A DNA stretch of 64,000 bases from Alphaproteobacteria bacterium (GTDB lineage Bacteria; Pseudomonadota; Alphaproteobacteria; Rhodobacterales; Rhodobacteraceae): the NCBI GenBank assembly GCA_024280735.1, contig JAJRPO010000058.1, positions 1-64,000 of the forward strand, given 5' to 3'. Under the pieces are notes generated by a model. It did not search any database, was not told the origin of the DNA, and saw only the letters and a program-made list of their open reading frames with translations. The position numbers and the translations under genes are program-made. This document shows positions 1 through 64,000 of the stretch, piece after piece. Position 1 is the first letter of the stretch. Each line of letters opens with the position of its first letter.

Positions 1-382
1 CACACAGGCTGGCAGCCGTTCTGGCCGTCGAACCCGAAACAAAATGCTCGGTCAAACGGTTCTGCTTATAGTGGCTGAGTCGGCTCTTTCGCATATGGCC
101 CATGATAACCCCTTTTTTGGGTTATCTGGGTCAGCCCCATTATTAGTTTTTCTCAAGTGCCGTTATAATTGGTTATCGATACATCTCTTAGCAGAACGTG
201 ACAAGGGTTTGGGTGGAAGGCACAGAAAAGGCGTTTGTGTCTTATGGCAAGAAAATCTCTAAGCTGAAAAAGAAGTGAATGACCTTTTAACGGCAGGGGA
301 TGTTAAAAAATCATAGAGGTTTGCCGTAGTTTGTGGCAAGTATGCCTTTACATAAGAAGTAAGCGAGCTTGGGGGCCAGTTA
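1..382. other. Leading intergenic region with a hairpin, no convincing gene
   Basis: No coding sequence with family features is visible. The only reading frame of note (44-262) has no ribosome site and looks like chance. A perfect 8-bp inverted repeat, GATAACCC at 104-111 and GGGTTATC at 119-126 around a T-rich loop, could end transcription of a gene lying to the left of the window. The stretch before 383 should hold the promoter of the YjbH gene, but I could not place -35/-10 boxes with confidence. Confidence 0.4.
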
Positions 383-2452
383 ATGGCAAAGAGAAATATC
401 GCGACAGCCTTTGGCGCTGCCGTTTTGGTATCGTTCGGGGGCATGGCTTTTGGGCAATCGGCCCCGACGCTTAATCTTTATGGCACCACGGGTTTGATTG
501 ACATGCCCTCGGCCGAGAGCCAGCCGGATGCGCAGATCAACGGCACGTTCTCGCACAGCAAAACCGGAAATAAGGTTTCCCTGAGTTTTCAATTAACGAA
601 CCGCCTGTCCGGCACATTTCGCTTTGCCGATTTGGACGGTTGGGCGGTCAACGGCAGTTCAGAGGATCGCAGTTTTGATTTGCAATTCCGGGTGTTGGAT
701 GAGGGCGACTACCTGCCCGCCATCGCCATTGGCTTGCGGGATTTTACTGGTAACGGTGCCTTTGGGTCGGAATATATCGTGGCGACAAAGAACATCCTGC
801 CCAGCCTAAAGATGACTGCGGGTGTTGGCTGGGGGCGGTTGAGCGATTCCACCACCCTGCGCAGCGGTGCCAACCCCCAAGGTGGTGTTCCTACATCTAA
901 GCAATGGTTCCAAGGGCCGGTTGGCGTGTTTGGCGGTTTGGAATGGAAGGCCCCGCTCAAGGGCCTGACGCTCAAGGCGGAATACTCATCCGATGAATAC
1001 ACCCGCGAGGTGGCGGCCGGGGCCACAACCAAGGAGTCGCCGTTTAATTTCGGCGTGGAATATAAAACCAAGCGCGGCATCAGCTATGGGCTGTATTATC
1101 TGAACGGTTCCGAGGTGGCGTTGCGTTTCTCGGCGGCGTTGAACCCGAAACGCCCGCCAGCGCCCGGCGCGATGGAACGGGCACCGATTCCGGTGGTGGC
1201 ACGGCCGGTTAATTATTCGACTTCAACCGCTTGGGTGACCAAGCCAGGCTTTAACAAAACCACCCGCAGCCAGTTTTCACAATTGCTGAAAGATCAGGGG
1301 CTGGCGGTTGAGGCTTTGGCCCTGAGCGGCACTTCGGCAGAGCTGCGCTTGCGCAACAAGACCTATAACGCGGGCGCGCAGGCCATTGGTCGCGCGGCGC
1401 GGGTCATGGCGTTTGTGCTGCCCCATTCGGTTGAAACCTTTGTTATTACCCCCGTGGTGAACGGGTTGCCCGCCGCATCTGTGACGCTGAAACGCGCGGA
1501 TGTGGAGGCGTTGGAGAATAAGGCCCAAGGCACGGAAATGATGCTGCAACGGGCGGTGTTTGCCAATGCGGGGCCGCTGCCAGAGGGGGCGGAATATAAC
1601 GAAGAGCTGTATCCAAAATTACGCTGGTCGCTGTCGCCTTATGTGTCGTTATCGGTTTTTGACGGTTCCGGCCCCCTGCGTGCCAGCGCGGGTGTTCGCG
1701 CCTCGGCGGATTATTACGTGGCCCCGGGGCTGTCATTTTCCGGCGCGGTAACGCAGCGGGTCTTTGGCAACGAGAGCAAAGAAATCCCGCCCACCTCTGG
1801 CTTGCCAAGGGTGCGCACGGATCGCGCGCTCTATCGCCAGCAGGGTAAAACTGCGCTGGAACGCCTGACGGTGGATTACTTGTTCAAGCCCTCGCCAAAT
1901 CTGTTTGGCCGTGTGTCGGCGGGGTATCTGGAAACAATGTTTGGCGGCGTATCAGCCGAGTTGTTGTGGAAACCAGCGGACAGCCGTTGGGGGATCGGGG
2001 CAGAAATAAATTATGTCAAACAGCGTGATTTTGATCAGTTGCTGGGGTTCCAAGCTTACAGCGTCGCCACGGGGCATCTGTCTGCCTATTGGCAGGTGAA
2101 TGATGATATGTCGGCGCAACTGGATGTGGGGCGTTATCTGGCGGGGGATTGGGGCGCGACCCTGTCCGTTGACCGTGTGTTTGCAAATGGCTGGAAAATT
2201 GGCGCCTATGCGACGCTGACCGATGCCAGCTATGCGGATTATGGCGAGGGTAGTTTCACCAAGGGCTTCCGCCTGTCGGTGCCGTTGGCTTGGGGGATTG
2301 GCACGCCGAACCGCAAAAGCTATGCGATTGATATGAACACATTGGCGCGCGATGGCGGGGCACGGTTGAACGTGGATAACCGCCTGTTCGGACTGGTGTC
2401 GGAATATCACCGCCCCGGGCTTGAAACCGGCTGGGCGCGGTTCTGGAGATAA
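383..2452 (+). CDS. yjbH: YjbH-family outer-membrane exopolysaccharide protein
   Basis: A 689-residue protein with a signal peptide (about residues 1-24, ending AFG before QSAPTLN). The mature start NLYGTTGLIDMPSAE is the hallmark opening of the YjbH (DUF940) family. The rest is long, glycine- and aromatic-rich and beta-rich, as expected for an outer-membrane barrel that helps export or assemble an exopolysaccharide. The family is usually 650-700 residues, so it is full length. A YjbF-like lipoprotein gene follows after 2 bases, so the two form an operon. The E. coli order is yjbEFGH; here H precedes F and no E or G neighbour is visible. The family call is strong; the exact polysaccharide is unknown. 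Confidence 0.88.
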   Translation: MAKRNIATAFGAAVLVSFGGMAFGQSAPTLNLYGTTGLIDMPSAESQPDAQINGTFSHSKTGNKVSLSFQLTNRLSGTFRFADLDGWAVNGSSEDRSFDLQFRVLDEGDYLPAIAIGLRDFTGNGAFGSEYIVATKNILPSLKMTAGVGWGRLSDSTTLRSGANPQGGVPTSKQWFQGPVGVFGGLEWKAPLKGLTLKAEYSSDEYTREVAAGATTKESPFNFGVEYKTKRGISYGLYYLNGSEVALRFSAALNPKRPPAPGAMERAPIPVVARPVNYSTSTAWVTKPGFNKTTRSQFSQLLKDQGLAVEALALSGTSAELRLRNKTYNAGAQAIGRAARVMAFVLPHSVETFVITPVVNGLPAASVTLKRADVEALENKAQGTEMMLQRAVFANAGPLPEGAEYNEELYPKLRWSLSPYVSLSVFDGSGPLRASAGVRASADYYVAPGLSFSGAVTQRVFGNESKEIPPTSGLPRVRTDRALYRQQGKTALERLTVDYLFKPSPNLFGRVSAGYLETMFGGVSAELLWKPADSRWGIGAEINYVKQRDFDQLLGFQAYSVATGHLSAYWQVNDDMSAQLDVGRYLAGDWGATLSVDRVFANGWKIGAYATLTDASYADYGEGSFTKGFRLSVPLAWGIGTPNRKSYAIDMNTLARDGGARLNVDNRLFGLVSEYHRPGLETGWARFWR

Positions 2453-2454
2453 CG

Positions 2455-3156
2455 ATGATGTTTCGGAGTTTTGTGCTGGCAGGGGTGGCGGCTGCGGTGT
2501 TGGCTGCCTGTAGTTCTGAAAAAGACACGCAGCCAAGTATTCAAAGCGTGGCCATCGGTTTGGCCAAAGCCAAGTTTGGTAAAAAGAATAAAGTAGAGAA
2601 AGCGGATGAAACAGCGGCCAAGCCGCAACAACTGCCCCGCGCCGCGCTGGAGCAATACGGCAAGCCGGTGATCTATGTCGGCGTTCCCCGTCTGGGCAGC
2701 AATCTGCCGGCGGTTCAGGTGGCGGTTAACGGACCGTATCAAACATATTTGGGGGGTGACAAAGCCAGCGTTACCCTGCGCAACGGCATGATTACCGCAA
2801 CACGGGGCCAGTTTGTTGATCTGTTTGCGCAAGAACTGTCCCTTAGCCCGCGACAGATATTTTATGGCGGCGGTTTTCCGAAAACCTATACCCGCACCCA
2901 GCGGCATTTGAATGGCGAGGGCAAACTGACCACCGCAGAATATACCTGCGCCATTGCACCCGCTGAGGCAGACGAGAGGATCACGGTATTTGACCGCACG
3001 GTCACAGTACGTAAGTTTTCCGAGTTGTGCCGAAATCCGGTGCGTGCGTTTCAGAACAGCTATTGGATTGATCGCCGCGCCCAGCGGGTCTGGAAAAGCC
3101 ATCAATCGATTAGCCAGCCCGTCGGGCATATGATTATTCAGCTGGTTATACCGTAG
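2455..3156 (+). CDS. yjbF: YjbF-like (GfcB-type) lipoprotein
   Basis: A 233-residue lipoprotein: hydrophobic leader followed by the lipobox LAAC (Cys at about 19) and a small acidic/Lys-rich linker. The body, with GKPVIYVGVPRLG and a TLRNGMITATRG stretch, matches the YjbF/GfcB family, the partner of YjbH in extracellular polysaccharide export. Two ATG codons stand in tandem (2455 and 2458), and the ribosome site GGAG lies inside the end of yjbH, so translation is probably coupled. The stop codon TAG (3154-3156) is also the left edge of a 52-bp palindromic repeat, so the end of this gene is defined by repeat DNA. Confidence 0.8.
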   Translation: MMFRSFVLAGVAAAVLAACSSEKDTQPSIQSVAIGLAKAKFGKKNKVEKADETAAKPQQLPRAALEQYGKPVIYVGVPRLGSNLPAVQVAVNGPYQTYLGGDKASVTLRNGMITATRGQFVDLFAQELSLSPRQIFYGGGFPKTYTRTQRHLNGEGKLTTAEYTCAIAPAEADERITVFDRTVTVRKFSELCRNPVRAFQNSYWIDRRAQRVWKSHQSISQPVGHMIIQLVIP

Positions 3157-3204
3157 GGTGGGTGAAACCCACCGGTCCGGGTGGTGGGTTGGCACCCACC
3201 CTAC
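3153..3204. repeat. REP-like palindrome, long subtype, copy 1
   Basis: A 52-bp imperfect palindrome that starts GTAGGGTGGGTG and ends CACCCACCCTAC, with a further inner stem (AACCCACC / GGTGGGTT). It fills the gap between two convergent genes, and both of their TAG stop codons (3154-3156 on +, 3203-3201 on -) lie in its ends. A close copy is at 45105-45157, and shorter relatives are at 19358-19386 and 45955-45984. It may also work as a bidirectional terminator. Confidence 0.8.
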
Positions 3205-3842
3205 CGTCTTGGTGCCCGCCAACCTGCCTTGATTGCCTCTGCCTCGTCGCAAAACCAGCGTTCGCCTTTGGCGGTGTTGATGCGGGTGCGTTTGTACCAA
3301 GGCGACCACGGGGTGTGGTAGATGTGGCCGTTTGCGGTGATATTGCCCTTGATTGGGCAGCCTTTGGGGGCGACCTGTGCTGCGACGTTCCAGCGTTTGG
3401 CCCGGAATTCCCAAGGCGGCTGCGCGGGGCCGCGCCATATCCCTAGCTTTGCGATTTTGGCGTTATCTTGGTCTGCCTCATATTCGTCGGAAAACTTCAG
3501 GAACGCCCAAGCCATGCCTTTGGCCACCATCACCTGCGCCACGTCTTTGCCATCGGCAAAACATCGCGCCACAATGCGATTGTAGGGATCGACGGCCAGT
3601 TTTTCACAGGAGACAGTAGCGTTATTGGTCAAGGCAACGAGGGTGCTGGTCGCGGCCTCGCCGCAAGGCCATCGTTTGCCGCGCTCAGTTGTGCATTTCT
3701 GACCCGATTCCGGCGCATCAATGCCGTTGATCCGAAAGGTTGTGCCATTCAAAACCAAGGTATCGCCGTCGATTACGCGCAGGTCAGCGGCCCACAGGGG
3801 GGGAGAGATCAAGGCGAGCAGGAGGATCAGGAAATATCGCAT
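3201..3842 (-). CDS. Secreted thermonuclease-family (SNase-like) nuclease
   Basis: A 213-residue protein with a clear signal peptide (residues 1-18, ending PLWA). The staphylococcal-nuclease fold follows: VIDGDTL with D25/D27, then RINGIDAPE with R37, D42 and E45, and later DPYNRIVARCF supplying the second arginine. These match the Ca-binding and catalytic residues of the family. The C-terminal 70 residues beyond the fold carry KGCPIKGNI and several Trp and have no function I recognise. It should act in the periplasm or outside the cell on DNA or RNA. It is convergent with the YjbF-like gene, and its TAG stop is formed by the palindrome at 3153-3204. Confidence 0.85.
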   Translation of the reverse strand: MRYFLILLLALISPPLWAADLRVIDGDTLVLNGTTFRINGIDAPESGQKCTTERGKRWPCGEAATSTLVALTNNATVSCEKLAVDPYNRIVARCFADGKDVAQVMVAKGMAWAFLKFSDEYEADQDNAKIAKLGIWRGPAQPPWEFRAKRWNVAAQVAPKGCPIKGNITANGHIYHTPWSPWYKRTRINTAKGERWFCDEAEAIKAGWRAPRR

Positions 3843-3857
3843 GAGCTGGACGTAACA

Positions 3858-3890
3858 TGAACAAAAGGTTAAATCTTCATCTTTTGTTCA
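3858..3890. promoter_or_regulatory. Inverted repeat in the divergent nuclease/gltX promoter region
   Basis: A perfect 10-bp inverted repeat, TGAACAAAAG (3858-3867) and CTTTTGTTCA (3881-3890), separated by 13 bases. It lies in the 127-base gap between the divergent nuclease and gltX genes. It could be an operator or a hairpin in the 5' leader. About 6 bases downstream, TTAA-N7-CTAA (3897-3911) is one mismatch from a full CtrA box. Confidence 0.4.
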
Positions 3891-3969
3891 TTGGAGTTAA
3901 TTTTCTGCTAAGGCACAAAAATGACGCCGCTCTTGGCCTTATGCACGGCATTCGCTAAGAGGGGATAAA

Positions 3970-5313
3970 ATGAGCAAAGAGCGAGCGAATCCCATGACCA
4001 CCACCCGTTTTGCGCCCTCTCCCACGGGCTATATTCACATCGGCAACCTGCGCACGGCGCTGTTTAACTATCTGATCGCGCGCAAGGCGGGCGGCCAGTT
4101 TATTCTGCGGTTGGACGATACCGATCCGGTGCGCTCTAAACAAGAATATGTCGACGGGATCAAGCAGGATCTGGAATGGCTGGGGCTGACGTGGGACCGC
4201 GTGGAACGGCAATCTGACCGGCTGGAACGCTACAAAGCGGCGGCGGACGAGTTGCGTGCGGCGGGGCGGTTGTACGAGTGTTTCGAGACGCCGATAGAGC
4301 TGGACCTGAAGCGTAAAAAATTGCTGAACATGGGCAAGCCGCCGATTTATGATCGGGGCGCGCTGAACCTGTCGGACGCGGAAAAGACTGCTTTGCGCGA
4401 GGAACGGGGCGCCGGGCATTGGCGCTTCAAGCTGGATTTACAACGGATTGAATGGACGGATGGCATTCTGGGCGACCTGTCGATTGATGCGGCGAGCGTG
4501 TCTGATCCGGTGCTGATCCGCGGCGACGGGCAGTTCCTGTATACGCCTGCATCGGTTTGCGACGACATTGATTTTGGCGTCACTTACGTGGTGCGCGGCT
4601 CGGATCACGTAACCAACACCGCGACGCAAATCCAGATTATCGAGGCGCTGGGCGGCAAGGTTCCGGATTTTGCGCATCACTCATTGCTGACGGGACCACA
4701 GGGCGAGGCCCTGTCAAAACGGCTTGGCACTTTGGCACTGCGTGATTTGCGGGTCTCGGGATTGGAGCCGATGGCGGTTTTGTCGATGATGGCGCGGCTT
4801 GGATCATCAGAGCCGATTGAATTGCGCACCACGATGCAGGAGTTGATCGACGGGTTTGATTTGTCGAAATTCGGTGCGGCACCGACCAAGTTTGATGTGG
4901 CAGATTTGACGCCGCTGACGTCGAAATATGTGTCTGGCCTGTCTTTTGAGGTTATGGCAGATGAATTGGCGGCACTGGGTGTTCCCGCAGATATTGCGCC
5001 TGCATTCTGGGATGTGGCCCGCGATAATATCGATGTGCGCGGTGATGTGGCGCAGTGGTGGACGCTGTGCCGTGACGGGGCAGAGCCGCTGATCGACGCG
5101 GAGGATGCGGAGTTCGTGGCCGTTGCGAAAACCCTGCTACCAGCTGCGCCCTGGACCGGCGAGAGTTGGGGGGAGTGGACCAAGGCGGTGAAGGCCGAGA
5201 CGGGCCGCAAAGGGCGTGGTTTGTTTATGCCGTTGCGCAAGGCGCTGACGGGGATGCAGCACGGGCCGGATATGTCGCGGTTGATGCCGTTGCTCGGTAA
5301 TGTGAAGCTTTAG
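3970..5313 (+). CDS. gltX: Glutamate--tRNA ligase
   Basis: A 447-residue class I aminoacyl-tRNA synthetase that charges tRNA with glutamate in the cytoplasm. The HIGH-type motif is PSPTGYIHIG near the N-terminus. The KMSKS-type loop is LSKRLG, preceded by GPQGEA. YECFETPIELDLKRK and KPPIYDR are typical of the shorter second GluRS class of alphaproteobacteria, which often coexists with another gltX and may prefer tRNA-Gln (family knowledge, not shown here). Two starts are possible: ATG 3970, which has GAGGGG 5 bases upstream, or ATG 3994, which gives the usual family opening MTTTRFAPSPTG. I keep the first because of its ribosome site. Confidence 0.95.
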   Translation: MSKERANPMTTTRFAPSPTGYIHIGNLRTALFNYLIARKAGGQFILRLDDTDPVRSKQEYVDGIKQDLEWLGLTWDRVERQSDRLERYKAAADELRAAGRLYECFETPIELDLKRKKLLNMGKPPIYDRGALNLSDAEKTALREERGAGHWRFKLDLQRIEWTDGILGDLSIDAASVSDPVLIRGDGQFLYTPASVCDDIDFGVTYVVRGSDHVTNTATQIQIIEALGGKVPDFAHHSLLTGPQGEALSKRLGTLALRDLRVSGLEPMAVLSMMARLGSSEPIELRTTMQELIDGFDLSKFGAAPTKFDVADLTPLTSKYVSGLSFEVMADELAALGVPADIAPAFWDVARDNIDVRGDVAQWWTLCRDGAEPLIDAEDAEFVAVAKTLLPAAPWTGESWGEWTKAVKAETGRKGRGLFMPLRKALTGMQHGPDMSRLMPLLGNVKL

Positions 5314-5352
5314 GCGCTAGGGCCAGTGCGATGTGATGAATGTCCACAGGCC

Positions 5353-5904
5353 CTAAACAACCTCGATAGAAAACTCTTCGATTTGGGCGTCTACTAGCGC
5401 GGTTTCGGCTGCGGTGAGGGATTGCGCACGCGGATAAATCGGGGTGGCGCGGTCGTTGCGGATTTTGACCTGCCAGTTGGTTGTGCTACGGAAAAAATTG
5501 GTGACGCCTTCTTCTCCGAACTCACATAGAAAACCCTGCACAACGCAGTCCAGATAGCTGAGAAGCACATGTTTGCCGGTGGCTTTGGTGGCCACAAAAT
5601 CAGGGTCAGCACGGTACATCTGAATCGCGGTGGCGTTTGGGTGATTGATTTCAGAATCCGCCAATCGTGCGCGGGTATAGGCCTGCTCGCGTTCGTCGAG
5701 ATCATCCCAGCTGAGCGGAGCGACGTCGGCAATCAGCCCTTGGATGGTGCTGCCTGTATGGGGTTCCACACTGAGAAAACAGACATCGCGCCGATTGGAG
5801 GGCACCCAATGGCGCCGCCAACCCTGCACCGTTGCGCGCCGTATGTTGGGGTAGCTGTGCGTCGCCGTGTTCACCAAAGACCCGTAACCAAAAAAGCTGG
5901 TCAT
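5353..5904 (-). CDS. Gamma-glutamylcyclotransferase-fold (GGCT) protein
   Basis: A 183-residue cytoplasmic protein that opens with FFGYGSLVN (residues 4-12), the substrate-loop signature of the AIG2/GGCT superfamily. DEREQAYTR supplies the expected catalytic glutamate. Family members release 5-oxoproline from gamma-glutamyl compounds, but many bacterial homologues have unknown substrates. The gene starts 5 bases after the M48 lipoprotein gene on the same strand, so they are probably co-transcribed. No link between the two activities is evident. Confidence 0.75.
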   Translation of the reverse strand: MTSFFGYGSLVNTATHSYPNIRRATVQGWRRHWVPSNRRDVCFLSVEPHTGSTIQGLIADVAPLSWDDLDEREQAYTRARLADSEINHPNATAIQMYRADPDFVATKATGKHVLLSYLDCVVQGFLCEFGEEGVTNFFRSTTNWQVKIRNDRATPIYPRAQSLTAAETALVDAQIEEFSIEVV

Positions 5905-5909
5905 CGCGG

Positions 5910-6650
5910 CTACCAGCGAATGGGCGCGCGGCGGCCCTGTGCGCGGGCGGTGCGGATTTCACCAGCAACAGCAGTTGCGTTGGCCACACGTTCGCCGGAT
6001 GACGGATGCGTGCTTAGGAAGCTAGACGAGCCGCCAGTGCGCGCCAATTCTTGCGCGCCTTTAGCGGCGTTATATCCTGCGCGGTCGGCGATGTGGACGG
6101 CGATTGTATCGGCTTGCAGCTCGAATTTTTTGGAAAACGCGCGGCCGCCGATTTGGGCACCGAGGTCAAGGCCTACGCTGGCATCGCCACCGCCAGCCGC
6201 TACCAGCACGCCGAGCAGGATCGCGCCAACGGCTTGGTTTTGGCGCGACTGTATCAGGTGAGAAGCGATTTGATGCCCAGCTTCATGGCCCAGAACAAAG
6301 GCAAGTTCATGGTCATTTTGGATTTGCAACAACATGTTGGAATTGAAAGTAATCACCGGGCGCCCATCCTTGCCGATGCTTTGAAAGGCGTTGGCGGGTT
6401 CCTTGGGGTCATTGCGCACGACGATTTGAAAATCGCAGAAACTGGCCGGTTTACTGGGATGGATTGAGCGGCAGGCGCTCTCGGCCACAGGTTCAACACG
6501 CGCGGCGACGCGGCGATAATTGGCGATGGCGGTTTGCAGATTGCCAGTGGCAGCAGGGGCCTGTTGCAGCGGTTTTGAGGGGGGCGGCGGTTCTGGAATG
6601 CAACCGGCCAGGAGGAGAACCGCTAGGCTGAGAGTGAGTAGTTGACGCAT
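5910..6650 (-). CDS. M48-family metalloprotease lipoprotein
   Basis: A 246-residue protein with a lipoprotein leader (LLLAGC, Cys 17) and a Pro-rich linker. The Zn protease core has HEAGH at 122-126 and the third ligand region KFELQADTIAVHIADRAGYN. A late STHPSSGERVANA segment is typical of the M48 peptidases of the LoiP/YggG and BepA group. It should work in the periplasm, anchored to a membrane, in envelope protein quality control. The length fits the short single-domain members. The first gene of a probable two-gene unit with the GGCT-fold gene. Confidence 0.85.
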   Translation of the reverse strand: MRQLLTLSLAVLLLAGCIPEPPPPSKPLQQAPAATGNLQTAIANYRRVAARVEPVAESACRSIHPSKPASFCDFQIVVRNDPKEPANAFQSIGKDGRPVITFNSNMLLQIQNDHELAFVLGHEAGHQIASHLIQSRQNQAVGAILLGVLVAAGGGDASVGLDLGAQIGGRAFSKKFELQADTIAVHIADRAGYNAAKGAQELARTGGSSSFLSTHPSSGERVANATAVAGEIRTARAQGRRAPIRW

Positions 6651-6696
6651 GGTATCCCCTATCTGTTGCCCAAGATGTAACCGTGCGAAACGGTGC

Positions 6697-7224
6697 TTAC
6701 AAGGGTGCGGTTTGCAGATTATCCCAAACTATTATCAGGTTTTCCGATTTCCAGATCGGGCCTGCGTCAATGAACTGGCCGATTAGTTTTCCGCCCATGG
6801 CTTGATAAAAAGCCAAGGCCGGTGTGTTGCCTTTGGCTGTAGCCAATGCGGCAGTGCTGAAGCCATCTGCAAGCAACTGATGAAATGCCGCCTGTAGCAG
6901 CTGTTTTCCGATACCCGCGCCCTGGCACTTGCGATCCACATAGAGGTGTTTGACCTCTGGGCGGGTGCCAAACACCGGATTGGTTGCAGGGCCAAAGAGG
7001 GTGAAACCGACGATGGTATTGGCTTGGGTCGCGAGCAGAATATGGTGTTGTGGGCGTGGCGTGTTTAGGTGCCTCTCCCAGGTGTTCAGGCGATGGGTCA
7101 CATCCAGTTTGGCCAGAATCTCAGGTGGCGCGAGGTTCTTGTATGTCTCGCGCCAAACTGAGGCATGTAGGGTTGCAATGGGTCTTGCGTCGCTTGCGAC
7201 GGCACTCCGAATGGTGGTTGGCAT
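6697..7224 (-). CDS. GNAT-family N-acetyltransferase
   Basis: A 175-residue GNAT acetyltransferase. The acetyl-CoA binding motif A is visible as VKHLYVDRKCQGAGIGKQLL (pattern Q-x-x-G-x-G), followed by ALAFYQAMGGKLIGQ, the usual motif B. The N-terminus IRSAVASDARPIATLHASVWRETY resembles the RimI-like 'GNAT family' proteins found throughout Rhodobacterales. The substrate cannot be told. It starts 7 bases after the argF stop codon on the same strand, so it is probably the last gene of the argD-argF unit; whether it takes part in arginine metabolism is unknown. Confidence 0.82.
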   Translation of the reverse strand: MPTTIRSAVASDARPIATLHASVWRETYKNLAPPEILAKLDVTHRLNTWERHLNTPRPQHHILLATQANTIVGFTLFGPATNPVFGTRPEVKHLYVDRKCQGAGIGKQLLQAAFHQLLADGFSTAALATAKGNTPALAFYQAMGGKLIGQFIDAGPIWKSENLIIVWDNLQTAPL

Positions 7225-7231
7225 TATAGGC

Positions 7232-8158
7232 TTAGACCCCCAAACACCAGCGCATCACGGCCTTTTGCGCGTGCAGACGGTTTTCGGCTTCGTCAAAAAT
7301 CACCGAACTGGGGCCGTCCATCACACTCGAGGTGACTTCCTCGTCACGGTGCGCGGGCAGGCAATGCATGAACAGGGCGTCCTCCTTGGCTTGGCCCATC
7401 AAGTGATCGTTAACTTGGTAAGGTTTCAGCAGATTGTGGCGACGCTGGCGGGTGGATTGGCTGTCGTGCATGGAAACCCAAGTATCGGCGACCACCAGAT
7501 CGGCACCAGCGACCGCCTTTTGCGCGTCGCGCTCGATTGTGACGTTAATGCCTTGCGCGCGGGCAAGCGCGATGAATTCGGATTCAGGATCAAGCGAGGG
7601 CGGGCCTGCAAAGGTGAAGTCAAAGCCGAATTGCCCAGCCGCGTGCAGAAAGCTGGCGCAGACGTTGTTGCCGTCGCCGGTCCAGACGACTTTCTTGCCT
7701 TTGATCGGGCCGTTGTGTTCCTCAAAAGTCATCACGTCGGCCATGATCTGGCAGGGATGCGTGCGGTTGGTTAACCCGTTGATGACGGGAACCGAGGCGT
7801 ATTCTGCCAGCTCCTGCAATACACTTTCCTCGAATGTGCGGATCATGATCATATCGACATAGCGCGACAAAACGCGGGCCGTGTCGGCGATGCTCTCGCC
7901 GTGGCCCAGCTGCATATCGGCACCTGACAGCACCAGAGTTTGGCCACCCATTTGGCGCACGCCGACGTCAAAAGACACGCGGGTCCGGGTAGACGGCTTT
8001 TCAAAAATCAGCGCCACCATGTGGTTTTTCAGCGGTTGCTCGGCGTCGGGTGTGCCTTTGGGCTGGCCTTTGCGGGCGTCCTTCATGCTGCGGGCGTGAT
8101 CGATCATGTGGCGCAGATCGGCGGGATCGGTGGTGTGGATGTCCAGAAAATGGTTCAT
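7232..8158 (-). CDS. argF: Ornithine carbamoyltransferase
   Basis: A 308-residue enzyme that makes citrulline from ornithine and carbamoyl phosphate in arginine synthesis. The carbamoyl phosphate loop is [21 protein letters not shown] is present, and the ornithine/catalytic loop is MHCLPAHR. The open frame runs much further upstream, to 8644, but that part overlaps argD. The start is ATG at 8158 ([11 protein letters not shown]), which overlaps the argD stop by 4 bases (ATGA), a classic coupled junction. Length is normal for the family. Confidence 0.96.
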
Positions 8159-9333
8159 AATGTGGCCTCGATTGCTGTGGCGGCTTGGTCCAACCTTGCC
8201 ACCGCCTCTTTGATGTCGTCGCTTGAGATGTTCAGGGGCGGCAGGATACGGATGACGTTGTCGCCGCCGGGGATTGTCAGCAGTTGGACGTCGTATCCGG
8301 CGTGGACCACATCCATATTGGTGACTTTGCATTTGATGCCAAGCATCAGGCCGGCTCCGCGTACCTCCTCGAACACCTCGGGGTGACTGGCGACCAAACC
8401 TTCCAGCGATTGGCGAAACAGGCCGGATTTTTCTGAGACTTGCGCCAGAAATGCGTCGTTGGCGATGATGTCCATGACCTTGGAGCCAACAGCGCAGGCC
8501 AACGGGTTGCCGCCGTATGTGGTGCCGTGGCTGCCCGCGACCATGCCAACGGCTGCGGCCTCGGTTGCCAGGCAGACGCCAAGGGGAAAGCCGCCGCCGA
8601 TGCCTTTGGCCACGGCCATAATATCGGGGGTGACGCCGGACCATTCATGGGCGAACAGCTTGCCGGTACGGCCGACGCCGCATTGGATTTCGTCCATAAT
8701 CAGCAGCAGGCCGTGTTCTTCACACAGGGCGCGGATGTCGCGCATGAATTGATCAGTGACGGGGATAATGCCGCCTTCGCCTTGGACCGGTTCTATGATA
8801 ATTGCGGCAGTCTCATCGTCGATTGCCATCTTAAGGGCCTCAAGGTCGTGCAAAGGAACTTGCGTGAAACCTTCCAACATTGGCCCAAAGCCTTTGGTCA
8901 GCTTTTCCGCACCGGCAGCGGAGATCATGCCCAAGGTGCGGCCATGAAAGCTCTGCTCAAAAGCAATCATTTTATAGCGTTCAGGCTGGCCGTTATGGCT
9001 GAAATATTTGCGCGCCATTTTGACCGCGCATTCCATCGCCTCGGTGCCGGAGTTGGTGAAAAACATTGTATCCGCAAAGGTGCTTGCCACCAACCTGTCC
9101 GCCAGCGCTGTTTGGTTGGGAATGTGATAGAGATTGGAGGTATGCCACAGTTGGCTTGCCTGTTGTTGCAGGGTTTCTACAAGTTCAGGATGGGCATGCC
9201 CAAGCGCGTTCACCGCAATTCCGCCGCCTATGTCAAGGAAGCGTCGGCCCTGATCATCCACCAACCAGCTGCCTTCGCCTTTGACGAAAGTAAGGTTTGC
9301 ACGGGCGTATGTGGGTAGAATTGCGGGTATCAT
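8155..9333 (-). CDS. argD: Acetylornithine/succinyldiaminopimelate aminotransferase
   Basis: A 392-residue class III PLP aminotransferase. [34 protein letters not shown] and [11 protein letters not shown] are conserved. Asp in [15 protein letters not shown] and the PLP lysine in [13 protein letters not shown] are in place. It acts in arginine (and possibly lysine) synthesis. It is the first gene of an argD-argF-GNAT unit. The ribosome site is AAGGAAAACCGCG before ATG. About 80 bases upstream of the start is a run of ten G (9412-9421), and beyond that the terminator of the LysM gene. Confidence 0.96.
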
Positions 9334-9442
9334 CGCGGTTTTCCTTAAGTAAAGTAGCGAGCCATTTGTCTGGGTGATTCTGTCTGATTGATTCTGTGGC
9401 TCAAGTCAATTGGGGGGGGGGATGTTTAGGGACAACAAAACA

Positions 9443-9463
9443 GCCCACGCGCGGGGCGTGGGC
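9443..9463 (-). terminator. Probable rho-independent terminator of the LysM gene
   Basis: A perfect 8-bp stem, GCCCACGC (9443-9450) and GCGTGGGC (9456-9463), with a 5-base loop. On the minus strand it is followed by TGTTTTGTTG, a T-rich tract. It lies about 120 bases past the stop of the minus-strand LysM gene and before the argD promoter region, so it insulates the two. Confidence 0.65.
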
Positions 9464-9585
9464 AGAAAATCAGCGTCGGCGTCGCGACGGGATAAGCGAT
9501 GTTGTCAGATTAAACATAGGGGACCGATAACTCATCAATTCCTAATAGTCTAGAGCTTAGACCGAAAATCGCCGTGAAGGCTTTA

Positions 9586-10797
9586 CTATTTGATCAGACT
9601 AAGAGCAGGTCTGGCAGCATTCACTGCCGTTACAAAAGCAATCATGCCAACACCGATTTCGTTAATGGCAAGGGCAGCCGTGGCGATGATCGCGGTGGGA
9701 GGGAAAAAATATATCACCCCAACAATAATCACTACGCAGACAGTTCCAGCTATTGCTACCTTGTTTTCGGAAATGAATTCGATGGCGGCAGCGCCCACAC
9801 TGATACCTTCTGTAACCAGACTGGCATCGGGTATGAATTGGCATTCAACGTCCATTCCAACGCTGCCCTCATAGACGAAATCGCCGGACTTGAACTTGAC
9901 CGATTGCGGTGACAACGAGACTTTGGCGCGCCCATCCTTGCTGATCGACATGCCGGCAGACCACCCAGTGTTGGCAACGCTGCTGTTCAGAGAAATCGAC
10001 TGGGCCTCGAATTTGGTAATTTTGATTGAACCGACAAAAGGGCCGGCCGCCTTTTTGACATCGGCATCGAAAGTTTTGACATTAAAACTGCCGGACAAGG
10101 CCCCCTTTTTGGTTGCCTTTAATTCACCTTTTAGCGTGATTTTCATGTTGATGGTCATGCCCGGCACTTTGAACACACGGTTGACCACTTTGGATTTACT
10201 AAGATCGTAAATCAGGGTTGGCATTTGGACAACGCAAGCATTTTTGCTGCTGTCTTTAACTGGTTTGGCCTGTTTCTTAACACTGACCGGCACGCTGATA
10301 TCTTCGATAATATCGATTTTTGGAATTTTTATATCAACATTAGCAACGATGAAGTCGCCCTGAGATTTGACGGCCTTTGCATTATCTTTTGCAATCAGGG
10401 GCCAATAGCCCCCAGACCCGAAGTATTGCTCGGAAATCACCCAGAGGTTTTCCCCCTGCTTTACACGGTGCGTTTTGCCGCCCGCTGGCACCATTATATA
10501 ATTTGCTTGCACCTCTGCGCTGGCATTCCAGACCGCACCGTTCATTTTGTATTTTAGAACGACAACAACTTCTATGCCAAGTTTCCCCGGGTTGAGTTTC
10601 TTGATCGCAGCATTTGCGGCATTTTCAAATACTGTTGCGATCTTTTTTTCCGGTTTTGTCCCACATTTATTGGTTAAATCATCCGCCTTTTTCTGAATAT
10701 CCTTGGCCGTGACTGCCTTGGTTATTGCTTTGGAAAATGCTGTGGAGAACTGTTTTTCTTCTTTGGCAATTTGTGCTGCAAAGGGATTGGTCGCCAT
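9586..10797 (-). CDS. LysM-domain protein with C-terminal hydrophobic hairpin (function unknown)
   Basis: A 403-residue, lysine-rich protein without signal peptide. Residues 1-75 are helical and charged. Residues 108-160 form a LysM module (THRVKQGENLWVISEQYFG...WPLIAKDN...IKIPK). The middle, about 190-320, looks beta-rich. About 340-390 contains two strongly hydrophobic segments (VAIAGTVCVVIIVGVIYFF and a following Ala/Ile-rich one) that could form a membrane hairpin. The start is ATG 10797, with AAGGCGAG 8 bases upstream; the longer frame to 10839 lacks a ribosome site. G+C by eye is lower than in neighbours (two sampled 60-base lines gave 42% and 50%, against 57% in one argD line), suggesting transfer. 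The combination resembles secreted or injected effectors, but this is inference. Confidence 0.6.
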   Translation of the reverse strand: MATNPFAAQIAKEEKQFSTAFSKAITKAVTAKDIQKKADDLTNKCGTKPEKKIATVFENAANAAIKKLNPGKLGIEVVVVLKYKMNGAVWNASAEVQANYIMVPAGGKTHRVKQGENLWVISEQYFGSGGYWPLIAKDNAKAVKSQGDFIVANVDIKIPKIDIIEDISVPVSVKKQAKPVKDSSKNACVVQMPTLIYDLSKSKVVNRVFKVPGMTINMKITLKGELKATKKGALSGSFNVKTFDADVKKAAGPFVGSIKITKFEAQSISLNSSVANTGWSAGMSISKDGRAKVSLSPQSVKFKSGDFVYEGSVGMDVECQFIPDASLVTEGISVGAAAIEFISENKVAIAGTVCVVIIVGVIYFFPPTAIIATAALAINEIGVGMIAFVTAVNAARPALSLIK

Positions 10798-10926
10798 ACT
10801 AAAACTCGCCTTATTTGAATTAAAGTCAATTAATAACATGGTTGCAGCGAAGATATGTGATAATTGTCACTATTCTTCGGGCGGTGAAGTTTCGGGTTTC
10901 TTGGCAAATAGGCAAGTGTCCGAATG

Positions 10927-11883
10927 TTATAGGGTCGAGAAAATCAGGTAACCTGCGTAAACGGCATAAGAGGCCACCAATACCGGCCCCATATAGCGGC
11001 GTATCGGCGCGTACCGGATGCAGGCCAGCACGATGACCGTTATTGCAATCAATATTGAGATATCCACAGCCAGCACCGAGGAATAGTCAAACGGGCGGAT
11101 CAGGCCGGACAGGCCAAGGATGCCAAGAATGTTGAAAATCTGGCTGCCCGCGATATTGCCGAGGATCAGGTTTGGCCGCTTTATGCGCGCGGCGGCGATG
11201 CAGGAGGACACCTCGGGCAGGGAGCCGCCAGCGGCTATGACTGTCGCGCCGACAACGGCCTCGGGAATGCCCATACGGTGGGACATTTCGACTGCCACTT
11301 GTACCGCATAATCGGAAAAGAACGCCATGGCAGCGGCACCCAGGACGATCAGGGCGATGGCAGCCAATAGCGATAAATGGTCCTCGTGGTCGTCTTCTTC
11401 ATCCGCTGTGGCGGATTTGATCGAGCTGTACATGAACAGGGAAAACGCAACCACCAAGGCAACGCCGAATACTGTGGAAAAATAAGCGGTGCCTGCTGTG
11501 TGGCCTATAAATAGTGTATTGGCCAACAAGGCGATTGCGCCAAACAAGCCCACAATCAGCGTGCGGGTGTATTCTTTGCGGGCGCGGTCAAACGGGATGA
11601 TCAGGGCGGCGATGCCAATACCAAGGGCCACATTCACGATGTTGGAGCCGACAATGTTACTTATTACTATGTCGCCGGCACCCTCTAGTGCTGCGGAAAC
11701 ATTAATTGCCATTTCGGGGGCAGAGGTGCCAATTGCCACAATAACCGAGCCGACCAGAAATTCCGGCAAGCTGAGAGTATGGGCAATGGAAACAGCGCCA
11801 CGCAAGAAAAAATTGGCGGAAAATACCACAGCGGCGAGGCAGACCGGCAGGGCAATCGCAAGATAGAGTAGTGAATGATCCAA
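10927..11883 (-). CDS. CaCA-family calcium/sodium antiporter
   Basis: An inner-membrane exchanger of about 318 residues with the two inverted alpha repeats of the family: VGSVIVAIGTSAPEMAIN with SNIVGSNIVN in the first half, and VGATVIAAGGSLPEVSS with GNIAGSQIFN in the second. Between them is an acidic cytoplasmic loop (ATADEEDDHEDH). About ten membrane segments are evident. No ATG has a ribosome site; I prefer TTG at 11883, which has AAGGG nine bases upstream and begins just before the first helix. An ATG at 11931 would add 16 residues. It probably exchanges Ca2+ for Na+ or H+. Confidence 0.85.
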   Translation of the reverse strand: MDHSLLYLAIALPVCLAAVVFSANFFLRGAVSIAHTLSLPEFLVGSVIVAIGTSAPEMAINVSAALEGAGDIVISNIVGSNIVNVALGIGIAALIIPFDRARKEYTRTLIVGLFGAIALLANTLFIGHTAGTAYFSTVFGVALVVAFSLFMYSSIKSATADEEDDHEDHLSLLAAIALIVLGAAAMAFFSDYAVQVAVEMSHRMGIPEAVVGATVIAAGGSLPEVSSCIAAARIKRPNLILGNIAGSQIFNILGILGLSGLIRPFDYSSVLAVDISILIAITVIVLACIRYAPIRRYMGPVLVASYAVYAGYLIFSTL

Positions 11884-11961
11884 CGTGATGCGCCCTTGGG
11901 TGTTTGTTACTGGCACTGAAGTAGAGTGCATACCAGCGCAGTTCAAGGTTCTTTGTCGTTA

Positions 11962-12069
11962 AAGCGTTTCGAGTTCGTTTTGTATCATCTAAGCCACCGA
12001 GTGCACCCGTTTTACTAATGATGACACGCCCTAGATGATACACTGATCGAAATTGAACGCGAAACGCTC
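11962..12069. mobile_element. Small TA-flanked palindromic element (AGCGTTTCG family), copy A
   Basis: A 108-bp element with ends AAGCGTTTCGAG and (opposite strand) GAGCGTTTCGCG, plus an inner inverted match GTATCATCT / AGATGATAC. It is flanked by TA at 11960-11961 and 12070-12071. The ends match the copies at 25212-25311 and 46350-46450, but the interior differs, so it is a diverged member or a sister family. It lies in the gap between the antiporter and the DUF2892 gene and encodes nothing visible. It looks like a non-autonomous transposon using TA targets. Confidence 0.7.
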
Positions 12070-12172
12070 TATTCTTGCCGCAAGGCACCTGTTTGCGAAA
12101 ACGTGATTTCACTTATCATCACAGATGGGTTATAGATTGTCAGACATCACAATGGTTGACGGGAGCGCCGGA

Positions 12173-12403
12173 ATGGAAACGAATTTAGGTACCACGGATC
12201 GGTTAATGCGGGCCAGCATCGGGATTCTGGTGCTTGTGGGCGTTTTGATTTCTCCTGTGGATGTGTTCACATTGCCAGCACTGTATTACGGGGCCATTGT
12301 GGTCGGTATCATTGCGTTGCTCAATTCAATGACCGGCATGTGTATTGTTTTCCGGTTGATCGGTGTGAGTACCTGCCCGTTGACGTCGAAAGAGCATGAG
12401 TGA
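12173..12403 (+). CDS. DUF2892 small membrane protein
   Basis: A 76-residue inner-membrane protein. The start METNLGTTDRLMRASIG is the usual opening of the DUF2892 (YgaP-type membrane) family, so ATG 12173 is chosen over 12125; it has GGGAGCG just upstream. Two hydrophobic segments follow, with the short connecting motif GIIALLNSMTGMCIVFRLIGVSTCP typical of the family, including the conserved small-residue/Cys region. In other bacteria the domain is sometimes fused to rhodanese. The function is unknown. It shares a neighbourhood with a YdcH-like gene that has an FNR box in between. Confidence 0.78.
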   Translation: METNLGTTDRLMRASIGILVLVGVLISPVDVFTLPALYYGAIVVGIIALLNSMTGMCIVFRLIGVSTCPLTSKEHE

Positions 12404-12488
12404 GCTGACTTTGCTTTCGGCCAATGGCCGTGACATGCAGCCCCTTATTGTGCTTTATTCTTAATTCTTACAGAATTATTTTGGAAAT

Positions 12489-12502
12489 TTGATCACGATC
12501 AA
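12489..12502. promoter_or_regulatory. Perfect FNR/FnrL box
   Basis: The 14-bp sequence TTGATCACGATCAA matches the FNR consensus TTGAT-N4-ATCAA exactly. It is centred about 67 bases upstream of the TTG start of the YdcH-like gene, a fitting distance for activation under low oxygen. A one-mismatch relative stands before the universal stress gene at 29596. Confidence 0.75.
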
Positions 12503-12561
12503 GGTCGTTGTGATTCCAGGCGTCTATATTTTCGGTGAAGATCGAAAGAAAGGCGGCTAAA

Positions 12562-12810
12562 TTGTCCCATACACCACATGAATTGGCAGAAGAATTTCCA
12601 CAACACGCGGAAAACATGCACGGACTGCGCGAAACTGATGCGCATTTCGCTCGGATTTCAGACGAATATCACACTTTGAATCGGCGCATTCATCGGGCGG
12701 AAACGGATGTAGAGCCGACGGATGATCTGCATCTAACCGAGTTGCGTAAACAGCGCATGGCTTTGAAAGACGAGGTTTACAAAATCCTGACCACAGAATC
12801 TGCTGACTAA
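12562..12810 (+). CDS. YdcH-family (DUF465) small protein
   Basis: An 82-residue, highly charged helical protein. The sequence SHTPHELAEEFPQHAENMH is the standard opening of the alphaproteobacterial DUF465/YdcH family, so translation most likely begins at TTG 12562, which has AAAGGCGG 6 bases upstream; the ATG at 12535 has no such site. The RIHRAETDVEPTDDLHLTELRKQR core matches the family. Members are cytoplasmic, of unknown function, and often appear in oxygen- or stress-responsive regulons. The FNR box at 12489 points the same way. Confidence 0.82.
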   Translation: MSHTPHELAEEFPQHAENMHGLRETDAHFARISDEYHTLNRRIHRAETDVEPTDDLHLTELRKQRMALKDEVYKILTTESAD

Positions 12811-12880
12811 AGAGTCGGCAAACCTGTTGCTGCGGGATCGGCTTGGGCTCCCCTCTCATGCGCTGATCCGAGGCAAACGA

Positions 12881-12915
12881 CCCTGACAGGTGCAAACCTG
12901 TCAGGGTTTATTGTT
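12881..12915 (+). terminator. Rho-independent terminator after the YdcH-like gene
   Basis: An 11-bp perfect stem, CCCTGACAGGT (12881-12891) and ACCTGTCAGGG (12896-12906), with a GCAA loop and then TTTATTGTTTT. It ends the YdcH-like transcript about 70 bases after the stop codon and separates it from aspS. Confidence 0.88.
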
Positions 12916-12931
12916 TTAAGAGGGGCTGCCC

Positions 12932-12960
12932 TTGACAAAAAGCCCACAATTGAGTGTACC
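12932..12960 (+). promoter_or_regulatory. Possible aspS promoter
   Basis: A consensus -35 box TTGACA (12932-12937) is followed 17 bases later by a weak -10, TGTACC. It sits directly after the terminator and 35 bases before the aspS start, the only place a dedicated promoter can be. Confidence 0.4.
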
Positions 12961-12994
12961 GACGCGATAGTTTTCAAACCTCGAAGGTCCCGCC

Positions 12995-14848
12995 ATGCAC
13001 GCTTACCGCTCTCATACTTGCGCCCAACTGAATGCTTCCAACGTGGGCGATACCGTTCGCCTGTCGGGCTGGGTGCATCGGGTACGTGATCACGGCGGCA
13101 TCCTGTTCATTGATTTGCGCGATCATTACGGGATCACGCAGGTTTTGGCAGATCCTGACAGCCCGGTGTTTAAAGACATCGAGAAGGTCCGTTCCGAGTG
13201 GGTGATCCGCATTGACGGTACTGTCATGGCGCGTGCCGAAGGGTTGACGAACCCCAAGCTGCCAACGGGCGAAGTTGAGGTGTTTATCCGTGATATGGAG
13301 GTGCTGGGCGAATGTGACGAGCTGCCGTTGCCGGTGTTTGGCGATCAGGATTACCCCGAAGAAACCCGCCTGAAATACCGCTTTATCGATCTGCGCCGCG
13401 AGAGCCTGCATGACAATATGATGCTGCGTTCTAAAGTCGTGTCGTCCATTCGTAAACGGATGGAAGGGCAGGGGTTCAATGAATTCCAAACGCCTATTAT
13501 CACCGCCTCCAGCCCAGAGGGTGCGCGGGATTTTCTGGTGCCGTCACGCCTGCACCCGGGCAAGTTCTATGCACTGCCGCAAGCGCCCCAGCAGTTTAAG
13601 CAGCTGATCATGGTTGCGGGGTTCGATAAATACTTCCAGATTGCCCCGTGTTTTCGCGACGAAGACCCGCGCGCCGATCGCTCGCCGACTGATTTCTATC
13701 AGCTGGACATGGAAATGTCTTTTGTCAGCCAGCAAGATGTGTTCGATCACCTTGAGCCAGTTCTAAAGGGTGTGATGAAAGAATTTGGCAAAGGCCGCCC
13801 GACCAATCAAGACTGGCCGCAGATTTCCTATAAAGATGCGGCGTTGTGGTATGGCACGGATAAGCCGGACTTGCGTAACCCGATCAAGATGCAGATTGTG
13901 TCTGAGCATTTCGCCGGTTCTGGCTTTAAGATTTTCTCTAGCTTGCTGGAAAATGAAGGCACCGAGGTTCGCGCCATTCCAGCGCCTAAGGGTGGGTCGC
14001 GTAAATTCTGTGACCGGATGAATAAATTTGCGATTAATGAAGGTCTGCCCGGCATGGGCTATATCTTCTGGCGTGAAAAGACCGCTGATGCGGTGGCGCA
14101 AGAGCTGGGCATCAAAGTGAAAGAAGCCCAAGCGATGCTGAAATCCGGCGAAGTGGCAGGCGGCATGGAAGCTGCCGGACCTTTGGCTAAGAACATCGGG
14201 CCAGAGCGCACCGAGGCAATTCGCCAACAGCTCGGCCTTGAAGTCGGCGACGCGGCATTCTTCCTTGGCGGCAAGCCAAAGGCGTTTGAATCTGTTGCGG
14301 GCCGCGCGCGGGTTGCTATTGGCGAAGAGTTGAAACTGACAGACCTCGAAAAATTCGAGTTCTGCTGGATTGTCGATTTCCCGATGTATGAGCGCGACGC
14401 GGAAACTGGCAAAGTGGATTTCTCGCACAACCCGTTTTCGATGCCTCAAGGGGGCATGGAAGCCCTGTCAGCCGAAGACCCCGAAACCATTCTGGGCTAT
14501 CAATATGATCTGGCTTGTAACGGCTATGAATTGCTGTCGGGTGCCATTCGAAACCACAAACCGGAAATCATGTACCGCGCCTTTGAAATCGCCGGTTATC
14601 CGAATTCTGAAGTGGACAAGCGTTTTGGCGGCATGGTGCGGGCCTTCACGTTCGGCGCGCCGCCCCACGGTGGTTGCGCGACGGGCATCGACCGTTTGGT
14701 AATGTTGCTGGCAAATGAAACATCCATCCGCGAAGTCATCATGTTCCCGATGAACCAACGGGCCGAGGATTTGATGCTGGAAGGGCCGAGCGAGCCAACC
14801 AACGAGCAATTGCGCGAATTGAGCTTGCGGGTTATTCCACAGGAATAA
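12995..14848 (+). CDS. aspS: Aspartate--tRNA ligase (aspartyl/asparaginyl type)
   Basis: A 617-residue class II synthetase. The N-terminal OB-fold anticodon domain ([26 protein letters not shown]) is followed by motif 2 ([24 protein letters not shown]), the bacterial GAD insertion domain (about 310-440) and motif 3 ([14 protein letters not shown]). This is the standard bacterial AspRS layout. In alphaproteobacteria such enzymes often also charge tRNA-Asn for later amidation (family knowledge). The start at 12995 gives [13 protein letters not shown], the usual opening. It stands alone between two terminators. Confidence 0.96.
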
Positions 14849-14866
14849 CAATTGGTGCTTTAATGC

Positions 14867-14900
14867 AAAAAGGCCGCTCTTGGGAAAGAGCGGCCTTTTT
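14867..14900. terminator. Bidirectional rho-independent terminator between aspS and cytochrome b561
   Basis: A 15-bp stem, AAAAAGGCCGCTCTT (14867-14881) and AAGAGCGGCCTTTTT (14886-14900), with loop GGGA. T runs at both ends make it work in both directions, for aspS and the convergent cytochrome gene. Confidence 0.93.
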
Positions 14901-14919
14901 GTTTGGTTATAGAGAAAGT

Positions 14920-15447
14920 CTATTTCCCGCGAAAGCTCATCCGCGACATGATCCCGTCTTTGAGGACGTGTTGATGGTAGATCGCCGCCACGACATGCAG
15001 CACAATCAGCGCCATCAGACCCTTGGCAGCTAGGCCATGTACCGAGCGGGGTAGCAGGTCGTCAAAGTTTTCCGGTAAGGGGTTGCCAGAGCCAAAGAAC
15101 ACAATGCCGCCCAGATCAACGGCTTGCGCCATGGCGATGCCGGATGCGCCCATGACGATCACGCCGACGTACAGCAGAATATGCACGGCACCCGCCATTT
15201 TGTTTTGCATTGCTTTGGAGGCGTCAAGCGGGGCGGGCGCGCCTGTGCGTAGGCGTGTGACCAGACGCACAAGGGTCAGCAGCAAGATTGCAATACCAAT
15301 GCCCATATGAATGGCAAGACCGTTCATTTTGCCGGGATCAGAGTTTGGCGTCTCTGCCAGCATGAAGGTGCCGGCCAGCAGCGAGAAAATGATTCCGAGT
15401 GCCAAAAGCCAGTGCAGGGCGATGATGAGGTGGTGGTAACGGGTCAT
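14920..15447 (-). CDS. Cytochrome b561
   Basis: A 175-residue inner-membrane dihaem cytochrome of the bacterial CybB type. Four membrane segments are visible, with histidines in YHHLIIALHWLLALG, GLAIHMGIGIA, GAVHILLYVGVIVMGASG and MALIVLHVVAAIYHQHVLKDG that serve as haem ligands in the family. The closing H-x-x-x-A-x-x-H-x-x-x-x-x-D pattern is typical. The start is ATG 15447 (MTRYHHLI), with AAGGAAAA 6 bases upstream; the longer frame lacks a site. It may pass electrons from quinol to a periplasmic partner. Confidence 0.9.
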   Translation of the reverse strand: MTRYHHLIIALHWLLALGIIFSLLAGTFMLAETPNSDPGKMNGLAIHMGIGIAILLLTLVRLVTRLRTGAPAPLDASKAMQNKMAGAVHILLYVGVIVMGASGIAMAQAVDLGGIVFFGSGNPLPENFDDLLPRSVHGLAAKGLMALIVLHVVAAIYHQHVLKDGIMSRMSFRGK

Positions 15448-15643
15448 GGGTGTTTTCCTTTGAAGGTTGTGACTACTTATCCCAAGTTTGAAATTTAGCA
15501 ACGTAAATTGGGCGGTGGCCCTTGTAAATCAACCAAATGGTTGAATGTCATTATGTGTGGGCGGTGGAGAAATGGTGGATGCGTCGCCGCGCCCTAGTTT
15601 GTTAACATATTGAAATTATGTAATTTATAGTGCAACGATGCCG

Positions 15644-15671
15644 TTGACTCTGCGCCATCCGCTGCTATTTT
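15644..15671 (+). promoter_or_regulatory. Probable promoter of the F0 ATP synthase operon
   Basis: TTGACT (15644-15649), a 16-base spacer and TATTTT (15666-15671) lie 53 bases before the atpI start codon. The sequence before it (15600-15630) is AT-rich, like an upstream element. Confidence 0.5.
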
Positions 15672-15723
15672 GCGCCCAACTAAACAAAAGCCCTTTTGGG
15701 GCGCTCTTTCAGGAGGCTCGACA

Positions 15724-16041
15724 ATGTCAGATGGCCCCGATGGTGAGCGGCTCAAGGCGCTTGATGCGAAGCTTAAGGTGTTGAAGAAGGCGAGTGAGCC
15801 GGGAACAGCCGAAGAGCATCACATTGCAGGCGCACAGGCGGGTTGGCGGATGGTGACGGAACTGGTGGTCGGTATGGGCATGGGTTTCGGGGTTGGATAC
15901 GGGTTGGATCATTTGTTTGATACCCTCCCGATTTTTCTGATCATATTCACGATGCTGGGATTTGCAGCGGGGGTACGTGCAATGATGCGTTCTGCCGCCG
16001 AAATTGCAGCAAAACATGCAGCCGAGGCTGCGAAAGATTAA
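15724..16041 (+). CDS. atpI: ATP synthase protein I (AtpI)
   Basis: A 105-residue membrane protein, first of the F0 operon. A charged N-terminus (GERLKALDAKLKVLKKA) precedes two membrane segments (MVTELVVGMGMGFGVGYGLD and FLIIFTMLGFAAGVRAMMR), the AtpI/Mg-transport-like pattern. It helps assemble the c ring. The start is ATG 15724, with AGGAGG 7 bases upstream, not the earlier frame at 15670. In alphaproteobacteria the F0 genes are separated from F1, as here. Confidence 0.9.
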   Translation: MSDGPDGERLKALDAKLKVLKKASEPGTAEEHHIAGAQAGWRMVTELVVGMGMGFGVGYGLDHLFDTLPIFLIIFTMLGFAAGVRAMMRSAAEIAAKHAAEAAKD

Positions 16042-16080
16042 TTCGGGGATTATTCCCCGCCCGAACAAAGGAACGATATC

Positions 16081-16836
16081 GTGGCAAGCGAAGCAGAAGG
16101 CGGTAGCCCTTTTAACATCCACCCGATGGACCAATTTGTGATCAAGCCGTTGTTTGGCGATGGTGACATCACTTGGTACACACCGACAAATGTGACCCTG
16201 TGGATGGGCATCACTGTACTGATCATCATTGCCCTGCTGGTATTTGGCACCCGTGGTCGCGCCATTGTGCCCAGCCGCAGCCAATCAATTGCCGAAGTGA
16301 TCTATTCCTTCCTGTATTCAATGCTTGTGGACATTACAGGTAAAGAAGGGGTGAAATACTTCCCCTACATCTTTACCCTGTTCATCTTTATCGTTGTCGC
16401 CAACATCGTCGGCTTGCTGCCAGGTGCCTTTACCACCACGTCCCATATCGCAGTTACTGCGACCATGGCGATGGCGGTGTTCCTGACGGTGACAATCCTT
16501 GGGTTTGTCAAAAATGGCATGGCCTTTTTGGGTATCTTCTGGATTGGCAGCGCGCCCCTGATCTTGCGCCCCATTCTGGCGATTATCGAAATTATCTCTT
16601 ACTTTGTGCGTCCTGTTAGCCACTCCATTCGTTTGGCTGGTAACATGATGGCCGGTCACGCTGTGATCAAAGTGTTTGCTGGCTTTGCCGGCGCACTGGG
16701 CATCGGCGCAGTAGCCCCGATCATTGCCATCATGGCGGTGTACGGTCTCGAAATGCTCGTAGTTGTCATTCAGGCCTACGTGTTCACCATTCTGACTTGT
16801 GTGTATCTGAAAGACGCACTGCATCCGGCGCACTAG
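16081..16836 (+). CDS. atpB: F0F1 ATP synthase subunit a
   Basis: A 251-residue inner-membrane protein that forms the proton half-channels next to the c ring. The essential arginine is visible in [18 protein letters not shown], and [25 protein letters not shown] at the C-terminus is the other conserved channel helix. The start codon is GTG at 16081, with AAAGGA 9 bases upstream. Second gene of the F0 operon, 39 bases after atpI. Length and motifs are normal. Confidence 0.96.
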
Positions 16837-16893
16837 CGGCGTGGTCAAGTCCGAGTAAAAATCTTAGCCATTCTAATCTTAAGGAGAAATATC

Positions 16894-17136
16894 ATGGCAG
16901 TTGAAGGCGATCTGGTACAAATGGGCGCACTGATTGGTGCGGGTCTTGCATGTACAGGCATGGGCGGCGCAGCCGTTGGTGTTGGCCACGTTGTTGGTAA
17001 CTACTTGTCCGGTGCTCTGCGTAACCCCGCAGCAGCCGCTGGCCAAACAGCGACCATGTTCATTGGTATCGCATTTGCAGAGGCCCTGGGGATATTCTCG
17101 TTCCTCGTTGCTCTGCTGCTGATGTACGCTCAATAA
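16894..17136 (+). CDS. atpE: F0F1 ATP synthase subunit c
   Basis: An 80-residue hairpin of two membrane helices that builds the rotor ring. The polar loop is RNP (43-45), and the proton-carrying carboxylate is Glu63 in FAEALGIF. The first helix has the GxGxG-like packing run ([21 protein letters not shown]). AAGGAGAAATATC precedes the ATG, a strong ribosome site that suits the high copy need of this subunit. A perfect hairpin follows the gene (17158-17185). Confidence 0.97.
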
Positions 17137-17157
17137 GCGCTTGAACCTTGTGATTAT

Positions 17158-17185
17158 GAGCGTGGGATCAATCGGTCCCACGCTC
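17158..17185 (+). promoter_or_regulatory. Intercistronic hairpin after atpE
   Basis: A perfect 10-bp stem, GAGCGTGGGA (17158-17167) and TCCCACGCTC (17176-17185), loop of 8, followed by TGGTTCTTTT. It lies inside the operon between atpE and the b' gene. Such hairpins can cause partial termination or protect the 3' end of an upstream message, giving more subunit c than b/b'. Confidence 0.6.
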
Positions 17186-17212
17186 TGGTTCTTTTAGCTT
17201 ATGGAGGGTGCT

Positions 17213-17749
17213 ATGGCATCTGAAACAACACATGCAGCCGAAGCTGCCGAACACTATGTCGGTATGCCACAGCTGAACCCCGATTGGTTCTCAAACCAGA
17301 TTTTCTGGCTTGTTGTAACCCTCGTGGTTATCTTCTTTGTTCTATCCAAAGTGGCCTTGCCGCGGATTGCTGCCGTTCTGGCAGAGCGCCACGGTGCCAT
17401 TCAGGGTGACCTGGACAAAGCAGAAGAAATGAAAGCCAAAGCGATTGCAGCGGAAGAGGCGTATAATGCGGCCCTGGCCAAAGCACGCGCAGAGGCAGGC
17501 GTAATTGTTGCCGAGGCAAAAGCTGAAATCCAGAAAGAACTGGATATCGCGATCGCCCTCGCAGACGCGGAAATTGCAGCGAAAGCAGCGGAATCCGATG
17601 TGGAAATTCAAAAAATCCGTGACGGGGCCTTGGCCGCGATCAAGGATGTGGCGAATGACACTACGGCGGAAATCGTCAAAGCGATCATGCCGGGCGCGGA
17701 TGATGCCAAAGCAGTTAAAGCGGCAGTTGCTGCCCGGTTGAAGGGATAA
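17213..17749 (+). CDS. atpG: F0F1 ATP synthase subunit b'
   Basis: A 178-residue stator subunit. After a short N-terminus comes one membrane helix ([21 protein letters not shown]) and the family sequence [28 protein letters not shown], then a long charged coiled coil rich in Ala, Glu and Lys. Paired b' and b genes are normal for photosynthetic-lineage alphaproteobacteria. The start is ATG 17213, with GGAGGG 6 bases upstream, rather than ATG 17201, which overlaps that site. The symbol atpG for b' follows use in related genomes; it is also called atpF2. Confidence 0.92.
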
Positions 17750-17753
17750 AGAA

Positions 17754-18314
17754 ATGAAATTTTTTCAAACCGTTTCCGTTCTGGCCCTGACAGCCACACC
17801 GGCACTGGCTGCTGGCGGTCCGTTCTTTAGCCTCGACAATACGAACTTCGTGGTAACTATCGCGTTTATTCTGTTTGTTGCGGTGCTGTTGAAACTGAAA
17901 GTGCCGGGCATGGTTACCGGACTTCTGGACAAACGCGCCGAGGGTATCCAGTCTGAATTGGACGAGGCCCGCCAACTGCGTGAAGAAGCGCAGGGCATTC
18001 TGGCCGAGTATGAGCGCAAGCAAAAAGAAGTTGCTGTTCAAGCCGAGCACATCGTTGCAACGGCCAAAGCCGAAGCAACCGCTGCGGCCAAACAGGCGCA
18101 AGAGGATCTGAAAACATCCATTGCGCGCCGTTTGGCAGCTGCCGAGGATCAAATTGTCTCTGCCCAAAAGGCAGCGGTGAAAGAGGTTCGCGACACAGCG
18201 GCATCGGTTTCCATCGCAGCCGCGGCTGAGGTGATTGCCAAACAGATGTCTGCCAAAGATGCAGGCGGCCTGATTGACGCGGCAATCATCGAGGTCGGCG
18301 ATAAGCTGCACTAG
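17754..18314 (+). CDS. atpF: F0F1 ATP synthase subunit b
   Basis: A 186-residue stator subunit, last gene of the F0 operon, beginning 4 bases after b'. The N-terminus (MKFFQTVSVLALTATPALAAGG) looks like a cleavable leader, as seen in related species. Then comes the membrane helix (FVVTIAFILFVAVLLKL) and VPGMVTGLLDKRAEGIQSELDEA, the b-subunit consensus, followed by a long coiled coil. It holds the F1 head against the rotor. The operon ends at the terminator 18339-18367. Confidence 0.94.
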   Translation: MKFFQTVSVLALTATPALAAGGPFFSLDNTNFVVTIAFILFVAVLLKLKVPGMVTGLLDKRAEGIQSELDEARQLREEAQGILAEYERKQKEVAVQAEHIVATAKAEATAAAKQAQEDLKTSIARRLAAAEDQIVSAQKAAVKEVRDTAASVSIAAAAEVIAKQMSAKDAGGLIDAAIIEVGDKLH

Positions 18315-18338
18315 TCTTTGGATGCTTTAGAATTGAGC

Positions 18339-18367
18339 AACCCCGTGGCCTTGGCTGCGGGGTTTTT
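18339..18367 (+). terminator. Terminator of the F0 operon
   Basis: AACCCCG (18339-18345) pairs with CGGGGTT (18358-18364), with a loop of 12 that has its own GCC/GGC pairing, followed by TTTCTATTGTT. It starts 24 bases after the atpF stop. Confidence 0.82.
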
Positions 18368-18443
18368 CTATTGTTAAAAGGAGATCGCTGGTGCGATCAT
18401 TCCTATGAGCCGATGAATGGGCGGGCAAGGCGCGGTTTGACAC

Positions 18444-18711
18444 CTAGGGGCAGGACCCCTTAATCCTGCGCTTCTGGTTTGCGCGAATTTCCTTTCTGAG
18501 CAGGCGTAGGCGCGCCGGATATATGAATATATTCAAGGGCCTACAACGTACTCAGGGAGGAAATTTGCCAAATCCAACGGACGCTGTTTTCCCTACACCT
18601 CAGAGGCATGGCACGCTTGGATATAGGCCCGCTATGTCCGGCGCGCTCGTTGCCCCTGATATTTCGGTAAAACAGTGCCAGAGATGCAGGATTAAGGGGT
18701 CCTGACCCTAG
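18444..18711. mobile_element. TA-flanked element with 34-bp inverted ends (CTAGGG family)
   Basis: Ends CTAGGGGCAGGACCCCTTAA (18444 onward) and, on the other strand, CTAGGGTCAGGACCCCTTAA (18711 backward) match over 34 positions with four differences. The 200-base interior has a weaker inverted match (around 18505-18525 and 18632-18652) and no gene. The unit fills the space between the F0 operon and the VOC gene. The TAG stop of the VOC gene (18710-18708) lies in its right end. It looks like a non-autonomous transposon. Confidence 0.65.
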
Positions 18712-19124
18712 CTTGATGCCCCTCCGGGCTGCGTGAGGGAGAGCTGCCAAGACACCCCGAAACGATCTGTGACCCAGCCGTAGTAGTCGTTAAACGGATA
18801 GCTGCCGATTGACGTAATGACCTGACCGCCGTCGCCGAGTTTGAAAAACGCATCATCCATTTCGATTTTATTTTCGCAGCAAACCCAGAGCGTCGAGGCA
18901 GGGATAAAGGAGAAATCATGTTCCTGCACCGTGTCGAGGAAATAGATGTGCTGTGCGCCGATTTCCATACGGCCGCGCATAACGGTACCTTCGGCGCCCA
19001 CATCCTCTGGGCCGTAAAGCAGTAGTTGCGCGATGCGGGCGTTGTGGAACAGGGAGACATAGGTGGTCATCGCCTCCTCGGCGTTGCCTTTGAACATCAG
19101 CATGGGGGTTACAGTGGGGCGCAT
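18708..19124 (-). CDS. VOC-family (PhnB-like) protein
   Basis: A 138-residue glyoxalase-fold protein. MRPTVTPMLMFKGNAEEAM..YVSLF begins the fold in the way of the PhnB/'3-demethylubiquinone methyltransferase-like' VOC subgroup, and ..YYGWVTDRFGVSWQLSL closes it. Family members bind a metal and small ligands, often with unknown substrate. The start is ATG 19124, with GGAGG 7 bases upstream; the longer frame to 19163 has no site. The stop codon TAG comes from the inverted end of the element at 18444-18711, so the last residues (GGASS) may not be ancestral. Confidence 0.8.
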   Translation of the reverse strand: MRPTVTPMLMFKGNAEEAMTTYVSLFHNARIAQLLLYGPEDVGAEGTVMRGRMEIGAQHIYFLDTVQEHDFSFIPASTLWVCCENKIEMDDAFFKLGDGGQVITSIGSYPFNDYYGWVTDRFGVSWQLSLTQPGGASS

Positions 19125-19357
19125 TGGGGACCTCCGTTTGCATTTGATTTCAGAATGCCACATTTTGACAAATAGTCAAAGCTCGGTTGGTAATGCGGTT
19201 TTGCGGCTGGCGCGGCGCGAGCAGCAATGTTCGGAAGTCCGGGCAGTCCAAAGCGCTTGCTTTCAAAACTGGTTGGTTTGGCCGCGATGAAAAATTGCCG
19301 GGCTTTTACCATTTGAACAGGCCAATTACCCCGGCAATAAATATATGATGCGGAAAG

Positions 19358-19386
19358 GTAGGGTGCGTGGTTTCCACGCACCGCTA
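19358..19386. repeat. REP-like palindrome, short subtype, copy 1
   Basis: GTAGGGTGCGTGG (19358-19370), TTT, CCACGCACCGCTAG: an 8-bp perfect stem (GTGCGTGG/CCACGCAC) with near-symmetric flanks. It lies about 10 bases past the ettA stop and matches the copy at 45955-45984. It may serve as the ettA terminator. Confidence 0.65.
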
Positions 19387-19395
19387 GCAGCGTAA

Positions 19396-21051
19396 CTACT
19401 TTGTAAACTTCTTATACTTAACCCGCGTCGGCTCGCAGGCATTCGCTCCCAAGCGTCTTACTTTATCCTCTTCGTAATCCGCGAAATTGCCCTCGAACCA
19501 CTCTACATGGCTGTTGCCTTCAAAGGCCAGCATGTGGGTGCAAATCCGATCCAGAAAGAACCTGTCGTGCGAGATGACCACGGCGCAGCCGGCGAAATCT
19601 ACCAGCGCGTCTTCTAGGGCGCGCAGGGTTTCCACGTCCAGGTCGTTGGTGGGTTCGTCCAAAAGCAGCACATTGCCGCCGTCGCGCAGCAGTTTCGCCA
19701 AATGCACACGGTTGCGTTCGCCGCCGGACAACATGCCCATTTTCTTTTGCTGATCGCCGCCTTTGAAGTTGAAAGATGAGCAATAGGCGCGGGAGTTTAC
19801 TTCGGCATCGCCCAGTTTGATGATGTCGAGACCATCGGAAATTTCTTCCCAGACGGTTTTCTTGTCATCGAGCGTGTCGCGTGACTGATCCACGTAGGAC
19901 AATTTTACCGTATCGCCATATTCCACCGTGCCCGCGTCGGGCTGTTCTTGGCCCGTGAACATTTTGAACAGGGTTGATTTACCCGCACCGTTGGGACCAA
20001 TCACCCCGACAATGCCGCCCGGTGGCAAGGAGAATGTCAGGTCATCAATCAATAAGGCGTCGCCAAAACCCTTGGACAGCTCAGCCACTTCAATCACTTT
20101 GCCACCTAAACGGGGGCCGTTGGGAATGACGATCTGGGCGCGCCCAACCTTTTCACGTTCGGACTGATTGGCCAGTTCGTTATAGGCGTTGACCCGTGCT
20201 TTCTGCTTGGCTTGGCGGGCTTTCGCGCCTTGGCGGATCCATTCCAACTCGCGTTCCAGCGTTTTTTGGCGGGATTTATCGGCCTTGGCCTCATGTTGCA
20301 GACGCTTGGCTTTTTGTTCTAACCATGCGGTGTAATTGCCTTCATAGGGAACACCGCGCCCGCGATCGAGTTCCAGAATCCAGCTGGTAATGTCGTCGAG
20401 GAAATACCGGTCGTGGGTCACAATCAGGCAGGTGCCTTTGTAATCCATCAGGTGTTTTTGCAGCCAAGCGATGGTTTCCGCGTCCAAGTGGTTGGTCGGC
20501 TCATCCAGCAGCAGCATGTCGGGTGCCTCTAGCAGCAATTTGCACAGGGCCACGCGGCGCATTTCGCCCCCTGACAGGGTGCTGATTTCCGCGTCGTCGG
20601 GCGGGCAGCGCAATGCCTCCATCGCAATATCGATGCTGGCGTCTAGATTCCACAGATCGTCTGCATCAATCACATCTTGCAATTGCGCCATCTCGTCTGC
20701 GGTTTCCTCCGAGTAGTTCATCGCCAATTCGTTGTATTTATCAAGGATCGCCTTTTTGTCGGCCACTGCCAGCATCACGTTGCCGCGCACATCCAGCGTA
20801 TCATCCAACTTGGGTTCCTGCGGCAGATAGCCAACTTTGGCCCCTTTGGCAGACCACGCCTCGCCGGTGAAATCTTTGTCCAATCCTGCCATGATTTTCA
20901 TCAAGGTTGATTTGCCGGAGCCGTTGACGCCAACAACGCCGATTTTCACGCCGGGCAAGAACGACAGATGGATATTCTCAAAGCACTTCTTGCCGCCGGG
21001 GTAGGTTTTAGAGACGCCCTCCATGTGGTAAACGTATTGATAAGATGCCAT
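19396..21051 (-). CDS. ettA: Energy-dependent translational throttle protein EttA (ABC-F ATPase)
   Basis: A 551-residue cytoplasmic ABC-F protein with two ATPase halves. The first has Walker A GVNGSGKST, signature LSGGEMRR and LLLDEPTNHLDAE. The second has GPNGAGKST, LSGGERNR and LLLDEPTNDLDVE. The linker between them carries the charged PtIM region (LEQKAKRLQHEAKADKSRQK..ELEWIRQGAKARQAK), and IVSHDRFFLDRICTHMLAFEG is EttA-like. It binds the ribosomal E site and gates the first elongation steps according to the ATP/ADP state. The start is ATG 21051 (MASYQYVYHM), with AAGGG upstream, not the longer frame. Confidence 0.95.
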   Translation of the reverse strand: MASYQYVYHMEGVSKTYPGGKKCFENIHLSFLPGVKIGVVGVNGSGKSTLMKIMAGLDKDFTGEAWSAKGAKVGYLPQEPKLDDTLDVRGNVMLAVADKKAILDKYNELAMNYSEETADEMAQLQDVIDADDLWNLDASIDIAMEALRCPPDDAEISTLSGGEMRRVALCKLLLEAPDMLLLDEPTNHLDAETIAWLQKHLMDYKGTCLIVTHDRYFLDDITSWILELDRGRGVPYEGNYTAWLEQKAKRLQHEAKADKSRQKTLERELEWIRQGAKARQAKQKARVNAYNELANQSEREKVGRAQIVIPNGPRLGGKVIEVAELSKGFGDALLIDDLTFSLPPGGIVGVIGPNGAGKSTLFKMFTGQEQPDAGTVEYGDTVKLSYVDQSRDTLDDKKTVWEEISDGLDIIKLGDAEVNSRAYCSSFNFKGGDQQKKMGMLSGGERNRVHLAKLLRDGGNVLLLDEPTNDLDVETLRALEDALVDFAGCAVVISHDRFFLDRICTHMLAFEGNSHVEWFEGNFADYEEDKVRRLGANACEPTRVKYKKFTK

Positions 21052-21212
21052 GCTGAGAACCCTTTTGCATATATGCTGGTGCGATGTTTGGGGACTTTTA
21101 GCGATTTGACGGGCAGACAGCAATAACTGTTAAGGCCAGTTGCGTTTCTGCCTTGAAGTTTTTTGAATGCTGGTAAATAACTACCGCGCTCACACATCAA
21201 ATGGGGGGAGCC

Positions 21213-22865
21213 ATGGGTGCCACTGAGACTTTAATGCAGATCATCGGGTCTGTGACCTTGCTGTTATGGGGCCTGCGCATGGTGCAGACCGGTATCAGCC
21301 GCGGGTTTGGCACCGAATTACGCCAAATCGTACAGGCCAATACCGGCAATCGCTTGCGGGCCTTTTTGGCGGGGCTGGTGGTGACGATGCTGGTGCAAAG
21401 CAGCACAGCGACGGCGCTGATCACTTCGACTTTTGCGCGCCACGGGCTGGTGACGCTGGTGGCCGCGATTGCGATTATTCTGGGCGCTGATGTGGGCACC
21501 ACGTTGGTGGCGCAACTGTTGTCGCTGGACCTGTCGTTGCTGCCGTTCATCCTGACTTTCCTTGGCTTTGTGATGCATCGGACTGCGAAATCCCTGCGCT
21601 ATCGCCAGTTGGGGCGGGTGCTGATCGGGCTGGGCCTGATGCTGTTTGCCTTGCGCTTTATTTTGTTGTCGGCGGAACCGCTGCGCCAATCTGTGGTGTT
21701 GCAGGATATTCTGGTATCGCTTGAATCAGAACCAATTTTGGCGGTTCTGCTGGTGGCGGTTCTGGCTTGGATTACCCATTCATCTCTGGCTACTGTGCTG
21801 TTGATTTCCTCATTGGTATCCTCGGGCGTGGTGCCGCTGATCCTGGGGGTCTATCTGGTGCTTGGGGCCAATCTGGGTGGCACAATTCCACCGATTATTG
21901 CGACGCTCAAAAGCGGGATTGTTGCGCGGCGGGTGACGCTTGGCAATGCGGCTATCAAGACGATCGCAGTTATTGTATTGATGCCTTTTGCCGGATTGAT
22001 CGAACAAACTGCGCGCCAGTTGGGCATCGGGCCAGAGCGGCTGGTGATTGATTTCCACATGGCGTTTAACTTTGGGCTGGCCCTTGTGTTTTTGCCGATT
22101 GTTGGCTTTGTTGGCACGCAGCTGGAGCGGTTTGTAAAAGAACCGGATGTGCCAGAGTCCGAGGACGGACCGCGTTATCTGGATGATGCTTTGATCGACA
22201 CGCCGGTGTTGGCGTTGAATGCGGCGTCGCGTGAGGTGCTGAATATGGCGACCCATGTAGAGACCATGCTGCGCGGTGTCAGCACTGCGATGGAAAGCAC
22301 GGAAAAGGCCCCGATTGAGCAGTTGCGCAGCCACGAGGATGTGATTGACCAGTATTACGAGGAAATTAAGTTTTACGTCACACAGATTACCAAACAGGAA
22401 ATGAGCAATTCGGAAACCGCACGGGCGGCGGAAATTTTGTTGTTCACAACCAATTTGGAACATATTGGCGATATTGTGGAAAACCTGCTGACCATTTCCG
22501 AGCGACGGGTTTCGGAAAATCTGGTGTTCTCGGATGACGGGCAGGCCGAAATTGAGGAATTACATTCGCGCGTTGTGGCAAATTTGAATTTGGCAACGGG
22601 CGTGTTCATGTCGGGCGAGGCCTCGGTCGCGCGAATGCTGCTCGAGGAGAAAATCTCGGTTAACAAGTTGCAAGCCAATCTGACCCAGAGTCACATGGAA
22701 CGGCTGCGCGACGGCACACCGGAATCGATGACTACCAGTCGTATGCATCTTGATACGCTGCGCGACCTGCGCCGTGTGCATTCGCATATTACCGCCGTTG
22801 CTTACCCGGTGTTGGAACAGTCCGGCGAATTGCGCAAATCGCGGCTGCGCAAGGCGAAAAGCTGA
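21213..22865 (+). CDS. Na/phosphate cotransporter family protein with PhoU-like tail
   Basis: A 550-residue inner-membrane protein. The N-terminal half has two copies of the Na/Pi cotransporter repeat, seen in VTMLVQSSTATALITS and ITHSSLATVLLISS (Q/H-S-S-x-A-T motifs), with about eight helices. From about residue 340 a helical cytoplasmic PhoU-like domain follows (LNMATHVETMLRGVSTAMES, EHIGDIVENLL). This is the YjbB/NptA layout, thought to export or import phosphate. The start is ATG 21213, with GGGGGGAG upstream; ATG 21201 overlaps this site. nadD starts 5 bases after it. Confidence 0.9.
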   Translation: MGATETLMQIIGSVTLLLWGLRMVQTGISRGFGTELRQIVQANTGNRLRAFLAGLVVTMLVQSSTATALITSTFARHGLVTLVAAIAIILGADVGTTLVAQLLSLDLSLLPFILTFLGFVMHRTAKSLRYRQLGRVLIGLGLMLFALRFILLSAEPLRQSVVLQDILVSLESEPILAVLLVAVLAWITHSSLATVLLISSLVSSGVVPLILGVYLVLGANLGGTIPPIIATLKSGIVARRVTLGNAAIKTIAVIVLMPFAGLIEQTARQLGIGPERLVIDFHMAFNFGLALVFLPIVGFVGTQLERFVKEPDVPESEDGPRYLDDALIDTPVLALNAASREVLNMATHVETMLRGVSTAMESTEKAPIEQLRSHEDVIDQYYEEIKFYVTQITKQEMSNSETARAAEILLFTTNLEHIGDIVENLLTISERRVSENLVFSDDGQAEIEELHSRVVANLNLATGVFMSGEASVARMLLEEKISVNKLQANLTQSHMERLRDGTPESMTTSRMHLDTLRDLRRVHSHITAVAYPVLEQSGELRKSRLRKAKS

Positions 22866-22870
22866 CGGGG

Positions 22871-23473
22871 ATGGCGGGATATGCCTTTCCATTTGCGACC
22901 TCAGGATTACGGGTTGGCTTGTTGGGTGGCTCGTTTGATCCGCCACATGCGGGGCATCTGCATATTTCGCGTTGGGCGCTCAAGGCGTTTGGGCTGGATC
23001 AAGTCTGGTGGATGGTCAGCCCCGCAAACCCGTTAAAGGTACGCGGCCCTGCGCCACTGGAACAACGGATGGCGGCGTGTCGTTCGTTGGTTGATGATCC
23101 CCGCATCAAGATTACCGACATCGAGGCCCATTTGGGGACGTGTTACACGGCGGCAACCCTGCGCGGGCTGTTGCCGCGCTACCCCGGTGTGCGGTTTGTC
23201 TGGTTGATGGGGGCGGATAATCTGGCAGATTTTCACCGCTGGAAAGATTGGAACTGGATCATGCAGGCCCTGCCCATCGGTGTTTTGGCGCGCCCGGGAG
23301 AGCAGCTGGCCGCCGGGTGTTCGCCTGCGGCAAGGCGCTATGGCCAATCGCGGCTTTCGGCGCGGCGCTCAACCGCTTTGCCGTTTCGTGTAGCCCCGTG
23401 CTGGAGCCTGCAGAACGGGCCAATGGTTGATATGTCCTCCACCGAGATCCGAAAATCGGGCAATTGGGACTGA
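22871..23473 (+). CDS. nadD: Nicotinate-nucleotide adenylyltransferase
   Basis: A 200-residue nucleotidyltransferase that makes deamido-NAD from NaMN and ATP. GLLGGSFDPPHAGHLHIS is the conserved nucleotide site with the H-x-x-H motif, and MVSPANPLK binds nicotinate mononucleotide. RFVWLMGADNLADFHRWKDW is diagnostic for NadD, and the late MSSTEIRKS is the ISST-type motif. Length fits. It follows the Na/Pi gene closely. The frequent partner rsfS/rlmH is absent here; dacB comes next. Confidence 0.95.
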   Translation: MAGYAFPFATSGLRVGLLGGSFDPPHAGHLHISRWALKAFGLDQVWWMVSPANPLKVRGPAPLEQRMAACRSLVDDPRIKITDIEAHLGTCYTAATLRGLLPRYPGVRFVWLMGADNLADFHRWKDWNWIMQALPIGVLARPGEQLAAGCSPAARRYGQSRLSARRSTALPFRVAPCWSLQNGPMVDMSSTEIRKSGNWD

Positions 23474-23547
23474 CTCATCTTTTTGCCATATTGGCGACAA
23501 AGGGTTTTGTGATAGAATGATGCCAAAGCAGAGAGTTGGGCGAAAAC

Positions 23548-25053
23548 ATGTATTTGACACGTAGGGCATTGATTGCAGGGCTTTTGGCGGGGGTTTCGCT
23601 GCCAGCATTTGCGGGCGCTCCGGTGCGGTCCTTGCGCCCCGTACCGCGCCCTAAGGGCATCACAGCCAAATCCATCAAGAAACGCCACGAGGCCCCGGCG
23701 CTGGAGCAGATCTTGCAAGATGCAGGGCTGTCTGGCCGGATGAGTGTGGTTGTAGCGGATGCGGGTACCGGCAAAGTTCTGGAAAGCTATGGCGAAAATA
23801 CCGGCTTGCCGCCGGCCAGTGTGGCCAAAACGATCACCTCACTTTATGCGTTGAACCATCTGGGGACGGACTATCAATTCAATACACAAGTGGTGGGTAC
23901 GGGGCCGATTGTTAACGGTACGTTAAAGGGCGATTTGGTGCTTGTGGGCGGCGGTGATCCGCATCTGGACAGCGACGGCTTGGGTGCGCTTGCAGCACAG
24001 CTTAAGGCACGCGGGATTAAACGGATTACCGGTAAATTTAGTGTCTTTACCAAGGCTCTGCCGTATCAGCGCTCAATCGATGCAGGGCAGCCAGATCATG
24101 TGGGCTATAACCCGTCGATTTCCGGCCTGAATCTGAATTTCAACCGTGTCTATTTTGAGTGGAAACGCACCGCCAAAGGCTATGCGGTGACGATGGACGC
24201 ACGCGGTGAACGCTTTCGTCCGTTGGTGCGCGGAATCAAGATGAAAATTGTGAACCGCGAGGCCCCGTTGTTCACCTATAAGAAGAGTGGCAGCAGCGAA
24301 AACTGGACTGTGGCACGACCCGCCCTTGGCAAAGGTGGCGGGCGTTGGTTGCCGGTGCGTGAAACGGGCGGCTACGGTGGCGAGGTGTTCCGCGCTTTGG
24401 CAGCCCAGCACGGGGTGAAATTGCCGCGTGGCAGAACCGTGGCATCCATTCCCGCAGGCACTGTGTTGGCGCGCGGCGACAGCGGGCCTATCTGGAAAAT
24501 ACTGCGCGGGATGCTGAAATATTCAACCAACCTAACAGCAGAGGTTTCCGGCCTGTCCGCCAGTCGCGCGCGGGGCAGCAAAGCCAGCAATTTGGCAGCC
24601 TCGGCGCGGGAAATGACGGCATGGGCGCAGGGGGCTTATGGAATTGGCAGTGCCAAGTTTGTCGATCACTCAGGGCTGGGCGACAAGTCGCGAATTTCGG
24701 CGCGCCAGATGACAAATGTGCTGGTGAAAACCGGCTGGAACGGGCCGCTGCGCCCACTGCTAAAGGACATTCGGCTGGTGAATTCCAAAGGCCGCAAAGC
24801 GCCGATTGCCGGCGTTTCCGTGGTGGCTAAAACCGGCACGCTGAATTTCACCAGCGCTTTGTCGGGCTATATTGATTGCCCAAACGGGCGCAAACTGGCG
24901 TTCACGATTTTCACCGCCGATCTGACGCGCCGCAGCAAAATTTCCAAAGCGCAGCGCGAGCGACCAGAGGGTGGCCGCAGTTGGGGCAAACGCGCCAAGC
25001 GGATGCAGCAAAAACTGCTGCGCCGTTGGGCGTTGGAATATGGCGTCGCTTAG
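23548..25053 (+). CDS. dacB: D-alanyl-D-alanine carboxypeptidase/endopeptidase (PBP4, DacB)
   Basis: A 501-residue periplasmic penicillin-binding protein. The N-terminus MYLTRRALIAGLLAGVSLPA has twin arginines and an export leader. The three active-site motifs are SVAK (in LPPASVAKTIT), STN (in MLKYSTNLTAE) and KTG (in VVAKTGTLN). The large insert between the first two motifs is the PBP4 (class C) feature. It trims or opens peptidoglycan cross-links. ATG 23548 is preferred to TTG 23536. The TAG stop (25051-25053) is made of a TA plus the first G of the mobile element that follows, so the C-terminus was probably reset by that insertion. Confidence 0.93.
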   Translation: MYLTRRALIAGLLAGVSLPAFAGAPVRSLRPVPRPKGITAKSIKKRHEAPALEQILQDAGLSGRMSVVVADAGTGKVLESYGENTGLPPASVAKTITSLYALNHLGTDYQFNTQVVGTGPIVNGTLKGDLVLVGGGDPHLDSDGLGALAAQLKARGIKRITGKFSVFTKALPYQRSIDAGQPDHVGYNPSISGLNLNFNRVYFEWKRTAKGYAVTMDARGERFRPLVRGIKMKIVNREAPLFTYKKSGSSENWTVARPALGKGGGRWLPVRETGGYGGEVFRALAAQHGVKLPRGRTVASIPAGTVLARGDSGPIWKILRGMLKYSTNLTAEVSGLSASRARGSKASNLAASAREMTAWAQGAYGIGSAKFVDHSGLGDKSRISARQMTNVLVKTGWNGPLRPLLKDIRLVNSKGRKAPIAGVSVVAKTGTLNFTSALSGYIDCPNGRKLAFTIFTADLTRRSKISKAQRERPEGGRSWGKRAKRMQQKLLRRWALEYGVA

Positions 25054-25369
25054 GGGCTGTTGACGTTTACCAGTTCGCACTGGCGCTTGCTCATTTTGTG
25101 GTCAGTGTGATGCGTTTGTCCGCAGCGCTATGGATAGCGGAAGGGAAAATGCGCACTCTGAGCGCAAAATGAGCCGCGTCCCTTCGGGATTTCCCAAAAA
25201 TCCGTCACTTAAAGCGTTTCGACTTTGTGTTGAAACGCCTTTTCCCGGTCTTTCGCTGACGCTCAAATAGGAAATGCGTTGTTTGATGAAATGACAAAAG
25301 TCGAAACGCTTTAAGTGACGGATTTTTGGTTGAAACCAGTGCGAACTGGTAAACGTCAACAGCCCCTAA
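25050..25369. mobile_element. Composite element with 34-bp perfect inverted ends, carrying a nested element
   Basis: The ends TTAGGGGCTGTTGACGTTTA... (25050-25083) and their exact inverse (25336-25369) form 34-bp perfect terminal repeats. A second perfect 33-bp inverted repeat (25194-25226 and 25297-25329) is nested inside, and a 10-bp pair GCTCATTTTG / CAAAATGAGC (25089-25098, 25165-25174) adds a further stem. Without the inner insertion the core would be one long hairpin with TA at its centre. There is no reading frame for a transposase. It fills the gap between the convergent dacB and DUF2330 genes. Confidence 0.82.
25212..25311. mobile_element. Small TA-flanked palindromic element (AGCGTTTCG family), copy B
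   Basis: A 100-bp element with ends AAGCGTTTCGACTTT, flanked by TA (25210-25211 and 25312-25313). It shares with copy C the inner blocks TTGAAACGC, CCGGTCTTTCG, CTCAAATAGGAA and TGCGTTGT in the same order. It has landed in the TA at the dyad centre of the larger element 25050-25369. Confidence 0.85.
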
Positions 25370-26647
25370 CTACCAGTAAGATCGCGGTACCGTGGCGCGA
25401 ATGCGTTTTTCGATGTCACGTGGTGCCCAGCCTGTCAGCTTGTTCAATTCTACCGCCTCAGAACGCAGGCGGCGGCGAATGTCTTGGACATATTCGCGGC
25501 CCGCCTCGCAATTTACCTTGCCCTTGAACGGGTGGTTCATCACATAGCGGCCTTGAAAATTCTCGCGGTCACGAGTTTCCTTCAGCTTTAGGTCTTGGTG
25601 AAAACTGTTCTTGTCATATTGCACATGCAGGCGGGTAACAAACACGTCTTGGCCTGCGTTTTGGTCGCTTTTCTTAAGCCAAGTAACGCCAAGGTCGCGC
25701 AATTGTTTGGGGGATAAGGGATCAGCGGCGCAAGGGTCACACCACGCCATATCCCACGCGTATTCCAGCGCCACGGTGTTCCGATCGGTAGAGCGCCGGA
25801 ACATATCGCGGTAGAAGGTGGCGAAATGTTTTTTTACAAACGACGGGACGTTGATGTTCGAGGGGATTCTATTCGTCCGGTAATTCGCCACATCAACGCG
25901 GCCCTTGCGCGTCAGGGTCATTAACAACAGGTCTTGCGGGCCTTTTGCGTTCACCTTGCCAAGCTGGATCGGCAGCATGAATTTCGAGGACCGAAACGAG
26001 ATTTGCAACGGTTTCAGGGTCTGCTTTTTCTTGGCGGAATGGCGTTTCAGGTTCACCTTAGCGACAAAGAACTTCATCCCGCCCTTGATATATTGTTGCA
26101 GGGTGCCGCTCAGGCCCTCGGGGATCTGATAGCCGTCATTTTGCAGAAAGGTGATCAGGCCACCCGATTGTTTGGCATCCAGGATCAGGATGTCGTAATT
26201 GTCGACGGCGTATTCGGCTTTGATGGTGACGCCAAGGGCCTTGGCCCCGCGCTGGCGTTGGCTTTTGCGGAGGGAACCTCCTCGGGTCGCTTCAATCAAT
26301 GGTACTGCATACACAATCTGGGGGCCACAGGGATCAAAATCACTATATTCCACCAACCTTGGCGCAGAATAAGCGTCCAGATGGTTGACCGTTTTGGCGT
26401 CAACTGTCCGCACCTGCTTGCGTTTCAACACCTTGGGCGTTGGCACAATCATCGCGAAATCTTTTGGCGCGCCTTGATAGTCCGATGACATGGTGATGGT
26501 CGACAGGTTGCGATCGCGGACAAACACCACCTTGGAGGCCTCGTTATACAGCGCCCCATCCGCGCGGGCGACGTAAAAGCCGCAAAAGGCACTGGCGCTG
26601 TTGGCGAGAGTCAGGGCGGTTAGGAATGCAAGGAAACGAATTAACAT
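25370..26647 (-). CDS. DUF2330 secreted protein
   Basis: A 425-residue exported protein: signal peptide of about 20 residues (ending ANSASA), then CGFYVARADGALYNEASKVVFVRD, the canonical opening of DUF2330 proteins. The conserved core DYQGAPKDFAMIVPTP and a Cys-Pro pair in WCDPCAADPLS are present. The family is widespread in marine bacteria and has no assigned function; members are predicted to be periplasmic or surface-bound. The stop codon TAG (25372-25370) abuts the mobile element but is formed by native DNA. The gene stands alone, downstream of the TerB-like gene on the same strand. Confidence 0.8.
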   Translation of the reverse strand: MLIRFLAFLTALTLANSASAFCGFYVARADGALYNEASKVVFVRDRNLSTITMSSDYQGAPKDFAMIVPTPKVLKRKQVRTVDAKTVNHLDAYSAPRLVEYSDFDPCGPQIVYAVPLIEATRGGSLRKSQRQRGAKALGVTIKAEYAVDNYDILILDAKQSGGLITFLQNDGYQIPEGLSGTLQQYIKGGMKFFVAKVNLKRHSAKKKQTLKPLQISFRSSKFMLPIQLGKVNAKGPQDLLLMTLTRKGRVDVANYRTNRIPSNINVPSFVKKHFATFYRDMFRRSTDRNTVALEYAWDMAWCDPCAADPLSPKQLRDLGVTWLKKSDQNAGQDVFVTRLHVQYDKNSFHQDLKLKETRDRENFQGRYVMNHPFKGKVNCEAGREYVQDIRRRLRSEAVELNKLTGWAPRDIEKRIRATVPRSYW

Positions 26648-26692
26648 GATGAATGACCTCAGGTTTGAATTGAGGGCAGCTTAATCATTCTT

Positions 26693-26721
26693 GGTGATCG
26701 CGCAACTTGCCTGCGATCACC
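26693..26721. terminator. Hairpin between the TerB and DUF2330 genes
   Basis: A perfect 9-bp stem, GGTGATCGC (26693-26701) and GCGATCACC (26713-26721), with an 11-base loop. It lies 16 bases past the TerB-like stop codon on the minus strand. It lacks a clear T tract, so it may be a weak terminator or an operator of the DUF2330 gene. Confidence 0.4.
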
Positions 26722-26736
26722 GGATGTTTCACAATA

Positions 26737-27168
26737 TTACTCGGTCAAATGGCGCGCCCGTGATCCCCGCTCAATCGCGGCCCCGTGCAAGCGGTCGATT
26801 TCCAACTGGTAGCGGGTTTCCTCGAGGAAACGCAGCTCACTTTCGCGCAGGCGACCATCGGCGGCGGCGACGTCGCAACACAGGGCATAAGCAGTTTCAT
26901 GGAAACGGGCGGGCAGGGAATTTTTGACAAGGCCGAACAGGGCATCCAACCCGTCCTCTTCTTCCATCAGGTCAAACACGGTTTGCGAAATCACCCGCAG
27001 ACGGTCCATGTCATACTTGGCGAAGATAGGCAGGTGATTGATGACCTGTTCAATCGACAGCAATTCCAATGTGCGGATATGTTCGTCGGAAACCGAGGTC
27101 GCGACCATCATTGCAACAAGGGCGTCTTGCAGGGTCCAGGGGGAAGGTTGCGTGGCTTGGTTGCTCAT
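26737..27168 (-). CDS. TerB-family (tellurite resistance-like) protein
   Basis: A 143-residue helical cytoplasmic protein with the TerB fold pattern: an early acidic metal-site region (QDALVAMMVATSVSDEHI), then a second similar repeat around HETAYALCCDVAAADGRLRESELRFLEE, where the D-G-x-x-x-x-x-E arrangement is the usual metal-binding motif. AAAGGGA precedes the ATG. No other ter genes are near, so a tellurite role is unlikely; isolated TerB proteins are common in Rhodobacterales and of unknown function. Confidence 0.75.
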   Translation of the reverse strand: MSNQATQPSPWTLQDALVAMMVATSVSDEHIRTLELLSIEQVINHLPIFAKYDMDRLRVISQTVFDLMEEEDGLDALFGLVKNSLPARFHETAYALCCDVAAADGRLRESELRFLEETRYQLEIDRLHGAAIERGSRARHLTE

Positions 27169-27268
27169 TTCGGTCCCTTTCAGGGGTTATTCGGGTCTAT
27201 ATTATTGACCATAGGGGCAGGGGGCAATAGGGAGTGAAACGTAAACCCAAAAGAAGCGGAATAAACCA

Positions 27269-28858
27269 ATGTCTGAAATGCGTGATCTGTGCATGACCTC
27301 CAAAGCCTGGCCCTTTGAAGAAGCGCGCAAGGTTTTGAAGCGTTTCAGGAACGGCCCGCCGGCCAAGGGTTTCGTGCTGTTTGAAACCGGTTACGGGCCA
27401 TCTGGCCTGCCCCACATCGGTACCTTTGGCGAGGTGGCGCGCACCGCGATGATCCAGCAAGCGTTCAAGGCCATCAGCGATATTCCCACCAAATTGATCA
27501 GTTTTTCCGATGATATGGACGGGATGCGCAAGGTGCCTGGCAATGTGCCGAACCCAAAAGCGCTCGAGGAACATTTGCAAAAACCGCTGTCGGTGGTGCC
27601 GGACCCGTTTGGGACGCACGACAGTTTTGGCGCCCATAACAATGCGATGCTGCGGCGGTTTCTGGATACTTTCGGGTTTGAGTATGAGTTCATCTCCTCT
27701 ACCGAATATTACAAATCCGGTGAATTCGACGAGATACTGCTGAAGTGCGTTGCGAAATATGACGAGATTATGGAAGTGATGCTGAACTCGCTGCGTGAAG
27801 AACGCCGCGGCACCTATTCCTGCTTTCTGCCGATTTGTCCCAAAACCGGGCGGGTGCTGTATGTGCCGATGAAATCGGTGGACGCGGCGGCGGGGACCAT
27901 CACCTTTGACGATCTGGACGGCGAGGAAGTGACCTTGCCTGTGACGGGCGGACAGGTGAAGCTGCAATGGAAGCCGGATTTTGGTGCCCGCTGGGCGGCG
28001 CTGGGGGTGGATTTTGAGATGTATGGCAAGGATCACTCCACCAACACCCATATCTATGACAAGATTTGCCGTATTCTGGGTGTTCCGGCACCGGGGCATT
28101 ATGTTTATGAAATGTTTCTGGACGAGGACGGGCATAAGATCTCCAAAAGTTCCGGCAACGGGATTTCGATTGATGAATGGCTGACCTATGCCAGCGCCGA
28201 GAGCCTGTCGTATTTCATGTACCAAAAACCGCGCACCGCCAAGCGGTTGCATTTTGATGTGATCCCGAAAATGGTGGATGAATATCACCAGCAATTGCGC
28301 GCCTATCCAACGCAAGAAATGAAGGCGCAGTTGAACAATCCGGTTTGGCATATCCACAATGGACAGCCGCCAGAGTCTGACATGGTGGTGCCGTTTTCGA
28401 TGCTGCTGAATTTGGCGTCAGCGTCGAGCGCCGAGAATAAAGAACAGATGTGGGGCTTTATTAATAAGTATGCGCCAGATGCCACGGCTGAAACACATCC
28501 GGGGCTGGATAGCGCGGCGGGGCATGCGGTTCGGTATTTCCATGATTTTGTGAAGCCAAGCAAAGTATACCGTGCGGCGACCGAGGTTGAGCGGGCGGCA
28601 TTGGCTGACTTGGCTGCGCGCTTGCGGGCCTGGGACGGCAAGGCGGATGGCGATACCCTGCAATCACTGGTGTTTGCGGTGGGTAAAGAGCATGGGTTTG
28701 AACCGTTGCGCGACTGGTTCAAAGCAATTTACGAGGTGCTGTTAGGGGCCTCGCAAGGGCCACGCTTTGGCGGGTTTATTGCGCTTTATGGCGTTGCGGA
28801 AACGGTTGTTTTGATTGAGCAGGGTTTGAATGGGGATTTTGTTAAGGACGCGGAATGA
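27269..28858 (+). CDS. lysK: Lysine--tRNA ligase, class I (archaeal type)
   Basis: A 529-residue class I LysRS, the archaeal form that many alphaproteobacteria use instead of class II LysS. The HIGH-type motif is [17 protein letters not shown] and the KMSKS motif is [10 protein letters not shown] four-cysteine-like insertion and the long helical C-terminal domain match the family length (about 520-530). It charges tRNA-Lys in the cytoplasm. The last four bases overlap the start of the DUF4336 gene (ATGA), so the two are translated together. Confidence 0.95.
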
Positions 28859-29589
28859 CCTCAGGCTACGAGCCGCTTAACACACTGAAACCCATCGGCG
28901 ACAATATTTGGATCGTTGATGGGCCGACTATCAAGTTTTATGGAATGCCATTCCCAACCCGTATGACAGTGATCCGTTTGAAGAATGGGGATCTATTCTT
29001 GCACTCGCCAATTGCTTTGGATGAGGGGTTGCTGGCCGAGTTGGATGCGCTGGGACCCGTGCGCCACTTGGTTTCGCCAAACTGGATTCATTATGCTTCT
29101 ATCAAGGTTTGGGCTGCGCGGTATTCGGAGGCGTTGACTTGGGCGTCACCCGGCGTTCGGGAGCGGGCGTTGAAGAAAAAGGTGACTGTAACCTTTAGCA
29201 ATGATCTGGGCGAGCAAGCCGCGCCAGAATGGGCAGGCGAGATCAAACAAATCATCGTTCACGGCAGTTCATTTCACGAAGAAGTGGTGTTTTTTCACGA
29301 TGCGTCAAATACCCTGATCCTGACCGACCTGATTGAGAACTTTGAAGCACAGAAAATGCCCCTGTGGTTTCGTCCGATTGTCTGGCTGATTGGCGCATTT
29401 GACAACGGCGGCGGCATGCCACGGGATATGCGTGCGACGTTCCGCAAGGGGCGGGAACCTCTGCGCCGCGCTATTGAAACAATGATAAGCTGGAGGCCAG
29501 AAAAAGTTGTGATTGCCCATGGCCGTTGGTTTGAACAAGATGGGGTTGGTGAATTGAAACGGGGTTTAGGCTGGGCCTTGCAAAAATAA
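28855..29589 (+). CDS. DUF4336 (metallo-beta-lactamase-like) protein
   Basis: A 244-residue cytoplasmic protein of the DUF4336 family: [32 protein letters not shown] is the conserved opening, GDLFLHSPI and [10 protein letters not shown] follow, and [10 protein letters not shown] and [11 protein letters not shown] supply late Asp and His residues. The fold resembles metallo-beta-lactamases, but the full HxHxDH metal motif is absent, so the catalytic state is unclear. The overlap with lysK suggests joint expression. Function is unknown. Confidence 0.78.
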
Positions 29590-29595
29590 CCGGTT

Positions 29596-29609
29596 TTGAC
29601 TTGTATCAA
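29596..29609. promoter_or_regulatory. FNR-like box before the universal stress gene
   Basis: TTGACTTGTATCAA matches TTGAT-N4-ATCAA with one change (C for T at position 5). Its centre is 63 bases before the Usp start codon. FnrL control of universal stress genes is known in Rhodobacterales relatives; here it is inferred from the site alone. Confidence 0.6.
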
Positions 29610-29665
29610 GGTGCCGGGAAATCACTGCAGCTATAATCTAAATGACGTTAAAACTGGAGGTCGCT

Positions 29666-30073
29666 ATGTATAAAAATATTCTCGTTCCCGTATCGCTGGA
29701 TCAAGAGCGCAACACACCGCGCGCGTTGGAGGCGGCCAAAGTTCTGTTGTCAGCCGGGGGCACCCTCACGGCGGTTTATGTGGATGAACCGATCCCGACC
29801 TTTGCCACCAGCTATCTGCCCAATGGCTATGAGGAAGAACGGCGTTTGGGATTGACCGAAGGGTTAAAAGAGGCCGTTGCCCATGTGCCCGGCATTACCC
29901 GTGAAGTGTTGTTTGGCAGCCCCGGCCAAAAGATCGTTGAATATGCCCGTGACAACGATATCGATTGCATTATTGTCGCGTCGCATCGGCCGGGATTGCA
30001 GGATTATTTTCTTGGTTCTACGGCGGCGCGGGTGGTGCGTCATGCATCCTGCGCAGTTCATGTGGTGCGCTAG
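29666..30073 (+). CDS. Universal stress protein (UspA family)
   Basis: A 135-residue cytoplasmic Usp-fold protein. MYKNILVPVSLDQE begins the fold, and GSPGQKIVEYARDNDIDCIIVASHRPG is followed by LGSTAARVVRHASCAVHVVR. The last part carries the G-S-T nucleotide contact of the ATP-binding type, though the family G-x-x-G spacing is a little altered. The start is ATG 29666, with GGAGG 6 bases upstream, not 29642. A low-oxygen role is suggested by the FNR-like box at 29596. Confidence 0.88.
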   Translation: MYKNILVPVSLDQERNTPRALEAAKVLLSAGGTLTAVYVDEPIPTFATSYLPNGYEEERRLGLTEGLKEAVAHVPGITREVLFGSPGQKIVEYARDNDIDCIIVASHRPGLQDYFLGSTAARVVRHASCAVHVVR

Positions 30074-30164
30074 AGAGAATCCCAGAATCACCCGCTGCAA
30101 CATAGAATTTATTGTTGCGGCGTGGTGAAATAGCGATTCACCTAACAGGTTGAAGCTGTTTGGA

Positions 30165-30215
30165 AAATGCAAATACGTGCATGTATTTGCATTTTTGCAT
30201 GTAATTTGCTATACT
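30165..30215 (+). promoter_or_regulatory. Promoter with overlapping palindrome, DUF2147-like gene
   Basis: The -35 box TTGCAT (30187-30192) and the -10 box TATACT (30210-30215), 17 bases apart, form a good sigma70-type promoter 24 bases before the start codon. A perfect 12-bp inverted repeat, AAATGCAAATAC (30165-30176) and GTATTTGCATTT (30183-30194), covers the -35, which suits a repressor site. The palindrome might also end the Usp transcript. Confidence 0.55.
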
Positions 30216-30238
30216 CCCGCAATCTCTGGGAGGAAAAG

Positions 30239-30583
30239 ATGAAAGATTTAACAAAACTGGGCGCAATTGTGCTTGTTGGGGCGATGCTGGCTGGCACCGT
30301 CGCAAGTGCTGAAACGACTGAATATTTGCGGGAAGGCTCGCAAACCATTCAAGTTATTAAGCAGGGCGGAAAACTGTATTGTAGGCGGGTTTCGGATGGG
30401 TACGAGATGTGCAATGGCATGCTTGAACAGGCCGATGGCACTTGGCAGGGTAGAAAGATGAAACACCCCGACATGCCTGGTTTTATGAAATTCAGGGGTA
30501 CAGTTACCTTTAAGGCCAATGGCCTGAGCATCAAAGGTTGCACGATTGGCATATGTGACACCGAGAACTGGACAAAGAAGTAA
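30239..30583 (+). CDS. Small secreted DUF2147-like protein
   Basis: A 114-residue exported protein: signal peptide MKDLTKLGAIVLVGAMLAGT ending ASA before ETTEY. The C-terminal half (GTVTFKANGLSIKGCTIGICDTENWTKK) follows the end pattern of DUF2147, where a small domain closes with L-x-x-x-G-C...C...W. Four cysteines could form two disulfides (CRR...MCN and GCTIGIC). The start is ATG 30239, with GGGAGG 6 bases upstream; the longer frame to 30167 runs through the promoter. Function is unknown; it is probably periplasmic. The domain match is moderate. Confidence 0.6.
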   Translation: MKDLTKLGAIVLVGAMLAGTVASAETTEYLREGSQTIQVIKQGGKLYCRRVSDGYEMCNGMLEQADGTWQGRKMKHPDMPGFMKFRGTVTFKANGLSIKGCTIGICDTENWTKK

Positions 30584-30590
30584 CATCTTG

Positions 30591-30616
30591 AAACCGCAGT
30601 ATTAAACCTGCGGTTT
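30591..30616 (+). terminator. Hairpin after the DUF2147-like gene
   Basis: AAACCGCAG (30591-30599) and CTGCGGTTT (30608-30616) form a 9-bp perfect stem beginning 8 bases after the stop. The A/T ends act as the T tract in both directions, though it is short. Confidence 0.55.
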
Positions 30617-30808
30617 CGCTGCTGTCTGTGCGCATTCCGAGCATGTAGCGTACGCTGCTGTCACGCAGTATTAATCCAAAATTGATATTCCCACAAAGTC
30701 CGGCACGCAATGGTGTCCGGTAAAAACTGCGAGACTTTGTGTTTTTGCGCGGCCCCGGCAGGGGAGTACGGGTGTATTCAACCCGTCCGCGCCTTGAAAG
30801 GAATTTTG

Positions 30809-33103
30809 ATGAACAAGGCAATTACCGACGGCATTCAATTGATGCCCCCTGCGTTTGAATTCGGCTTGGATGTTTGGTCTAGCGAGGATGGCACCCCCGG
30901 TTCACCAACCTATGACGGCGCACCCAATGCAACGCTGATCGCGGCGGACCCGGATTTTGCCGGTTGTCTGGAACTGCAAAAAACCAGCGCAACGCAAAAG
31001 CTGCGCTATACTGGCGAAACCCCTATGCTCGTGGGGTGCTATTGGCGTATTCGGGCCCGCGTGAAGGCGATTAGCGGGCCGCTGCCATCGGTGCGCATTG
31101 CGTCTTGGGCGGGGCAAACGGGCGGTTCTCATGTTTCTGGTGTGACAGAAGTGGGGGCCTCGACCGCCCTGACGACCTATGGCGAAGTGGTTGAAATTTC
31201 GGCAATTGTTGGCTCTGGTGCGCGTACAGGTGTTGATTTGCAATGGGGGCAAGTACCGACATTCGGGCATTTTGGCATTGATCTGACGGGGGCAAATTCC
31301 GGTGTTATCCGGATTGATGATATTATCATCGAAGATGTGACCGCATTTTTTCAAGGGTCCAAAATTGACGTGGTTGATGTGCGCGATTATGGGGCTGTCG
31401 GGGATGGTTTGACGGATAACACCGCAGCGTTTGAGGCCGCGGATGCGGCGGCGGCGGGGCGCATAGTTCTGGTGCCTGAAGGGGTGTATTTCCTTGGCAG
31501 CACGGTAACGATCAATTCGGAAATCCGTTTTCAGGGCACGGTGACGATGCCCGCGAATGCCATTTTCCAATTGCTGCAAAACTTTGATTTCCCGACGTAT
31601 TTCACGGCTTTCGGTGATGAGCAGCTGGCCTTTGAAAAAGCATTGCAGGCCTTGTTCAATTTCACCGACCATGAGGAATTGGATCTGGGCGGGCGTAGTA
31701 TTGACCTGCATGGTCCGGTGGATGTCCATACAGTTGTTGGCAACAAAGATGTGTTTTCCAACCGGCGGGTCATTCGTAACGGGCAGCTAAATTCGGTGAC
31801 GAATTCGGCGTGGGACGATGTGCAGGTGACGGCAAGTGCCAGCTATGATCCGGGTGATTTGCTTACGTTGACCAGCGTCAGCAATATCGCCACGATTCCG
31901 GTTGGGGCGTTGATTACAGGGACTGGCGTCGGGCGCGAGGTCTACGTGCGTTCGGTGAATACCAGCAATAACACCATCACCACCAGCCGGCCGCTGTGGG
32001 GCGCGCCAAGCAGCCAGACTTACACCTTTACCCGCTTTCAGTATCAGCTGGATTTTTCAGGTTTTACCACGCTGAAACGGTTTGTGATCGACAATGTCAA
32101 TTTTTCCTGCGGCGGCAAGAGCAGCGCGGTGATGTTGGCAGATGCGGGGCTGATCATGCATGTGAAAGACTGTTTTTTCATATCGCCAAAAGATCGAGGT
32201 CTGACCTCGATAGGGACAGCGTGTTCGGGGATATTGTTGGACCGCAATCAATGGCTGTCAAATGAACAGGCGTTGGCACCACAGGACCGCGTTACAATCG
32301 GGTTCAATATCAATGCCAATGACCCCAAAATTCGTGAAAACCGGGCGGTGCGGTTCAAACATTGGGGGGTGATTTCAGGCGGTGGCGGGTTGATTGTTGG
32401 CAATCATTTCTTTCAGGGTGACCCCATGGGCGGCGGCATTCGGACGGCAGGTTTGGTTATTGCCCAGAACCATCCGAAGACCAGCATTGTTTGTAACTAT
32501 ATTGATAACTGTTCGATTGACTGGACAAATGAGCATGACGCAACACCCGATATTGTCAACGGGTTTTCTTTTGGTGGCTTAACAATTACCGCCAATCATT
32601 TTACGTCATCTGAATCTGTTGCCTGGTTCTCGTGGTTACAGCTTAAACCACATGGCACTGGCCATTTCATCAATGGCTTGAATATTTCTGGAAATGTTTT
32701 CAAAGCGCTAACAGGGCCGAATCTGGAGCGTGTTGATCGGGTGGACAGCTCAATTGCCGGGATGTTACCAGAACGTTACCGCAATATTAACGTGAGCGGG
32801 AACACGTTCACCAATGTAGATGAACCGTTTATGAATCCTGTCCACTTGGTGGCGGCGCAGGGTTCGGTAAGCACAAGTTGGCGCACAGATGCGGCGCAGT
32901 TTTTGCCCTTTGAAGGCAGCGCGCGCAACATGACTGCGGCGGTTCCCGAGGGGGCAATCAAAAACGGTTCTAACGCCAAAGTGTATACGCAGCCCTATTT
33001 TGAGGGCGAAAAAGGTGCGGGCGGTACGGCGTTTGATTTGTTCTGGTCAGAACCAGTCAAAGGATCAGTGCGCTGTACCATTCGCTGTGATGATTTCACC
33101 TAG
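30809..33103 (+). CDS. Right-handed beta-helix, pectate lyase-like (GH28-related) protein, possible GTA/phage spike
   Basis: A 764-residue protein without signal peptide. Residues 1-185 look like a carbohydrate-binding beta-sandwich (WRIRARVKAISG, GHFGIDLTGANSGVIRIDDI). From about 187 the segment VRDYGAVGDGLTDNTAAFEAA is the standard start of a Pectate_lyase_3/GH28-type beta helix, followed by many short turns. The start is ATG 30809, with GAAAGGAA upstream, not the longer frame. Proteins of this architecture are conserved in Rhodobacterales, and I recall the head-spike protein GhsB of the Rhodobacter gene transfer agent as similar; that link is from memory and unproven. No phage genes lie nearby. 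It is a single-gene unit. Confidence 0.7.
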   Translation: MNKAITDGIQLMPPAFEFGLDVWSSEDGTPGSPTYDGAPNATLIAADPDFAGCLELQKTSATQKLRYTGETPMLVGCYWRIRARVKAISGPLPSVRIASWAGQTGGSHVSGVTEVGASTALTTYGEVVEISAIVGSGARTGVDLQWGQVPTFGHFGIDLTGANSGVIRIDDIIIEDVTAFFQGSKIDVVDVRDYGAVGDGLTDNTAAFEAADAAAAGRIVLVPEGVYFLGSTVTINSEIRFQGTVTMPANAIFQLLQNFDFPTYFTAFGDEQLAFEKALQALFNFTDHEELDLGGRSIDLHGPVDVHTVVGNKDVFSNRRVIRNGQLNSVTNSAWDDVQVTASASYDPGDLLTLTSVSNIATIPVGALITGTGVGREVYVRSVNTSNNTITTSRPLWGAPSSQTYTFTRFQYQLDFSGFTTLKRFVIDNVNFSCGGKSSAVMLADAGLIMHVKDCFFISPKDRGLTSIGTACSGILLDRNQWLSNEQALAPQDRVTIGFNINANDPKIRENRAVRFKHWGVISGGGGLIVGNHFFQGDPMGGGIRTAGLVIAQNHPKTSIVCNYIDNCSIDWTNEHDATPDIVNGFSFGGLTITANHFTSSESVAWFSWLQLKPHGTGHFINGLNISGNVFKALTGPNLERVDRVDSSIAGMLPERYRNINVSGNTFTNVDEPFMNPVHLVAAQGSVSTSWRTDAAQFLPFEGSARNMTAAVPEGAIKNGSNAKVYTQPYFEGEKGAGGTAFDLFWSEPVKGSVRCTIRCDDFT

Positions 33104-33122
33104 GTCCTGCGCATTAAACCGT

Positions 33123-33152
33123 AAAAACCCGCGTCATTTGGCGCGGGTTTTT
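33123..33152. terminator. Bidirectional terminator between the beta-helix and PopZ-like genes
   Basis: AAAAACCCGCG (33123-33133) and CGCGGGTTTTT (33142-33152), 11-bp stem with an 8-base loop and T tracts on both strands. It lies between two convergent genes whose stop codons end at 33103 and start at 33157. Confidence 0.92.
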
Positions 33153-33156
33153 GGGG

Positions 33157-33948
33157 TTATTCAAAATCCCGAGACGCCAAAGCACGGTGAATCTCGCGGC
33201 GCACCAATTTGCGGACGTTGCGGGTGATCCGGTCGCCCAGTTCGCCTTGCAACTCTGAACGGACCATTTCGGAAACCAACTCGCGTAGAGCCTCTTCGTC
33301 AAGGTAGGTGTCCGAATCAGAGGTGTAATCAACCTCGTCATAACCGTAGGTCGCGGTCTCTGGCGCATTGTCTTGCAGTTCAGACTCGGCGGCGACCTCA
33401 TTTTCAGGCACCGTTTCCTCGGTAATTGGGTGGAGGATTTCGGGGTGGAACGAGGTGTCAGGCTCTGGTTTCGGTGAGTCCAGTTCAGGCACCAATTCGA
33501 TGGTTTCGGCTTGTGGCTCGCTCTCGGCCATAATTTTTGGCGGGACAGTTACCGATTCTGGCTCAGGGTCTTCGACTTCTTGACCGGTAAATCCCCTTAC
33601 TTCTGCCTCAAACGGTGCATCCTGTGTTTCGGTTTCTTGATCAAGAACTTCTGCAAAGGGCGCATCTTCCTGGGGGGGCTGGAAAAAAGTTTCCGGCTCC
33701 TGCGGGGTTTCTGCGCTTACGGGTGCTTGGAATATTTCTTCGGCACGAGCGGGGAGCGCGGTCTCTGGTACGCGAAAGGCAGGCGTTAGCACCAATTTTT
33801 CTGGTACTTCTACTGCGGTCTCAACTGTCTTTTTTGCTACATTATCTGCAACTATTTCATTTGTTACGGTGCGTGCTTCCTCGGAAACCAGCCTGCGGAT
33901 GGACGACAATACGTCCTCCACATCCATTTTTCTACCTGCGTCGGACAT
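33157..33948 (-). CDS. PopZ-like (DUF2497) polar organising protein candidate
   Basis: A 263-residue acidic cytoplasmic protein with three parts. The N-terminal helix MDVEDVLSSIRRLVSEEA (residues 8-25) is close to the PopZ opening MEEILASIRRIISED. A long Pro/Glu-rich disordered linker covers about 30-205. The C-terminal helices, LDEEALRELVSEMVRSELQG and DRITRNVRKLVRREIHRALA, resemble the PopZ oligomerisation end. PopZ gathers chromosome-segregation and cell-cycle proteins at the pole. The linker is longer than in Caulobacter. The start is ATG 33948, with AAGGAGAGGG upstream. The call rests on layout and the N-terminal motif. Confidence 0.6.
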   Translation of the reverse strand: MSDAGRKMDVEDVLSSIRRLVSEEARTVTNEIVADNVAKKTVETAVEVPEKLVLTPAFRVPETALPARAEEIFQAPVSAETPQEPETFFQPPQEDAPFAEVLDQETETQDAPFEAEVRGFTGQEVEDPEPESVTVPPKIMAESEPQAETIELVPELDSPKPEPDTSFHPEILHPITEETVPENEVAAESELQDNAPETATYGYDEVDYTSDSDTYLDEEALRELVSEMVRSELQGELGDRITRNVRKLVRREIHRALASRDFE

Positions 33949-34061
33949 TCGCCCTCTCCTTTTGCCTCGGTCGCAGTGTACCGAGATCGGCGAGTCCAAA
34001 CAACAGGGATTTCGGGGTGATGTTAACGAATTGCCCGCAACTGTGGCGATTCAATCAGCCT

Positions 34062-35477
34062 CTAGTTTTTGCGGCGCTTAAGCAGTTTGTCAAATATCTT
34101 TGAGCGTTTCAGGCCCAAAGGATTGGATTGCTGTTTGCTGACTTTGACATAATTCACATCGGGATTGTAGATTGGCACACCTAGTTTTAGATGCTCTGCT
34201 GTTAGCAGCCCCATTTCCGACAATACAGAATAAGCAGCCACATATTCATCGCGAATCGCTGACACGAGATTTGAACGGGCGGTCAAAACTTCTTGTTCAG
34301 CATTAAGCGTATCAAGGGTTGTGCGTGCGCCGAGCTTGGCCTCTTCGCGCACACCTTCAAAGGCAACAAGTGCAGCGCGCACCTGTTCGCGACCAGACAC
34401 AATCGAGGCCCGCGCTACTTGCAACGTGGTAAAAGCATTTCGCAGGCTTTGGCGGGTGATATAGCCCTGTAATTGCACATTGGCCTGACTTTGTTCATAG
34501 CCGGCAAGGGCACGGCGGCGCGCGCTGTTGAGTTTGCCGCCGGCATAGATATTCATTGCACCCGTGATTTCAGCAGTCAGTGAATTGTTGGTCAAAGTTG
34601 TGTTAGTGCCAGTGTTGCGCCCTATCGTGTGGGTCAATGAGGCATCAAATTGTGGGTGGCGGTTTTTGTTAACCGATTGCAGAGTAAGCTCAGCAGCCTT
34701 GGCACTGAATTGTGCTTGCACCACGCGGGGATGTCTGGAAATGGCCACGGCCTCAGCTTTGGTCACGGTTGACGGGATTTTCGGTGTAGGTGGTGGGGTG
34801 CGCAGGTTTCTGGGTTTGCTGCCGACAACGGCCACATAACTGTCAACGGAACGCATCAGATTGCCGCGATTGGCGGCAAGCGTGCTGAGCGCGGAGGCAA
34901 GGCGAGCCTGTGCCTGACTAACATCTGTGCGAGTGACTTCGCCAACTGCAAACCGATCATTGGCGGCGCGCACCTGTTCGCGCAAAACCCGCACGTTGTT
35001 ATTCGCCAGACGTACAAAGGCCTGAGAGCTGCGCACATTCATAAAGGCGGTTACAGTATTCAATAAAACGGTCTGTTCCACGTTTTTCAACGCCTGACGT
35101 GATGCCAGCAACGACATGCGCGCCGCATGAACATCAAGTCGGTCTGCCCCACCATCATAGAGTTGCAAGCCCAATCGTGTGGAAAAGCTAAGCGTTGCCT
35201 GGCCAGTGTTGCCAGGCGCGCCAAAACCGGTGTTTCCCAGATCCTTTACACGGGATAATCTGCCTGACTGTGACAGGGTGGGCAACAAGTCACCACGTTG
35301 GTTGATGACATCCTCAACCGCAATGCGTTCCACCGCCTGTTGGCCGCGCAATTGCGGGTTTGTTGTATAGGCCTGTACCAAGGCATCGGCGAGCGAGGTG
35401 GTTTGAGCGGTTGCGATCCCCGCACCTGACCAGATGATCAGTCCGGAGGTCACTGCTGTTTTTAGCCACTTTGTCAT
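34062..35477 (-). CDS. tolC: TolC-family outer-membrane efflux/type I secretion protein
   Basis: A 471-residue outer-membrane channel protein: signal peptide ending ATAQ, then TTSLADALVQAYTTNPQLRGQQAVERIAVEDVINQRGDLLPTLS, the first of the two internal TolC repeats. The second starts near KAEAVAISRHPRVVQAQFSAKAAELTLQSVNKNRHPQFD. Long helices with GARTTLDTLNAEQEVLTARSNLVSA near the end are typical. It forms the trimeric exit duct for efflux pumps and type I secretion. pcm lies 72 bases upstream on the same strand, an arrangement common in Rhodobacterales. Confidence 0.93.
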   Translation of the reverse strand: MTKWLKTAVTSGLIIWSGAGIATAQTTSLADALVQAYTTNPQLRGQQAVERIAVEDVINQRGDLLPTLSQSGRLSRVKDLGNTGFGAPGNTGQATLSFSTRLGLQLYDGGADRLDVHAARMSLLASRQALKNVEQTVLLNTVTAFMNVRSSQAFVRLANNNVRVLREQVRAANDRFAVGEVTRTDVSQAQARLASALSTLAANRGNLMRSVDSYVAVVGSKPRNLRTPPPTPKIPSTVTKAEAVAISRHPRVVQAQFSAKAAELTLQSVNKNRHPQFDASLTHTIGRNTGTNTTLTNNSLTAEITGAMNIYAGGKLNSARRRALAGYEQSQANVQLQGYITRQSLRNAFTTLQVARASIVSGREQVRAALVAFEGVREEAKLGARTTLDTLNAEQEVLTARSNLVSAIRDEYVAAYSVLSEMGLLTAEHLKLGVPIYNPDVNYVKVSKQQSNPLGLKRSKIFDKLLKRRKN

Positions 35478-35549
35478 AAAAACCTATCCTTGGTCTGATC
35501 GCCGCAACACGGCGAAAATTCTTCTTGGGGCACAATAAGCGTGCCGTTG

Positions 35550-36206
35550 TTAACTAAAACTGAATTCTGCCGCCTTTTTAAAGCCGTCCAAAACCGGAGC
35601 AGCAGCGGCAAAAGCATTGCGCCAGTCGATGTGATCGCCCCGTTTGTGGCCAATTTGGCACTGGCCCTGCGCGCCGTTGATCGACAATACCGCAATTCGG
35701 CCGCCATCCTTGAGCTGATCTGACACGCTTGCCGGAACCTGTTCCACGCCCCCTTGAATGATGATCACATCATAGGGGCCATGTTTGGGCGCGCCAGCTG
35801 TCAGCGATCCGGCAATCACCGCCGCATTATCAACTGAATTTGCCCCGAGCAGGGAAATAGCCTCTTCGGCCAGCGCTTCGTCATTTTCAATGCAAACCAC
35901 GGCCTCGGCCAAATGCGCAATCACAGCGCTGGAATATCCCAACCCGCAGCCCAGATCAAGAACCAGCTCATCGGGTTGAATATTCAACGCATCCAGCATT
36001 TTCGCGAATGTCCGCGCATCCAGCAGAACCCGCCCTGACCCCAGATCAAGGTGTTCGCTGCAATAGGCCACACCTTTGAGTCGGTCTGGTACGAACTCCT
36101 CACGCGGGATGCTCAACAAAGCCTCGATGATCGGGTATTTGGTAACATCGGAGGGGCGCACCTGGCAATCAACCATCATGGTCCGCGCGGCTGCGAAATC
36201 TGTCAT
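35550..36206 (-). CDS. pcm: Protein-L-isoaspartate O-methyltransferase
   Basis: A 218-residue SAM-dependent enzyme that starts repair of isoaspartyl residues. MMVDCQVRPSDVT, REEFVPDRLKGVAY and LLDARTFAKMLDAL lead into the SAM loop VLDLGCGLGYSSAVIAHLAEAVVCIE, the standard Pcm arrangement. The C-terminal part is short compared with E. coli Pcm, as in other alphaproteobacterial members found next to tolC. The start is ATG 36206, with GGGGGAA upstream. Probably transcribed with tolC. Confidence 0.88.
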   Translation of the reverse strand: MTDFAAARTMMVDCQVRPSDVTKYPIIEALLSIPREEFVPDRLKGVAYCSEHLDLGSGRVLLDARTFAKMLDALNIQPDELVLDLGCGLGYSSAVIAHLAEAVVCIENDEALAEEAISLLGANSVDNAAVIAGSLTAGAPKHGPYDVIIIQGGVEQVPASVSDQLKDGGRIAVLSINGAQGQCQIGHKRGDHIDWRNAFAAAAPVLDGFKKAAEFSFS

Positions 36207-36421
36207 TTTCAGTTCCCCCAAGGAAAAGTGTTCATTGCTTACTTACAGAGTCGCGCCACAGTATGATAGGGGCGGGGTGCTGCCAAGGGCTATCGCGCGG
36301 GGCAGGCTAGAAAAGAGTATTTGTCACAGATATATTGACAGGACTGGCCATGTCCCACACTGTTTATACGGCGAGTACGCAATTGACTTGCTGATCAGTT
36401 TCTTATTGTGGAGCGCTTAAA

Positions 36422-37903
36422 ATGGCCCAAGATTTTGCCCCCCAAAACTTGTTGATCCTGATTTCTGACGAACATCGCAAGGACGCGATGGGTTGCATGG
36501 GCCACCCGATTGTCAAAACGCCCAATCTGGATGCGCTTGCCGGGCGCGGCTGCCTGTTTGAAAACGCCTATACCCCGTCGCCGATGTGCGTCCCAACACG
36601 TGCCAGCCTTGCTTGCGGGGACCATGTTCACAATATTGGCCATTGGGACAGTGCGACGCCTTACGACGGGCAGCTGCGCAGTTGGATGCACAGGTTGCGG
36701 GATCAAGGGGTTGATGTGGCCTCCATCGGCAAATTGCATTTTCGCAGTGGCGAGGATGACAATGGCTTCACCGAAGAAATCTTGCCGATGCATGTGGTTG
36801 GCGGCGTGGGTTGGGCGGTTGGCTTGTTGCGCAAAGATCCACCGGCCTATGATTCCGGCGCGGAACTGGCGCAGGATGTGGGGGCGGGGAACAGTTCGTA
36901 CACGGATTATGATCTTGCGATTACGGCGGCGGCGGAGGATTGGTTGCAGGCTCGGGCAGGGGCCGCTGATCCTTGGGCCTGTTTTGTGTCATTGGTCAGT
37001 CCGCATTATCCCCTGACTGCACCGCAAGAATATTACGATATGTATGATCCAGCGCTGATGGACCTGCCTGTCGGCTATCAGAACATGCAAAGGCCTGACC
37101 ATCCAGAATTGCAGCATATCGCCGAATTCTTCGACTATAACCGCCATTTTGATGAGCAGAAAACCCGCGAGGCCAAGGCGGCCTATTATGGCCTGACCAG
37201 CTTCATGGATGATTGCATGGGGCGTGTCCTTGCGGCGCTCGCGGCCAGTGGGCAGGCGGAAAATACGGTGGTGATCTATGTTTCGGATCACGGAGAGATG
37301 CTGGGCGATCACGGGTTCTGGACCAAGCAAGTGATGTATGAGGCCTCGGTTGGGGTGCCGATGATTGTGGCGGGGCCGGGAATGCCTGCGGGGCGACGGG
37401 TAAAAACCGGCACCACATTGCTTGATCTGGCGGCGACGGCCTTTGATGTTTTCGGGATTCCCATTGATGCGGAAATTGCGGCACTGCCGGGGAAATCTTT
37501 GGTTGATATTGCCGTACAGCCCGATGATCTGGATCGGACTGTATTTAGCGAGTACCACGACGGCGGCTCTACAACCGGCACGTTTATGGTGCGGTGGGAT
37601 CGCTGGAAATACATTCACTACGTGGGGCTTGCAGCGCAGTTATTCGATTTGGTTGCGGACCCACAGGAGTTCCGAAATTTGGCTGATGAAAAAGGGCCGG
37701 CGGTGTTGTCAGCCCTTAACGAGGGCGAGCGGCGCTTGCGTTTGATTTGTGATCCCGAGGCGGTAAATGAGCGTTGTCTGGCAGATCAAGCCCGCCGCAT
37801 CGCAGAGTTAGGGGGTGCTGAGAAATGTGCAACCGCCTATTCCTTTAACCATACTCCTACGCCAGATGAGCAGGAAGACATGCGTGAAGGCGCGCCGCTT
37901 TAG
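36422..37903 (+). CDS. Type I sulfatase, choline-sulfatase-like
   Basis: A 493-residue alkaline-phosphatase-superfamily hydrolase. N-terminal metal ligands lie in LLILISDEHRKDAMG. The sulfatase signature C-x-P-x-R is MCVPTRAS, with Cys56 as the residue converted to formylglycine. SIGKLHF and the later VIYVSDHGEMLGDHGFWTK complete the active site. The end (VFSEYHDGGSTTGTFMVRWDRWKYIHY..QLFDLVADPQEFRNL) is like BetC choline sulfatases and related phosphonate/sulfate ester hydrolases. The substrate is not certain. No leader is seen, so it is cytoplasmic. It is convergent with the DUF2235 gene, the two overlapping by 4 bases. Confidence 0.83.
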   Translation: MAQDFAPQNLLILISDEHRKDAMGCMGHPIVKTPNLDALAGRGCLFENAYTPSPMCVPTRASLACGDHVHNIGHWDSATPYDGQLRSWMHRLRDQGVDVASIGKLHFRSGEDDNGFTEEILPMHVVGGVGWAVGLLRKDPPAYDSGAELAQDVGAGNSSYTDYDLAITAAAEDWLQARAGAADPWACFVSLVSPHYPLTAPQEYYDMYDPALMDLPVGYQNMQRPDHPELQHIAEFFDYNRHFDEQKTREAKAAYYGLTSFMDDCMGRVLAALAASGQAENTVVIYVSDHGEMLGDHGFWTKQVMYEASVGVPMIVAGPGMPAGRRVKTGTTLLDLAATAFDVFGIPIDAEIAALPGKSLVDIAVQPDDLDRTVFSEYHDGGSTTGTFMVRWDRWKYIHYVGLAAQLFDLVADPQEFRNLADEKGPAVLSALNEGERRLRLICDPEAVNERCLADQARRIAELGGAEKCATAYSFNHTPTPDEQEDMREGAPL

Positions 37904-38904
37904 ACGGGGGGCGGTTGGCGAAGCGGCTGCGGTAATGGGGCAAGATGCTTGCGCCGCGCCACCGACGAATGGATGTATTCCCCCGGTTTTTCCCCAATAG
38001 CCCGCGGACTGCGCAGCAAAAAGAAGCGCGCTATACCGGAACGGCTGCCGATGGCGGGGGCGTTTGCATCGCAGGGGAACCTATCACGCCAGTTTTCAGG
38101 CAGTTTGATGCCGCACATCTCGGCCCGCTCCAGCATCCAGACCAGCGGGATATTGGTCAGGCCGCGCGGTGACGAAGGCTTGTCAACATGGCCGCCGATA
38201 TCCGCATGGGCGCCGGTGAACCAAGCTTGTTCGAGGTGACCACGCCAGCCTTTCTCTGTGTCCCACATGATAGGGCAAAAGGCGTTGCGGTCTTCGTCTA
38301 TTGCCAGCGCGTGAAAGGCGTTTTTGACCGGTTTACACACCTGATCATTGTGGAAATCCGTGGCCATAGGCGCGAGATAGGACAGCACTGGATAAGGCAG
38401 GCCAAGGGTTTTAACCGTATCCCAAACGCCTATCATCTCGATTTCTACCTGCGCATGGCAGTGCAAATCCTTGAAGGTTTGCAACGGCGCACCGGTGGTT
38501 TGCTTTTCATACAAATGAAACGCCATGTTTATTTTGCGTCGCCGGGCGCTGGATTTTCGTACCAATCCCAAATGGTTAATCATCCCCGCCACCGAGCGCA
38601 CAGCGAAGGCCCCGCGCGAAAAGCCGAACAGATAGATTTTATCCCCGGGTTGATAGTTCTTGCACAGCTGCGCATAGGCATCGCGGATCAGCCCGTTTAT
38701 CCCCCAACCGCTGGCAATTGTTACCCAGCTCCAGAACCCGTGCCCCTGAATACCCGCATTATACCAAAGACTTGTGTCATGGTCATTCGTGGCCTCCCCC
38801 AGCAGCTTATACAACAAACCCGCATTGGTCTCCGTCCCCGCCCGCAGATTGCTCTGGGTGCCGTCGATGACTATGATATGTTTGTGGGGCGGACGGGGGG
38901 TCAT
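37900..38904 (-). CDS. DUF2235 alpha/beta-hydrolase (Tle1-like phospholipase family)
   Basis: A 334-residue protein with the DUF2235 fold: HIIVIDGTQSNL at the N-terminus, then GDKIYLFGFSRGAFAVRSVAG with the nucleophile elbow G94-x-S96-x-G98, IGVWDTVKTLG, and a late HADIGGH with the likely catalytic Asp/His. Fused or stand-alone members include Tle1 phospholipase toxins of type VI secretion, but many are housekeeping proteins of unknown role. No immunity-like or secretion gene is next to it. There is no signal peptide. Its 3' end overlaps the sulfatase gene by 4 bases. Confidence 0.82.
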   Translation of the reverse strand: MTPRPPHKHIIVIDGTQSNLRAGTETNAGLLYKLLGEATNDHDTSLWYNAGIQGHGFWSWVTIASGWGINGLIRDAYAQLCKNYQPGDKIYLFGFSRGAFAVRSVAGMINHLGLVRKSSARRRKINMAFHLYEKQTTGAPLQTFKDLHCHAQVEIEMIGVWDTVKTLGLPYPVLSYLAPMATDFHNDQVCKPVKNAFHALAIDEDRNAFCPIMWDTEKGWRGHLEQAWFTGAHADIGGHVDKPSSPRGLTNIPLVWMLERAEMCGIKLPENWRDRFPCDANAPAIGSRSGIARFFLLRSPRAIGEKPGEYIHSSVARRKHLAPLPQPLRQPPPV

Positions 38905-39083
38905 GGGGCCAGTTTCGGTTAATTCACGGGGATTGCCAAGGCAAAGCTTAGCACGGTTTGGTTATCAAATTGTAACATGGCGCGTTTGCGAGATAATATC
39001 ATGGAAAATGTCGCGGCGGGGATTGTCTTGGCCACAAGTTTGGTATTCTTCTTACAAAATAACTGCCAACCTGAGAGGCCCGC

Positions 39084-39719
39084 ATGGACAAAGTAAATTT
39101 TACCCAGATGAAAGACGGCACACAGGCGGAATATGAATTCCTGAATGCCCATGAAACAGCCTATACCAAAGGCACGGCGGACCGATTGCTGGATACTTTG
39201 CGGGATCTGGACGAGAGCCTGTCGGGCTATCAAATCACACGGCTGGGCCACTCAGTGCAATCCGCGACCCGTGCGTGGCGCGGTGGGGCGGATATTGATT
39301 GGGTTGTTTCGGCCTTGCTGCATGATATTGGCGACATTTATGCGCCTTATAACCATGATGAATACGCGGCCACGGTTTTGAAGCCGTTTGTGCGCGAGCA
39401 ATGCCGTTGGGTGGTGGAAAAACACGGCGATTTCCAGATGCTTTACTACGGTCAACACTTGCCCGGATTCGATCAAAACAAACGCGAACGTCACCGCGGC
39501 CACAAATATTTCGACGATTGCGCCGAGTTCTGCGAATGCTGGGATCAGGCCAGCTTTGACCCCGATTACGACGACTTGCCGCTTGAGTTTTTCCGCCCGA
39601 TGGTGCGCGAGGTATTTGCCCGTGAACCCTATGATCCGGCGGTTATGGAGGCAGCGGCGCGGCCTCTCACGGATAAGGCAAACGCGCAGCTCAGGATTTC
39701 GGGTCAGGTTTTCGGATGA
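39084..39719 (+). CDS. HD-domain protein, possible mixed-valent diiron oxygenase (PhnZ/TmpB-like)
   Basis: A 211-residue cytoplasmic HD-fold protein. Metal-ligand candidates are H56 (RLGHSVQSA), H80-D81 (ALLHDIGD), H91 (YNHDEYA), H114 (EKHGDF) and a late Asp near 151-154 (CWDQAS). The spacing H...HD...H...H...D resembles the diiron HD enzymes PhnZ and TmpB that oxidise hydroxyphosphonates, but the Glu that follows their active-site Tyr is not obvious here (GYQITRL). It could equally be a phosphohydrolase. GAGAGG precedes the ATG. apt follows after 48 bases. Confidence 0.65.
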   Translation: MDKVNFTQMKDGTQAEYEFLNAHETAYTKGTADRLLDTLRDLDESLSGYQITRLGHSVQSATRAWRGGADIDWVVSALLHDIGDIYAPYNHDEYAATVLKPFVREQCRWVVEKHGDFQMLYYGQHLPGFDQNKRERHRGHKYFDDCAEFCECWDQASFDPDYDDLPLEFFRPMVREVFAREPYDPAVMEAAARPLTDKANAQLRISGQVFG

Positions 39720-39767
39720 CGCAGGGGGGAAACCGCGCTAAAGGAGTGCCGACCTGAAGGAAAAGCC

Positions 39768-40298
39768 ATGAAAACCGTCAAAGACTACATCCGCACCATC
39801 GTTGATTTCCCCCATGAGGGCATCATGTTTCGCGACGTGACTACCCTGTTCGCCGACCCGCGCGGCTTTCGTATGGCAGTGGACCAGATGTTGCACCCCT
39901 ATGCGGGGATGCGCATCGACAAGGTGGTGGGACTGGAGGCGCGCGGCTTTATCCTTGGCGGTGCCATTGCGCATCAATTGACCGTTGGTTTTGTGCCCAT
40001 CCGCAAGAAAGGCAAACTGCCCGGCGCGGTGATTTCCGAATCTTATACGCTGGAATACGGCGAGGCGGTGATGGAAATCCACGACGACGCTATTGCAGCG
40101 GGGGAGCGCATTTTGGTGGTCGATGATTTGCTGGCCACGGGCGGCACCGCCGCCGCTGGCATTAAGTTGATTGAACGGCTGGGCGGTGAAATAATTTCAA
40201 CCAGTTTCATCATCGACCTGCCCGAATTGGGCGGGCGCAAGGTGCTGGAAGACATGGGTATGGAAGTGAATGTATTGTGCGAGTTTGAGGGGGAGTAA
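39768..40298 (+). CDS. apt: Adenine phosphoribosyltransferase
   Basis: A 176-residue enzyme of purine salvage, making AMP from adenine and [26 protein letters not shown] is the family opening, [17 protein letters not shown] follows, and the PRPP loop is [14 protein letters not shown]. The flexible loop IRKKGKLPG and the YGEAVMEIH segment are also as expected. AAGGAAAAGCC precedes the ATG. It probably shares a transcript with the HD gene and ends at the palindrome 40312-40373. Confidence 0.96.
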
Positions 40299-40311
40299 AC
40301 GGCTCTGACTT

Positions 40312-40373
40312 GCCCCGCACTTGATGCGGGGCCGCCTGGCAATAACGGCGAGGCCCCGCATCAAGTGCGGGGC
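40312..40373. repeat. Cruciform-type palindrome, also likely bidirectional terminator
   Basis: Two perfect 22-bp arms, GCCCCGCACTTGATGCGGGG-CC (40312-40333) and its inverse (40352-40373), separated by 18 bases. Each arm is itself nearly palindromic (CCCCGCA/TGCGGGG). It lies between convergent apt and the PLP decarboxylase gene, and its right arm contains the TGA stop (40363-40361) of the latter and codons for its last residues. Confidence 0.8.
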
Positions 40374-41515
40374 GTTTGAGTGTTTAACATATTTACCGTC
40401 ACTGCCAGAATATCGCCATAGCCGTTGAATCGTGTGCAGGTGGCTCCAACGTAAGCCCCCATGCCGGAAAACAGGATGTAATCTTCCTCCGCCATGTTTG
40501 CTGGCAGGGGTAAGGGTTCAGGTAATTTATCCAGCGAGTCGCAGGTCGGGCCAAACGCTACTCGGGGTATGGGTTTACCGCCGCGTGTCTCGCCGCTCGG
40601 TGACAGGCAGCTAAAGCGGTGGTTGGTGTCAAGGTCGCGAAATTCCGTCAGCCCGCCGTAAATTCCGTCATTCAGATAAACCGACCCGTTGTCGTGGATC
40701 GATTTTATCCGCGCCGCCAGTGAAAACGCATCCGACACCATGGCGCGACCCGGTTCGCACAGCAGTTCTGGTGCATCTGCACCAAAGCTGGCTTGGGTCG
40801 CGGATTTTATCGCTTTGAAAATTTTGGGCAGTTCCGGCACTCTGCCTGAGCGCTGCGCGGGAAATCCGCCGCCCACATTAAGGCGTTCCAACTTGACACC
40901 TGCATCTCGCGCCACATCTGCGCAGGCGGAAATATAACTGACCCAAGCTTGCGGATCATGGCATTGAGTGCCGGGGTGAAAGGTCATCGAGGTTCTGAAG
41001 CCCGCTGCCGCCGCACGTTTCAGCAATTCAGTGGCTTTCTCCGCATCCGCACCAAATTTCTCGCCGAAATCATAGGCGGCCCCTTTGATTGGCAGTTTCA
41101 AGCGCACAGCAATTTCACAGCCCTTGGGCAGAGCAGCCGCCAATTTGTCAAACTCGCCAAAGCTGTCGACGGAATAGGATTGCAGCCCTTTGGAAACCGC
41201 ATAAATGATTTCGGCCTTGGAGCGTACGGGGTTGTTGTAATGCAGCATTGCACCGGGGGCCTGTGCCAAAACCAGATCGATTTCCACCGGAGAGGCCACG
41301 TCATAGGCTGTTACTCCTGCTGCGTGAAGATTGGAAATGACCGCCGCGTTTGCATTGGCCTTGACCGCATAAGACACCAACCCCGGAAACCCTGCGGCGA
41401 AGGCCCTTGCGGTGTTGTGCAAAACCTCGGGGCAGAAAAATGCCACAGGTCTATCGGGGTGACGTGCTGTTAGAAATTCCTGTGGTGTCGCCCAAATTGT
41501 TTTGTCTGTTTTCAT
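40361..41515 (-). CDS. PLP fold III ornithine/lysine-type decarboxylase
   Basis: A 384-residue alanine-racemase-fold (group IV) decarboxylase. The PLP lysine is K52 in YAVKANAN. HPGTQC, LNVGGGFPAQ and the phosphate-binding CEPGRAMVS are present, and the active-site cysteine region reads FGPTCDSLDKL. The enzyme should make putrescine (or cadaverine) from ornithine (or lysine). The start is ATG 41515, close to a GGGCAA site. It is divergent from an Lrp-type regulator that very likely controls it. The last residues PRT and the stop come from the palindrome 40312-40373, so the end may have been altered. Confidence 0.88.
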   Translation of the reverse strand: MKTDKTIWATPQEFLTARHPDRPVAFFCPEVLHNTARAFAAGFPGLVSYAVKANANAAVISNLHAAGVTAYDVASPVEIDLVLAQAPGAMLHYNNPVRSKAEIIYAVSKGLQSYSVDSFGEFDKLAAALPKGCEIAVRLKLPIKGAAYDFGEKFGADAEKATELLKRAAAAGFRTSMTFHPGTQCHDPQAWVSYISACADVARDAGVKLERLNVGGGFPAQRSGRVPELPKIFKAIKSATQASFGADAPELLCEPGRAMVSDAFSLAARIKSIHDNGSVYLNDGIYGGLTEFRDLDTNHRFSCLSPSGETRGGKPIPRVAFGPTCDSLDKLPEPLPLPANMAEEDYILFSGMGAYVGATCTRFNGYGDILAVTVNMLNTQTPRT

Positions 41516-41579
41516 TTGCCCATGCCTCTTTCCCCCTAGTATGGGGTGGTGGCGAGTCATTATGACTCGGCACTTCGGG

Positions 41580-41610
41580 AGTTATGTGTATAACTTACGG
41601 CATAATGCCG
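41580..41610. promoter_or_regulatory. Palindromic operator candidates between decarboxylase and Lrp genes
   Basis: Two adjacent dyads: AGTTAT-GTGT-ATAACT (41580-41595) and CGGCAT-A-ATGCCG (41598-41610). They lie in the 110-base divergent region just before the regulator, as expected for Lrp/AsnC binding and control of both genes. Confidence 0.55.
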
Positions 41611-41627
41611 AAAGTTAGGGTAATATG

Positions 41628-42059
41628 ATGGATGATATCGATCAACAACTGCTGAACGCTTTGGCAGAAAATGCCCGCCTGCCTGTGACCACGCTGGCGG
41701 GCAAGTTGGGTTTGGCCCGCACCACTGTTCAGGCACGCCTTGAGCGGCTGGAAAATAGTGGTGTCATTGCGGGCTATACCCTGCGCCTTGGGGCGCAAGC
41801 CGATGAGAAGCGTATTCGTGCCACGGTATTGCTGCAACTCGATCCGCGAACCGCACCAATGGTAGTGCAGCGTTTGAAAAGCATTGTGCAGGTTGAGCGG
41901 GCGGTGACGTCTTCGGGGCGGTTTGATCTGTTGTTGCAGATTGCAGCGCGAAGCACGGCGCGGCTGGATGAGATCTTGGATGAAATCGGTGGTATCAAGG
42001 GGGTTCGCTCCTCGGAAAGTCTGATCCATTTATCCGTGCGAATTGATCGGGGTGTTTGA
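41628..42059 (+). CDS. Lrp/AsnC-family transcriptional regulator
   Basis: A 143-residue DNA-binding regulator. The helix-turn-helix is in MDDIDQQLLNALAENARLPVTTLAGKLGLARTTVQARLERLENSGVI. The RAM ligand domain follows (TVLLQLDPRTAP, GRFDLLLQIAARSTARLDEILDEIGGIKGVRSSES). Two ATG codons are in tandem at 41625 and 41628; AGGG has better spacing to the second. The divergent PLP decarboxylase is the likely target, with an amino acid (ornithine, lysine or arginine) as effector; this is inferred from position. Confidence 0.9.
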   Translation: MDDIDQQLLNALAENARLPVTTLAGKLGLARTTVQARLERLENSGVIAGYTLRLGAQADEKRIRATVLLQLDPRTAPMVVQRLKSIVQVERAVTSSGRFDLLLQIAARSTARLDEILDEIGGIKGVRSSESLIHLSVRIDRGV

Positions 42060-42189
42060 AGAGTAAGATGCGCTCCGCGCGGGGATATTTAAAAGAACAA
42101 AGAAGATGTAAGGGGCGCGCGAGGCGGGGGTTTTCCTTGTAAGGTGGCTGTGTAATAAGCGCTGAAACACTTGAGGCGGGACCAGTACT

Positions 42190-45108
42190 ATGGCGATGGA
42201 AAAGAACTTTGATGCGGGCGCGGCAGAGCCAGCGATTTTTCAGAAATGGGAATCGGAGGGGGCGTTTAAAGCCGGGGCCAATGCGCGCGACGGGGCGGAA
42301 AGCTTTTGCATCATGATCCCGCCGCCAAATGTGACAGGCGCGCTGCATGTGGGGCATGCGTTTAACAATACTTTGCAGGATATTCTGGTGCGCTGGCACC
42401 GGATGCGCGGCTTTGATACACTGTGGCAGCCCGGGCAGGATCACGCGGGTATTGCCACCCAGTTGCAGGTGGAAAAGATGCTGGCGGCGCAAGGCCTGCC
42501 GAGCCGCGCCGAAATGGGGCGCGAGGCGTTTACCGACAAGGTTTGGGAGTGGAAGGAGCAATACGGGTCCACCATTATCAACCAGCTGAAACGGCTTGGC
42601 GCGAGTTGCGACTGGGAGCGCAACGCCTTTACCATGGACGAGGTGTTCCATGATGCGGTGCTGAAGGTTTTTGTCGATCTGTATAACAAAGGTCTGATCT
42701 ATCGCGGCAAGCGCTTGGTCAATTGGGACCCGCATTTTGAAACCGCGATTTCGGATCTGGAAGTCGAGAACATCGAGATCGACGGCCACATGTGGCATTT
42801 CAAATACCCGCTCGCCGGGGGGGCGGAATATGAATATATCGAGAAGGACGACGATGGCATTGTGACCCTGCGCGAAATGCGCAATTACATTTCAATCGCC
42901 ACTACGCGTCCTGAAACCATGTTGGGGGATGGCGCGGTTGCGGTGCATCCTGATGATGAGCGTTACGCGCCAATTGTTGGCAAGCTGTGTGAAATTCCGG
43001 TGGGTCCCAAAGAGCATCGCCGCCTGATCCCGATTATTACCGACGAGTACCCCGATATGGATTTCGGTTCTGGTGCAGTGAAAATCACCGGCGCCCATGA
43101 TCTGAACGACTATGGCGTGGCCAAGCGCAATAATATTCCGTTGTATCGACTGATGGACACCCGCGCGGTGATGCGCAGCGACGGGCTGGATTACGCGGCT
43201 GCGGCGACGCGCGCCAAGGAGATCGCCGAGGGGTCGGATTTTGCCGATATTGAGATCGATTTGATCAACCTGATTCCCGATGCATATCGTGGCTTGGATC
43301 GTTTTGAAGCGCGCAAAGCCGTGATTGCGGACATCGACGCCGAAGGCCTGATGATCATGGTTGAGGACAAAAAGATCATGCAACCGTTCTGCGACCGCTC
43401 CAAGGTGGTTATGGAACCGATGCTGACCGATCAGTGGTATGTGGATGCGGCGAAACTGGCGGTTCCGGCGTTGGAAAAGGTCAAAGACGGCAGTGTCAGC
43501 ATCATGCCCGAAAGCGGCCGCAAGGTGTATTTCCACTGGATGGAAAACATCGAGCCGTGGTGCATTTCGCGGCAGTTGTGGTGGGGGCATCAAATTCCGG
43601 TTTGGTATGGTCCCCGCAAGGTTGGCGACCAGATTGTGTTTCAAGAACCGTTCAAAGAGTTTTGCGCGGCCAATGAAAATGATCTGCTAAACCAAACATC
43701 ATCTTATTACGGTGGCACGGTGATGCTGCTGGATGAAAAACCCGAAATGACCGGCATGCGGGTTGGCGGCGGTATGGGGATGACTGGAACCGTACCGATG
43801 TGGCGCGATCCTGATGTGCTGGATACTTGGTTCTCCTCGGGTCTCTGGCCAATTGGGACGCTGGGGTGGCCGAATGACACGGAGATGCTGGATAGGTACT
43901 TCCCCACCTCGACCCTGATCACCGGTCAGGACATTCTGTTCTTCTGGGTGGCGCGGATGATGATGATGCAGTTGGAAGTGACTGGCAAGATTCCCTTTGA
44001 TACGGTCTATCTGCACCAGTTGGTGCGCGACGAGAAGGGCGTGAAAATGTCCAAGACTTTGGGCAATGTGATTGACCCATTGGTGATGATTGACGAATAC
44101 GGCGCGGATGCCGTGCGTTTTACCATGACGTCGATGGCCTCTCTTGGTGGGTCGCTGAAACTGTCGATGGAACGGGTGCAGGGCTATCGCAATTTCGGCA
44201 CCAAGCTGTGGAATGCGGCGCGGTTTGCCGAGATGAACGACTGTAAGCCGTCGCCCGATTTCGATCCCGCGCAGGTGACGCAAACTGTCAATAAATGGAT
44301 TGTTGGCGAGACCGCCCGTGCCGGTGCCATGGTTGACAGCGCCTTGCAACAATACCGTTTTAATGACGCAGCGAACGGGCTGTATGCCTTCGTGTGGGGC
44401 AAGGTTTGCGACTGGTATGTGGAATTGGCAAAGCCGCTGTTTCAGGGCGAGGACGCGGCGGCCAAGGCGGAAACGCAGGCGACAATGGCTTGGGCGATTG
44501 ATCAATGCCTGATCTTGCTGCATCCAATCATGCCCTTCATCACCGAACAGCTGTGGGGCGATATTGCCGAGCGTCCCAAGATGCTGGTGCATACGGATTG
44601 GCCTGAGTACGGTGCCGATCTGAGCAACGCCGATGCGGACCGTGAAATGAACTGGGTGATTACCCTGATTGAACGCGTTCGTTCGCTGCGCACCGAAATG
44701 CGGGTTAACGCCGGCGCAAAAATCCCTGTGGTTCAGCTGGAGCTGGACGCGGCAGGGCAGGCGGCGCTTGCCAACAACTTGCCGATGATCCAGCGCCTTG
44801 CGCGGATCGAGAGCCTGACTGTGGCATCCGAGGCCCCCAAAGGCTCGATCACTTTGCCGGTGGAGGGGGGGTCTTTCTGTCTGCTGCTGGCAGATGTAAT
44901 TGACGTGGCCGCTGAAAAGGCGCGCCTGACCAAGGCCATGGACAAGCTGACCAAGGAAATGGGCGGCATTAAAGGCAAGCTGGCAAACGTAAAATTCACC
45001 GCCAAAGCACCGGAACATGTGGTCGCCGAGAACCGCACGCGGCTGGTGACGGCAGGCGAGGAAATGGCGAATTTGGAAGCGGCGCTGAAACGGCTGGCGG
45101 CGTTGTAG
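42190..45108 (+). CDS. valS: Valine--tRNA ligase
   Basis: A 972-residue class I synthetase. The HIGH motif is in [21 protein letters not shown]. The editing (CP1) domain has [10 protein letters not shown] and [12 protein letters not shown]...DYGVAKR. The KMSKS motif is [11 protein letters not shown]. The C-terminal coiled coil ([20 protein letters not shown]) is ValRS-specific. The length is normal. The TAG stop (45106-45108) is formed by the first bases of a 53-bp palindromic repeat. The gene follows the Lrp gene on the same strand but is 130 bases away. Confidence 0.97.
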
Positions 45109-45157
45109 GATGGGTGCCAACCCACCAATCGAGGCGGTGGGTTGGCACCCATCCTAC
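45105..45157. repeat. REP-like palindrome, long subtype, copy 2
   Basis: A 53-bp palindrome from GTAGGATGGGTGCC to GGCACCCATCCTAC, with an inner stem CAACCCACC / GGTGGGTTG. It is closely related to 3153-3204. The valS stop codon TAG is its second to fourth bases. It probably also ends the valS transcript. Confidence 0.82.
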
Positions 45158-45182
45158 GATCTGAAAAATAGGGGGCCTTCCT

Positions 45183-45947
45183 GTGTCTGTCAAACAATCC
45201 GACCGAATTCGAACCTTCCTTAAAGGCATCGAAACCGGTGATCCGGCGGCGGTAGCTGTGGTTAATGAGGCGAAATACATTCAGCATAATCCCCACACCA
45301 GTGAGGGAAACGAAGGGCTGGCGGTGCTGTTCAAACGCCTGTCCAAAACCGCGCCCAAAGTAACGATGCTGCGGGGTTTTGATGATGGGGATTATGTTTT
45401 TGCCCATATGGAATATGATTTTTCCAGCGTGAAAATCGGCTTTGAGGTGTTTCGCTTTGAGGACGGCCAAGCGGTGGAGCATTGGGATAATATTCAGCCG
45501 AAACAAGGGCCGAATATCTCTGGCCATAGTATGATTGACGGGGCAACCGAAACCACCGACCTGGCGCTGACTGGGGAAAATCGGGAAATTGCGCGTGTTT
45601 TTGTGACCGAGGTTCTGATTGATCGACAGCTTGACGCGCTGGAAACCTATATTGATGGCGAAAACTTTACCCAACATAACCCGGAGGTCGCGGATGGCTT
45701 ACCCGCTTATCGCGCTTACCTGAATGCAATTTTCAAGGATGGGTTCAGGGTCAACTATAGTCACCTCCACCGCGTGTTGGCTGAGGGTAATTTTGTGCTT
45801 TGTGTCAGCGAAGGATTTCTGGAAGACGTTCACACGTCTTTCTATGACCTCTTTAGAATATCCGGCGGTAAAATCGCGGAACATTGGGATACCATCGAGA
45901 CAGTGCCACCGCGCGATGAATGGCTGAACCAGAATGGCAAATTTTAA
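45183..45947 (+). CDS. Tandem NTF2/SnoaL-like domain protein
   Basis: A 254-residue cytoplasmic protein with two copies of the SnoaL-like fold. The first is about 6-110 (YIQHNPHTSEGNEG ... EVFRFEDGQAVEHWDNIQ). The second is about 130-245 (FTQHNPEVADGLPAYRAYL ... DLFRISGGKIAEHWDTIE). Both end in the A-E-H-W-D-x-I motif of the family, so they arose by duplication. Such proteins bind small ligands or act as isomerases; the function is unknown. It uses a GTG start at 45183 with AGGGGG upstream. Confidence 0.75.
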   Translation: MSVKQSDRIRTFLKGIETGDPAAVAVVNEAKYIQHNPHTSEGNEGLAVLFKRLSKTAPKVTMLRGFDDGDYVFAHMEYDFSSVKIGFEVFRFEDGQAVEHWDNIQPKQGPNISGHSMIDGATETTDLALTGENREIARVFVTEVLIDRQLDALETYIDGENFTQHNPEVADGLPAYRAYLNAIFKDGFRVNYSHLHRVLAEGNFVLCVSEGFLEDVHTSFYDLFRISGGKIAEHWDTIETVPPRDEWLNQNGKF

Positions 45948-45954
45948 CGCTGGC

Positions 45955-45984
45955 TTAGGGGTGCGTGGGGACCACGCACCCTAC
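45955..45984. repeat. REP-like palindrome, short subtype, copy 2
   Basis: TTAGGGGTGCGTGG, GGA, CCACGCACCCTAC: the same short type as 19358-19386. On the minus strand it encodes the last nine residues (VGCVVPTHP) and the TAA stop of the broken DUF457 gene. Confidence 0.72.
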
Positions 45985-46349
45985 AAGTGCGGCGGCCAAC
46001 CAGACTGCGATCTCTAGTTTGAAGGTCCAATGGGCCATAAATGATTTGATCCAGTGGTCCTGAGTTGCAGGTACAGTTACCAGATGAAAGCCAGTGTCAC
46101 TGAGCGGCCAGAACCAGCGGATATCGCCGGCGATTGTATCCAGCAGTATGTGCAGAATGATGCCGCCGAACAAGGCCAACAGCCAGATTGGTGTTTGTTT
46201 TCGGAGCAATTTATGGCCGATAACTATGCACAGGAAAATTGTGGCCCAGACCAGAGGTTTATGCGTCCAATAGGCATGGTGGTGGATTTGTTTGTTGTCG
46301 ATGAACCAGAATCGCAACATGTCGATGTCTGGAAGGACGGCCCCGGTTA

Positions 46350-46450
46350 AAGCGTTTCGACTTATCGTTGAAACGCAATTCCCGGTCTTTCGAAAAGGCT
46401 CAAATAGGAATTGCGTTGTCTTTTTGATTCAAATAAAAGTCGAAACGCTC
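46350..46450. mobile_element. Small TA-flanked palindromic element (AGCGTTTCG family), copy C
   Basis: A 101-bp element with ends AAGCGTTTCGACTT and (other strand) GAGCGTTTCGACTT, flanked by TA at 46348-46349 and 46451-46452. Its interior shares four ordered blocks with copy B (25212-25311). It interrupts the DUF457 gene, and the reconstructed empty site shows that TA was duplicated on insertion. It encodes no protein. Confidence 0.88.
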
Positions 46451-46542
46451 TAGCCCGGCCCAAAGAACCGCCTTTGCGGTGTGTTTGCGAAACAGGCTGC
46501 GCAGCATCAGGTAGCCCGCGGGCAAGTGGCCGATTAGCATGG

Positions 46543-47310
46543 CTAGCGTTCCTGTTCCTGAGCAAAGCGCAGTTTGGCGACTTCCTCATTGGCACCGGCT
46601 TTTTTCTCGGCGTGCATGCAGGTCTCGACAAAACCTAGATGATCTTCAACGGCCTTGCGCGCGGCCTGTGGATTGCGGGCGATTATGGCATCGTGGATGC
46701 TGCGATGTTGTTCCAGCAGGGCCATGCGGGTGGTGCGGACTTTGAACATCACTTGGCGGTTGTAAAATACGCCCGCACGCAGCATTTCAAACATTGACCG
46801 CATCATGTGCAGCATAAAGACGTTATGGGATGCCTCGACGATTGCCATGTGAAATTCGGCATCTAACGCGGCTTCCTCGGCGGGGTTGCGTTTGGTGTGG
46901 GCCTCTTCCATTTTGCGGAAAATCGCGGAGATCACTTTGAGGTCGGTGTCTGATGACATGCGTGCGGCGCGCTCTGCTGCCAGCCCCTCCAGATCAGTGC
47001 GAAAGGAAAGGTAGTCGAACAGGGCCTCTTCATGGGTGGAGAACAGTTGGATCAACGGGGCGGAAAAGGCAGAGCCAAGCACGTTGGCGACATAGATGCC
47101 GGATCCCGCGCGGGTTTGCAATAAACCCAGCTCTACTAATGCCGCGATGGCCTCGCGGACCGAGGGACGCGACACGCCAAGGCGATCCGCGAGATCACGT
47201 TCCGAGGGCAGGCGTTCGCCGGGGCGCAAGATCCCGCGCAAAATCAACTGCTCGATTTGGCGCTGCACGGTCTGCGCGACGCGTTCTTGTTTGATTTTTT
47301 GGAATGGCAT
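46543..47310 (-). CDS. GntR-family (FadR/FCD type) transcriptional regulator
   Basis: A 255-residue regulator. The winged helix at residues 10-75 is GILRPGERLPSERDLADRLGVSRPSVREAIAALVELGLLQTRAGSGIYV. The FCD ligand domain follows, with metal-binding residues in LDAEFHMAIVEASHN and EQHRSIHDAIIARNPQAARKAVEDHLGFV. This is the FadR/LldR/PdhR class, which senses small organic acids. A matching palindrome lies just upstream (47324-47346), so it likely represses itself. Its only same-strand neighbour is the broken DUF457 gene, 2 bases downstream; its metabolic target is not in the window. Confidence 0.92.
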   Translation of the reverse strand: MPFQKIKQERVAQTVQRQIEQLILRGILRPGERLPSERDLADRLGVSRPSVREAIAALVELGLLQTRAGSGIYVANVLGSAFSAPLIQLFSTHEEALFDYLSFRTDLEGLAAERAARMSSDTDLKVISAIFRKMEEAHTKRNPAEEAALDAEFHMAIVEASHNVFMLHMMRSMFEMLRAGVFYNRQVMFKVRTTRMALLEQHRSIHDAIIARNPQAARKAVEDHLGFVETCMHAEKKAGANEEVAKLRFAQEQER

Positions 47311-47323
47311 GGTTGGCCCTTTG

Positions 47324-47346
47324 TTTGGTCAATTAATATGACCAAA
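47324..47346. promoter_or_regulatory. GntR-type operator
   Basis: TTTGGTC (47324-47330), nine bases, GACCAAA (47340-47346). The TGGT...ACCA half-sites are those bound by FadR-subfamily regulators. It sits 14 bases upstream of the GntR start codon and suits autoregulation. Confidence 0.65.
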
Positions 47347-47369
47347 GAGACAGGCAAACAAGAAAGAAA

Positions 47370-47411
47370 CAGCCGCGACGGCGTGGAGGGGGGGGAGTAC
47401 CGTCGCGGCTG
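47370..47411 (-). terminator. Terminator of the OmpA-like lipoprotein gene
   Basis: A 12-bp perfect stem, CAGCCGCGACGG (47370-47381) and CCGTCGCGGCTG (47400-47411). The loop contains a run of nine G on the plus strand. On the minus strand the stem is followed by TTTCTTTCTTGTTT. It begins 16 bases after the OmpA-like stop. Confidence 0.82.
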
Positions 47412-47426
47412 CCTATCTGGCCCAGT

Positions 47427-48068
47427 CTAAGCTGTTGGCCGGATGACAATTTCTACACGGCGGTTTTGGGCGCGCCCTGTGGTGGTGTCGTTGCTGGCAA
47501 CGGGGCTGCCTTCGCCACGGCCATAGGCGCGAATGCGGGCTTGGGCGACGCCTGCGCGGCCTAGTATGGCACCAACACTCTCGGCCCGACGTGCCGACAG
47601 GTTCTGGTTGTACTCGGTGCCACCGACGCTGTCGGTATGGCCGATTACGTCGATTGTGCTGTCCGGGTATTTTTGCAAATTCGCCGCCAAACGCCCGAGG
47701 TCGTCTTGCAACGAGGGCCGCACGTAAGAACTGGCGGTGGCGAAAGTGATGGCCTCGGGCAGGGTAACAATCAGCTCGTTGCCCGTATTGGTGATGATCG
47801 CACCACTGCCAGCCATATCCCGCCGCAATTCTCTTTCCTGTTTGTCGAGCACGTTGCCGACAACTGCACCGACCACGCCGCCAAGGACAACGCCTTTTAG
47901 AACGGCGTCGCCACTGTTGCCTGCAATGATCTGAGATGCAGCCCCGATCGCCGCGCCAATCGCTGCACCGTTGCGGGTTTTCTTGTAATCAGGGTCAGAT
48001 GCGTCAACACAGGCGGTTAGGGTGAGGGCCGCAACTGTCGCGATACCAAGTGATTTTACCAAAGCCAT
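47427..48068 (-). CDS. OmpA-family lipoprotein with glycine-zipper segment
   Basis: A 213-residue lipoprotein: leader ending LTLTAC, a glycine-zipper region (GAAIGAAIGAASQIIAG ... LGGVVGAVVGNVLD), then the OmpA C-terminal peptidoglycan-binding domain from about 100 (SSYVRPSLQDDLGRLAANLQ, IDVIGHTDSVGGTEYNQNLS, RRAESVGAIL, NRRVEIVI). This YiaD/Pal-like layout anchors the outer membrane to peptidoglycan. The length fits YiaD. It is a single gene with its own terminator. Confidence 0.92.
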   Translation of the reverse strand: MALVKSLGIATVAALTLTACVDASDPDYKKTRNGAAIGAAIGAASQIIAGNSGDAVLKGVVLGGVVGAVVGNVLDKQERELRRDMAGSGAIITNTGNELIVTLPEAITFATASSYVRPSLQDDLGRLAANLQKYPDSTIDVIGHTDSVGGTEYNQNLSARRAESVGAILGRAGVAQARIRAYGRGEGSPVASNDTTTGRAQNRRVEIVIRPTA

Positions 48069-48155
48069 GAGAGCTTTCCTTTTCTTGCTCGTCTCGACCT
48101 GTAAATTGGGGTTCCGGGGCGTAGTTGCAAGGCATGGGTTTGTGCCAGATAGGAG

Positions 48156-49007
48156 TTAAGCGGTATCCTGCTTGTTATTTTGGGCGTCAAACCGCGCAGA
48201 CTCCCAGGCCAATAGGGCGCGTTTGACCGGCAAGCCCCAGTGATAGCCCCCCAACCCACCGGATTTACGCAGGGCGCGGTGGCAGGGGATCAGCCAACTG
48301 ACCGGGTTTCGCCCGACAGCCGTTCCCACCGCACGCGAAGCTTTTGGGCTGCCGATATGGCGGGCGATCTCGGAGTATGTAGTGACGTGGCCAGAGGGGA
48401 TCGCCAGCAGGGCCTCCCAAACCTTTATCTGGAACGGCGCGCCAATCAACAGCAGGTTAGCGGTGCCATTGCCAAGGATTGCGGCGACTTGTGGCTGCAA
48501 GGCCGCCTCGTTTTCCTCAAATACCGCTTTGGGCCAACGGGCGGTCAAATCCTTAAGCGCCCAGTCGCGGCCAAATTCGGCGGTAAAACCGATGCCACAT
48601 AAACCGCGCGGGGTGCCCATCACCAGCATTTCGCCAAATTGCGACGGGAACCAGCCCCAGTTTATGGTCAAGCCTTTACCTTTGGCGGCATATTCACCGG
48701 GGCTCATCGCTTCCCATGTCAGGAACAAATCATGCAGGCGCCCGGTGCCGGACAGGCCGGTTTCATGGGCGGTGTCCAGCAGGGTAAAGCGGTCCTGCAA
48801 CAGCCCCTTGGCGTGATCCAGCGTCAGATATTGCTGGTATTTCTTTGGGCTAACGCCAACCCACTGGCTAAACACCCGCTGGAAATGCGCCGGCGACAGG
48901 CCCACGGCGGCGGCGACTTCCTCTAGCCTTGGTTGGCCATTTACCGTGTCGCCAATGTGTTCAATCGCGCGGGCGATGACGCCGTGATGATAGGGGTCTT
49001 GGGTCAT
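48156..49007 (-). CDS. AraC-type Ada-like methylated-DNA--protein-cysteine methyltransferase
   Basis: A 283-residue two-domain protein. The N-terminal part (VAAAVGLSPAHFQRVFSQWVGVSPKKYQQYL) is an AraC helix-turn-helix. The C-terminal part is the O6-methylguanine repair domain, with SGHVTTYSEIARHIGSPKASRAVGTAVGRNP and the acceptor cysteine in IPCHR. The zinc/phosphotriester domain of full Ada is absent, a common shorter type. It repairs alkylated DNA and may regulate genes. The start is ATG 49007, with AAAGGAG 6 bases upstream, not the longer frame to 49136. Confidence 0.92.
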   Translation of the reverse strand: MTQDPYHHGVIARAIEHIGDTVNGQPRLEEVAAAVGLSPAHFQRVFSQWVGVSPKKYQQYLTLDHAKGLLQDRFTLLDTAHETGLSGTGRLHDLFLTWEAMSPGEYAAKGKGLTINWGWFPSQFGEMLVMGTPRGLCGIGFTAEFGRDWALKDLTARWPKAVFEENEAALQPQVAAILGNGTANLLLIGAPFQIKVWEALLAIPSGHVTTYSEIARHIGSPKASRAVGTAVGRNPVSWLIPCHRALRKSGGLGGYHWGLPVKRALLAWESARFDAQNNKQDTA

Positions 49008-49112
49008 GGGGGCTCCTTTGGAGGTAGGATGGGGCAACACGGGTAAACTTGCCACCCGAAACATGCGCAATTCCACTTGGCAGCGGGCCAATCCCATGGC
49101 AAACACGCGCCC

Positions 49113-49757
49113 ATGGCCAAGCAACTCGATTACCATTCAATCCACGCAATTTTTAGCCGCTTTCGCGATAGCGAGCCTGAACCCAAGGGTGAGCTGGAAC
49201 ATGTGAACGCCTATACGCTTGTGGTGGCGGTGGCCTTATCGGCGCAAGCCACAGATGTGGGTGTGAACCGTGCCACACGGGGGCTGTTTGCCGTTGCCGA
49301 TACGCCGCAAAAAATGCTGGATTTGGGGATTGATAAAGTCACCGAGCATATCAAAACCATCGGTCTCTATCGTAACAAAGCCAAGAACGTGATGAAAATG
49401 AGCCAGCTGTTGGTGGATGAATACGACGGTGTGATACCCTCAAGCCGTGCCGCCTTGCAAAGCCTGCCGGGGGTTGGCCGCAAAACCGCCAATGTGGTGC
49501 TGAATATGTGGTTCAAGCAACCCGCACAGGCAGTCGATACCCATATTTTCCGCTTTGGCAATCGCACAGGGGTTGCCCCCGGCAAAGACGTGGTGGCGGT
49601 TGAACGCGCCGTTGAGGACCACATCCCTGCCGAATTCCAACACCATGCGCACCACTGGATGATCCTGCACGGGCGCTATATCTGCAAGGCGCGCAAACCG
49701 GTTTGCGCCAACTGTATTATCGAGGACTTATGTCCGTTTGAGGAGAAGACCAAGTGA
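49113..49757 (+). CDS. nth: Endonuclease III
   Basis: A 214-residue base-excision glycosylase/AP lyase for oxidised pyrimidines. The helix-hairpin-helix is LQSLPGVGRKTANVVL with catalytic Lys, and the catalytic Asp is in AVDTHIFRF. The 4Fe-4S loop is C-x6-C-x2-C-x5-C (CKARKPVCANCIIEDLC). I choose ATG 49113 (MAKQLDYHSIHAIFSRF); an in-frame TTG at 49077 is possible but neither has a strong ribosome site. Its end overlaps the PfkB kinase by 4 bases (GTGA). Confidence 0.95.
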   Translation: MAKQLDYHSIHAIFSRFRDSEPEPKGELEHVNAYTLVVAVALSAQATDVGVNRATRGLFAVADTPQKMLDLGIDKVTEHIKTIGLYRNKAKNVMKMSQLLVDEYDGVIPSSRAALQSLPGVGRKTANVVLNMWFKQPAQAVDTHIFRFGNRTGVAPGKDVVAVERAVEDHIPAEFQHHAHHWMILHGRYICKARKPVCANCIIEDLCPFEEKTK

Positions 49758-50746
49758 GCAAGAAATTCCAGGTTGTCGGCATCGGCAATTCCATCGTTGA
49801 CGTGCTGGCCCATTGCGAAGATGCGTTTCTGAGCGATAACGGCGTTGAAAAAGGCATCATGCAGTTGATCGACACGGCGCGCGCGGCGGAATTATATGGC
49901 AAAATGGGACCCTCGTTGGAGATTTCCGGCGGTTCTGCCGCCAACACTATCGCGGGGTTGGCGGCCATGGGCGCGCGCACCGCTTATGTGGGCAAGGTCA
50001 AGGCCGATCAGTTGGGCGACATCTTTGCCCATGACATTCAGGCGCAAGGCGCGGTTTACGAAGTGCCCCGTGCGCCAGCAGAAGCGGTGGATGAAACTGG
50101 CCGTTGTATGGTGTTGGTGACGCCGGATGCTGAACGCTCGATGAACACCTATCTGGGCGTTTCCGAACACCTTGGCCCCGACGATATTGATGTGGCCATG
50201 ATGGCGGATGCAGATTGGATTTACCTTGAAGGCTATCGCTTTGACGGCGCGCAAAGCCACGCAGCCTTTGCCAAAGCCATCAAGGCTTGCAAAGGCACAG
50301 GCGGCAAGGTTGCCCTGACCCTGTCAGACCCGTTTTGTGTGGAGCGCCACCGGGATGCCTTCCGCACCATGATCCGCGATCATGTGGACCTGCTGTTTTG
50401 CAATGAACATGAAATGCAGGCGATGTATCAAAGCACATCGCTCGAATCCTGCCTGAAAATCGCTGCCGAAGAATCCGAAATTGTCGCCTGTACCATCGGC
50501 GCGCGCGGGGCGTTGATCATTCGTGGTGCGGAAACCTTTCACGCGCCCGCTGCTGCCACCACAGTTGTGGACGTGACCGGAGCAGGCGATATTTTCGCGG
50601 CTGGATTTATGCACGGGCTGGTCAATGACAAAGACATGCTGACCTGTGGCCGCATGGGCTGCGTCGCTGCCAGCGAAATCATCAGCCACATCGGTGCGCG
50701 CCCCGAGGCGGACTTGCAAGAATTGTTCAGGGCTGCAGGGTTGTAA
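49754..50746 (+). CDS. PfkB-family sugar/adenosine kinase
   Basis: A 330-residue ribokinase-fold kinase. VVGIGNSIVDVLA opens the fold, SGGSAANTIAGLAAMGARTAYVGKVKADQLG is PfkB signature 1, and VVDVTGAGDIFAAGFMHGL is signature 2 with the catalytic Asp. The N-terminal NSIVDVLAHCEDAFL and EKGIMQLID pattern is shared with the adenosine kinase-like subgroup of alphaproteobacteria, so adenosine or a related nucleoside is the likely substrate. It starts with GTG (49754) overlapping the nth stop. Confidence 0.86.
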   Translation: MSKKFQVVGIGNSIVDVLAHCEDAFLSDNGVEKGIMQLIDTARAAELYGKMGPSLEISGGSAANTIAGLAAMGARTAYVGKVKADQLGDIFAHDIQAQGAVYEVPRAPAEAVDETGRCMVLVTPDAERSMNTYLGVSEHLGPDDIDVAMMADADWIYLEGYRFDGAQSHAAFAKAIKACKGTGGKVALTLSDPFCVERHRDAFRTMIRDHVDLLFCNEHEMQAMYQSTSLESCLKIAAEESEIVACTIGARGALIIRGAETFHAPAAATTVVDVTGAGDIFAAGFMHGLVNDKDMLTCGRMGCVAASEIISHIGARPEADLQELFRAAGL

Positions 50747-50805
50747 CTCCTTTGCTTTCTTTGTTCTTCAACTATCCTCAGGGGTGAATTGCGCATGGCG
50801 CAAGA

Positions 50806-50850
50806 GGGGGCGGATAGCCCCCTTACACTTTTCTGCATCGCAGAAAAGTG
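50806..50850. terminator. Double hairpin after the PfkB kinase gene
   Basis: Two adjacent perfect stems: GGGGGC/GCCCCC (50806-50822) and CACTTTTCTGC/GCAGAAAAGTG (50826-50850). They stand between the convergent kinase and sulfotransferase genes. Neither has a long T tract, but the second has T and A runs in its arms. Confidence 0.55.
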
Positions 50851-50872
50851 CTACCGAACGGCGCAAAATGTT

Positions 50873-51676
50873 CTAATCCCCCAGCTTGGCGTGAACTTCG
50901 TCTAAATCAATCTCACCCACTGGTGCCTTGCGGCTCGGATCCTGCGCGTCGTATTTAAACAGCACAAAATCCCGCTTATAAATCTCGTAAACCAGATGCA
51001 TCGACAGATCGTCGAAGTAATCCTCGATCGGATGGGCGCGTTTTGGCCCGTGGCCTTCGCTTTCGTTAAAGCGCGGTATATTATCGATGTCCAACGCGTG
51101 TTTCACATCTATATTTTTCAGCACGGTCTTCATCCCGGCCTGAAAATCCTCGGTGCTGATAATTTGATCATAACGCCCGCCGTTCACAATCAAGGTCGAG
51201 GCATGACCCGCCACAGCAGACCAGTGAATATCCGGGTCCATCGGGCGGCGGTATTTAATGGTGTCGCGGGCAAACAGCAGGAAACGGCGAAACGAGGCGA
51301 TTTGGTCAAACTCGCCCTCCACCTCGACACCATATTTGCGCATCAATTGGGGCACCAGATTGCCGCGATAGCGTTTGCCGTTGCGCTGAATACCGCAAAT
51401 CTTGTCAAAGAACGATGACAATACCCGCGAGTAGGGGTTGCGCACGCAGGTAAAAGTATAAGTATCCTGCGCCTGCGCCCGTTCGGTAATCAGCGGTTGG
51501 CTAACGTCTTGGCTCCACTTGTGCAGGCCTGTGGTGCTGTCATGAATGTCGCCATCAAAAAACCGCCCGTTGTCGGAATAATACATGATCTGGCCAATGG
51601 TTGAACAGGCGCATTTCGGGATTACCCGATACAAAACGCTTTGGCTTTCGGTCATCCATGTTCCGGGAAACCCCAT
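50873..51676 (-). CDS. Sulfotransferase family 2-type protein
   Basis: A 267-residue PAPS-dependent sulfotransferase. The 5'-phosphosulfate loop is YRVIPKCACSTIGQIMY (P20-T26), as in carbohydrate sulfotransferases of the HNK-1/chondroitin type. The 3'-phosphate motif is FTCVRNPYSRVLSSFFDKICG. Such enzymes sulfate sugars of capsular or exopolysaccharide. There is no leader or membrane helix, so it is cytoplasmic. The start is ATG 51676, with AGGAG 7 bases upstream. It is divergent from the glycosyltransferase gene, suggesting shared control and a common surface glycan. Confidence 0.82.
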   Translation of the reverse strand: MGFPGTWMTESQSVLYRVIPKCACSTIGQIMYYSDNGRFFDGDIHDSTTGLHKWSQDVSQPLITERAQAQDTYTFTCVRNPYSRVLSSFFDKICGIQRNGKRYRGNLVPQLMRKYGVEVEGEFDQIASFRRFLLFARDTIKYRRPMDPDIHWSAVAGHASTLIVNGGRYDQIISTEDFQAGMKTVLKNIDVKHALDIDNIPRFNESEGHGPKRAHPIEDYFDDLSMHLVYEIYKRDFVLFKYDAQDPSRKAPVGEIDLDEVHAKLGD

Positions 51677-51837
51677 ATTTATTCTCCTGCTCAAGGCGGT
51701 ATTGGCACCGCATAATGTTCTTTTGACACAGATGTAGCGAAATGTAGCAAATATGCCAAGAAAAACTGTTTCAAGGCAGGTTGATACCGGATAAACACTG
51801 CATAAATGTTAGTCACAGCCAGCAGAGCAGTAAAGAA

Positions 51838-53412
51838 ATGGCAAAAATTGCCTATATTTTGTTATGTCACAAAGACCCGGATGCAGTTGTACTGCAAGCC
51901 GAGGGTCTGACTGCGGCTGGCGATTGCATTGCGATCCATTTTGACGCCAGCGCCAATGCGGCGGATTACAAACAGATTACCAAGGCCTTGCAGGATAATC
52001 CCCATGTTGCATTCGCCAAACGGGTAAATTGTGGTTGGGGGGAATGGTCACTGGTGCAAGGGTCGCTAAACGCAATGATTGCAGCGGAGGAAAAGTTTCC
52101 CGATGCCACTCATTTCTATATGGTGTCGGGCGATTGTATGGCGATCAAACCTGCCAGCTATACCCATCGTTTTCTGGATGAAAACGACACGGATTTCGTA
52201 GAGCATAATGATTTCTTTGAATCCGACTGGATCAAAACCGGTATGAAAGAAGACCGGCTGCATTTTCGGCATTGGTTTAATGAACGCACCCATAAGAAAT
52301 TGTTTTACAATTCCTATCGCTTGCAGAAATTCCTGAAGATGGGCCGGCCTGTTCCGGCGGACTTGGAAATTAAAATTGGCTCGCAGTGGTGGTGCCTGCG
52401 GCGGCGCACGGTTGAGGCCATATTACAGTTTGTGCGTCAGCGGCGTGAAATTGTCCGCTTTTTCTCGACCACCTGGATTCCCGATGAAACTTTCTTTCAG
52501 ACCTTGGTTCTGCACCTTGTCCCCAAAGAAGAAGTTGTTAATCGCACGCTGACGTTTTTGATATTCTCTGATTACGGTATACCCGCCACGTTTTTCAACG
52601 ATCAGTATGAATTCCTTTTGGCACAGGATTCACTGTTTGCCCGCAAAGTTTCATCCCATGCATTGGCGTTGAAAGCGAAGTTATCCAAGCTGTATGCGGG
52701 CGGAGATGTGGATTTGAATATCACCGACGAGGGGCGCACGCTTTATGGTTTCTTGACCAAACGGGGCCGTTTTGGCCGCCGTTTTGCCACCCGCTTCTGG
52801 GAGCGCGAGAGCACAATAGGGCGCGAGCGTGAATTGCTGATTTTGATGTGTAAAAAATGGCATGTGGCAAAACGGTTTCTGGCCACTGCCGAACTGGTGA
52901 CCGGGATCAGTGGTCTTGCCTATTTGTTTGACGAGCAAGACACCCCTTTGCCCAACCTTGGCGGTATTGAAAATGATCTGGACAAACGGGCACGCCACAG
53001 GCGCGCCGTGATGCGTCTTTTGTTCGAACATGGCCAGACGGACCGGATGATTATTTGTGCAGATACGGGCAACATTGGTTTGCTTGATGATTTTTATGCG
53101 GATCGTTGCACCACGCGGGTGCTGGAATTATCCTGTGAATTTGATGATGACTATCTGACGGGGCACGCCGTTCGGACAGGTTTGGCGGGCGAGAAAAGCT
53201 CGGCTGATACCCTAAAGCGGCTGGTGCCGACGATCCGGATGGATTTCACCTTTGAGAGCAATCAAATCAGGGACCGCGATTACCCGCACTTCCATTCGAT
53301 TTCTGATCGCAATAGTGTCGCTGAAAATGCCGTTAAGATTGCGGCATTTATGGATATCACCGATGACCAAGCCCACGAAATTGCACAAACTCCCTATCTC
53401 TTTGCTGACTGA
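51838..53412 (+). CDS. GT14-like (core-2 branching/xylosyltransferase-type) glycosyltransferase, DUF5928
   Basis: A 524-residue protein. Residues 1-260 are GT14-like: MAKIAYILLCHKDPDAV, GDCIAIHFDASANAADY, CGWGEWSLVQGSLNAMIAA, HFYMVSGDCMAIKP, and GSQWWCLRRRTVEAIL with PDETFFQTL. These follow the beta-1,6-N-acetylglucosaminyltransferase/xylosyltransferase pattern. The C-terminal half (about 270-524) is the Rhodobacterales-specific DUF5928 region, of unknown role. The start is ATG 51838, just before the GT fold. It probably extends a surface polysaccharide that the divergent sulfotransferase modifies (inference from position). Confidence 0.78.
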   Translation: MAKIAYILLCHKDPDAVVLQAEGLTAAGDCIAIHFDASANAADYKQITKALQDNPHVAFAKRVNCGWGEWSLVQGSLNAMIAAEEKFPDATHFYMVSGDCMAIKPASYTHRFLDENDTDFVEHNDFFESDWIKTGMKEDRLHFRHWFNERTHKKLFYNSYRLQKFLKMGRPVPADLEIKIGSQWWCLRRRTVEAILQFVRQRREIVRFFSTTWIPDETFFQTLVLHLVPKEEVVNRTLTFLIFSDYGIPATFFNDQYEFLLAQDSLFARKVSSHALALKAKLSKLYAGGDVDLNITDEGRTLYGFLTKRGRFGRRFATRFWERESTIGRERELLILMCKKWHVAKRFLATAELVTGISGLAYLFDEQDTPLPNLGGIENDLDKRARHRRAVMRLLFEHGQTDRMIICADTGNIGLLDDFYADRCTTRVLELSCEFDDDYLTGHAVRTGLAGEKSSADTLKRLVPTIRMDFTFESNQIRDRDYPHFHSISDRNSVAENAVKIAAFMDITDDQAHEIAQTPYLFAD

Positions 53413-53419
53413 GGATTCT

Positions 53420-53800
53420 ATGACAAACATCTATGACCCGGAAAATATCTTTGCCAAGATTCTGCGCGGTGAAATCCCGAATGACACGGTGCTGGAAACC
53501 GAGCATGCGCTGGCATTTCGCGATATTCTACCACAGGCACCAGACCATATTCTGGTCATTCCCAAGGGCGCGTATGTGAATTATGACCACTTTGCCCAAG
53601 CGGCGAGTGACGCGGAAATTATCGGCTTTACCCGCGCGATAGGGCAGGTTTGCGATATCTTGGGCGTGGCACCCGGGGCTGCTGGTGATGGGTACCGGAT
53701 GATTGCAAACACGGGCGAAGATGGCGTGCAAGATGTGCCGCATTTGCATGTGCATATTCTGGCTGGCCGCAGGTTGGGGCGGATGTTGCAACCCGCCTAA
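53420..53800 (+). CDS. HIT-family hydrolase (HINT type)
   Basis: A 126-residue cytoplasmic histidine-triad protein. NIFAKILRGEIPNDTVLET and ALAFRDILPQAPDHILVIPKG are the HINT consensus, and the active site is HLHVHILAGRRLG (H-x-H-x-H). Members hydrolyse AMP-linked phosphoramidates. The start is ATG 53420, with GAGGA 6 bases upstream and 7 bases after the glycosyltransferase stop; the same frame upstream to 53252 is inside that gene. Confidence 0.94.
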   Translation: MTNIYDPENIFAKILRGEIPNDTVLETEHALAFRDILPQAPDHILVIPKGAYVNYDHFAQAASDAEIIGFTRAIGQVCDILGVAPGAAGDGYRMIANTGEDGVQDVPHLHVHILAGRRLGRMLQPA

Positions 53801-53879
53801 AAGCTTTGCGTTTAAATTGAATCACAAATCACCCTAAGTGTGTATTGCGATGCTTTTGGCCAGAGGAAACGCAACCTTC

Positions 53880-54680
53880 TTAATGAACTGCCGTGTCCAG
53901 CGGGTCTATCAACGTGCGCCCGCCGTCTACTGTAATAATTTGCCCGGTAATAAAGCCGGAACTTTCAGATGACAGGAACTGCGCCACTTCGGCAATTTCG
54001 CTGGCGTCGGCGATCCGGCCCATCGGGGTGACGGCAATCATCGCTTCGCGGGTTTCGGCATCGTCTTTTAGACGCGCTTGTAGGCTGGCGCTCATCACCG
54101 ATCCAATGGCGATTGCATTCACCCTTATCCGTTTCTCGGCCAATGATACCGCAAGGGAGCGTGTCAACTGGTTCAAGGCGGCGCAGGCCACCGAGTAGGA
54201 CAGCAATTCGGGGTGCGTGCGTTCCGAGGCGATAGAACTGAGGTTCACAATCGAGCCTGCTAATTCGCCGTCATCCTCTGACTGTTTGATCATCCGTTTG
54301 GCGATGGTTTGGGTGATGCGCAGATTGGCCAGCACATTTTGTTGAAACAACAGCTCAAACCCGTCTTCTTTGGGGTCCAGCGGGTTGGTTGCCAGAACTT
54401 GGCGCGAGGCGTTTATCAAAATATCGACCCGGTCAAATGCGTCCAGAGTGGCGGACAGCAGATTGGCAACTGTCAATTTTTGACGCAGATCGCCGGCGAA
54501 ACTGCGCACGTTTGATCCATCGCCTTCAATGGCTTCGACTTCGGCTTGTAGTTTGGATTCGTCCATATCGGCCAACATGACATTGGCCCCCTGATCAGAA
54601 AAATGGCGGGCGATTTCAAGCCCGATGCCGTTGGCCGCGCCAGTAATAATGGCGGTTTTGCCTTCGATAGAAAATGACAT
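53880..54680 (-). CDS. SDR-family protein lacking the catalytic lysine
   Basis: A 266-residue short-chain dehydrogenase/reductase fold. The NAD(P) loop TGAANGIG (13-20) and ADMD acidic residue are intact. The usual NNAG is NASR (90-93). Catalytic Ser (NLSSIAS, about 148-149) and Tyr162 are present, but the YxxxK motif reads YSVAC, with Cys166 in place of Lys. The bases (TAC TCG GTG GCC TGC on the minus strand) are unambiguous. The rest, including VNAIAIGSVMSASL and GFITGQIITVDGG, is standard. It may bind a ligand without redox activity, or use another residue. Confidence 0.85.
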   Translation of the reverse strand: MSFSIEGKTAIITGAANGIGLEIARHFSDQGANVMLADMDESKLQAEVEAIEGDGSNVRSFAGDLRQKLTVANLLSATLDAFDRVDILINASRQVLATNPLDPKEDGFELLFQQNVLANLRITQTIAKRMIKQSEDDGELAGSIVNLSSIASERTHPELLSYSVACAALNQLTRSLAVSLAEKRIRVNAIAIGSVMSASLQARLKDDAETREAMIAVTPMGRIADASEIAEVAQFLSSESSGFITGQIITVDGGRTLIDPLDTAVH

Positions 54681-54739
54681 ATTGTAGGCGTCCTTTCGGG
54701 CGATTCTTTTAGGAGACTAGGGGAAAACGGAGCTGTGGC

Positions 54740-55744
54740 CTAGAGTTTTGGTTTGCGCGCGAAAAAGCACTTGTATTGTGCCGATTGGGATAGGCGCTCC
54801 ACGGTGCGGAAACTGGCGTCGAGTGTTGCCTCATAGGCCAGTTGCCGATTGGCGACCATGTACAGTTTTCCGGTTGGTTTCAACAGGCGCGCAGCAGAGT
54901 CGATGAATCGTTGCCCGAGAGCGGGGTCTGCCTTGCGGGATTGGTGAAAGGGCGGGTTTGTGATGACAAAATCAAGAGAATTATTTGCCGGAAGTGCGGT
55001 TGCATCTGTCCAAGTGAACGTAGCGCGTTCATCTGTTACGTTTAGCTTTGCGCACTGTAACGCGCCTGCGTGGGCCTCGATCAAGTCGAGTTTGGTGATC
55101 GCCGGATTGGCGGTTAAGGCTTGCTGGGCAAGATAACCCCAACCCGCCCCGAGGTCAGCACCGATGCCTTTTAGCTTACCTGCTAAATGGGGGACTAACT
55201 CGAGCGAACCTTTGTCGATTTTACTTTCGCTGAAAATACCCGCCTGTGTCCAATATCCGTCATCGTTTTGGGTTGGATTGAGGGCTTTGGACCAAACAGC
55301 GAATTCATCGGGCTGGTTGGATTTTACCAGCCAGAAAACTTTGCCATGCGCCTTGGAAATAGCACCTTCGACGGGCAGGAATTTCTTAACCGCCTTAAGC
55401 TGGCTTTCAATGCCGTCGGTTTTGGCACCATCTATAACCAATATGCCATTTGTTGCCAGCGCCTCGTAAGCGCGTGCAATATGGGCGCGATTTTCGTCGC
55501 GTGAACGGGACAGGTGAACAATCGCCAAGGCATGGCCTGCGCCGGTCGCTTGGGAGAAGGTGAAACCTGACCGCGCCAGATACGCGTGTGTCGGGAAAAA
55601 GTCTTGCAGACAAGTTGTGCGGTCTTTTGGCAGCAAATCATAGGCCGGACAGGACTGCGCATTTACCACAAGGATTGAACCATCCGTTGGAATTTCGATA
55701 GCGCCATTTTCAAATGGCAATGAGAGGCGATCAGTTTGGGCCAT
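54740..55744 (-). CDS. RsmC-like class I methyltransferase
   Basis: A 334-residue protein with two related halves, as in RsmC/RlmG 16S/23S rRNA guanine-N2 methyltransferases. The N-terminal half (to about 165) is a degenerate methyltransferase fold. The C-terminal half has the SAM loop KGIGADLGAGWGYLA, the acidic LIEAHAGAL and the catalytic VITNPPFHQ motif, specific to N-methyltransferases of this type. Probable role: guanine methylation in small-subunit rRNA. It lies 21 bases after clpS on the same strand. Confidence 0.82.
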   Translation of the reverse strand: MAQTDRLSLPFENGAIEIPTDGSILVVNAQSCPAYDLLPKDRTTCLQDFFPTHAYLARSGFTFSQATGAGHALAIVHLSRSRDENRAHIARAYEALATNGILVIDGAKTDGIESQLKAVKKFLPVEGAISKAHGKVFWLVKSNQPDEFAVWSKALNPTQNDDGYWTQAGIFSESKIDKGSLELVPHLAGKLKGIGADLGAGWGYLAQQALTANPAITKLDLIEAHAGALQCAKLNVTDERATFTWTDATALPANNSLDFVITNPPFHQSRKADPALGQRFIDSAARLLKPTGKLYMVANRQLAYEATLDASFRTVERLSQSAQYKCFFARKPKL

Positions 55745-55765
55745 CAGCGGGGGAGGGCGCGCGCC

Positions 55766-56116
55766 CTATTCCTTTTCCATTGTGCATTGCAGCGGATGCT
55801 CGTGTTTACGGGCGAAATCCATTACTTGCGTTACTTTGGTTTCGGCTATTTCACGGCTGAACACGCCGACAACGGCCAGACCCTTTTTATGCACAGTCAA
55901 CATCAGGTCAATCGCGCCGGCGTTATTGATGCCAAAGAATTTTTGCAGAATGATCACCACAAATTCCATCGGCGTGTAATCATCGTTCAGCAACATCACC
56001 TTATACATCGGCGGACGTTCGGTTTTCGGCTTGGTCTTGGTGGCCAGCGCCACGTCACCGTCAGAATCGTCCGGGCGATCGTCGTCTTGTGCAAGCTTTG
56101 GATGGTGTAGCGTCAT
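55766..56116 (-). CDS. clpS: ATP-dependent Clp protease adaptor ClpS
   Basis: A 116-residue adaptor that delivers N-end rule substrates to ClpAP. After a disordered acidic N-terminus comes [20 protein letters not shown], the peptide-binding signature, then [22 protein letters not shown] and the C-terminal [12 protein letters not shown]. The start is ATG 56116; the frame upstream to 56194 has no family similarity. clpA is not adjacent. Confidence 0.96.
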
Positions 56117-56426
56117 ATTTGGCCGATGGTTTTGTGTTGGGTCAGCAATTAGATATAGCGTGGCGGTGGTAAGAAAAAAGAGCGGATAAATCAAGAGACC
56201 ATAAAATCACAGGCCGATTGGTTTGTGGTTGTGGACATTATCAGCACTAAACCTAGTGTGCAAAGGGGGGATTTAACCTGCATATGGAAAAGTGTTGCCA
56301 CAATAACACCGATTGGCACATTGAAAATAAAGGGTTTTCTGAATAAATTCACCATGCTAGCCTAAAGGGGAGCAAAAATAGTCGCTAAAGCGGCAAGAGG
56401 CAGTATTAGCAGACGTCGGAGAACCG

Positions 56427-57779
56427 ATGCGATTCGTAGTAGTAGTTCGCGCACTTACAGCGCTTGTATATCTTTTGGTTGCCAGCGCAGGTGCGTTTGC
56501 GGCCCCGTATGCCGCCATGGTGGTAGATGCGCGCAGTGGCAAGGTTTTGCACTCGCGCAATGCCGATACGCGATTGCATCCGGCATCGCTCACCAAAATG
56601 ATGACGCTTTATGTGGTGTTTGACGCGATCAAGCGCGGCGAGTTATCGCTGGATAAAAAAGTCAAGATTTCACGCAATGCGGCGAACGAGCAGCCCTCGC
56701 GATTGGGATTAAAGGCCGGGCAACGTATTTCCATTCGTTATTTGATCCGGGGCGCCGCCGTGAAATCTGCCAATGATGCAGCGACAGCATTAGGCGAAGC
56801 GGTTTCCGGTTCCGAGGCCGCATTTGCCCGCCGAATGACAGCGACTGCGCGTAAACTGGGGATGAGCAAAACCACCTTTAAAAATGCCCACGGCCTGACG
56901 CGATCCGGCCATTTGTCCACCGCGCGGGATATGACCACATTGGGGCGGCGGTTGTTTTTTGATTTTCCCGACTATTACAACTTGTTTTCCCGCAAATCGA
57001 CGGATGCAGGGGTGCGGCAAGTGGCCAATACCAACCGTAAATTGCTGAGCGCTTATCGCGGCGCTGACGGCATTAAAACCGGCTATACATCGGCGGCAGG
57101 GTTCAATTTGGTTGCTTCCGCCAAGCGGGGCAACAAGCGGGTTATAGCAACCGTATTTGGTGGCAAGACCTCTGCGTCCCGTAATGCCCGCGTGGCAGAG
57201 CTGTTGGACCTAGGTTTTAAAAAGTCGCCGACATATGCGGCGATAAACAAACCCGCTGCCGTGGATCTGGGTGTCAAACCAAAGGTTATCAAAGTCGCCA
57301 TTTCCGGTGCTGTTAAAACCAGCCCGCGCCCCAAAGAGCGTACACAGAATCAGGGTGTGCAGCAATTGGCGCAGGTGGACACCCAAGCCATCGAAAACGC
57401 AATTATTGCCGCCAATAACGAAGTAAAAACAGCAAAGAAGCCTGCTGTGACGCCGCCAAAACGCCAGCAAGTTGCTAAAGCACAGGCGGCGCAATTACGT
57501 GTGGTTACACGAGTGTCCACGAGTGGGGGCCGCTATTGGGCTGTTCAGGTCGGTGCGTTTTCATCGCGCCACCAAGCGGAGAAGGCCCTGCTTCAAACAG
57601 CTTTGCGTGAATTGCAGACTCTGGAAAAATCAGACCGTTATATTGATTACGCAATGGTCAGCGGTTACATGAAATACCGCGCGCGCTTTGTCGGGTTGAA
57701 TCAAGCCGAAGCAAACCTAACCTGCGCCCGCTTGAACGCGCGCAATGCAGTGTGCGCCCCGATCCGGCCCGGAACTTAA
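56427..57779 (+). CDS. dacC: D-alanyl-D-alanine carboxypeptidase (PBP5/6 type) with SPOR domain
   Basis: A 450-residue exported penicillin-binding protein. The leader ends GAFA before APYAAMVVDARSGKVLHSRNAD. Active-site motifs are SLTK (in HPASLTKMM), SAN (in AVKSANDAA) and KTG (in GIKTGYTSAAGFNLVASAKRG). After a Lys/Gln-rich linker (about 290-365) a C-terminal SPOR domain (YWAVQVGAFSSRHQAEKAL ... YRARFVGLNQAEANLTCARL) targets it to the denuded septal peptidoglycan. It trims pentapeptides. The gene symbol is by family; dacA or dacF would also be used. Confidence 0.92.
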   Translation: MRFVVVVRALTALVYLLVASAGAFAAPYAAMVVDARSGKVLHSRNADTRLHPASLTKMMTLYVVFDAIKRGELSLDKKVKISRNAANEQPSRLGLKAGQRISIRYLIRGAAVKSANDAATALGEAVSGSEAAFARRMTATARKLGMSKTTFKNAHGLTRSGHLSTARDMTTLGRRLFFDFPDYYNLFSRKSTDAGVRQVANTNRKLLSAYRGADGIKTGYTSAAGFNLVASAKRGNKRVIATVFGGKTSASRNARVAELLDLGFKKSPTYAAINKPAAVDLGVKPKVIKVAISGAVKTSPRPKERTQNQGVQQLAQVDTQAIENAIIAANNEVKTAKKPAVTPPKRQQVAKAQAAQLRVVTRVSTSGGRYWAVQVGAFSSRHQAEKALLQTALRELQTLEKSDRYIDYAMVSGYMKYRARFVGLNQAEANLTCARLNARNAVCAPIRPGT

Positions 57780-58256
57780 AGCACCGTTTTAAGTGCGACT
57801 TGCAGTAAGGCCAGACCAATTGCTATGTAGTGCCAGATTTCTTTGAGTGATAGCATTGGTTGTGAGTGATAATGTTGCTTGGCTGTATTATACACAAAAT
57901 AAATTATTAAAATTACAGGAGCAGGTAGGCCAGCCACAGCGTGATGCGCTGCAACTTTCGTTGGAAAATACTGTAAATGCACAAGAAAATGTTGCAAGGC
58001 GCAGTGAAATAATATTGACAGGTCGATGACTCTTGTACAATCTTGTTCAACCAGACCCGCGTAAGAGGTGTTTTGGAAACGGCGATAGGAGTTATTGCAA
58101 GATATTTTGCAATGGGCCGAGTTTACGCAGAGAGGTGCATTAATTCTAGCAATCCATGAAAAATGTGTCACAATGCTGATATGTAAACAAAGAATAAAGG
58201 TCTGACTCAACAGTCCTTACTGAAGATTACTGAATAACAATGGAGAGGAAATACAA
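57780..58256. other. Long AT-rich gap before the ABC transporter operon
   Basis: This 477-base stretch has no gene with recognisable features. A 26-codon hydrophobic reading frame on the minus strand (57856-57776, beginning MLSLKEIW) overlaps the dacC stop but has no ribosome site. A frame of 60 codons on the plus strand from 57847 (GTG) is probably chance. The stretch must hold the promoter of the transporter operon, and its length leaves room for regulator sites or a small RNA, none of which I can identify. Confidence 0.4.
58015..58041 (+). promoter_or_regulatory. Possible promoter of the ABC transporter operon
   Basis: TTGACA (58015-58020) followed by TACAAT (58036-58041). Both boxes are near consensus, but the 15-base spacer is short. 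It is 216 bases before the binding-protein start, which would give a long leader. Confidence 0.35.
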
Positions 58257-60305
58257 ATGAAATCAATGCTATACTCAAGTGTCGCATTTTTGGCGCTGGC
58301 CGGAGGAGCATCTGCTGCTTCTTGCCCTGCTGTCACAGTGGGCGACATGATGGGCGTCGGCGCTGGCGCATACCCACAACAATATGAATTGGCAGAAATC
58401 CAATCTATGGGCAATTGCACCATAGAATTTTCTGCGAATCCTGACATTGCGGCGATGAATGGCCGCATTCAAGGCAACCCAAGCCTGCCGCCATTGGCTG
58501 ATCGCCTTCCGAGCGAGCCGCTGGTTGTGGCCCCTTACGACAAAATCGGCGCTTACGGCGGCACCTTGGATATTATGTCCAACGCAACCGAGGCCGGCAC
58601 ATCTGACATGATGTCCATTCGCCACGTAAACCTTGTGCGTTATTCCGATGACCTGCAAACCATCGTGCCTAATGTTGCCAAAAGCTGGGAATGGAACGAC
58701 GATTTCACACAGCTGACATTCCATCTGCGTAAAGGCCACAAATGGTCTGACGGCGAACCTTTTGGTGCGCGTGACGTGAAATTCTGGTACGATAATCTGG
58801 CGACTGACAAAGTTATCCGTGAAAAGCCCAAAGATTATGTGCTGGTTGGCGGCGAGGAAATGAACCTCGTTGTTGTGGATGAGCAAACAATCCAGTTCAA
58901 TCTGCCGTCCCCTAAACCGGGTCTGTTGTCACATTTTGCCAACCACTATGCGCAAGGCTTTCAGCCAATGCACCTGCTGGGTCAGTATCATCCGGACGTT
59001 GTTGGTACCGAAAAAGCCGACGCAAATGCCAAGGCTATCGGATTTGATACCGGTTACGACGTGATCAAAGCCTATTGGGGTTCTTCTGACTGGATGGACA
59101 CACCGACACCTATGTTGGCAGCTCCTGAAAAAGTTGCGGGCATGCCTTTTGCGGCTCACCCAACACTGGAAAGCCACATCGTGATTTCAGAAACTACGGA
59201 AGGGCGCCACTTTGTTGCCAACCCGTATTTCTTCATGGTGGATACAGCCGGCAACCAACTGCCCTACATCAGCGAGCAAGACGAAGTCTTCGTTTCTGAA
59301 ACCGAAGTTCGGTTGCTGAAAATGGTCAATGCCGAAGTCGATTATAAGACCCAGGCGCTGAACCTTGATGATGTGCCTTTGCTGCTGGAAAATCAGGAGA
59401 AAAGCAACTTCTCGATTGATATTAAACCACAGATCCGTACTGGTACGTTCTCTTTCAACGTTACTTCTGACGATCTGGGCAAACGTGAGGCCTTTGGTAA
59501 CCTGAAGTTCCGCCAAGCGATGTCTGTATCAATCAATCGTGCTGAACTGAACGAAGTTGCGTTCTTTGGTCTGGGGACACCGACACAATACGTGCCGTTC
59601 TCACCTGCACCGTCTTTCTCTACTCCTGAGATGGCAAACCATTACGCGCAGTATGACCCTGAACTGTCCAAGAAATTGCTCGATGAAATCGGCATGGTGG
59701 ACACAGATGGCGACGGCATGCGTGAATTGCCAAATGGCGATACGCTGGTTCTGAACCTGCAATTCGCAACCCAAGGCATCTCGGCCAAATTGGTTGAGCT
59801 GGTTGGTCAATCCTGGAAAGACGTGGGTGTTAACACTACCGTTAAAGAGGTAACAACCGACGAGTACCGTTCAGCACAATCAGCTAACAAGCTGGATGTG
59901 ACCATGTACGCAAAAGGCCAACCGCTGGCGGTTATCCTTGGTAACTCCGAGCTGTTCACGCCACCGTTCGAGAACTATTTTGGTCAGCGCACAGCGATGC
60001 TTTGGTCCGAGTATATCGACACAAACGGTTCTGCCGGTGTAAAACCACCAGCATGGGTTGATGAAATGGGCGAAGACATTGCCGCATTCCAAGGCGCCAT
60101 TGGCGGTTCGGATGAAGCAAATCGTCTGGGTGCAAAACTGGTTCAAGCCATGGTCGACAACCTGTTGTTCATCGGTACAGTTAAAGCGGCTGCACCGGTT
60201 TACCACTCTAACAAGTTGATCAACTTCCCAGAGTTCAAAACCGCGTCTTATTCCTACTACTGGTCCTATCCTTACCGGGGTCCACAGTGGTCACTGGAAG
60301 AATAA
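58257..60305 (+). CDS. ABC transporter substrate-binding protein, family 5, long form
   Basis: A 682-residue periplasmic protein: signal peptide MKSMLYSSVAFLALAGGASA, then a region of about 85 residues with two cysteines (SCPAVTVGDMMG ... GNCTIEF), unusual for the family. The SBP_bac_5 fold begins near PSLPPLADRLPSEPLVVAPYDKIGAYGG. Conserved pieces are TFHLRKGHKWSDGEPFGARDVKFWYDN and KFRQAMSVSINRAELNEVAFFGLGTPT. At 682 residues it is longer than Dpp/OppA types (about 530-550). It binds a peptide-like or other bulky ligand for the permeases encoded next. GGAGAGG precedes the ATG. Confidence 0.9.
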   Translation: MKSMLYSSVAFLALAGGASAASCPAVTVGDMMGVGAGAYPQQYELAEIQSMGNCTIEFSANPDIAAMNGRIQGNPSLPPLADRLPSEPLVVAPYDKIGAYGGTLDIMSNATEAGTSDMMSIRHVNLVRYSDDLQTIVPNVAKSWEWNDDFTQLTFHLRKGHKWSDGEPFGARDVKFWYDNLATDKVIREKPKDYVLVGGEEMNLVVVDEQTIQFNLPSPKPGLLSHFANHYAQGFQPMHLLGQYHPDVVGTEKADANAKAIGFDTGYDVIKAYWGSSDWMDTPTPMLAAPEKVAGMPFAAHPTLESHIVISETTEGRHFVANPYFFMVDTAGNQLPYISEQDEVFVSETEVRLLKMVNAEVDYKTQALNLDDVPLLLENQEKSNFSIDIKPQIRTGTFSFNVTSDDLGKREAFGNLKFRQAMSVSINRAELNEVAFFGLGTPTQYVPFSPAPSFSTPEMANHYAQYDPELSKKLLDEIGMVDTDGDGMRELPNGDTLVLNLQFATQGISAKLVELVGQSWKDVGVNTTVKEVTTDEYRSAQSANKLDVTMYAKGQPLAVILGNSELFTPPFENYFGQRTAMLWSEYIDTNGSAGVKPPAWVDEMGEDIAAFQGAIGGSDEANRLGAKLVQAMVDNLLFIGTVKAAAPVYHSNKLINFPEFKTASYSYYWSYPYRGPQWSLEE

Positions 60306-60328
60306 GTCACGCAATGTGATCTGAATTT

Positions 60329-60355
60329 GCTGCGGGCGGCCTGTCCGCCCGCAGC
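60329..60355 (+). promoter_or_regulatory. Intercistronic hairpin after the binding-protein gene
   Basis: GCTGCGGGCGG (60329-60339) and CCGCCCGCAGC (60345-60355), an 11-bp perfect stem. Such a stem between binding-protein and permease genes commonly stabilises the 5' message or causes partial termination, giving excess binding protein. Confidence 0.7.
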
Positions 60356-60409
60356 ACAAAAATAGGCCAAAAAGGCCAGCCAGTAATCGCGGGGAGCGAC
60401 GACAAACCC

Positions 60410-61414
60410 ATGTTTCTATTCTCTAAATTTGTAGCAATCCGTGCGATGCTCGCCATCCTGACACTGATCTTGGTGTCGTTTATCGTATTTTCTTTGATGG
60501 AAATGGTCCCCGGTGATTGCGCCGAGCGCTACATTGCCTTCAAAGCCTCTCAAGGGTCGGTGATTACCGCCGCAGATGTTGATGCTGAACGCGTCCGTCT
60601 CGGTCTGAACCGTCCTTATATCGTTCGCTGGGTCGAATGGATCGGCAACGCTTTTCAGGGTGAATTTGGCGACAGTTGCATTCAACGCTTGAACATTAGC
60701 CAGCTGCTCGGGCAGAAATTCTGGCTCAGCCTTGGTCTGTGTCTTGCATCCTTGGTTCTGGCCTATGCCATCGCCATTCCGGTTGGGATTCTGGCCGCCA
60801 CGTCCAAAAACGCAGTGTTGAACAACAGCCTACGTCTGGTCAGCTACCTCGGCCTGGCACTGCCAAACTTCCTGCTTGCACTGATGATTATGTTGTTCTC
60901 GACGGTGATGTTCGGCGACAGTTTGACGGGACTATTCTCGAAAGAAATGAGGGACGCCGCTTGGAGTTATGAGAGGGTGATGGATTTCCTTGGCCATGCT
61001 TGGCTGCCGATTTTCATCCTTGGTTGGTCTGCAACCGCCTTCGCCATCCAAACTGTGCGCGCGCTTATGTCTGACGAAGTTGGCAAACTATACGTGACAG
61101 CCGCGGAGGCCCGCGGGGTTTCAGGCCGGCGATTGCTCATGCGTTATCCGGCGCGTCACGCGCTTAGTCCAATCATCAATTCGTTGGGTTTTGACCTTAA
61201 CCGCATCTTTAACGAATTGCCGGTTGTGGCGTTGATCTTGACACTAACAGAGGCGGGTTCCTTGCTAATCGAGGCGCTGGCGCGCTCCAATGACCAGCAA
61301 CTTGCCGGCGCAATTATCTTTATGCTGACCGCCAGTATTGTGACGATTAACTTCCTTACGGATATTATTCTGGCACTCACCGACCCACGCGTTCGCCGCA
61401 GCATTGTAGGATAA
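60410..61414 (+). CDS. ABC transporter permease (DppB/OppB type)
   Basis: A 334-residue inner-membrane permease. The first helix and VSFIVFSLMEMVPGD start, the periplasmic loop (ADVDAERVRLGLNRPYIVRWVEWIGNAFQGEFGDS) and the EAA loop region VTAAEARGVSGRRLLMRYPARHALSPIIN match the DppB/OppB family. About six membrane segments. It pairs with the next permease. It starts 105 bases after the binding-protein stop. Confidence 0.92.
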   Translation: MFLFSKFVAIRAMLAILTLILVSFIVFSLMEMVPGDCAERYIAFKASQGSVITAADVDAERVRLGLNRPYIVRWVEWIGNAFQGEFGDSCIQRLNISQLLGQKFWLSLGLCLASLVLAYAIAIPVGILAATSKNAVLNNSLRLVSYLGLALPNFLLALMIMLFSTVMFGDSLTGLFSKEMRDAAWSYERVMDFLGHAWLPIFILGWSATAFAIQTVRALMSDEVGKLYVTAAEARGVSGRRLLMRYPARHALSPIINSLGFDLNRIFNELPVVALILTLTEAGSLLIEALARSNDQQLAGAIIFMLTASIVTINFLTDIILALTDPRVRRSIVG

Positions 61415-61419
61415 CAGAC

Positions 61420-62601
61420 ATGACTGATACAGCAAACGTCGACCAAAAGTTAAAAGAGGCCTATTTTACGGCCTCCCAAGGGCAACTTATCTGGCAGCGG
61501 TTTAAGCGCAATAAATCTGCACTGGCGGGGGCATGGATATTAATAATCCTGATCCTATCCGGTATATTTGCACCTTTCCTCACACCCTATGATGCGACGA
61601 TTTCGGGGCGGGACAAAGACTATTTGAACGGTGCGCCGCAAATCCCAAGCTTTTGTGACAGCAATGGCTGCTCAATGCGCCCATTCGTTTATACGCAATC
61701 CCGCAGCCGATCGATCAAAACCAACTTTCGCTGGGTGACCGAAACCGATGACAGCCTAGAGGGCCGTCGTTACGTGGAGTTCTTTGTCAAAGGTGCGAAA
61801 TACAGTCATCTGTCTTTCAACATTAATCTGCCCGGTGAGGCGCTGGATTTCAAAATTCCGGGTTTTACCTTTGAAACCCACCTGTTTGGCACAGACAAAG
61901 GCATGATCCATATCTTTGGCACGGATTCCACCGGCAAAGACATCTACTCAAGGACGCTGGCTGCGATCAACACCTCTATGGCTGTGGGGACCATTGGCGT
62001 TTTCATTGCCTTTGTGATGGCTTTGGCCATCGGCGGTGTCGCGGGGTATTATGGCGGCTGGATAGATTCAGCCTTGCAGATGATCACCGACACGGTGCGA
62101 ACGATCCCGAGTATTCCGCTGTTCATGGCGCTGGCTGCGTTCATTCCCGATACGTGGAGTGCCGAGGCCAGATTCATGTTCATCTCGATGGTATTGGGGC
62201 TGATTGGTTGGCCCACATTGGCGCGGCGCATACGGACCCACCTGCTCACGGAACGAAATCAGGAATATGTTCTGGCGGCACAGCTCTGCGGAGCCTCCCC
62301 TGCCCACGTTATCAAGCGGCATCTGTTGCCCAGCTTTACCAGTTACATCATCGTCGATCTGGTGATTTCATTCCCTTATATGGTGCTGTCTGAAACGGCC
62401 TTGTCGTTTATCGGCTTGGGGTTGAAAGACCCCGTTAACTCGCTCGGGGTGATGTTGCAAAACGTCACGTCGGCGGATGTGCTGCTGAACTACCAATGGT
62501 ATTTCATTCCAGTCATCTTCTTTATTGTACTTGTGTTGGCTTTTGTGTTCGTCGGTGACGGATTACGAGACGCGGCTGACCCTTATTCGGATTCTCACTA
62601 A
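61420..62601 (+). CDS. ABC transporter permease (DppC/OppC/YejE type, with large periplasmic insert)
   Basis: A 393-residue permease, 5 bases after the first. After the first helix (AGAWILIILILSGIFAPFLTPYD) comes an insert of about 110 residues with two cysteines (SFCDSNGCSMRPFV ... GAKYSHLSFNINLPGEAL) before HLFGTDKGMIHIFGTDSTGKDIYSR, as in YejE-type permeases of bulky-peptide importers. The rest has the EAA loop AAQLCGASPAHVIKRHLLPS and ends GDGLRDAADPYSDSH. The gene's stop shares one base with the next ATG. Confidence 0.92.
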   Translation: MTDTANVDQKLKEAYFTASQGQLIWQRFKRNKSALAGAWILIILILSGIFAPFLTPYDATISGRDKDYLNGAPQIPSFCDSNGCSMRPFVYTQSRSRSIKTNFRWVTETDDSLEGRRYVEFFVKGAKYSHLSFNINLPGEALDFKIPGFTFETHLFGTDKGMIHIFGTDSTGKDIYSRTLAAINTSMAVGTIGVFIAFVMALAIGGVAGYYGGWIDSALQMITDTVRTIPSIPLFMALAAFIPDTWSAEARFMFISMVLGLIGWPTLARRIRTHLLTERNQEYVLAAQLCGASPAHVIKRHLLPSFTSYIIVDLVISFPYMVLSETALSFIGLGLKDPVNSLGVMLQNVTSADVLLNYQWYFIPVIFFIVLVLAFVFVGDGLRDAADPYSDSH

Positions 62602-63599
62602 TGGCGCGCCTTCTTGATGTAGAAAACCTGACCCTCCAGTTCGATACGGACGAGGGTCGGATCACCGCAGTTGACGATGTTTCTTTCACGCTGGAGGCGG
62701 GGGAGGTCATGGGTCTTGTGGGCGAGAGCGGTTCGGGGAAATCGGTGACTGCCAAGTCTGTGATGAAATTGAACCCCTCAAATGCCCATTACGGCGAGAA
62801 AACCAAGATCAAGTTGCATCTTGAGGATGGTACAGTCGACATCATGTCACTGAAGAAACCCAAAGAGCTGCAAGTAATACGCGGCGGGGCCATTTCACTG
62901 ATCTTTCAGGAGCCGATGGCCAGTTTTGCGCCTGCGATTACAATTGGTGACCAGATGGTGGAACAGTTGATGATCCACACATCCATGAACGCCAAGCAAA
63001 GCAAAGAACTGTCGATTGAAATGCTGGACCGTGTGGGTATTTCCGATCCGAGCAGCCGTTTCAAACAATATGCGTTTGAGCTGTCGGGTGGCATGCGTCA
63101 ACGGGCGATGATTGCCATGGCCTTGTCGACCAAGCCGAAATTGCTGATTGCAGACGAACCTACAACCGCGCTGGATGTGACAATTCAGGCGCAGGTGATT
63201 GACCTAATGAAAGATCTTGTGACCGAGTTTGGCATGGGTATTGTTTTTATTACCCACGATCTGGGCGTGATCGCCCAAACTGCCGATACGGTGGCGGTGA
63301 TGTATCTGGGGCGTATCATTGAAAAAGGCAAGGTGCGCGATGTGATCCGCAATCCGGCGCATCCCTATACCCGTGGTTTGCTGGCGGCGCTGCCGTCGCT
63401 CGATGACCTCGACACGCCCTTGCAGGCGATCCCTGGCGACATTCCGTCACCGCTGGAACGGCCGGCTGGTTGTGTGTTCAACACCCGCTGCACGGAGAAG
63501 GTTGGTGATATTTGCATGGCGCAAATACCGGATTTCTTTAACGTCTCTGACGGGCATTCCGCCGCCTGCCATCTGCACAATAAGGGAGCAGCCTCATGA
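62601..63599 (+). CDS. ABC transporter ATP-binding protein (DppD/OppD type)
   Basis: A 332-residue ATPase. Walker A is GESGSGKS, the Q loop is IFQEPMASF, the signature is ELSGGMRQRAMIAMAL, Walker B is LLIADEPTTALDV, and the switch His is in FITHDLG. The C-terminal extension with HPYTRGLLAALPSL and CVFNTRCTEKVGDICMAQIP has the cysteines of the oligopeptide transporter type, some of which bind a 4Fe-4S cluster. It overlaps the next ATPase by 4 bases (ATGA). Confidence 0.95.
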   Translation: MARLLDVENLTLQFDTDEGRITAVDDVSFTLEAGEVMGLVGESGSGKSVTAKSVMKLNPSNAHYGEKTKIKLHLEDGTVDIMSLKKPKELQVIRGGAISLIFQEPMASFAPAITIGDQMVEQLMIHTSMNAKQSKELSIEMLDRVGISDPSSRFKQYAFELSGGMRQRAMIAMALSTKPKLLIADEPTTALDVTIQAQVIDLMKDLVTEFGMGIVFITHDLGVIAQTADTVAVMYLGRIIEKGKVRDVIRNPAHPYTRGLLAALPSLDDLDTPLQAIPGDIPSPLERPAGCVFNTRCTEKVGDICMAQIPDFFNVSDGHSAACHLHNKGAAS

Positions 63600-64000
63600 G
63601 CAGCGATATCCTGATCAAAGCCCGCGACCTGTCTGTGCATTATCCGCTGTCTGGTGGCGGCCTGTTTGGCCCCAAACCGGTGGTGAAGGCCACCGAAGGT
63701 GTCAACATCGACATCGAAAAGGGCAGCTTTTTCGGGCTGGTTGGTGAATCCGGTTCCGGCAAAACCACCCTTGGCCGTGCGCTTCTTAAGGCCGCGCCAA
63801 TCACCCGCGGCACGATTGAATATAACGACGGCGAGGCGGCTTATGATGTCTCTAAACTGGATGCTAAACAGCTAAAGGATTACCGTTCGCGCAGCCAGTT
63901 GATCTTTCAGGACCCCTATGCGGCCCTGTCCCCGCGGATGACCGTGCGCGATATTATTGCCGAGCCGCTGGAAGTGATGGGCTTGACCTCATCGCGCGAA
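63596..64000 (+). CDS. ABC transporter ATP-binding protein (DppF/OppF type), partial
   Basis: The first 135 residues of the second ATPase of the transporter, cut by the window end. It starts at ATG 63596, overlapping the preceding stop. MSSDILIKARDLSVHYPLSG opens it, GLFGPKPVVKATEGVN is the typical DppF insertion, Walker A is GESGSGKTT, and the Q loop is LIFQDPYAALSPRMTV. The signature and Walker B lie beyond 64000. Confidence 0.93.
   Translation, partial: MSSDILIKARDLSVHYPLSGGGLFGPKPVVKATEGVNIDIEKGSFFGLVGESGSGKTTLGRALLKAAPITRGTIEYNDGEAAYDVSKLDAKQLKDYRSRSQLIFQDPYAALSPRMTVRDIIAEPLEVMGLTSSRE

Follow-up and report, generated by a model that had tools for sequence, protein, structure and literature searches.

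Small non-autonomous elements at the stop codons of a Rhodobacteraceae genome probably arrived there by two different routes

Six genes in the window analyzed here (64,000 nucleotides, positions 1 to 64,000 of contig JAJRPO010000058.1 from a member of the Rhodobacteraceae) end on a TAG stop codon that is also the border of a short inverted-repeat element. The pattern as a whole is best explained, and in our judgment probably explained, by two kinds of small non-autonomous element that reach stop codons by different routes. Comparison of the sequence with the list of open reading frames confirmed the five TAG stops that an earlier note had placed at such borders (in the yjbF-like gene, the nuclease, the VOC gene, dacB and valS) and added one it had overlooked, TAG 5355-5353 of the minus-strand gene 5904-5353. 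Two further genes were removed from the set: the decarboxylase ends on TGA (40363-40361) inside a palindrome of the form CCCCGCA...TGCGGGG (40312-40373) that has no TA-G border, and the DUF457-like open reading frame reads through a single GTAG REP of the GGTGCG subtype (45956-45984, minus strand) to a TAA located at the distal end of the REP. When the window was scanned mechanically for inverted repeats of the form TAGG...CCTA (31-420 bp, no more than one mismatch in 12), four were returned, and all four carried a gene stop on at least one border. Gene calls were produced with a purpose-made hexamer caller, and Rfam at gathering thresholds gave no match in the window. The suggestion that different families follow one target and end rule survived in that unrelated families share border stops, but these families appear to represent two kinds of element with separate routes.

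The first kind consists of GTAG REPs. E1 (3153-3204, GTAG-GGTGGGT...ACCCACC-CTAC), a REP pair or REPIN, and E2 (45105-45157), a REP pair after valS, both combine GTAG heads and adjacent imperfect palindromes in units paired in inverted orientation. E1 occupies the gap between the convergent yjbF-like lipoprotein gene (2455-3156, plus strand) and the thermonuclease-like gene (3201-3842, minus strand) and provides the stops of both, TAG 3154-3156 from one REP head and TAG 3203-3201 from the other. Similarly, the stop of valS (42190-45108, plus strand), TAG 45106-45108, is a REP head of E2. A single GGTGCG-subtype REP at 19358-19386 (plus strand) coincided with no called stop. Genome-wide, G preceded TAG in 24 of 27 REP-head matches; the three matches lacking this G showed no palindrome by eye, and neither did one of the 24 (C7 28635). 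The latter, a GTAGGGTGGGTG match that also lies at a gene stop, was excluded from the REPs, of which there are 20 dispersed elements. When the element was cut out and one TA kept, the stop was lost in yjbF, valS and the nuclease, adding 39, 22 and 5 codons, respectively. Together with the G before TAG, these lost stops argue that TA is not a target duplication in the two REP pairs, and the idea of a single TA rule covering every element was consequently rejected for REPs. The idea that insertion of a 5′ G at a TA target makes a TAG is thus retained for purine-first insertion at TA, which gives a border stop, but not for the REP pairs. In the pairs, GTAG is the head of the element itself, the part that REP transposases recognize, and a REP that presumably came to lie against a gene end would offer the TAG of this head as the stop. 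No clear RAYT was found in this assembly (71% complete), in which PF01797 matched one short IS200-like protein and gave a further partial match.

The second kind, comprising E3, E4 and families A and B, has terminal inverted repeats and lengths below 450 bp. Judging from their ends and flanks, E3 and E4 are miniature transposons that duplicate TA at YTAR targets. E3 (266 bp, 18445-18710) sits at a CTAG target, and its border is the stop (TAG 18710-18708) of the VOC-family gene (18708-19163, minus strand). E4 (25051-25368), a 318-bp family A element with perfect ends at a TTAA target, lies in a 6-nt convergent gap, and its border is the stop (TAG 25051-25053) of dacB (PBP4; 23536-25053, plus strand). 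A family B element with TARAGCGTTTCGACT ends is nested in E4 (25210-25313). Family A, recognized by its TAGGGCCTGTGGACATTCATC end, also includes a 38-bp mini element at a CTAA target (5318-5355), which forms the sixth border stop. Another family B element occupies a TTAG target at 46348-46452, where the presence of a gene stop at the left border varied with the training of the gene caller. The target was YTAR for 10/10 complete family A and E3 elements and for 9/11 complete, non-nested family B elements (one of the two exceptions lay on a stop), although the genome search patterns for families A and B began with Y (up to 3 and up to 1 mismatches, respectively) and favored such flanks. A four-base duplication was considered for family A and rejected on inspection, as in several copies the four bases on the left do not match those on the right. 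After excision with one TA kept, the stop was retained in dacB (TAA), the VOC gene (TAG) and the 5353 gene (TAG).

These features would fit IS5-type miniature elements that duplicate TA at YTAR. Since YTAR is a pyrimidine followed by TAA or TAG, any pyrimidine-preceded TAA or TAG stop is a YTAR site, and because an in-phase YTAR is impossible inside an open frame, a border stop that is in phase at a site of this type must be the old stop. The left TA and the first purine of the element would then form TAG or TAA again, with the right TA keeping the rest of the old stop, and a stop rebuilt in this way would make insertion costless to the gene. Owing to selection against hits in coding sequence and promoters, the surviving copies may lie mostly in short gaps between convergent genes, and many of the available targets there would be stop codons. 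E3 has a link to IS5: its end adjoins annotated IS5 transposase genes in seven plasmid records (7/26 plasmid stretches counted). E3 also has TA borders and an outer terminal repeat, TAGGGTCAGGACCC, in common with annotated ISRhsp4-type (and ISKpn12-type) IS5 elements but, unlike these, is at 266 bp too short for a transposase gene. For families A and B we infer the transposases; searches of plasmids found no autonomous element, and the assembly of the organism's own genome is 71% complete. Separately, three viral contigs match the family A end by pattern; neither a second end nor, on visual inspection, a transposase was found in them.

How often such elements should meet stops was gauged from 393 kb of the same genome, in which 147 of 609 non-coding YTAR sites (24%) were stop codons; among sites no more than 60 nt from the 3′ end of a gene, the share was 147/278. 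Complete TA-duplicating elements lay on a stop in 14 of 16 cases (binomial against 24%, 1.6e-7), and both C84 and C11, complete elements outside this count, did so as well. The claim of more than chance therefore stands for TA-duplicating elements compared with random non-coding placement, but not for GTAG REPs overall, for which 4/20 on gene stops against 16/156 non-coding GTAG sites was not significant (P = 0.14). By family, all ten complete family A and E3 elements were on a stop (eight from the main count plus C84 and C11), and inclusion of one-ended copies gave 16/23 (14 plus C84 and C11); even with 15/23, the P value would be 3.5e-5 for a background of 24% and 0.002 for one of one third. 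Six of the eight family B elements in the main count were on stops, and in two of these six the gene concerned was a called one shorter than 60 aa. The background sample also contained one B-like element (L302 5605-5709, TTAG), which was not on a stop and is outside all counts.

When each element was instead allowed to move only inside the intergenic gap that holds it, the number expected on stops was 10.4 of 16, compared with the 14 observed (P = 0.005). The excess at stops is thus mostly a consequence of elements lying in short gaps, with a small excess beyond what target availability explains. Such a residue would be expected if the insertion machinery favored stop codons or a gene-end state (e.g., terminating transcription complexes) beyond the motif itself, as might the distribution of REPs, with 4/7 of the GGTGGG subtype on stops compared to 0/13 of the others (P = 0.007, a subtype split noticed post hoc). 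Against this, family A and E3 alone (8/8 versus 6.6 expected, without C84 and C11) did not differ significantly from the per-gap expectation (P = 0.07), and E3-type borders in other alphaproteobacteria formed an annotated gene stop in 4 of 26 examined, which is about what the share of non-coding CTAG sites that are stops (35/105) predicts with one border read per element. We consequently regard a machinery preference as quite unlikely; active targeting of stop codons is not needed for most of the pattern, for which a rule of harmless insertion suffices. It is also unlikely, if slightly less so, that landing on stops is a general, selectable strategy of YTAR-target IS5-type miniature elements, in which a gene-end preference beyond motif availability would let their load build up at convergent stops with proteins unchanged.

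Complete elements were concentrated between convergent genes (11/16 assignable elements, i.e., 11/15 in the main count plus the tandem C84, against 50/398 gene pairs; P = 3e-7), and most complete family A and E3 elements occupy short gaps of this kind, which often offer no target other than the stop. Inverted repeats at convergent gene ends could also be retained for a role as terminators or in mRNA 3′ structure, which would make their overlap with stops incidental, and REPs near stop codons are said, in the available text of one study, to lower translation in E. coli (PMC12306157). We consider this improbable, as it leaves the exact coincidence of border, stop and YTAR target unexplained.

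For the main cases, comparison with repeat-free relatives contradicted the proposal that the elements re-set C-termini, as element-free relatives ended at the same or nearly the same codon: the nearest relatives of yjbF, valS, dacB and VOC stop at the same codon, and those of the nuclease one residue later. All eight yjbF relatives shown share the end codon, and the two closest valS relatives end at the same leucine, followed by 12 that end one to two residues later. For dacB, 10/11 relatives end within one residue (L217 is several residues longer), including one from G010 that likewise ends EYGVA-TAG; the sole good VOC relative, also from G010, has the same length and a TAG stop. Both usable nuclease relatives are one residue longer, and the tail of the 5353 gene product is about seven residues shorter than that of the only relative found (54-55% identity). 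Among other border-stop genes, the Pfam model was matched to within three positions of its end in 17/20. Relatives' ends, Pfam completeness and the stops at excised sites thus speak against C-terminal re-setting as a general effect, and proteins appear to keep their ends at rebuilt stops. Creation of new stops by insertion inside genes is highly improbable: the decarboxylase tail and DUF457-like frame do end inside repeats, and the 5353 gene may be shortened, as may the nuclease (by one residue relative to two relatives) and valS (by one or two relative to 12/14), but an open frame holds no in-phase YTAR, the Pfam models are mostly complete, and yjbF, dacB, VOC and (in its two closest relatives) valS end at the same codon.

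Beyond this genome, an E3-type element is present in Phaeobacter. A scan for elements of the same type (16-base arms, up to two mismatches, which diverged or gapped copies would escape) covered 1.69 Mb surrounding valS in other alphaproteobacteria, with no element found, and 270 kb of same-genus loci, with three elements of 34-36 bp; it shows only that a dense element load is not general in other alphaproteobacteria.

Several known systems resemble parts of this pattern. MITEPsy1, an IS5-related MITE of Pseudomonas syringae, is likewise short with terminal inverted repeats and a YTAR-like target, described as CTAG or YTAA, but it reportedly duplicates 4 nt and differs in sequence, whereas only TA is common to both flanks in several copies here; the available text on MITEPsy1 does not mention stop-codon coincidence (PMC3189936). 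QMITE2 of Coxiella, also a miniature element located at the 3′ end of a gene, is reported to provide EnhC with 33 C-terminal residues in a single strain (PMC5896051), unlike the protein ends compared here, which are kept. No report of YTAR elements landing on stops was found among the partial-text matches listed for stop codons with IS, MITE or REP, mostly from outside the subscription literature.

GTAG-tagged REPs and REPINs (Di Nocera 2013, PMC3733652; Nunvar 2010, PMC2817692) share with E1 and E2 the GTAG head, inverted paired units, a location near gene 3′ ends and use of the head TAG as stop; GTAG-REP termini often supply TAG stops (PMC3733652). The GGTGGGT-type palindrome is very close to the tabulated Haemophilus REPs GTAGGGTGGGTCTTGACCCACC and GTAGGGTGGGCTTcAGCCCACC. 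Unlike known GTAG REPs, there are only about 20 copies here and no clear RAYT in this incomplete genome. What is added to published GTAG REPs is comparison with relatives, by which the stop position is the old one in the cases of yjbF and valS.

For the TA-duplicating elements, a target motif that contains the stop and a first base that rebuilds it would be a one-line reason for a harmless pile-up in a compact genome, and the rule can be tested in other IS families with TA-centered targets. For annotators, the warning is that a gene whose end coincides with the border of a repeat is in many cases intact. The rule also bears on stop-codon usage, as dacB would have changed from TAA to TAG, provided that the site reconstructed by joining the flanks matches the original.

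The earlier note had described five TAG stop codons, those of the yjbF-like gene, the nuclease, the VOC gene, dacB and valS, as coinciding with the border of a repeat, and inspection of the sequence, the ORF list and a repeat scan confirmed that all five are real and each lies at an inverted-repeat border. A sixth TAG stop was found in gene 5904-5353 (-), which ends at the border of a 38-bp element (5318-5355). The decarboxylase (TGA) and DUF457 (TAA) stops, previously placed in the same set, are both of another sort. A palindrome (CCCCGCA/TGCGGGG, 40312-40373) codes for the final residues of the decarboxylase and may have slightly extended its C-terminus. TAG terminates 23 of the 60 called genes of the window, which has a G+C content of 54% and corresponds to contig C74 of a 2.63-Mb assembly (71% complete), with Rhodobacteraceae as the nearest named relatives by valS. 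Overall, the occurrence of TAG at element borders holds and is commoner than under random non-coding placement, and it arises where elements of two already known kinds abut the ends of genes.

The first kind duplicates TA. E3 (18445-18710) at the VOC gene and E4 (25051-25368) at dacB both have long terminal repeats and TA at both flanks, and further copies of the E4 family (family A) and of a second family of ~104 bp (family B) are dispersed over the genome. B elements are also nested in several A elements (25051-25368, L252, L250 and L265), and the A copies seem to have spread carrying B inside. Six contigs (C2, C11, C55, C64, C82 and C86) start or end near a family A element, which suggests that the copies are recent and nearly identical. 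A further hairpin family, TAAATATCCCC(C)GCGCGG, was seen in two background stretches (L308:14444-14501 and L316:1722-1774) and in the flanks of other elements. IS5 elements target YTAR, and the empty targets of complete A/E3 elements were CTAG, TTAG, TTAA or CTAA, i.e., YTAR in 10/10, with 9 of 11 complete non-nested B elements also at YTAR; the search patterns began with Y, which favours this outcome, and mismatches were allowed. MITEPsy1 is reported to target CTAG or YTAA. The resulting rule is neat, as YTAR contains a stop and insertion rebuilds it, and no statement of it was found in the portions of the literature searched.

All ten complete A/E3 elements lie within a stop codon (those on contigs C84 and C11 among them). 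Counting one-ended copies, 16/23 are on a stop (14 at first count, with C84 and C11 added later), several of the misses having lost their second border at a contig edge. Family B was on a stop in 6/8 cases, two of these stops being from called genes <60 aa; excluded from the eight were one element with a CTAT target, itself on a stop, the element at 46348 (judged inside a called gene, on a stop under other gene-caller training), the composite 11960-12071 and nested B elements. One B-like element, at L302 5605-5709 in the background sample, does not coincide with a stop. This sample comprised 20 hand-picked stretches totalling 393 kb, with 418 called genes; stops make up 24% of its non-coding YTAR sites (CTAG, 33%; TTAA, 18%), rising to 53% for sites ≤60 nt from a gene end. 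When each element was moved only within its own gap, 14/16 were observed on stops versus 10.4 expected (P = 0.005), and 8/8 versus 6.6 for A and E3 alone (P = 0.07). Convergent gene pairs flank 11/16 assignable complete elements (11/15 before the tandem C84 case was included) versus 50/398 background pairs. Based on these background, per-gap and convergent-pair figures, the YTAR motif, combined with the persistence of elements in short gaps between convergent genes, would explain most of the stop excess.

The proposal that such elements re-set C-termini was compared with relatives. The yjbF end codon is the same in 8/8 relatives shown, as TAA, TGA or TAG; that of valS is identical in G010 and G015, the remaining 12 of the 14 relatives ending one or two residues further on; and dacB ends within one residue in 10/11 (EYGVA-TAG in G010), the copy in L217 being several residues longer. 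VOC in G010 has equal length and TAG, the sole other match being too distant. Both usable nuclease relatives are one residue longer, and the gene was not found adjoining yjbF in the remaining relative loci; gene 5904-5353 is ~7 residues shorter than the only relative found (54-55% identity). Outside the window, a Pfam scan covered 20 of the 22 border-stop genes of ≥100 aa, and in 17 the model was matched to ≤3 positions from its end; in the other three, GH16 was matched to within 11 positions, and a partial His_Phos_1 and an N-terminal TetR domain were uninformative. When elements were removed in silico with one TA kept, the stop remained for dacB, VOC and gene 5904-5353. Removal cost the yjbF, valS and nuclease frames their stop and extended them by 39, 22 and 5 codons, respectively; the REPs found there are therefore not explained by TA duplication.

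The second kind comprises E1 (3153-3204) and E2 (45105-45157), each a pair of GTAG REPs. A genome search with the base before TAG left free gave 27 sites, and since G precedes TAG in 24, GTAG is part of the element; no palindrome could be seen by eye at the remaining three. PMC8266576 reports that the E. coli REP transposase depends crucially on GTAG and that in two other systems the motif can be partly replaced. Stop codons coincide with 4/20 REPs (one stop being from an 84-aa called gene) versus 16/156 non-coding GTAG sites, an excess that is not significant (P = 0.14); a 21st match (C7 28635), at which a 499-aa gene stops, lacks the palindrome and was excluded. The GGTGGG subtype, counting GATGGG, was on stops in 4/7 cases versus 0/13 for other REPs (P = 0.007, post hoc). 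A 134-aa open frame at L231:1477-1878 encodes an IS200-like short Y1 transposase (PF01797), and no RAYT was recognised.

Many alphaproteobacteria carry the E3 end on plasmids as well (108 places across 95 records, 60 of them among the matches listed). Among the matches listed, 30 plasmid stretches were examined, one per distinct site, and 26 were counted, L325, L327, L328 and L332 being dropped as without annotated genes in stretch and record. The base before the border was C or T in 25/26 (23 C, 2 T), a share inflated because the BLAST queries contained that base, and IS5 transposase genes lie beside the end in 7/26. With one border read per element, the border is the exact annotated stop in 4/26, namely of a TetR gene in Pseudosulfitobacter pseudonitzschiae, hypothetical proteins in Pseudosulfitobacter sp. 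and Sphingomonas hankookensis, and an HTH regulator in Nitratireductor thuwali; borders off stops include those in Phaeobacter (7 nt past the stop) and Agrobacterium (6 nt past). Such a rate roughly matches the prediction from CTAG availability. The border is also off a stop on a Loktanella plasmid (L341:893-1822), where the frame of an annotated epimerase continues for 26 nt inside an E3-type element before stopping, an out-of-phase case.
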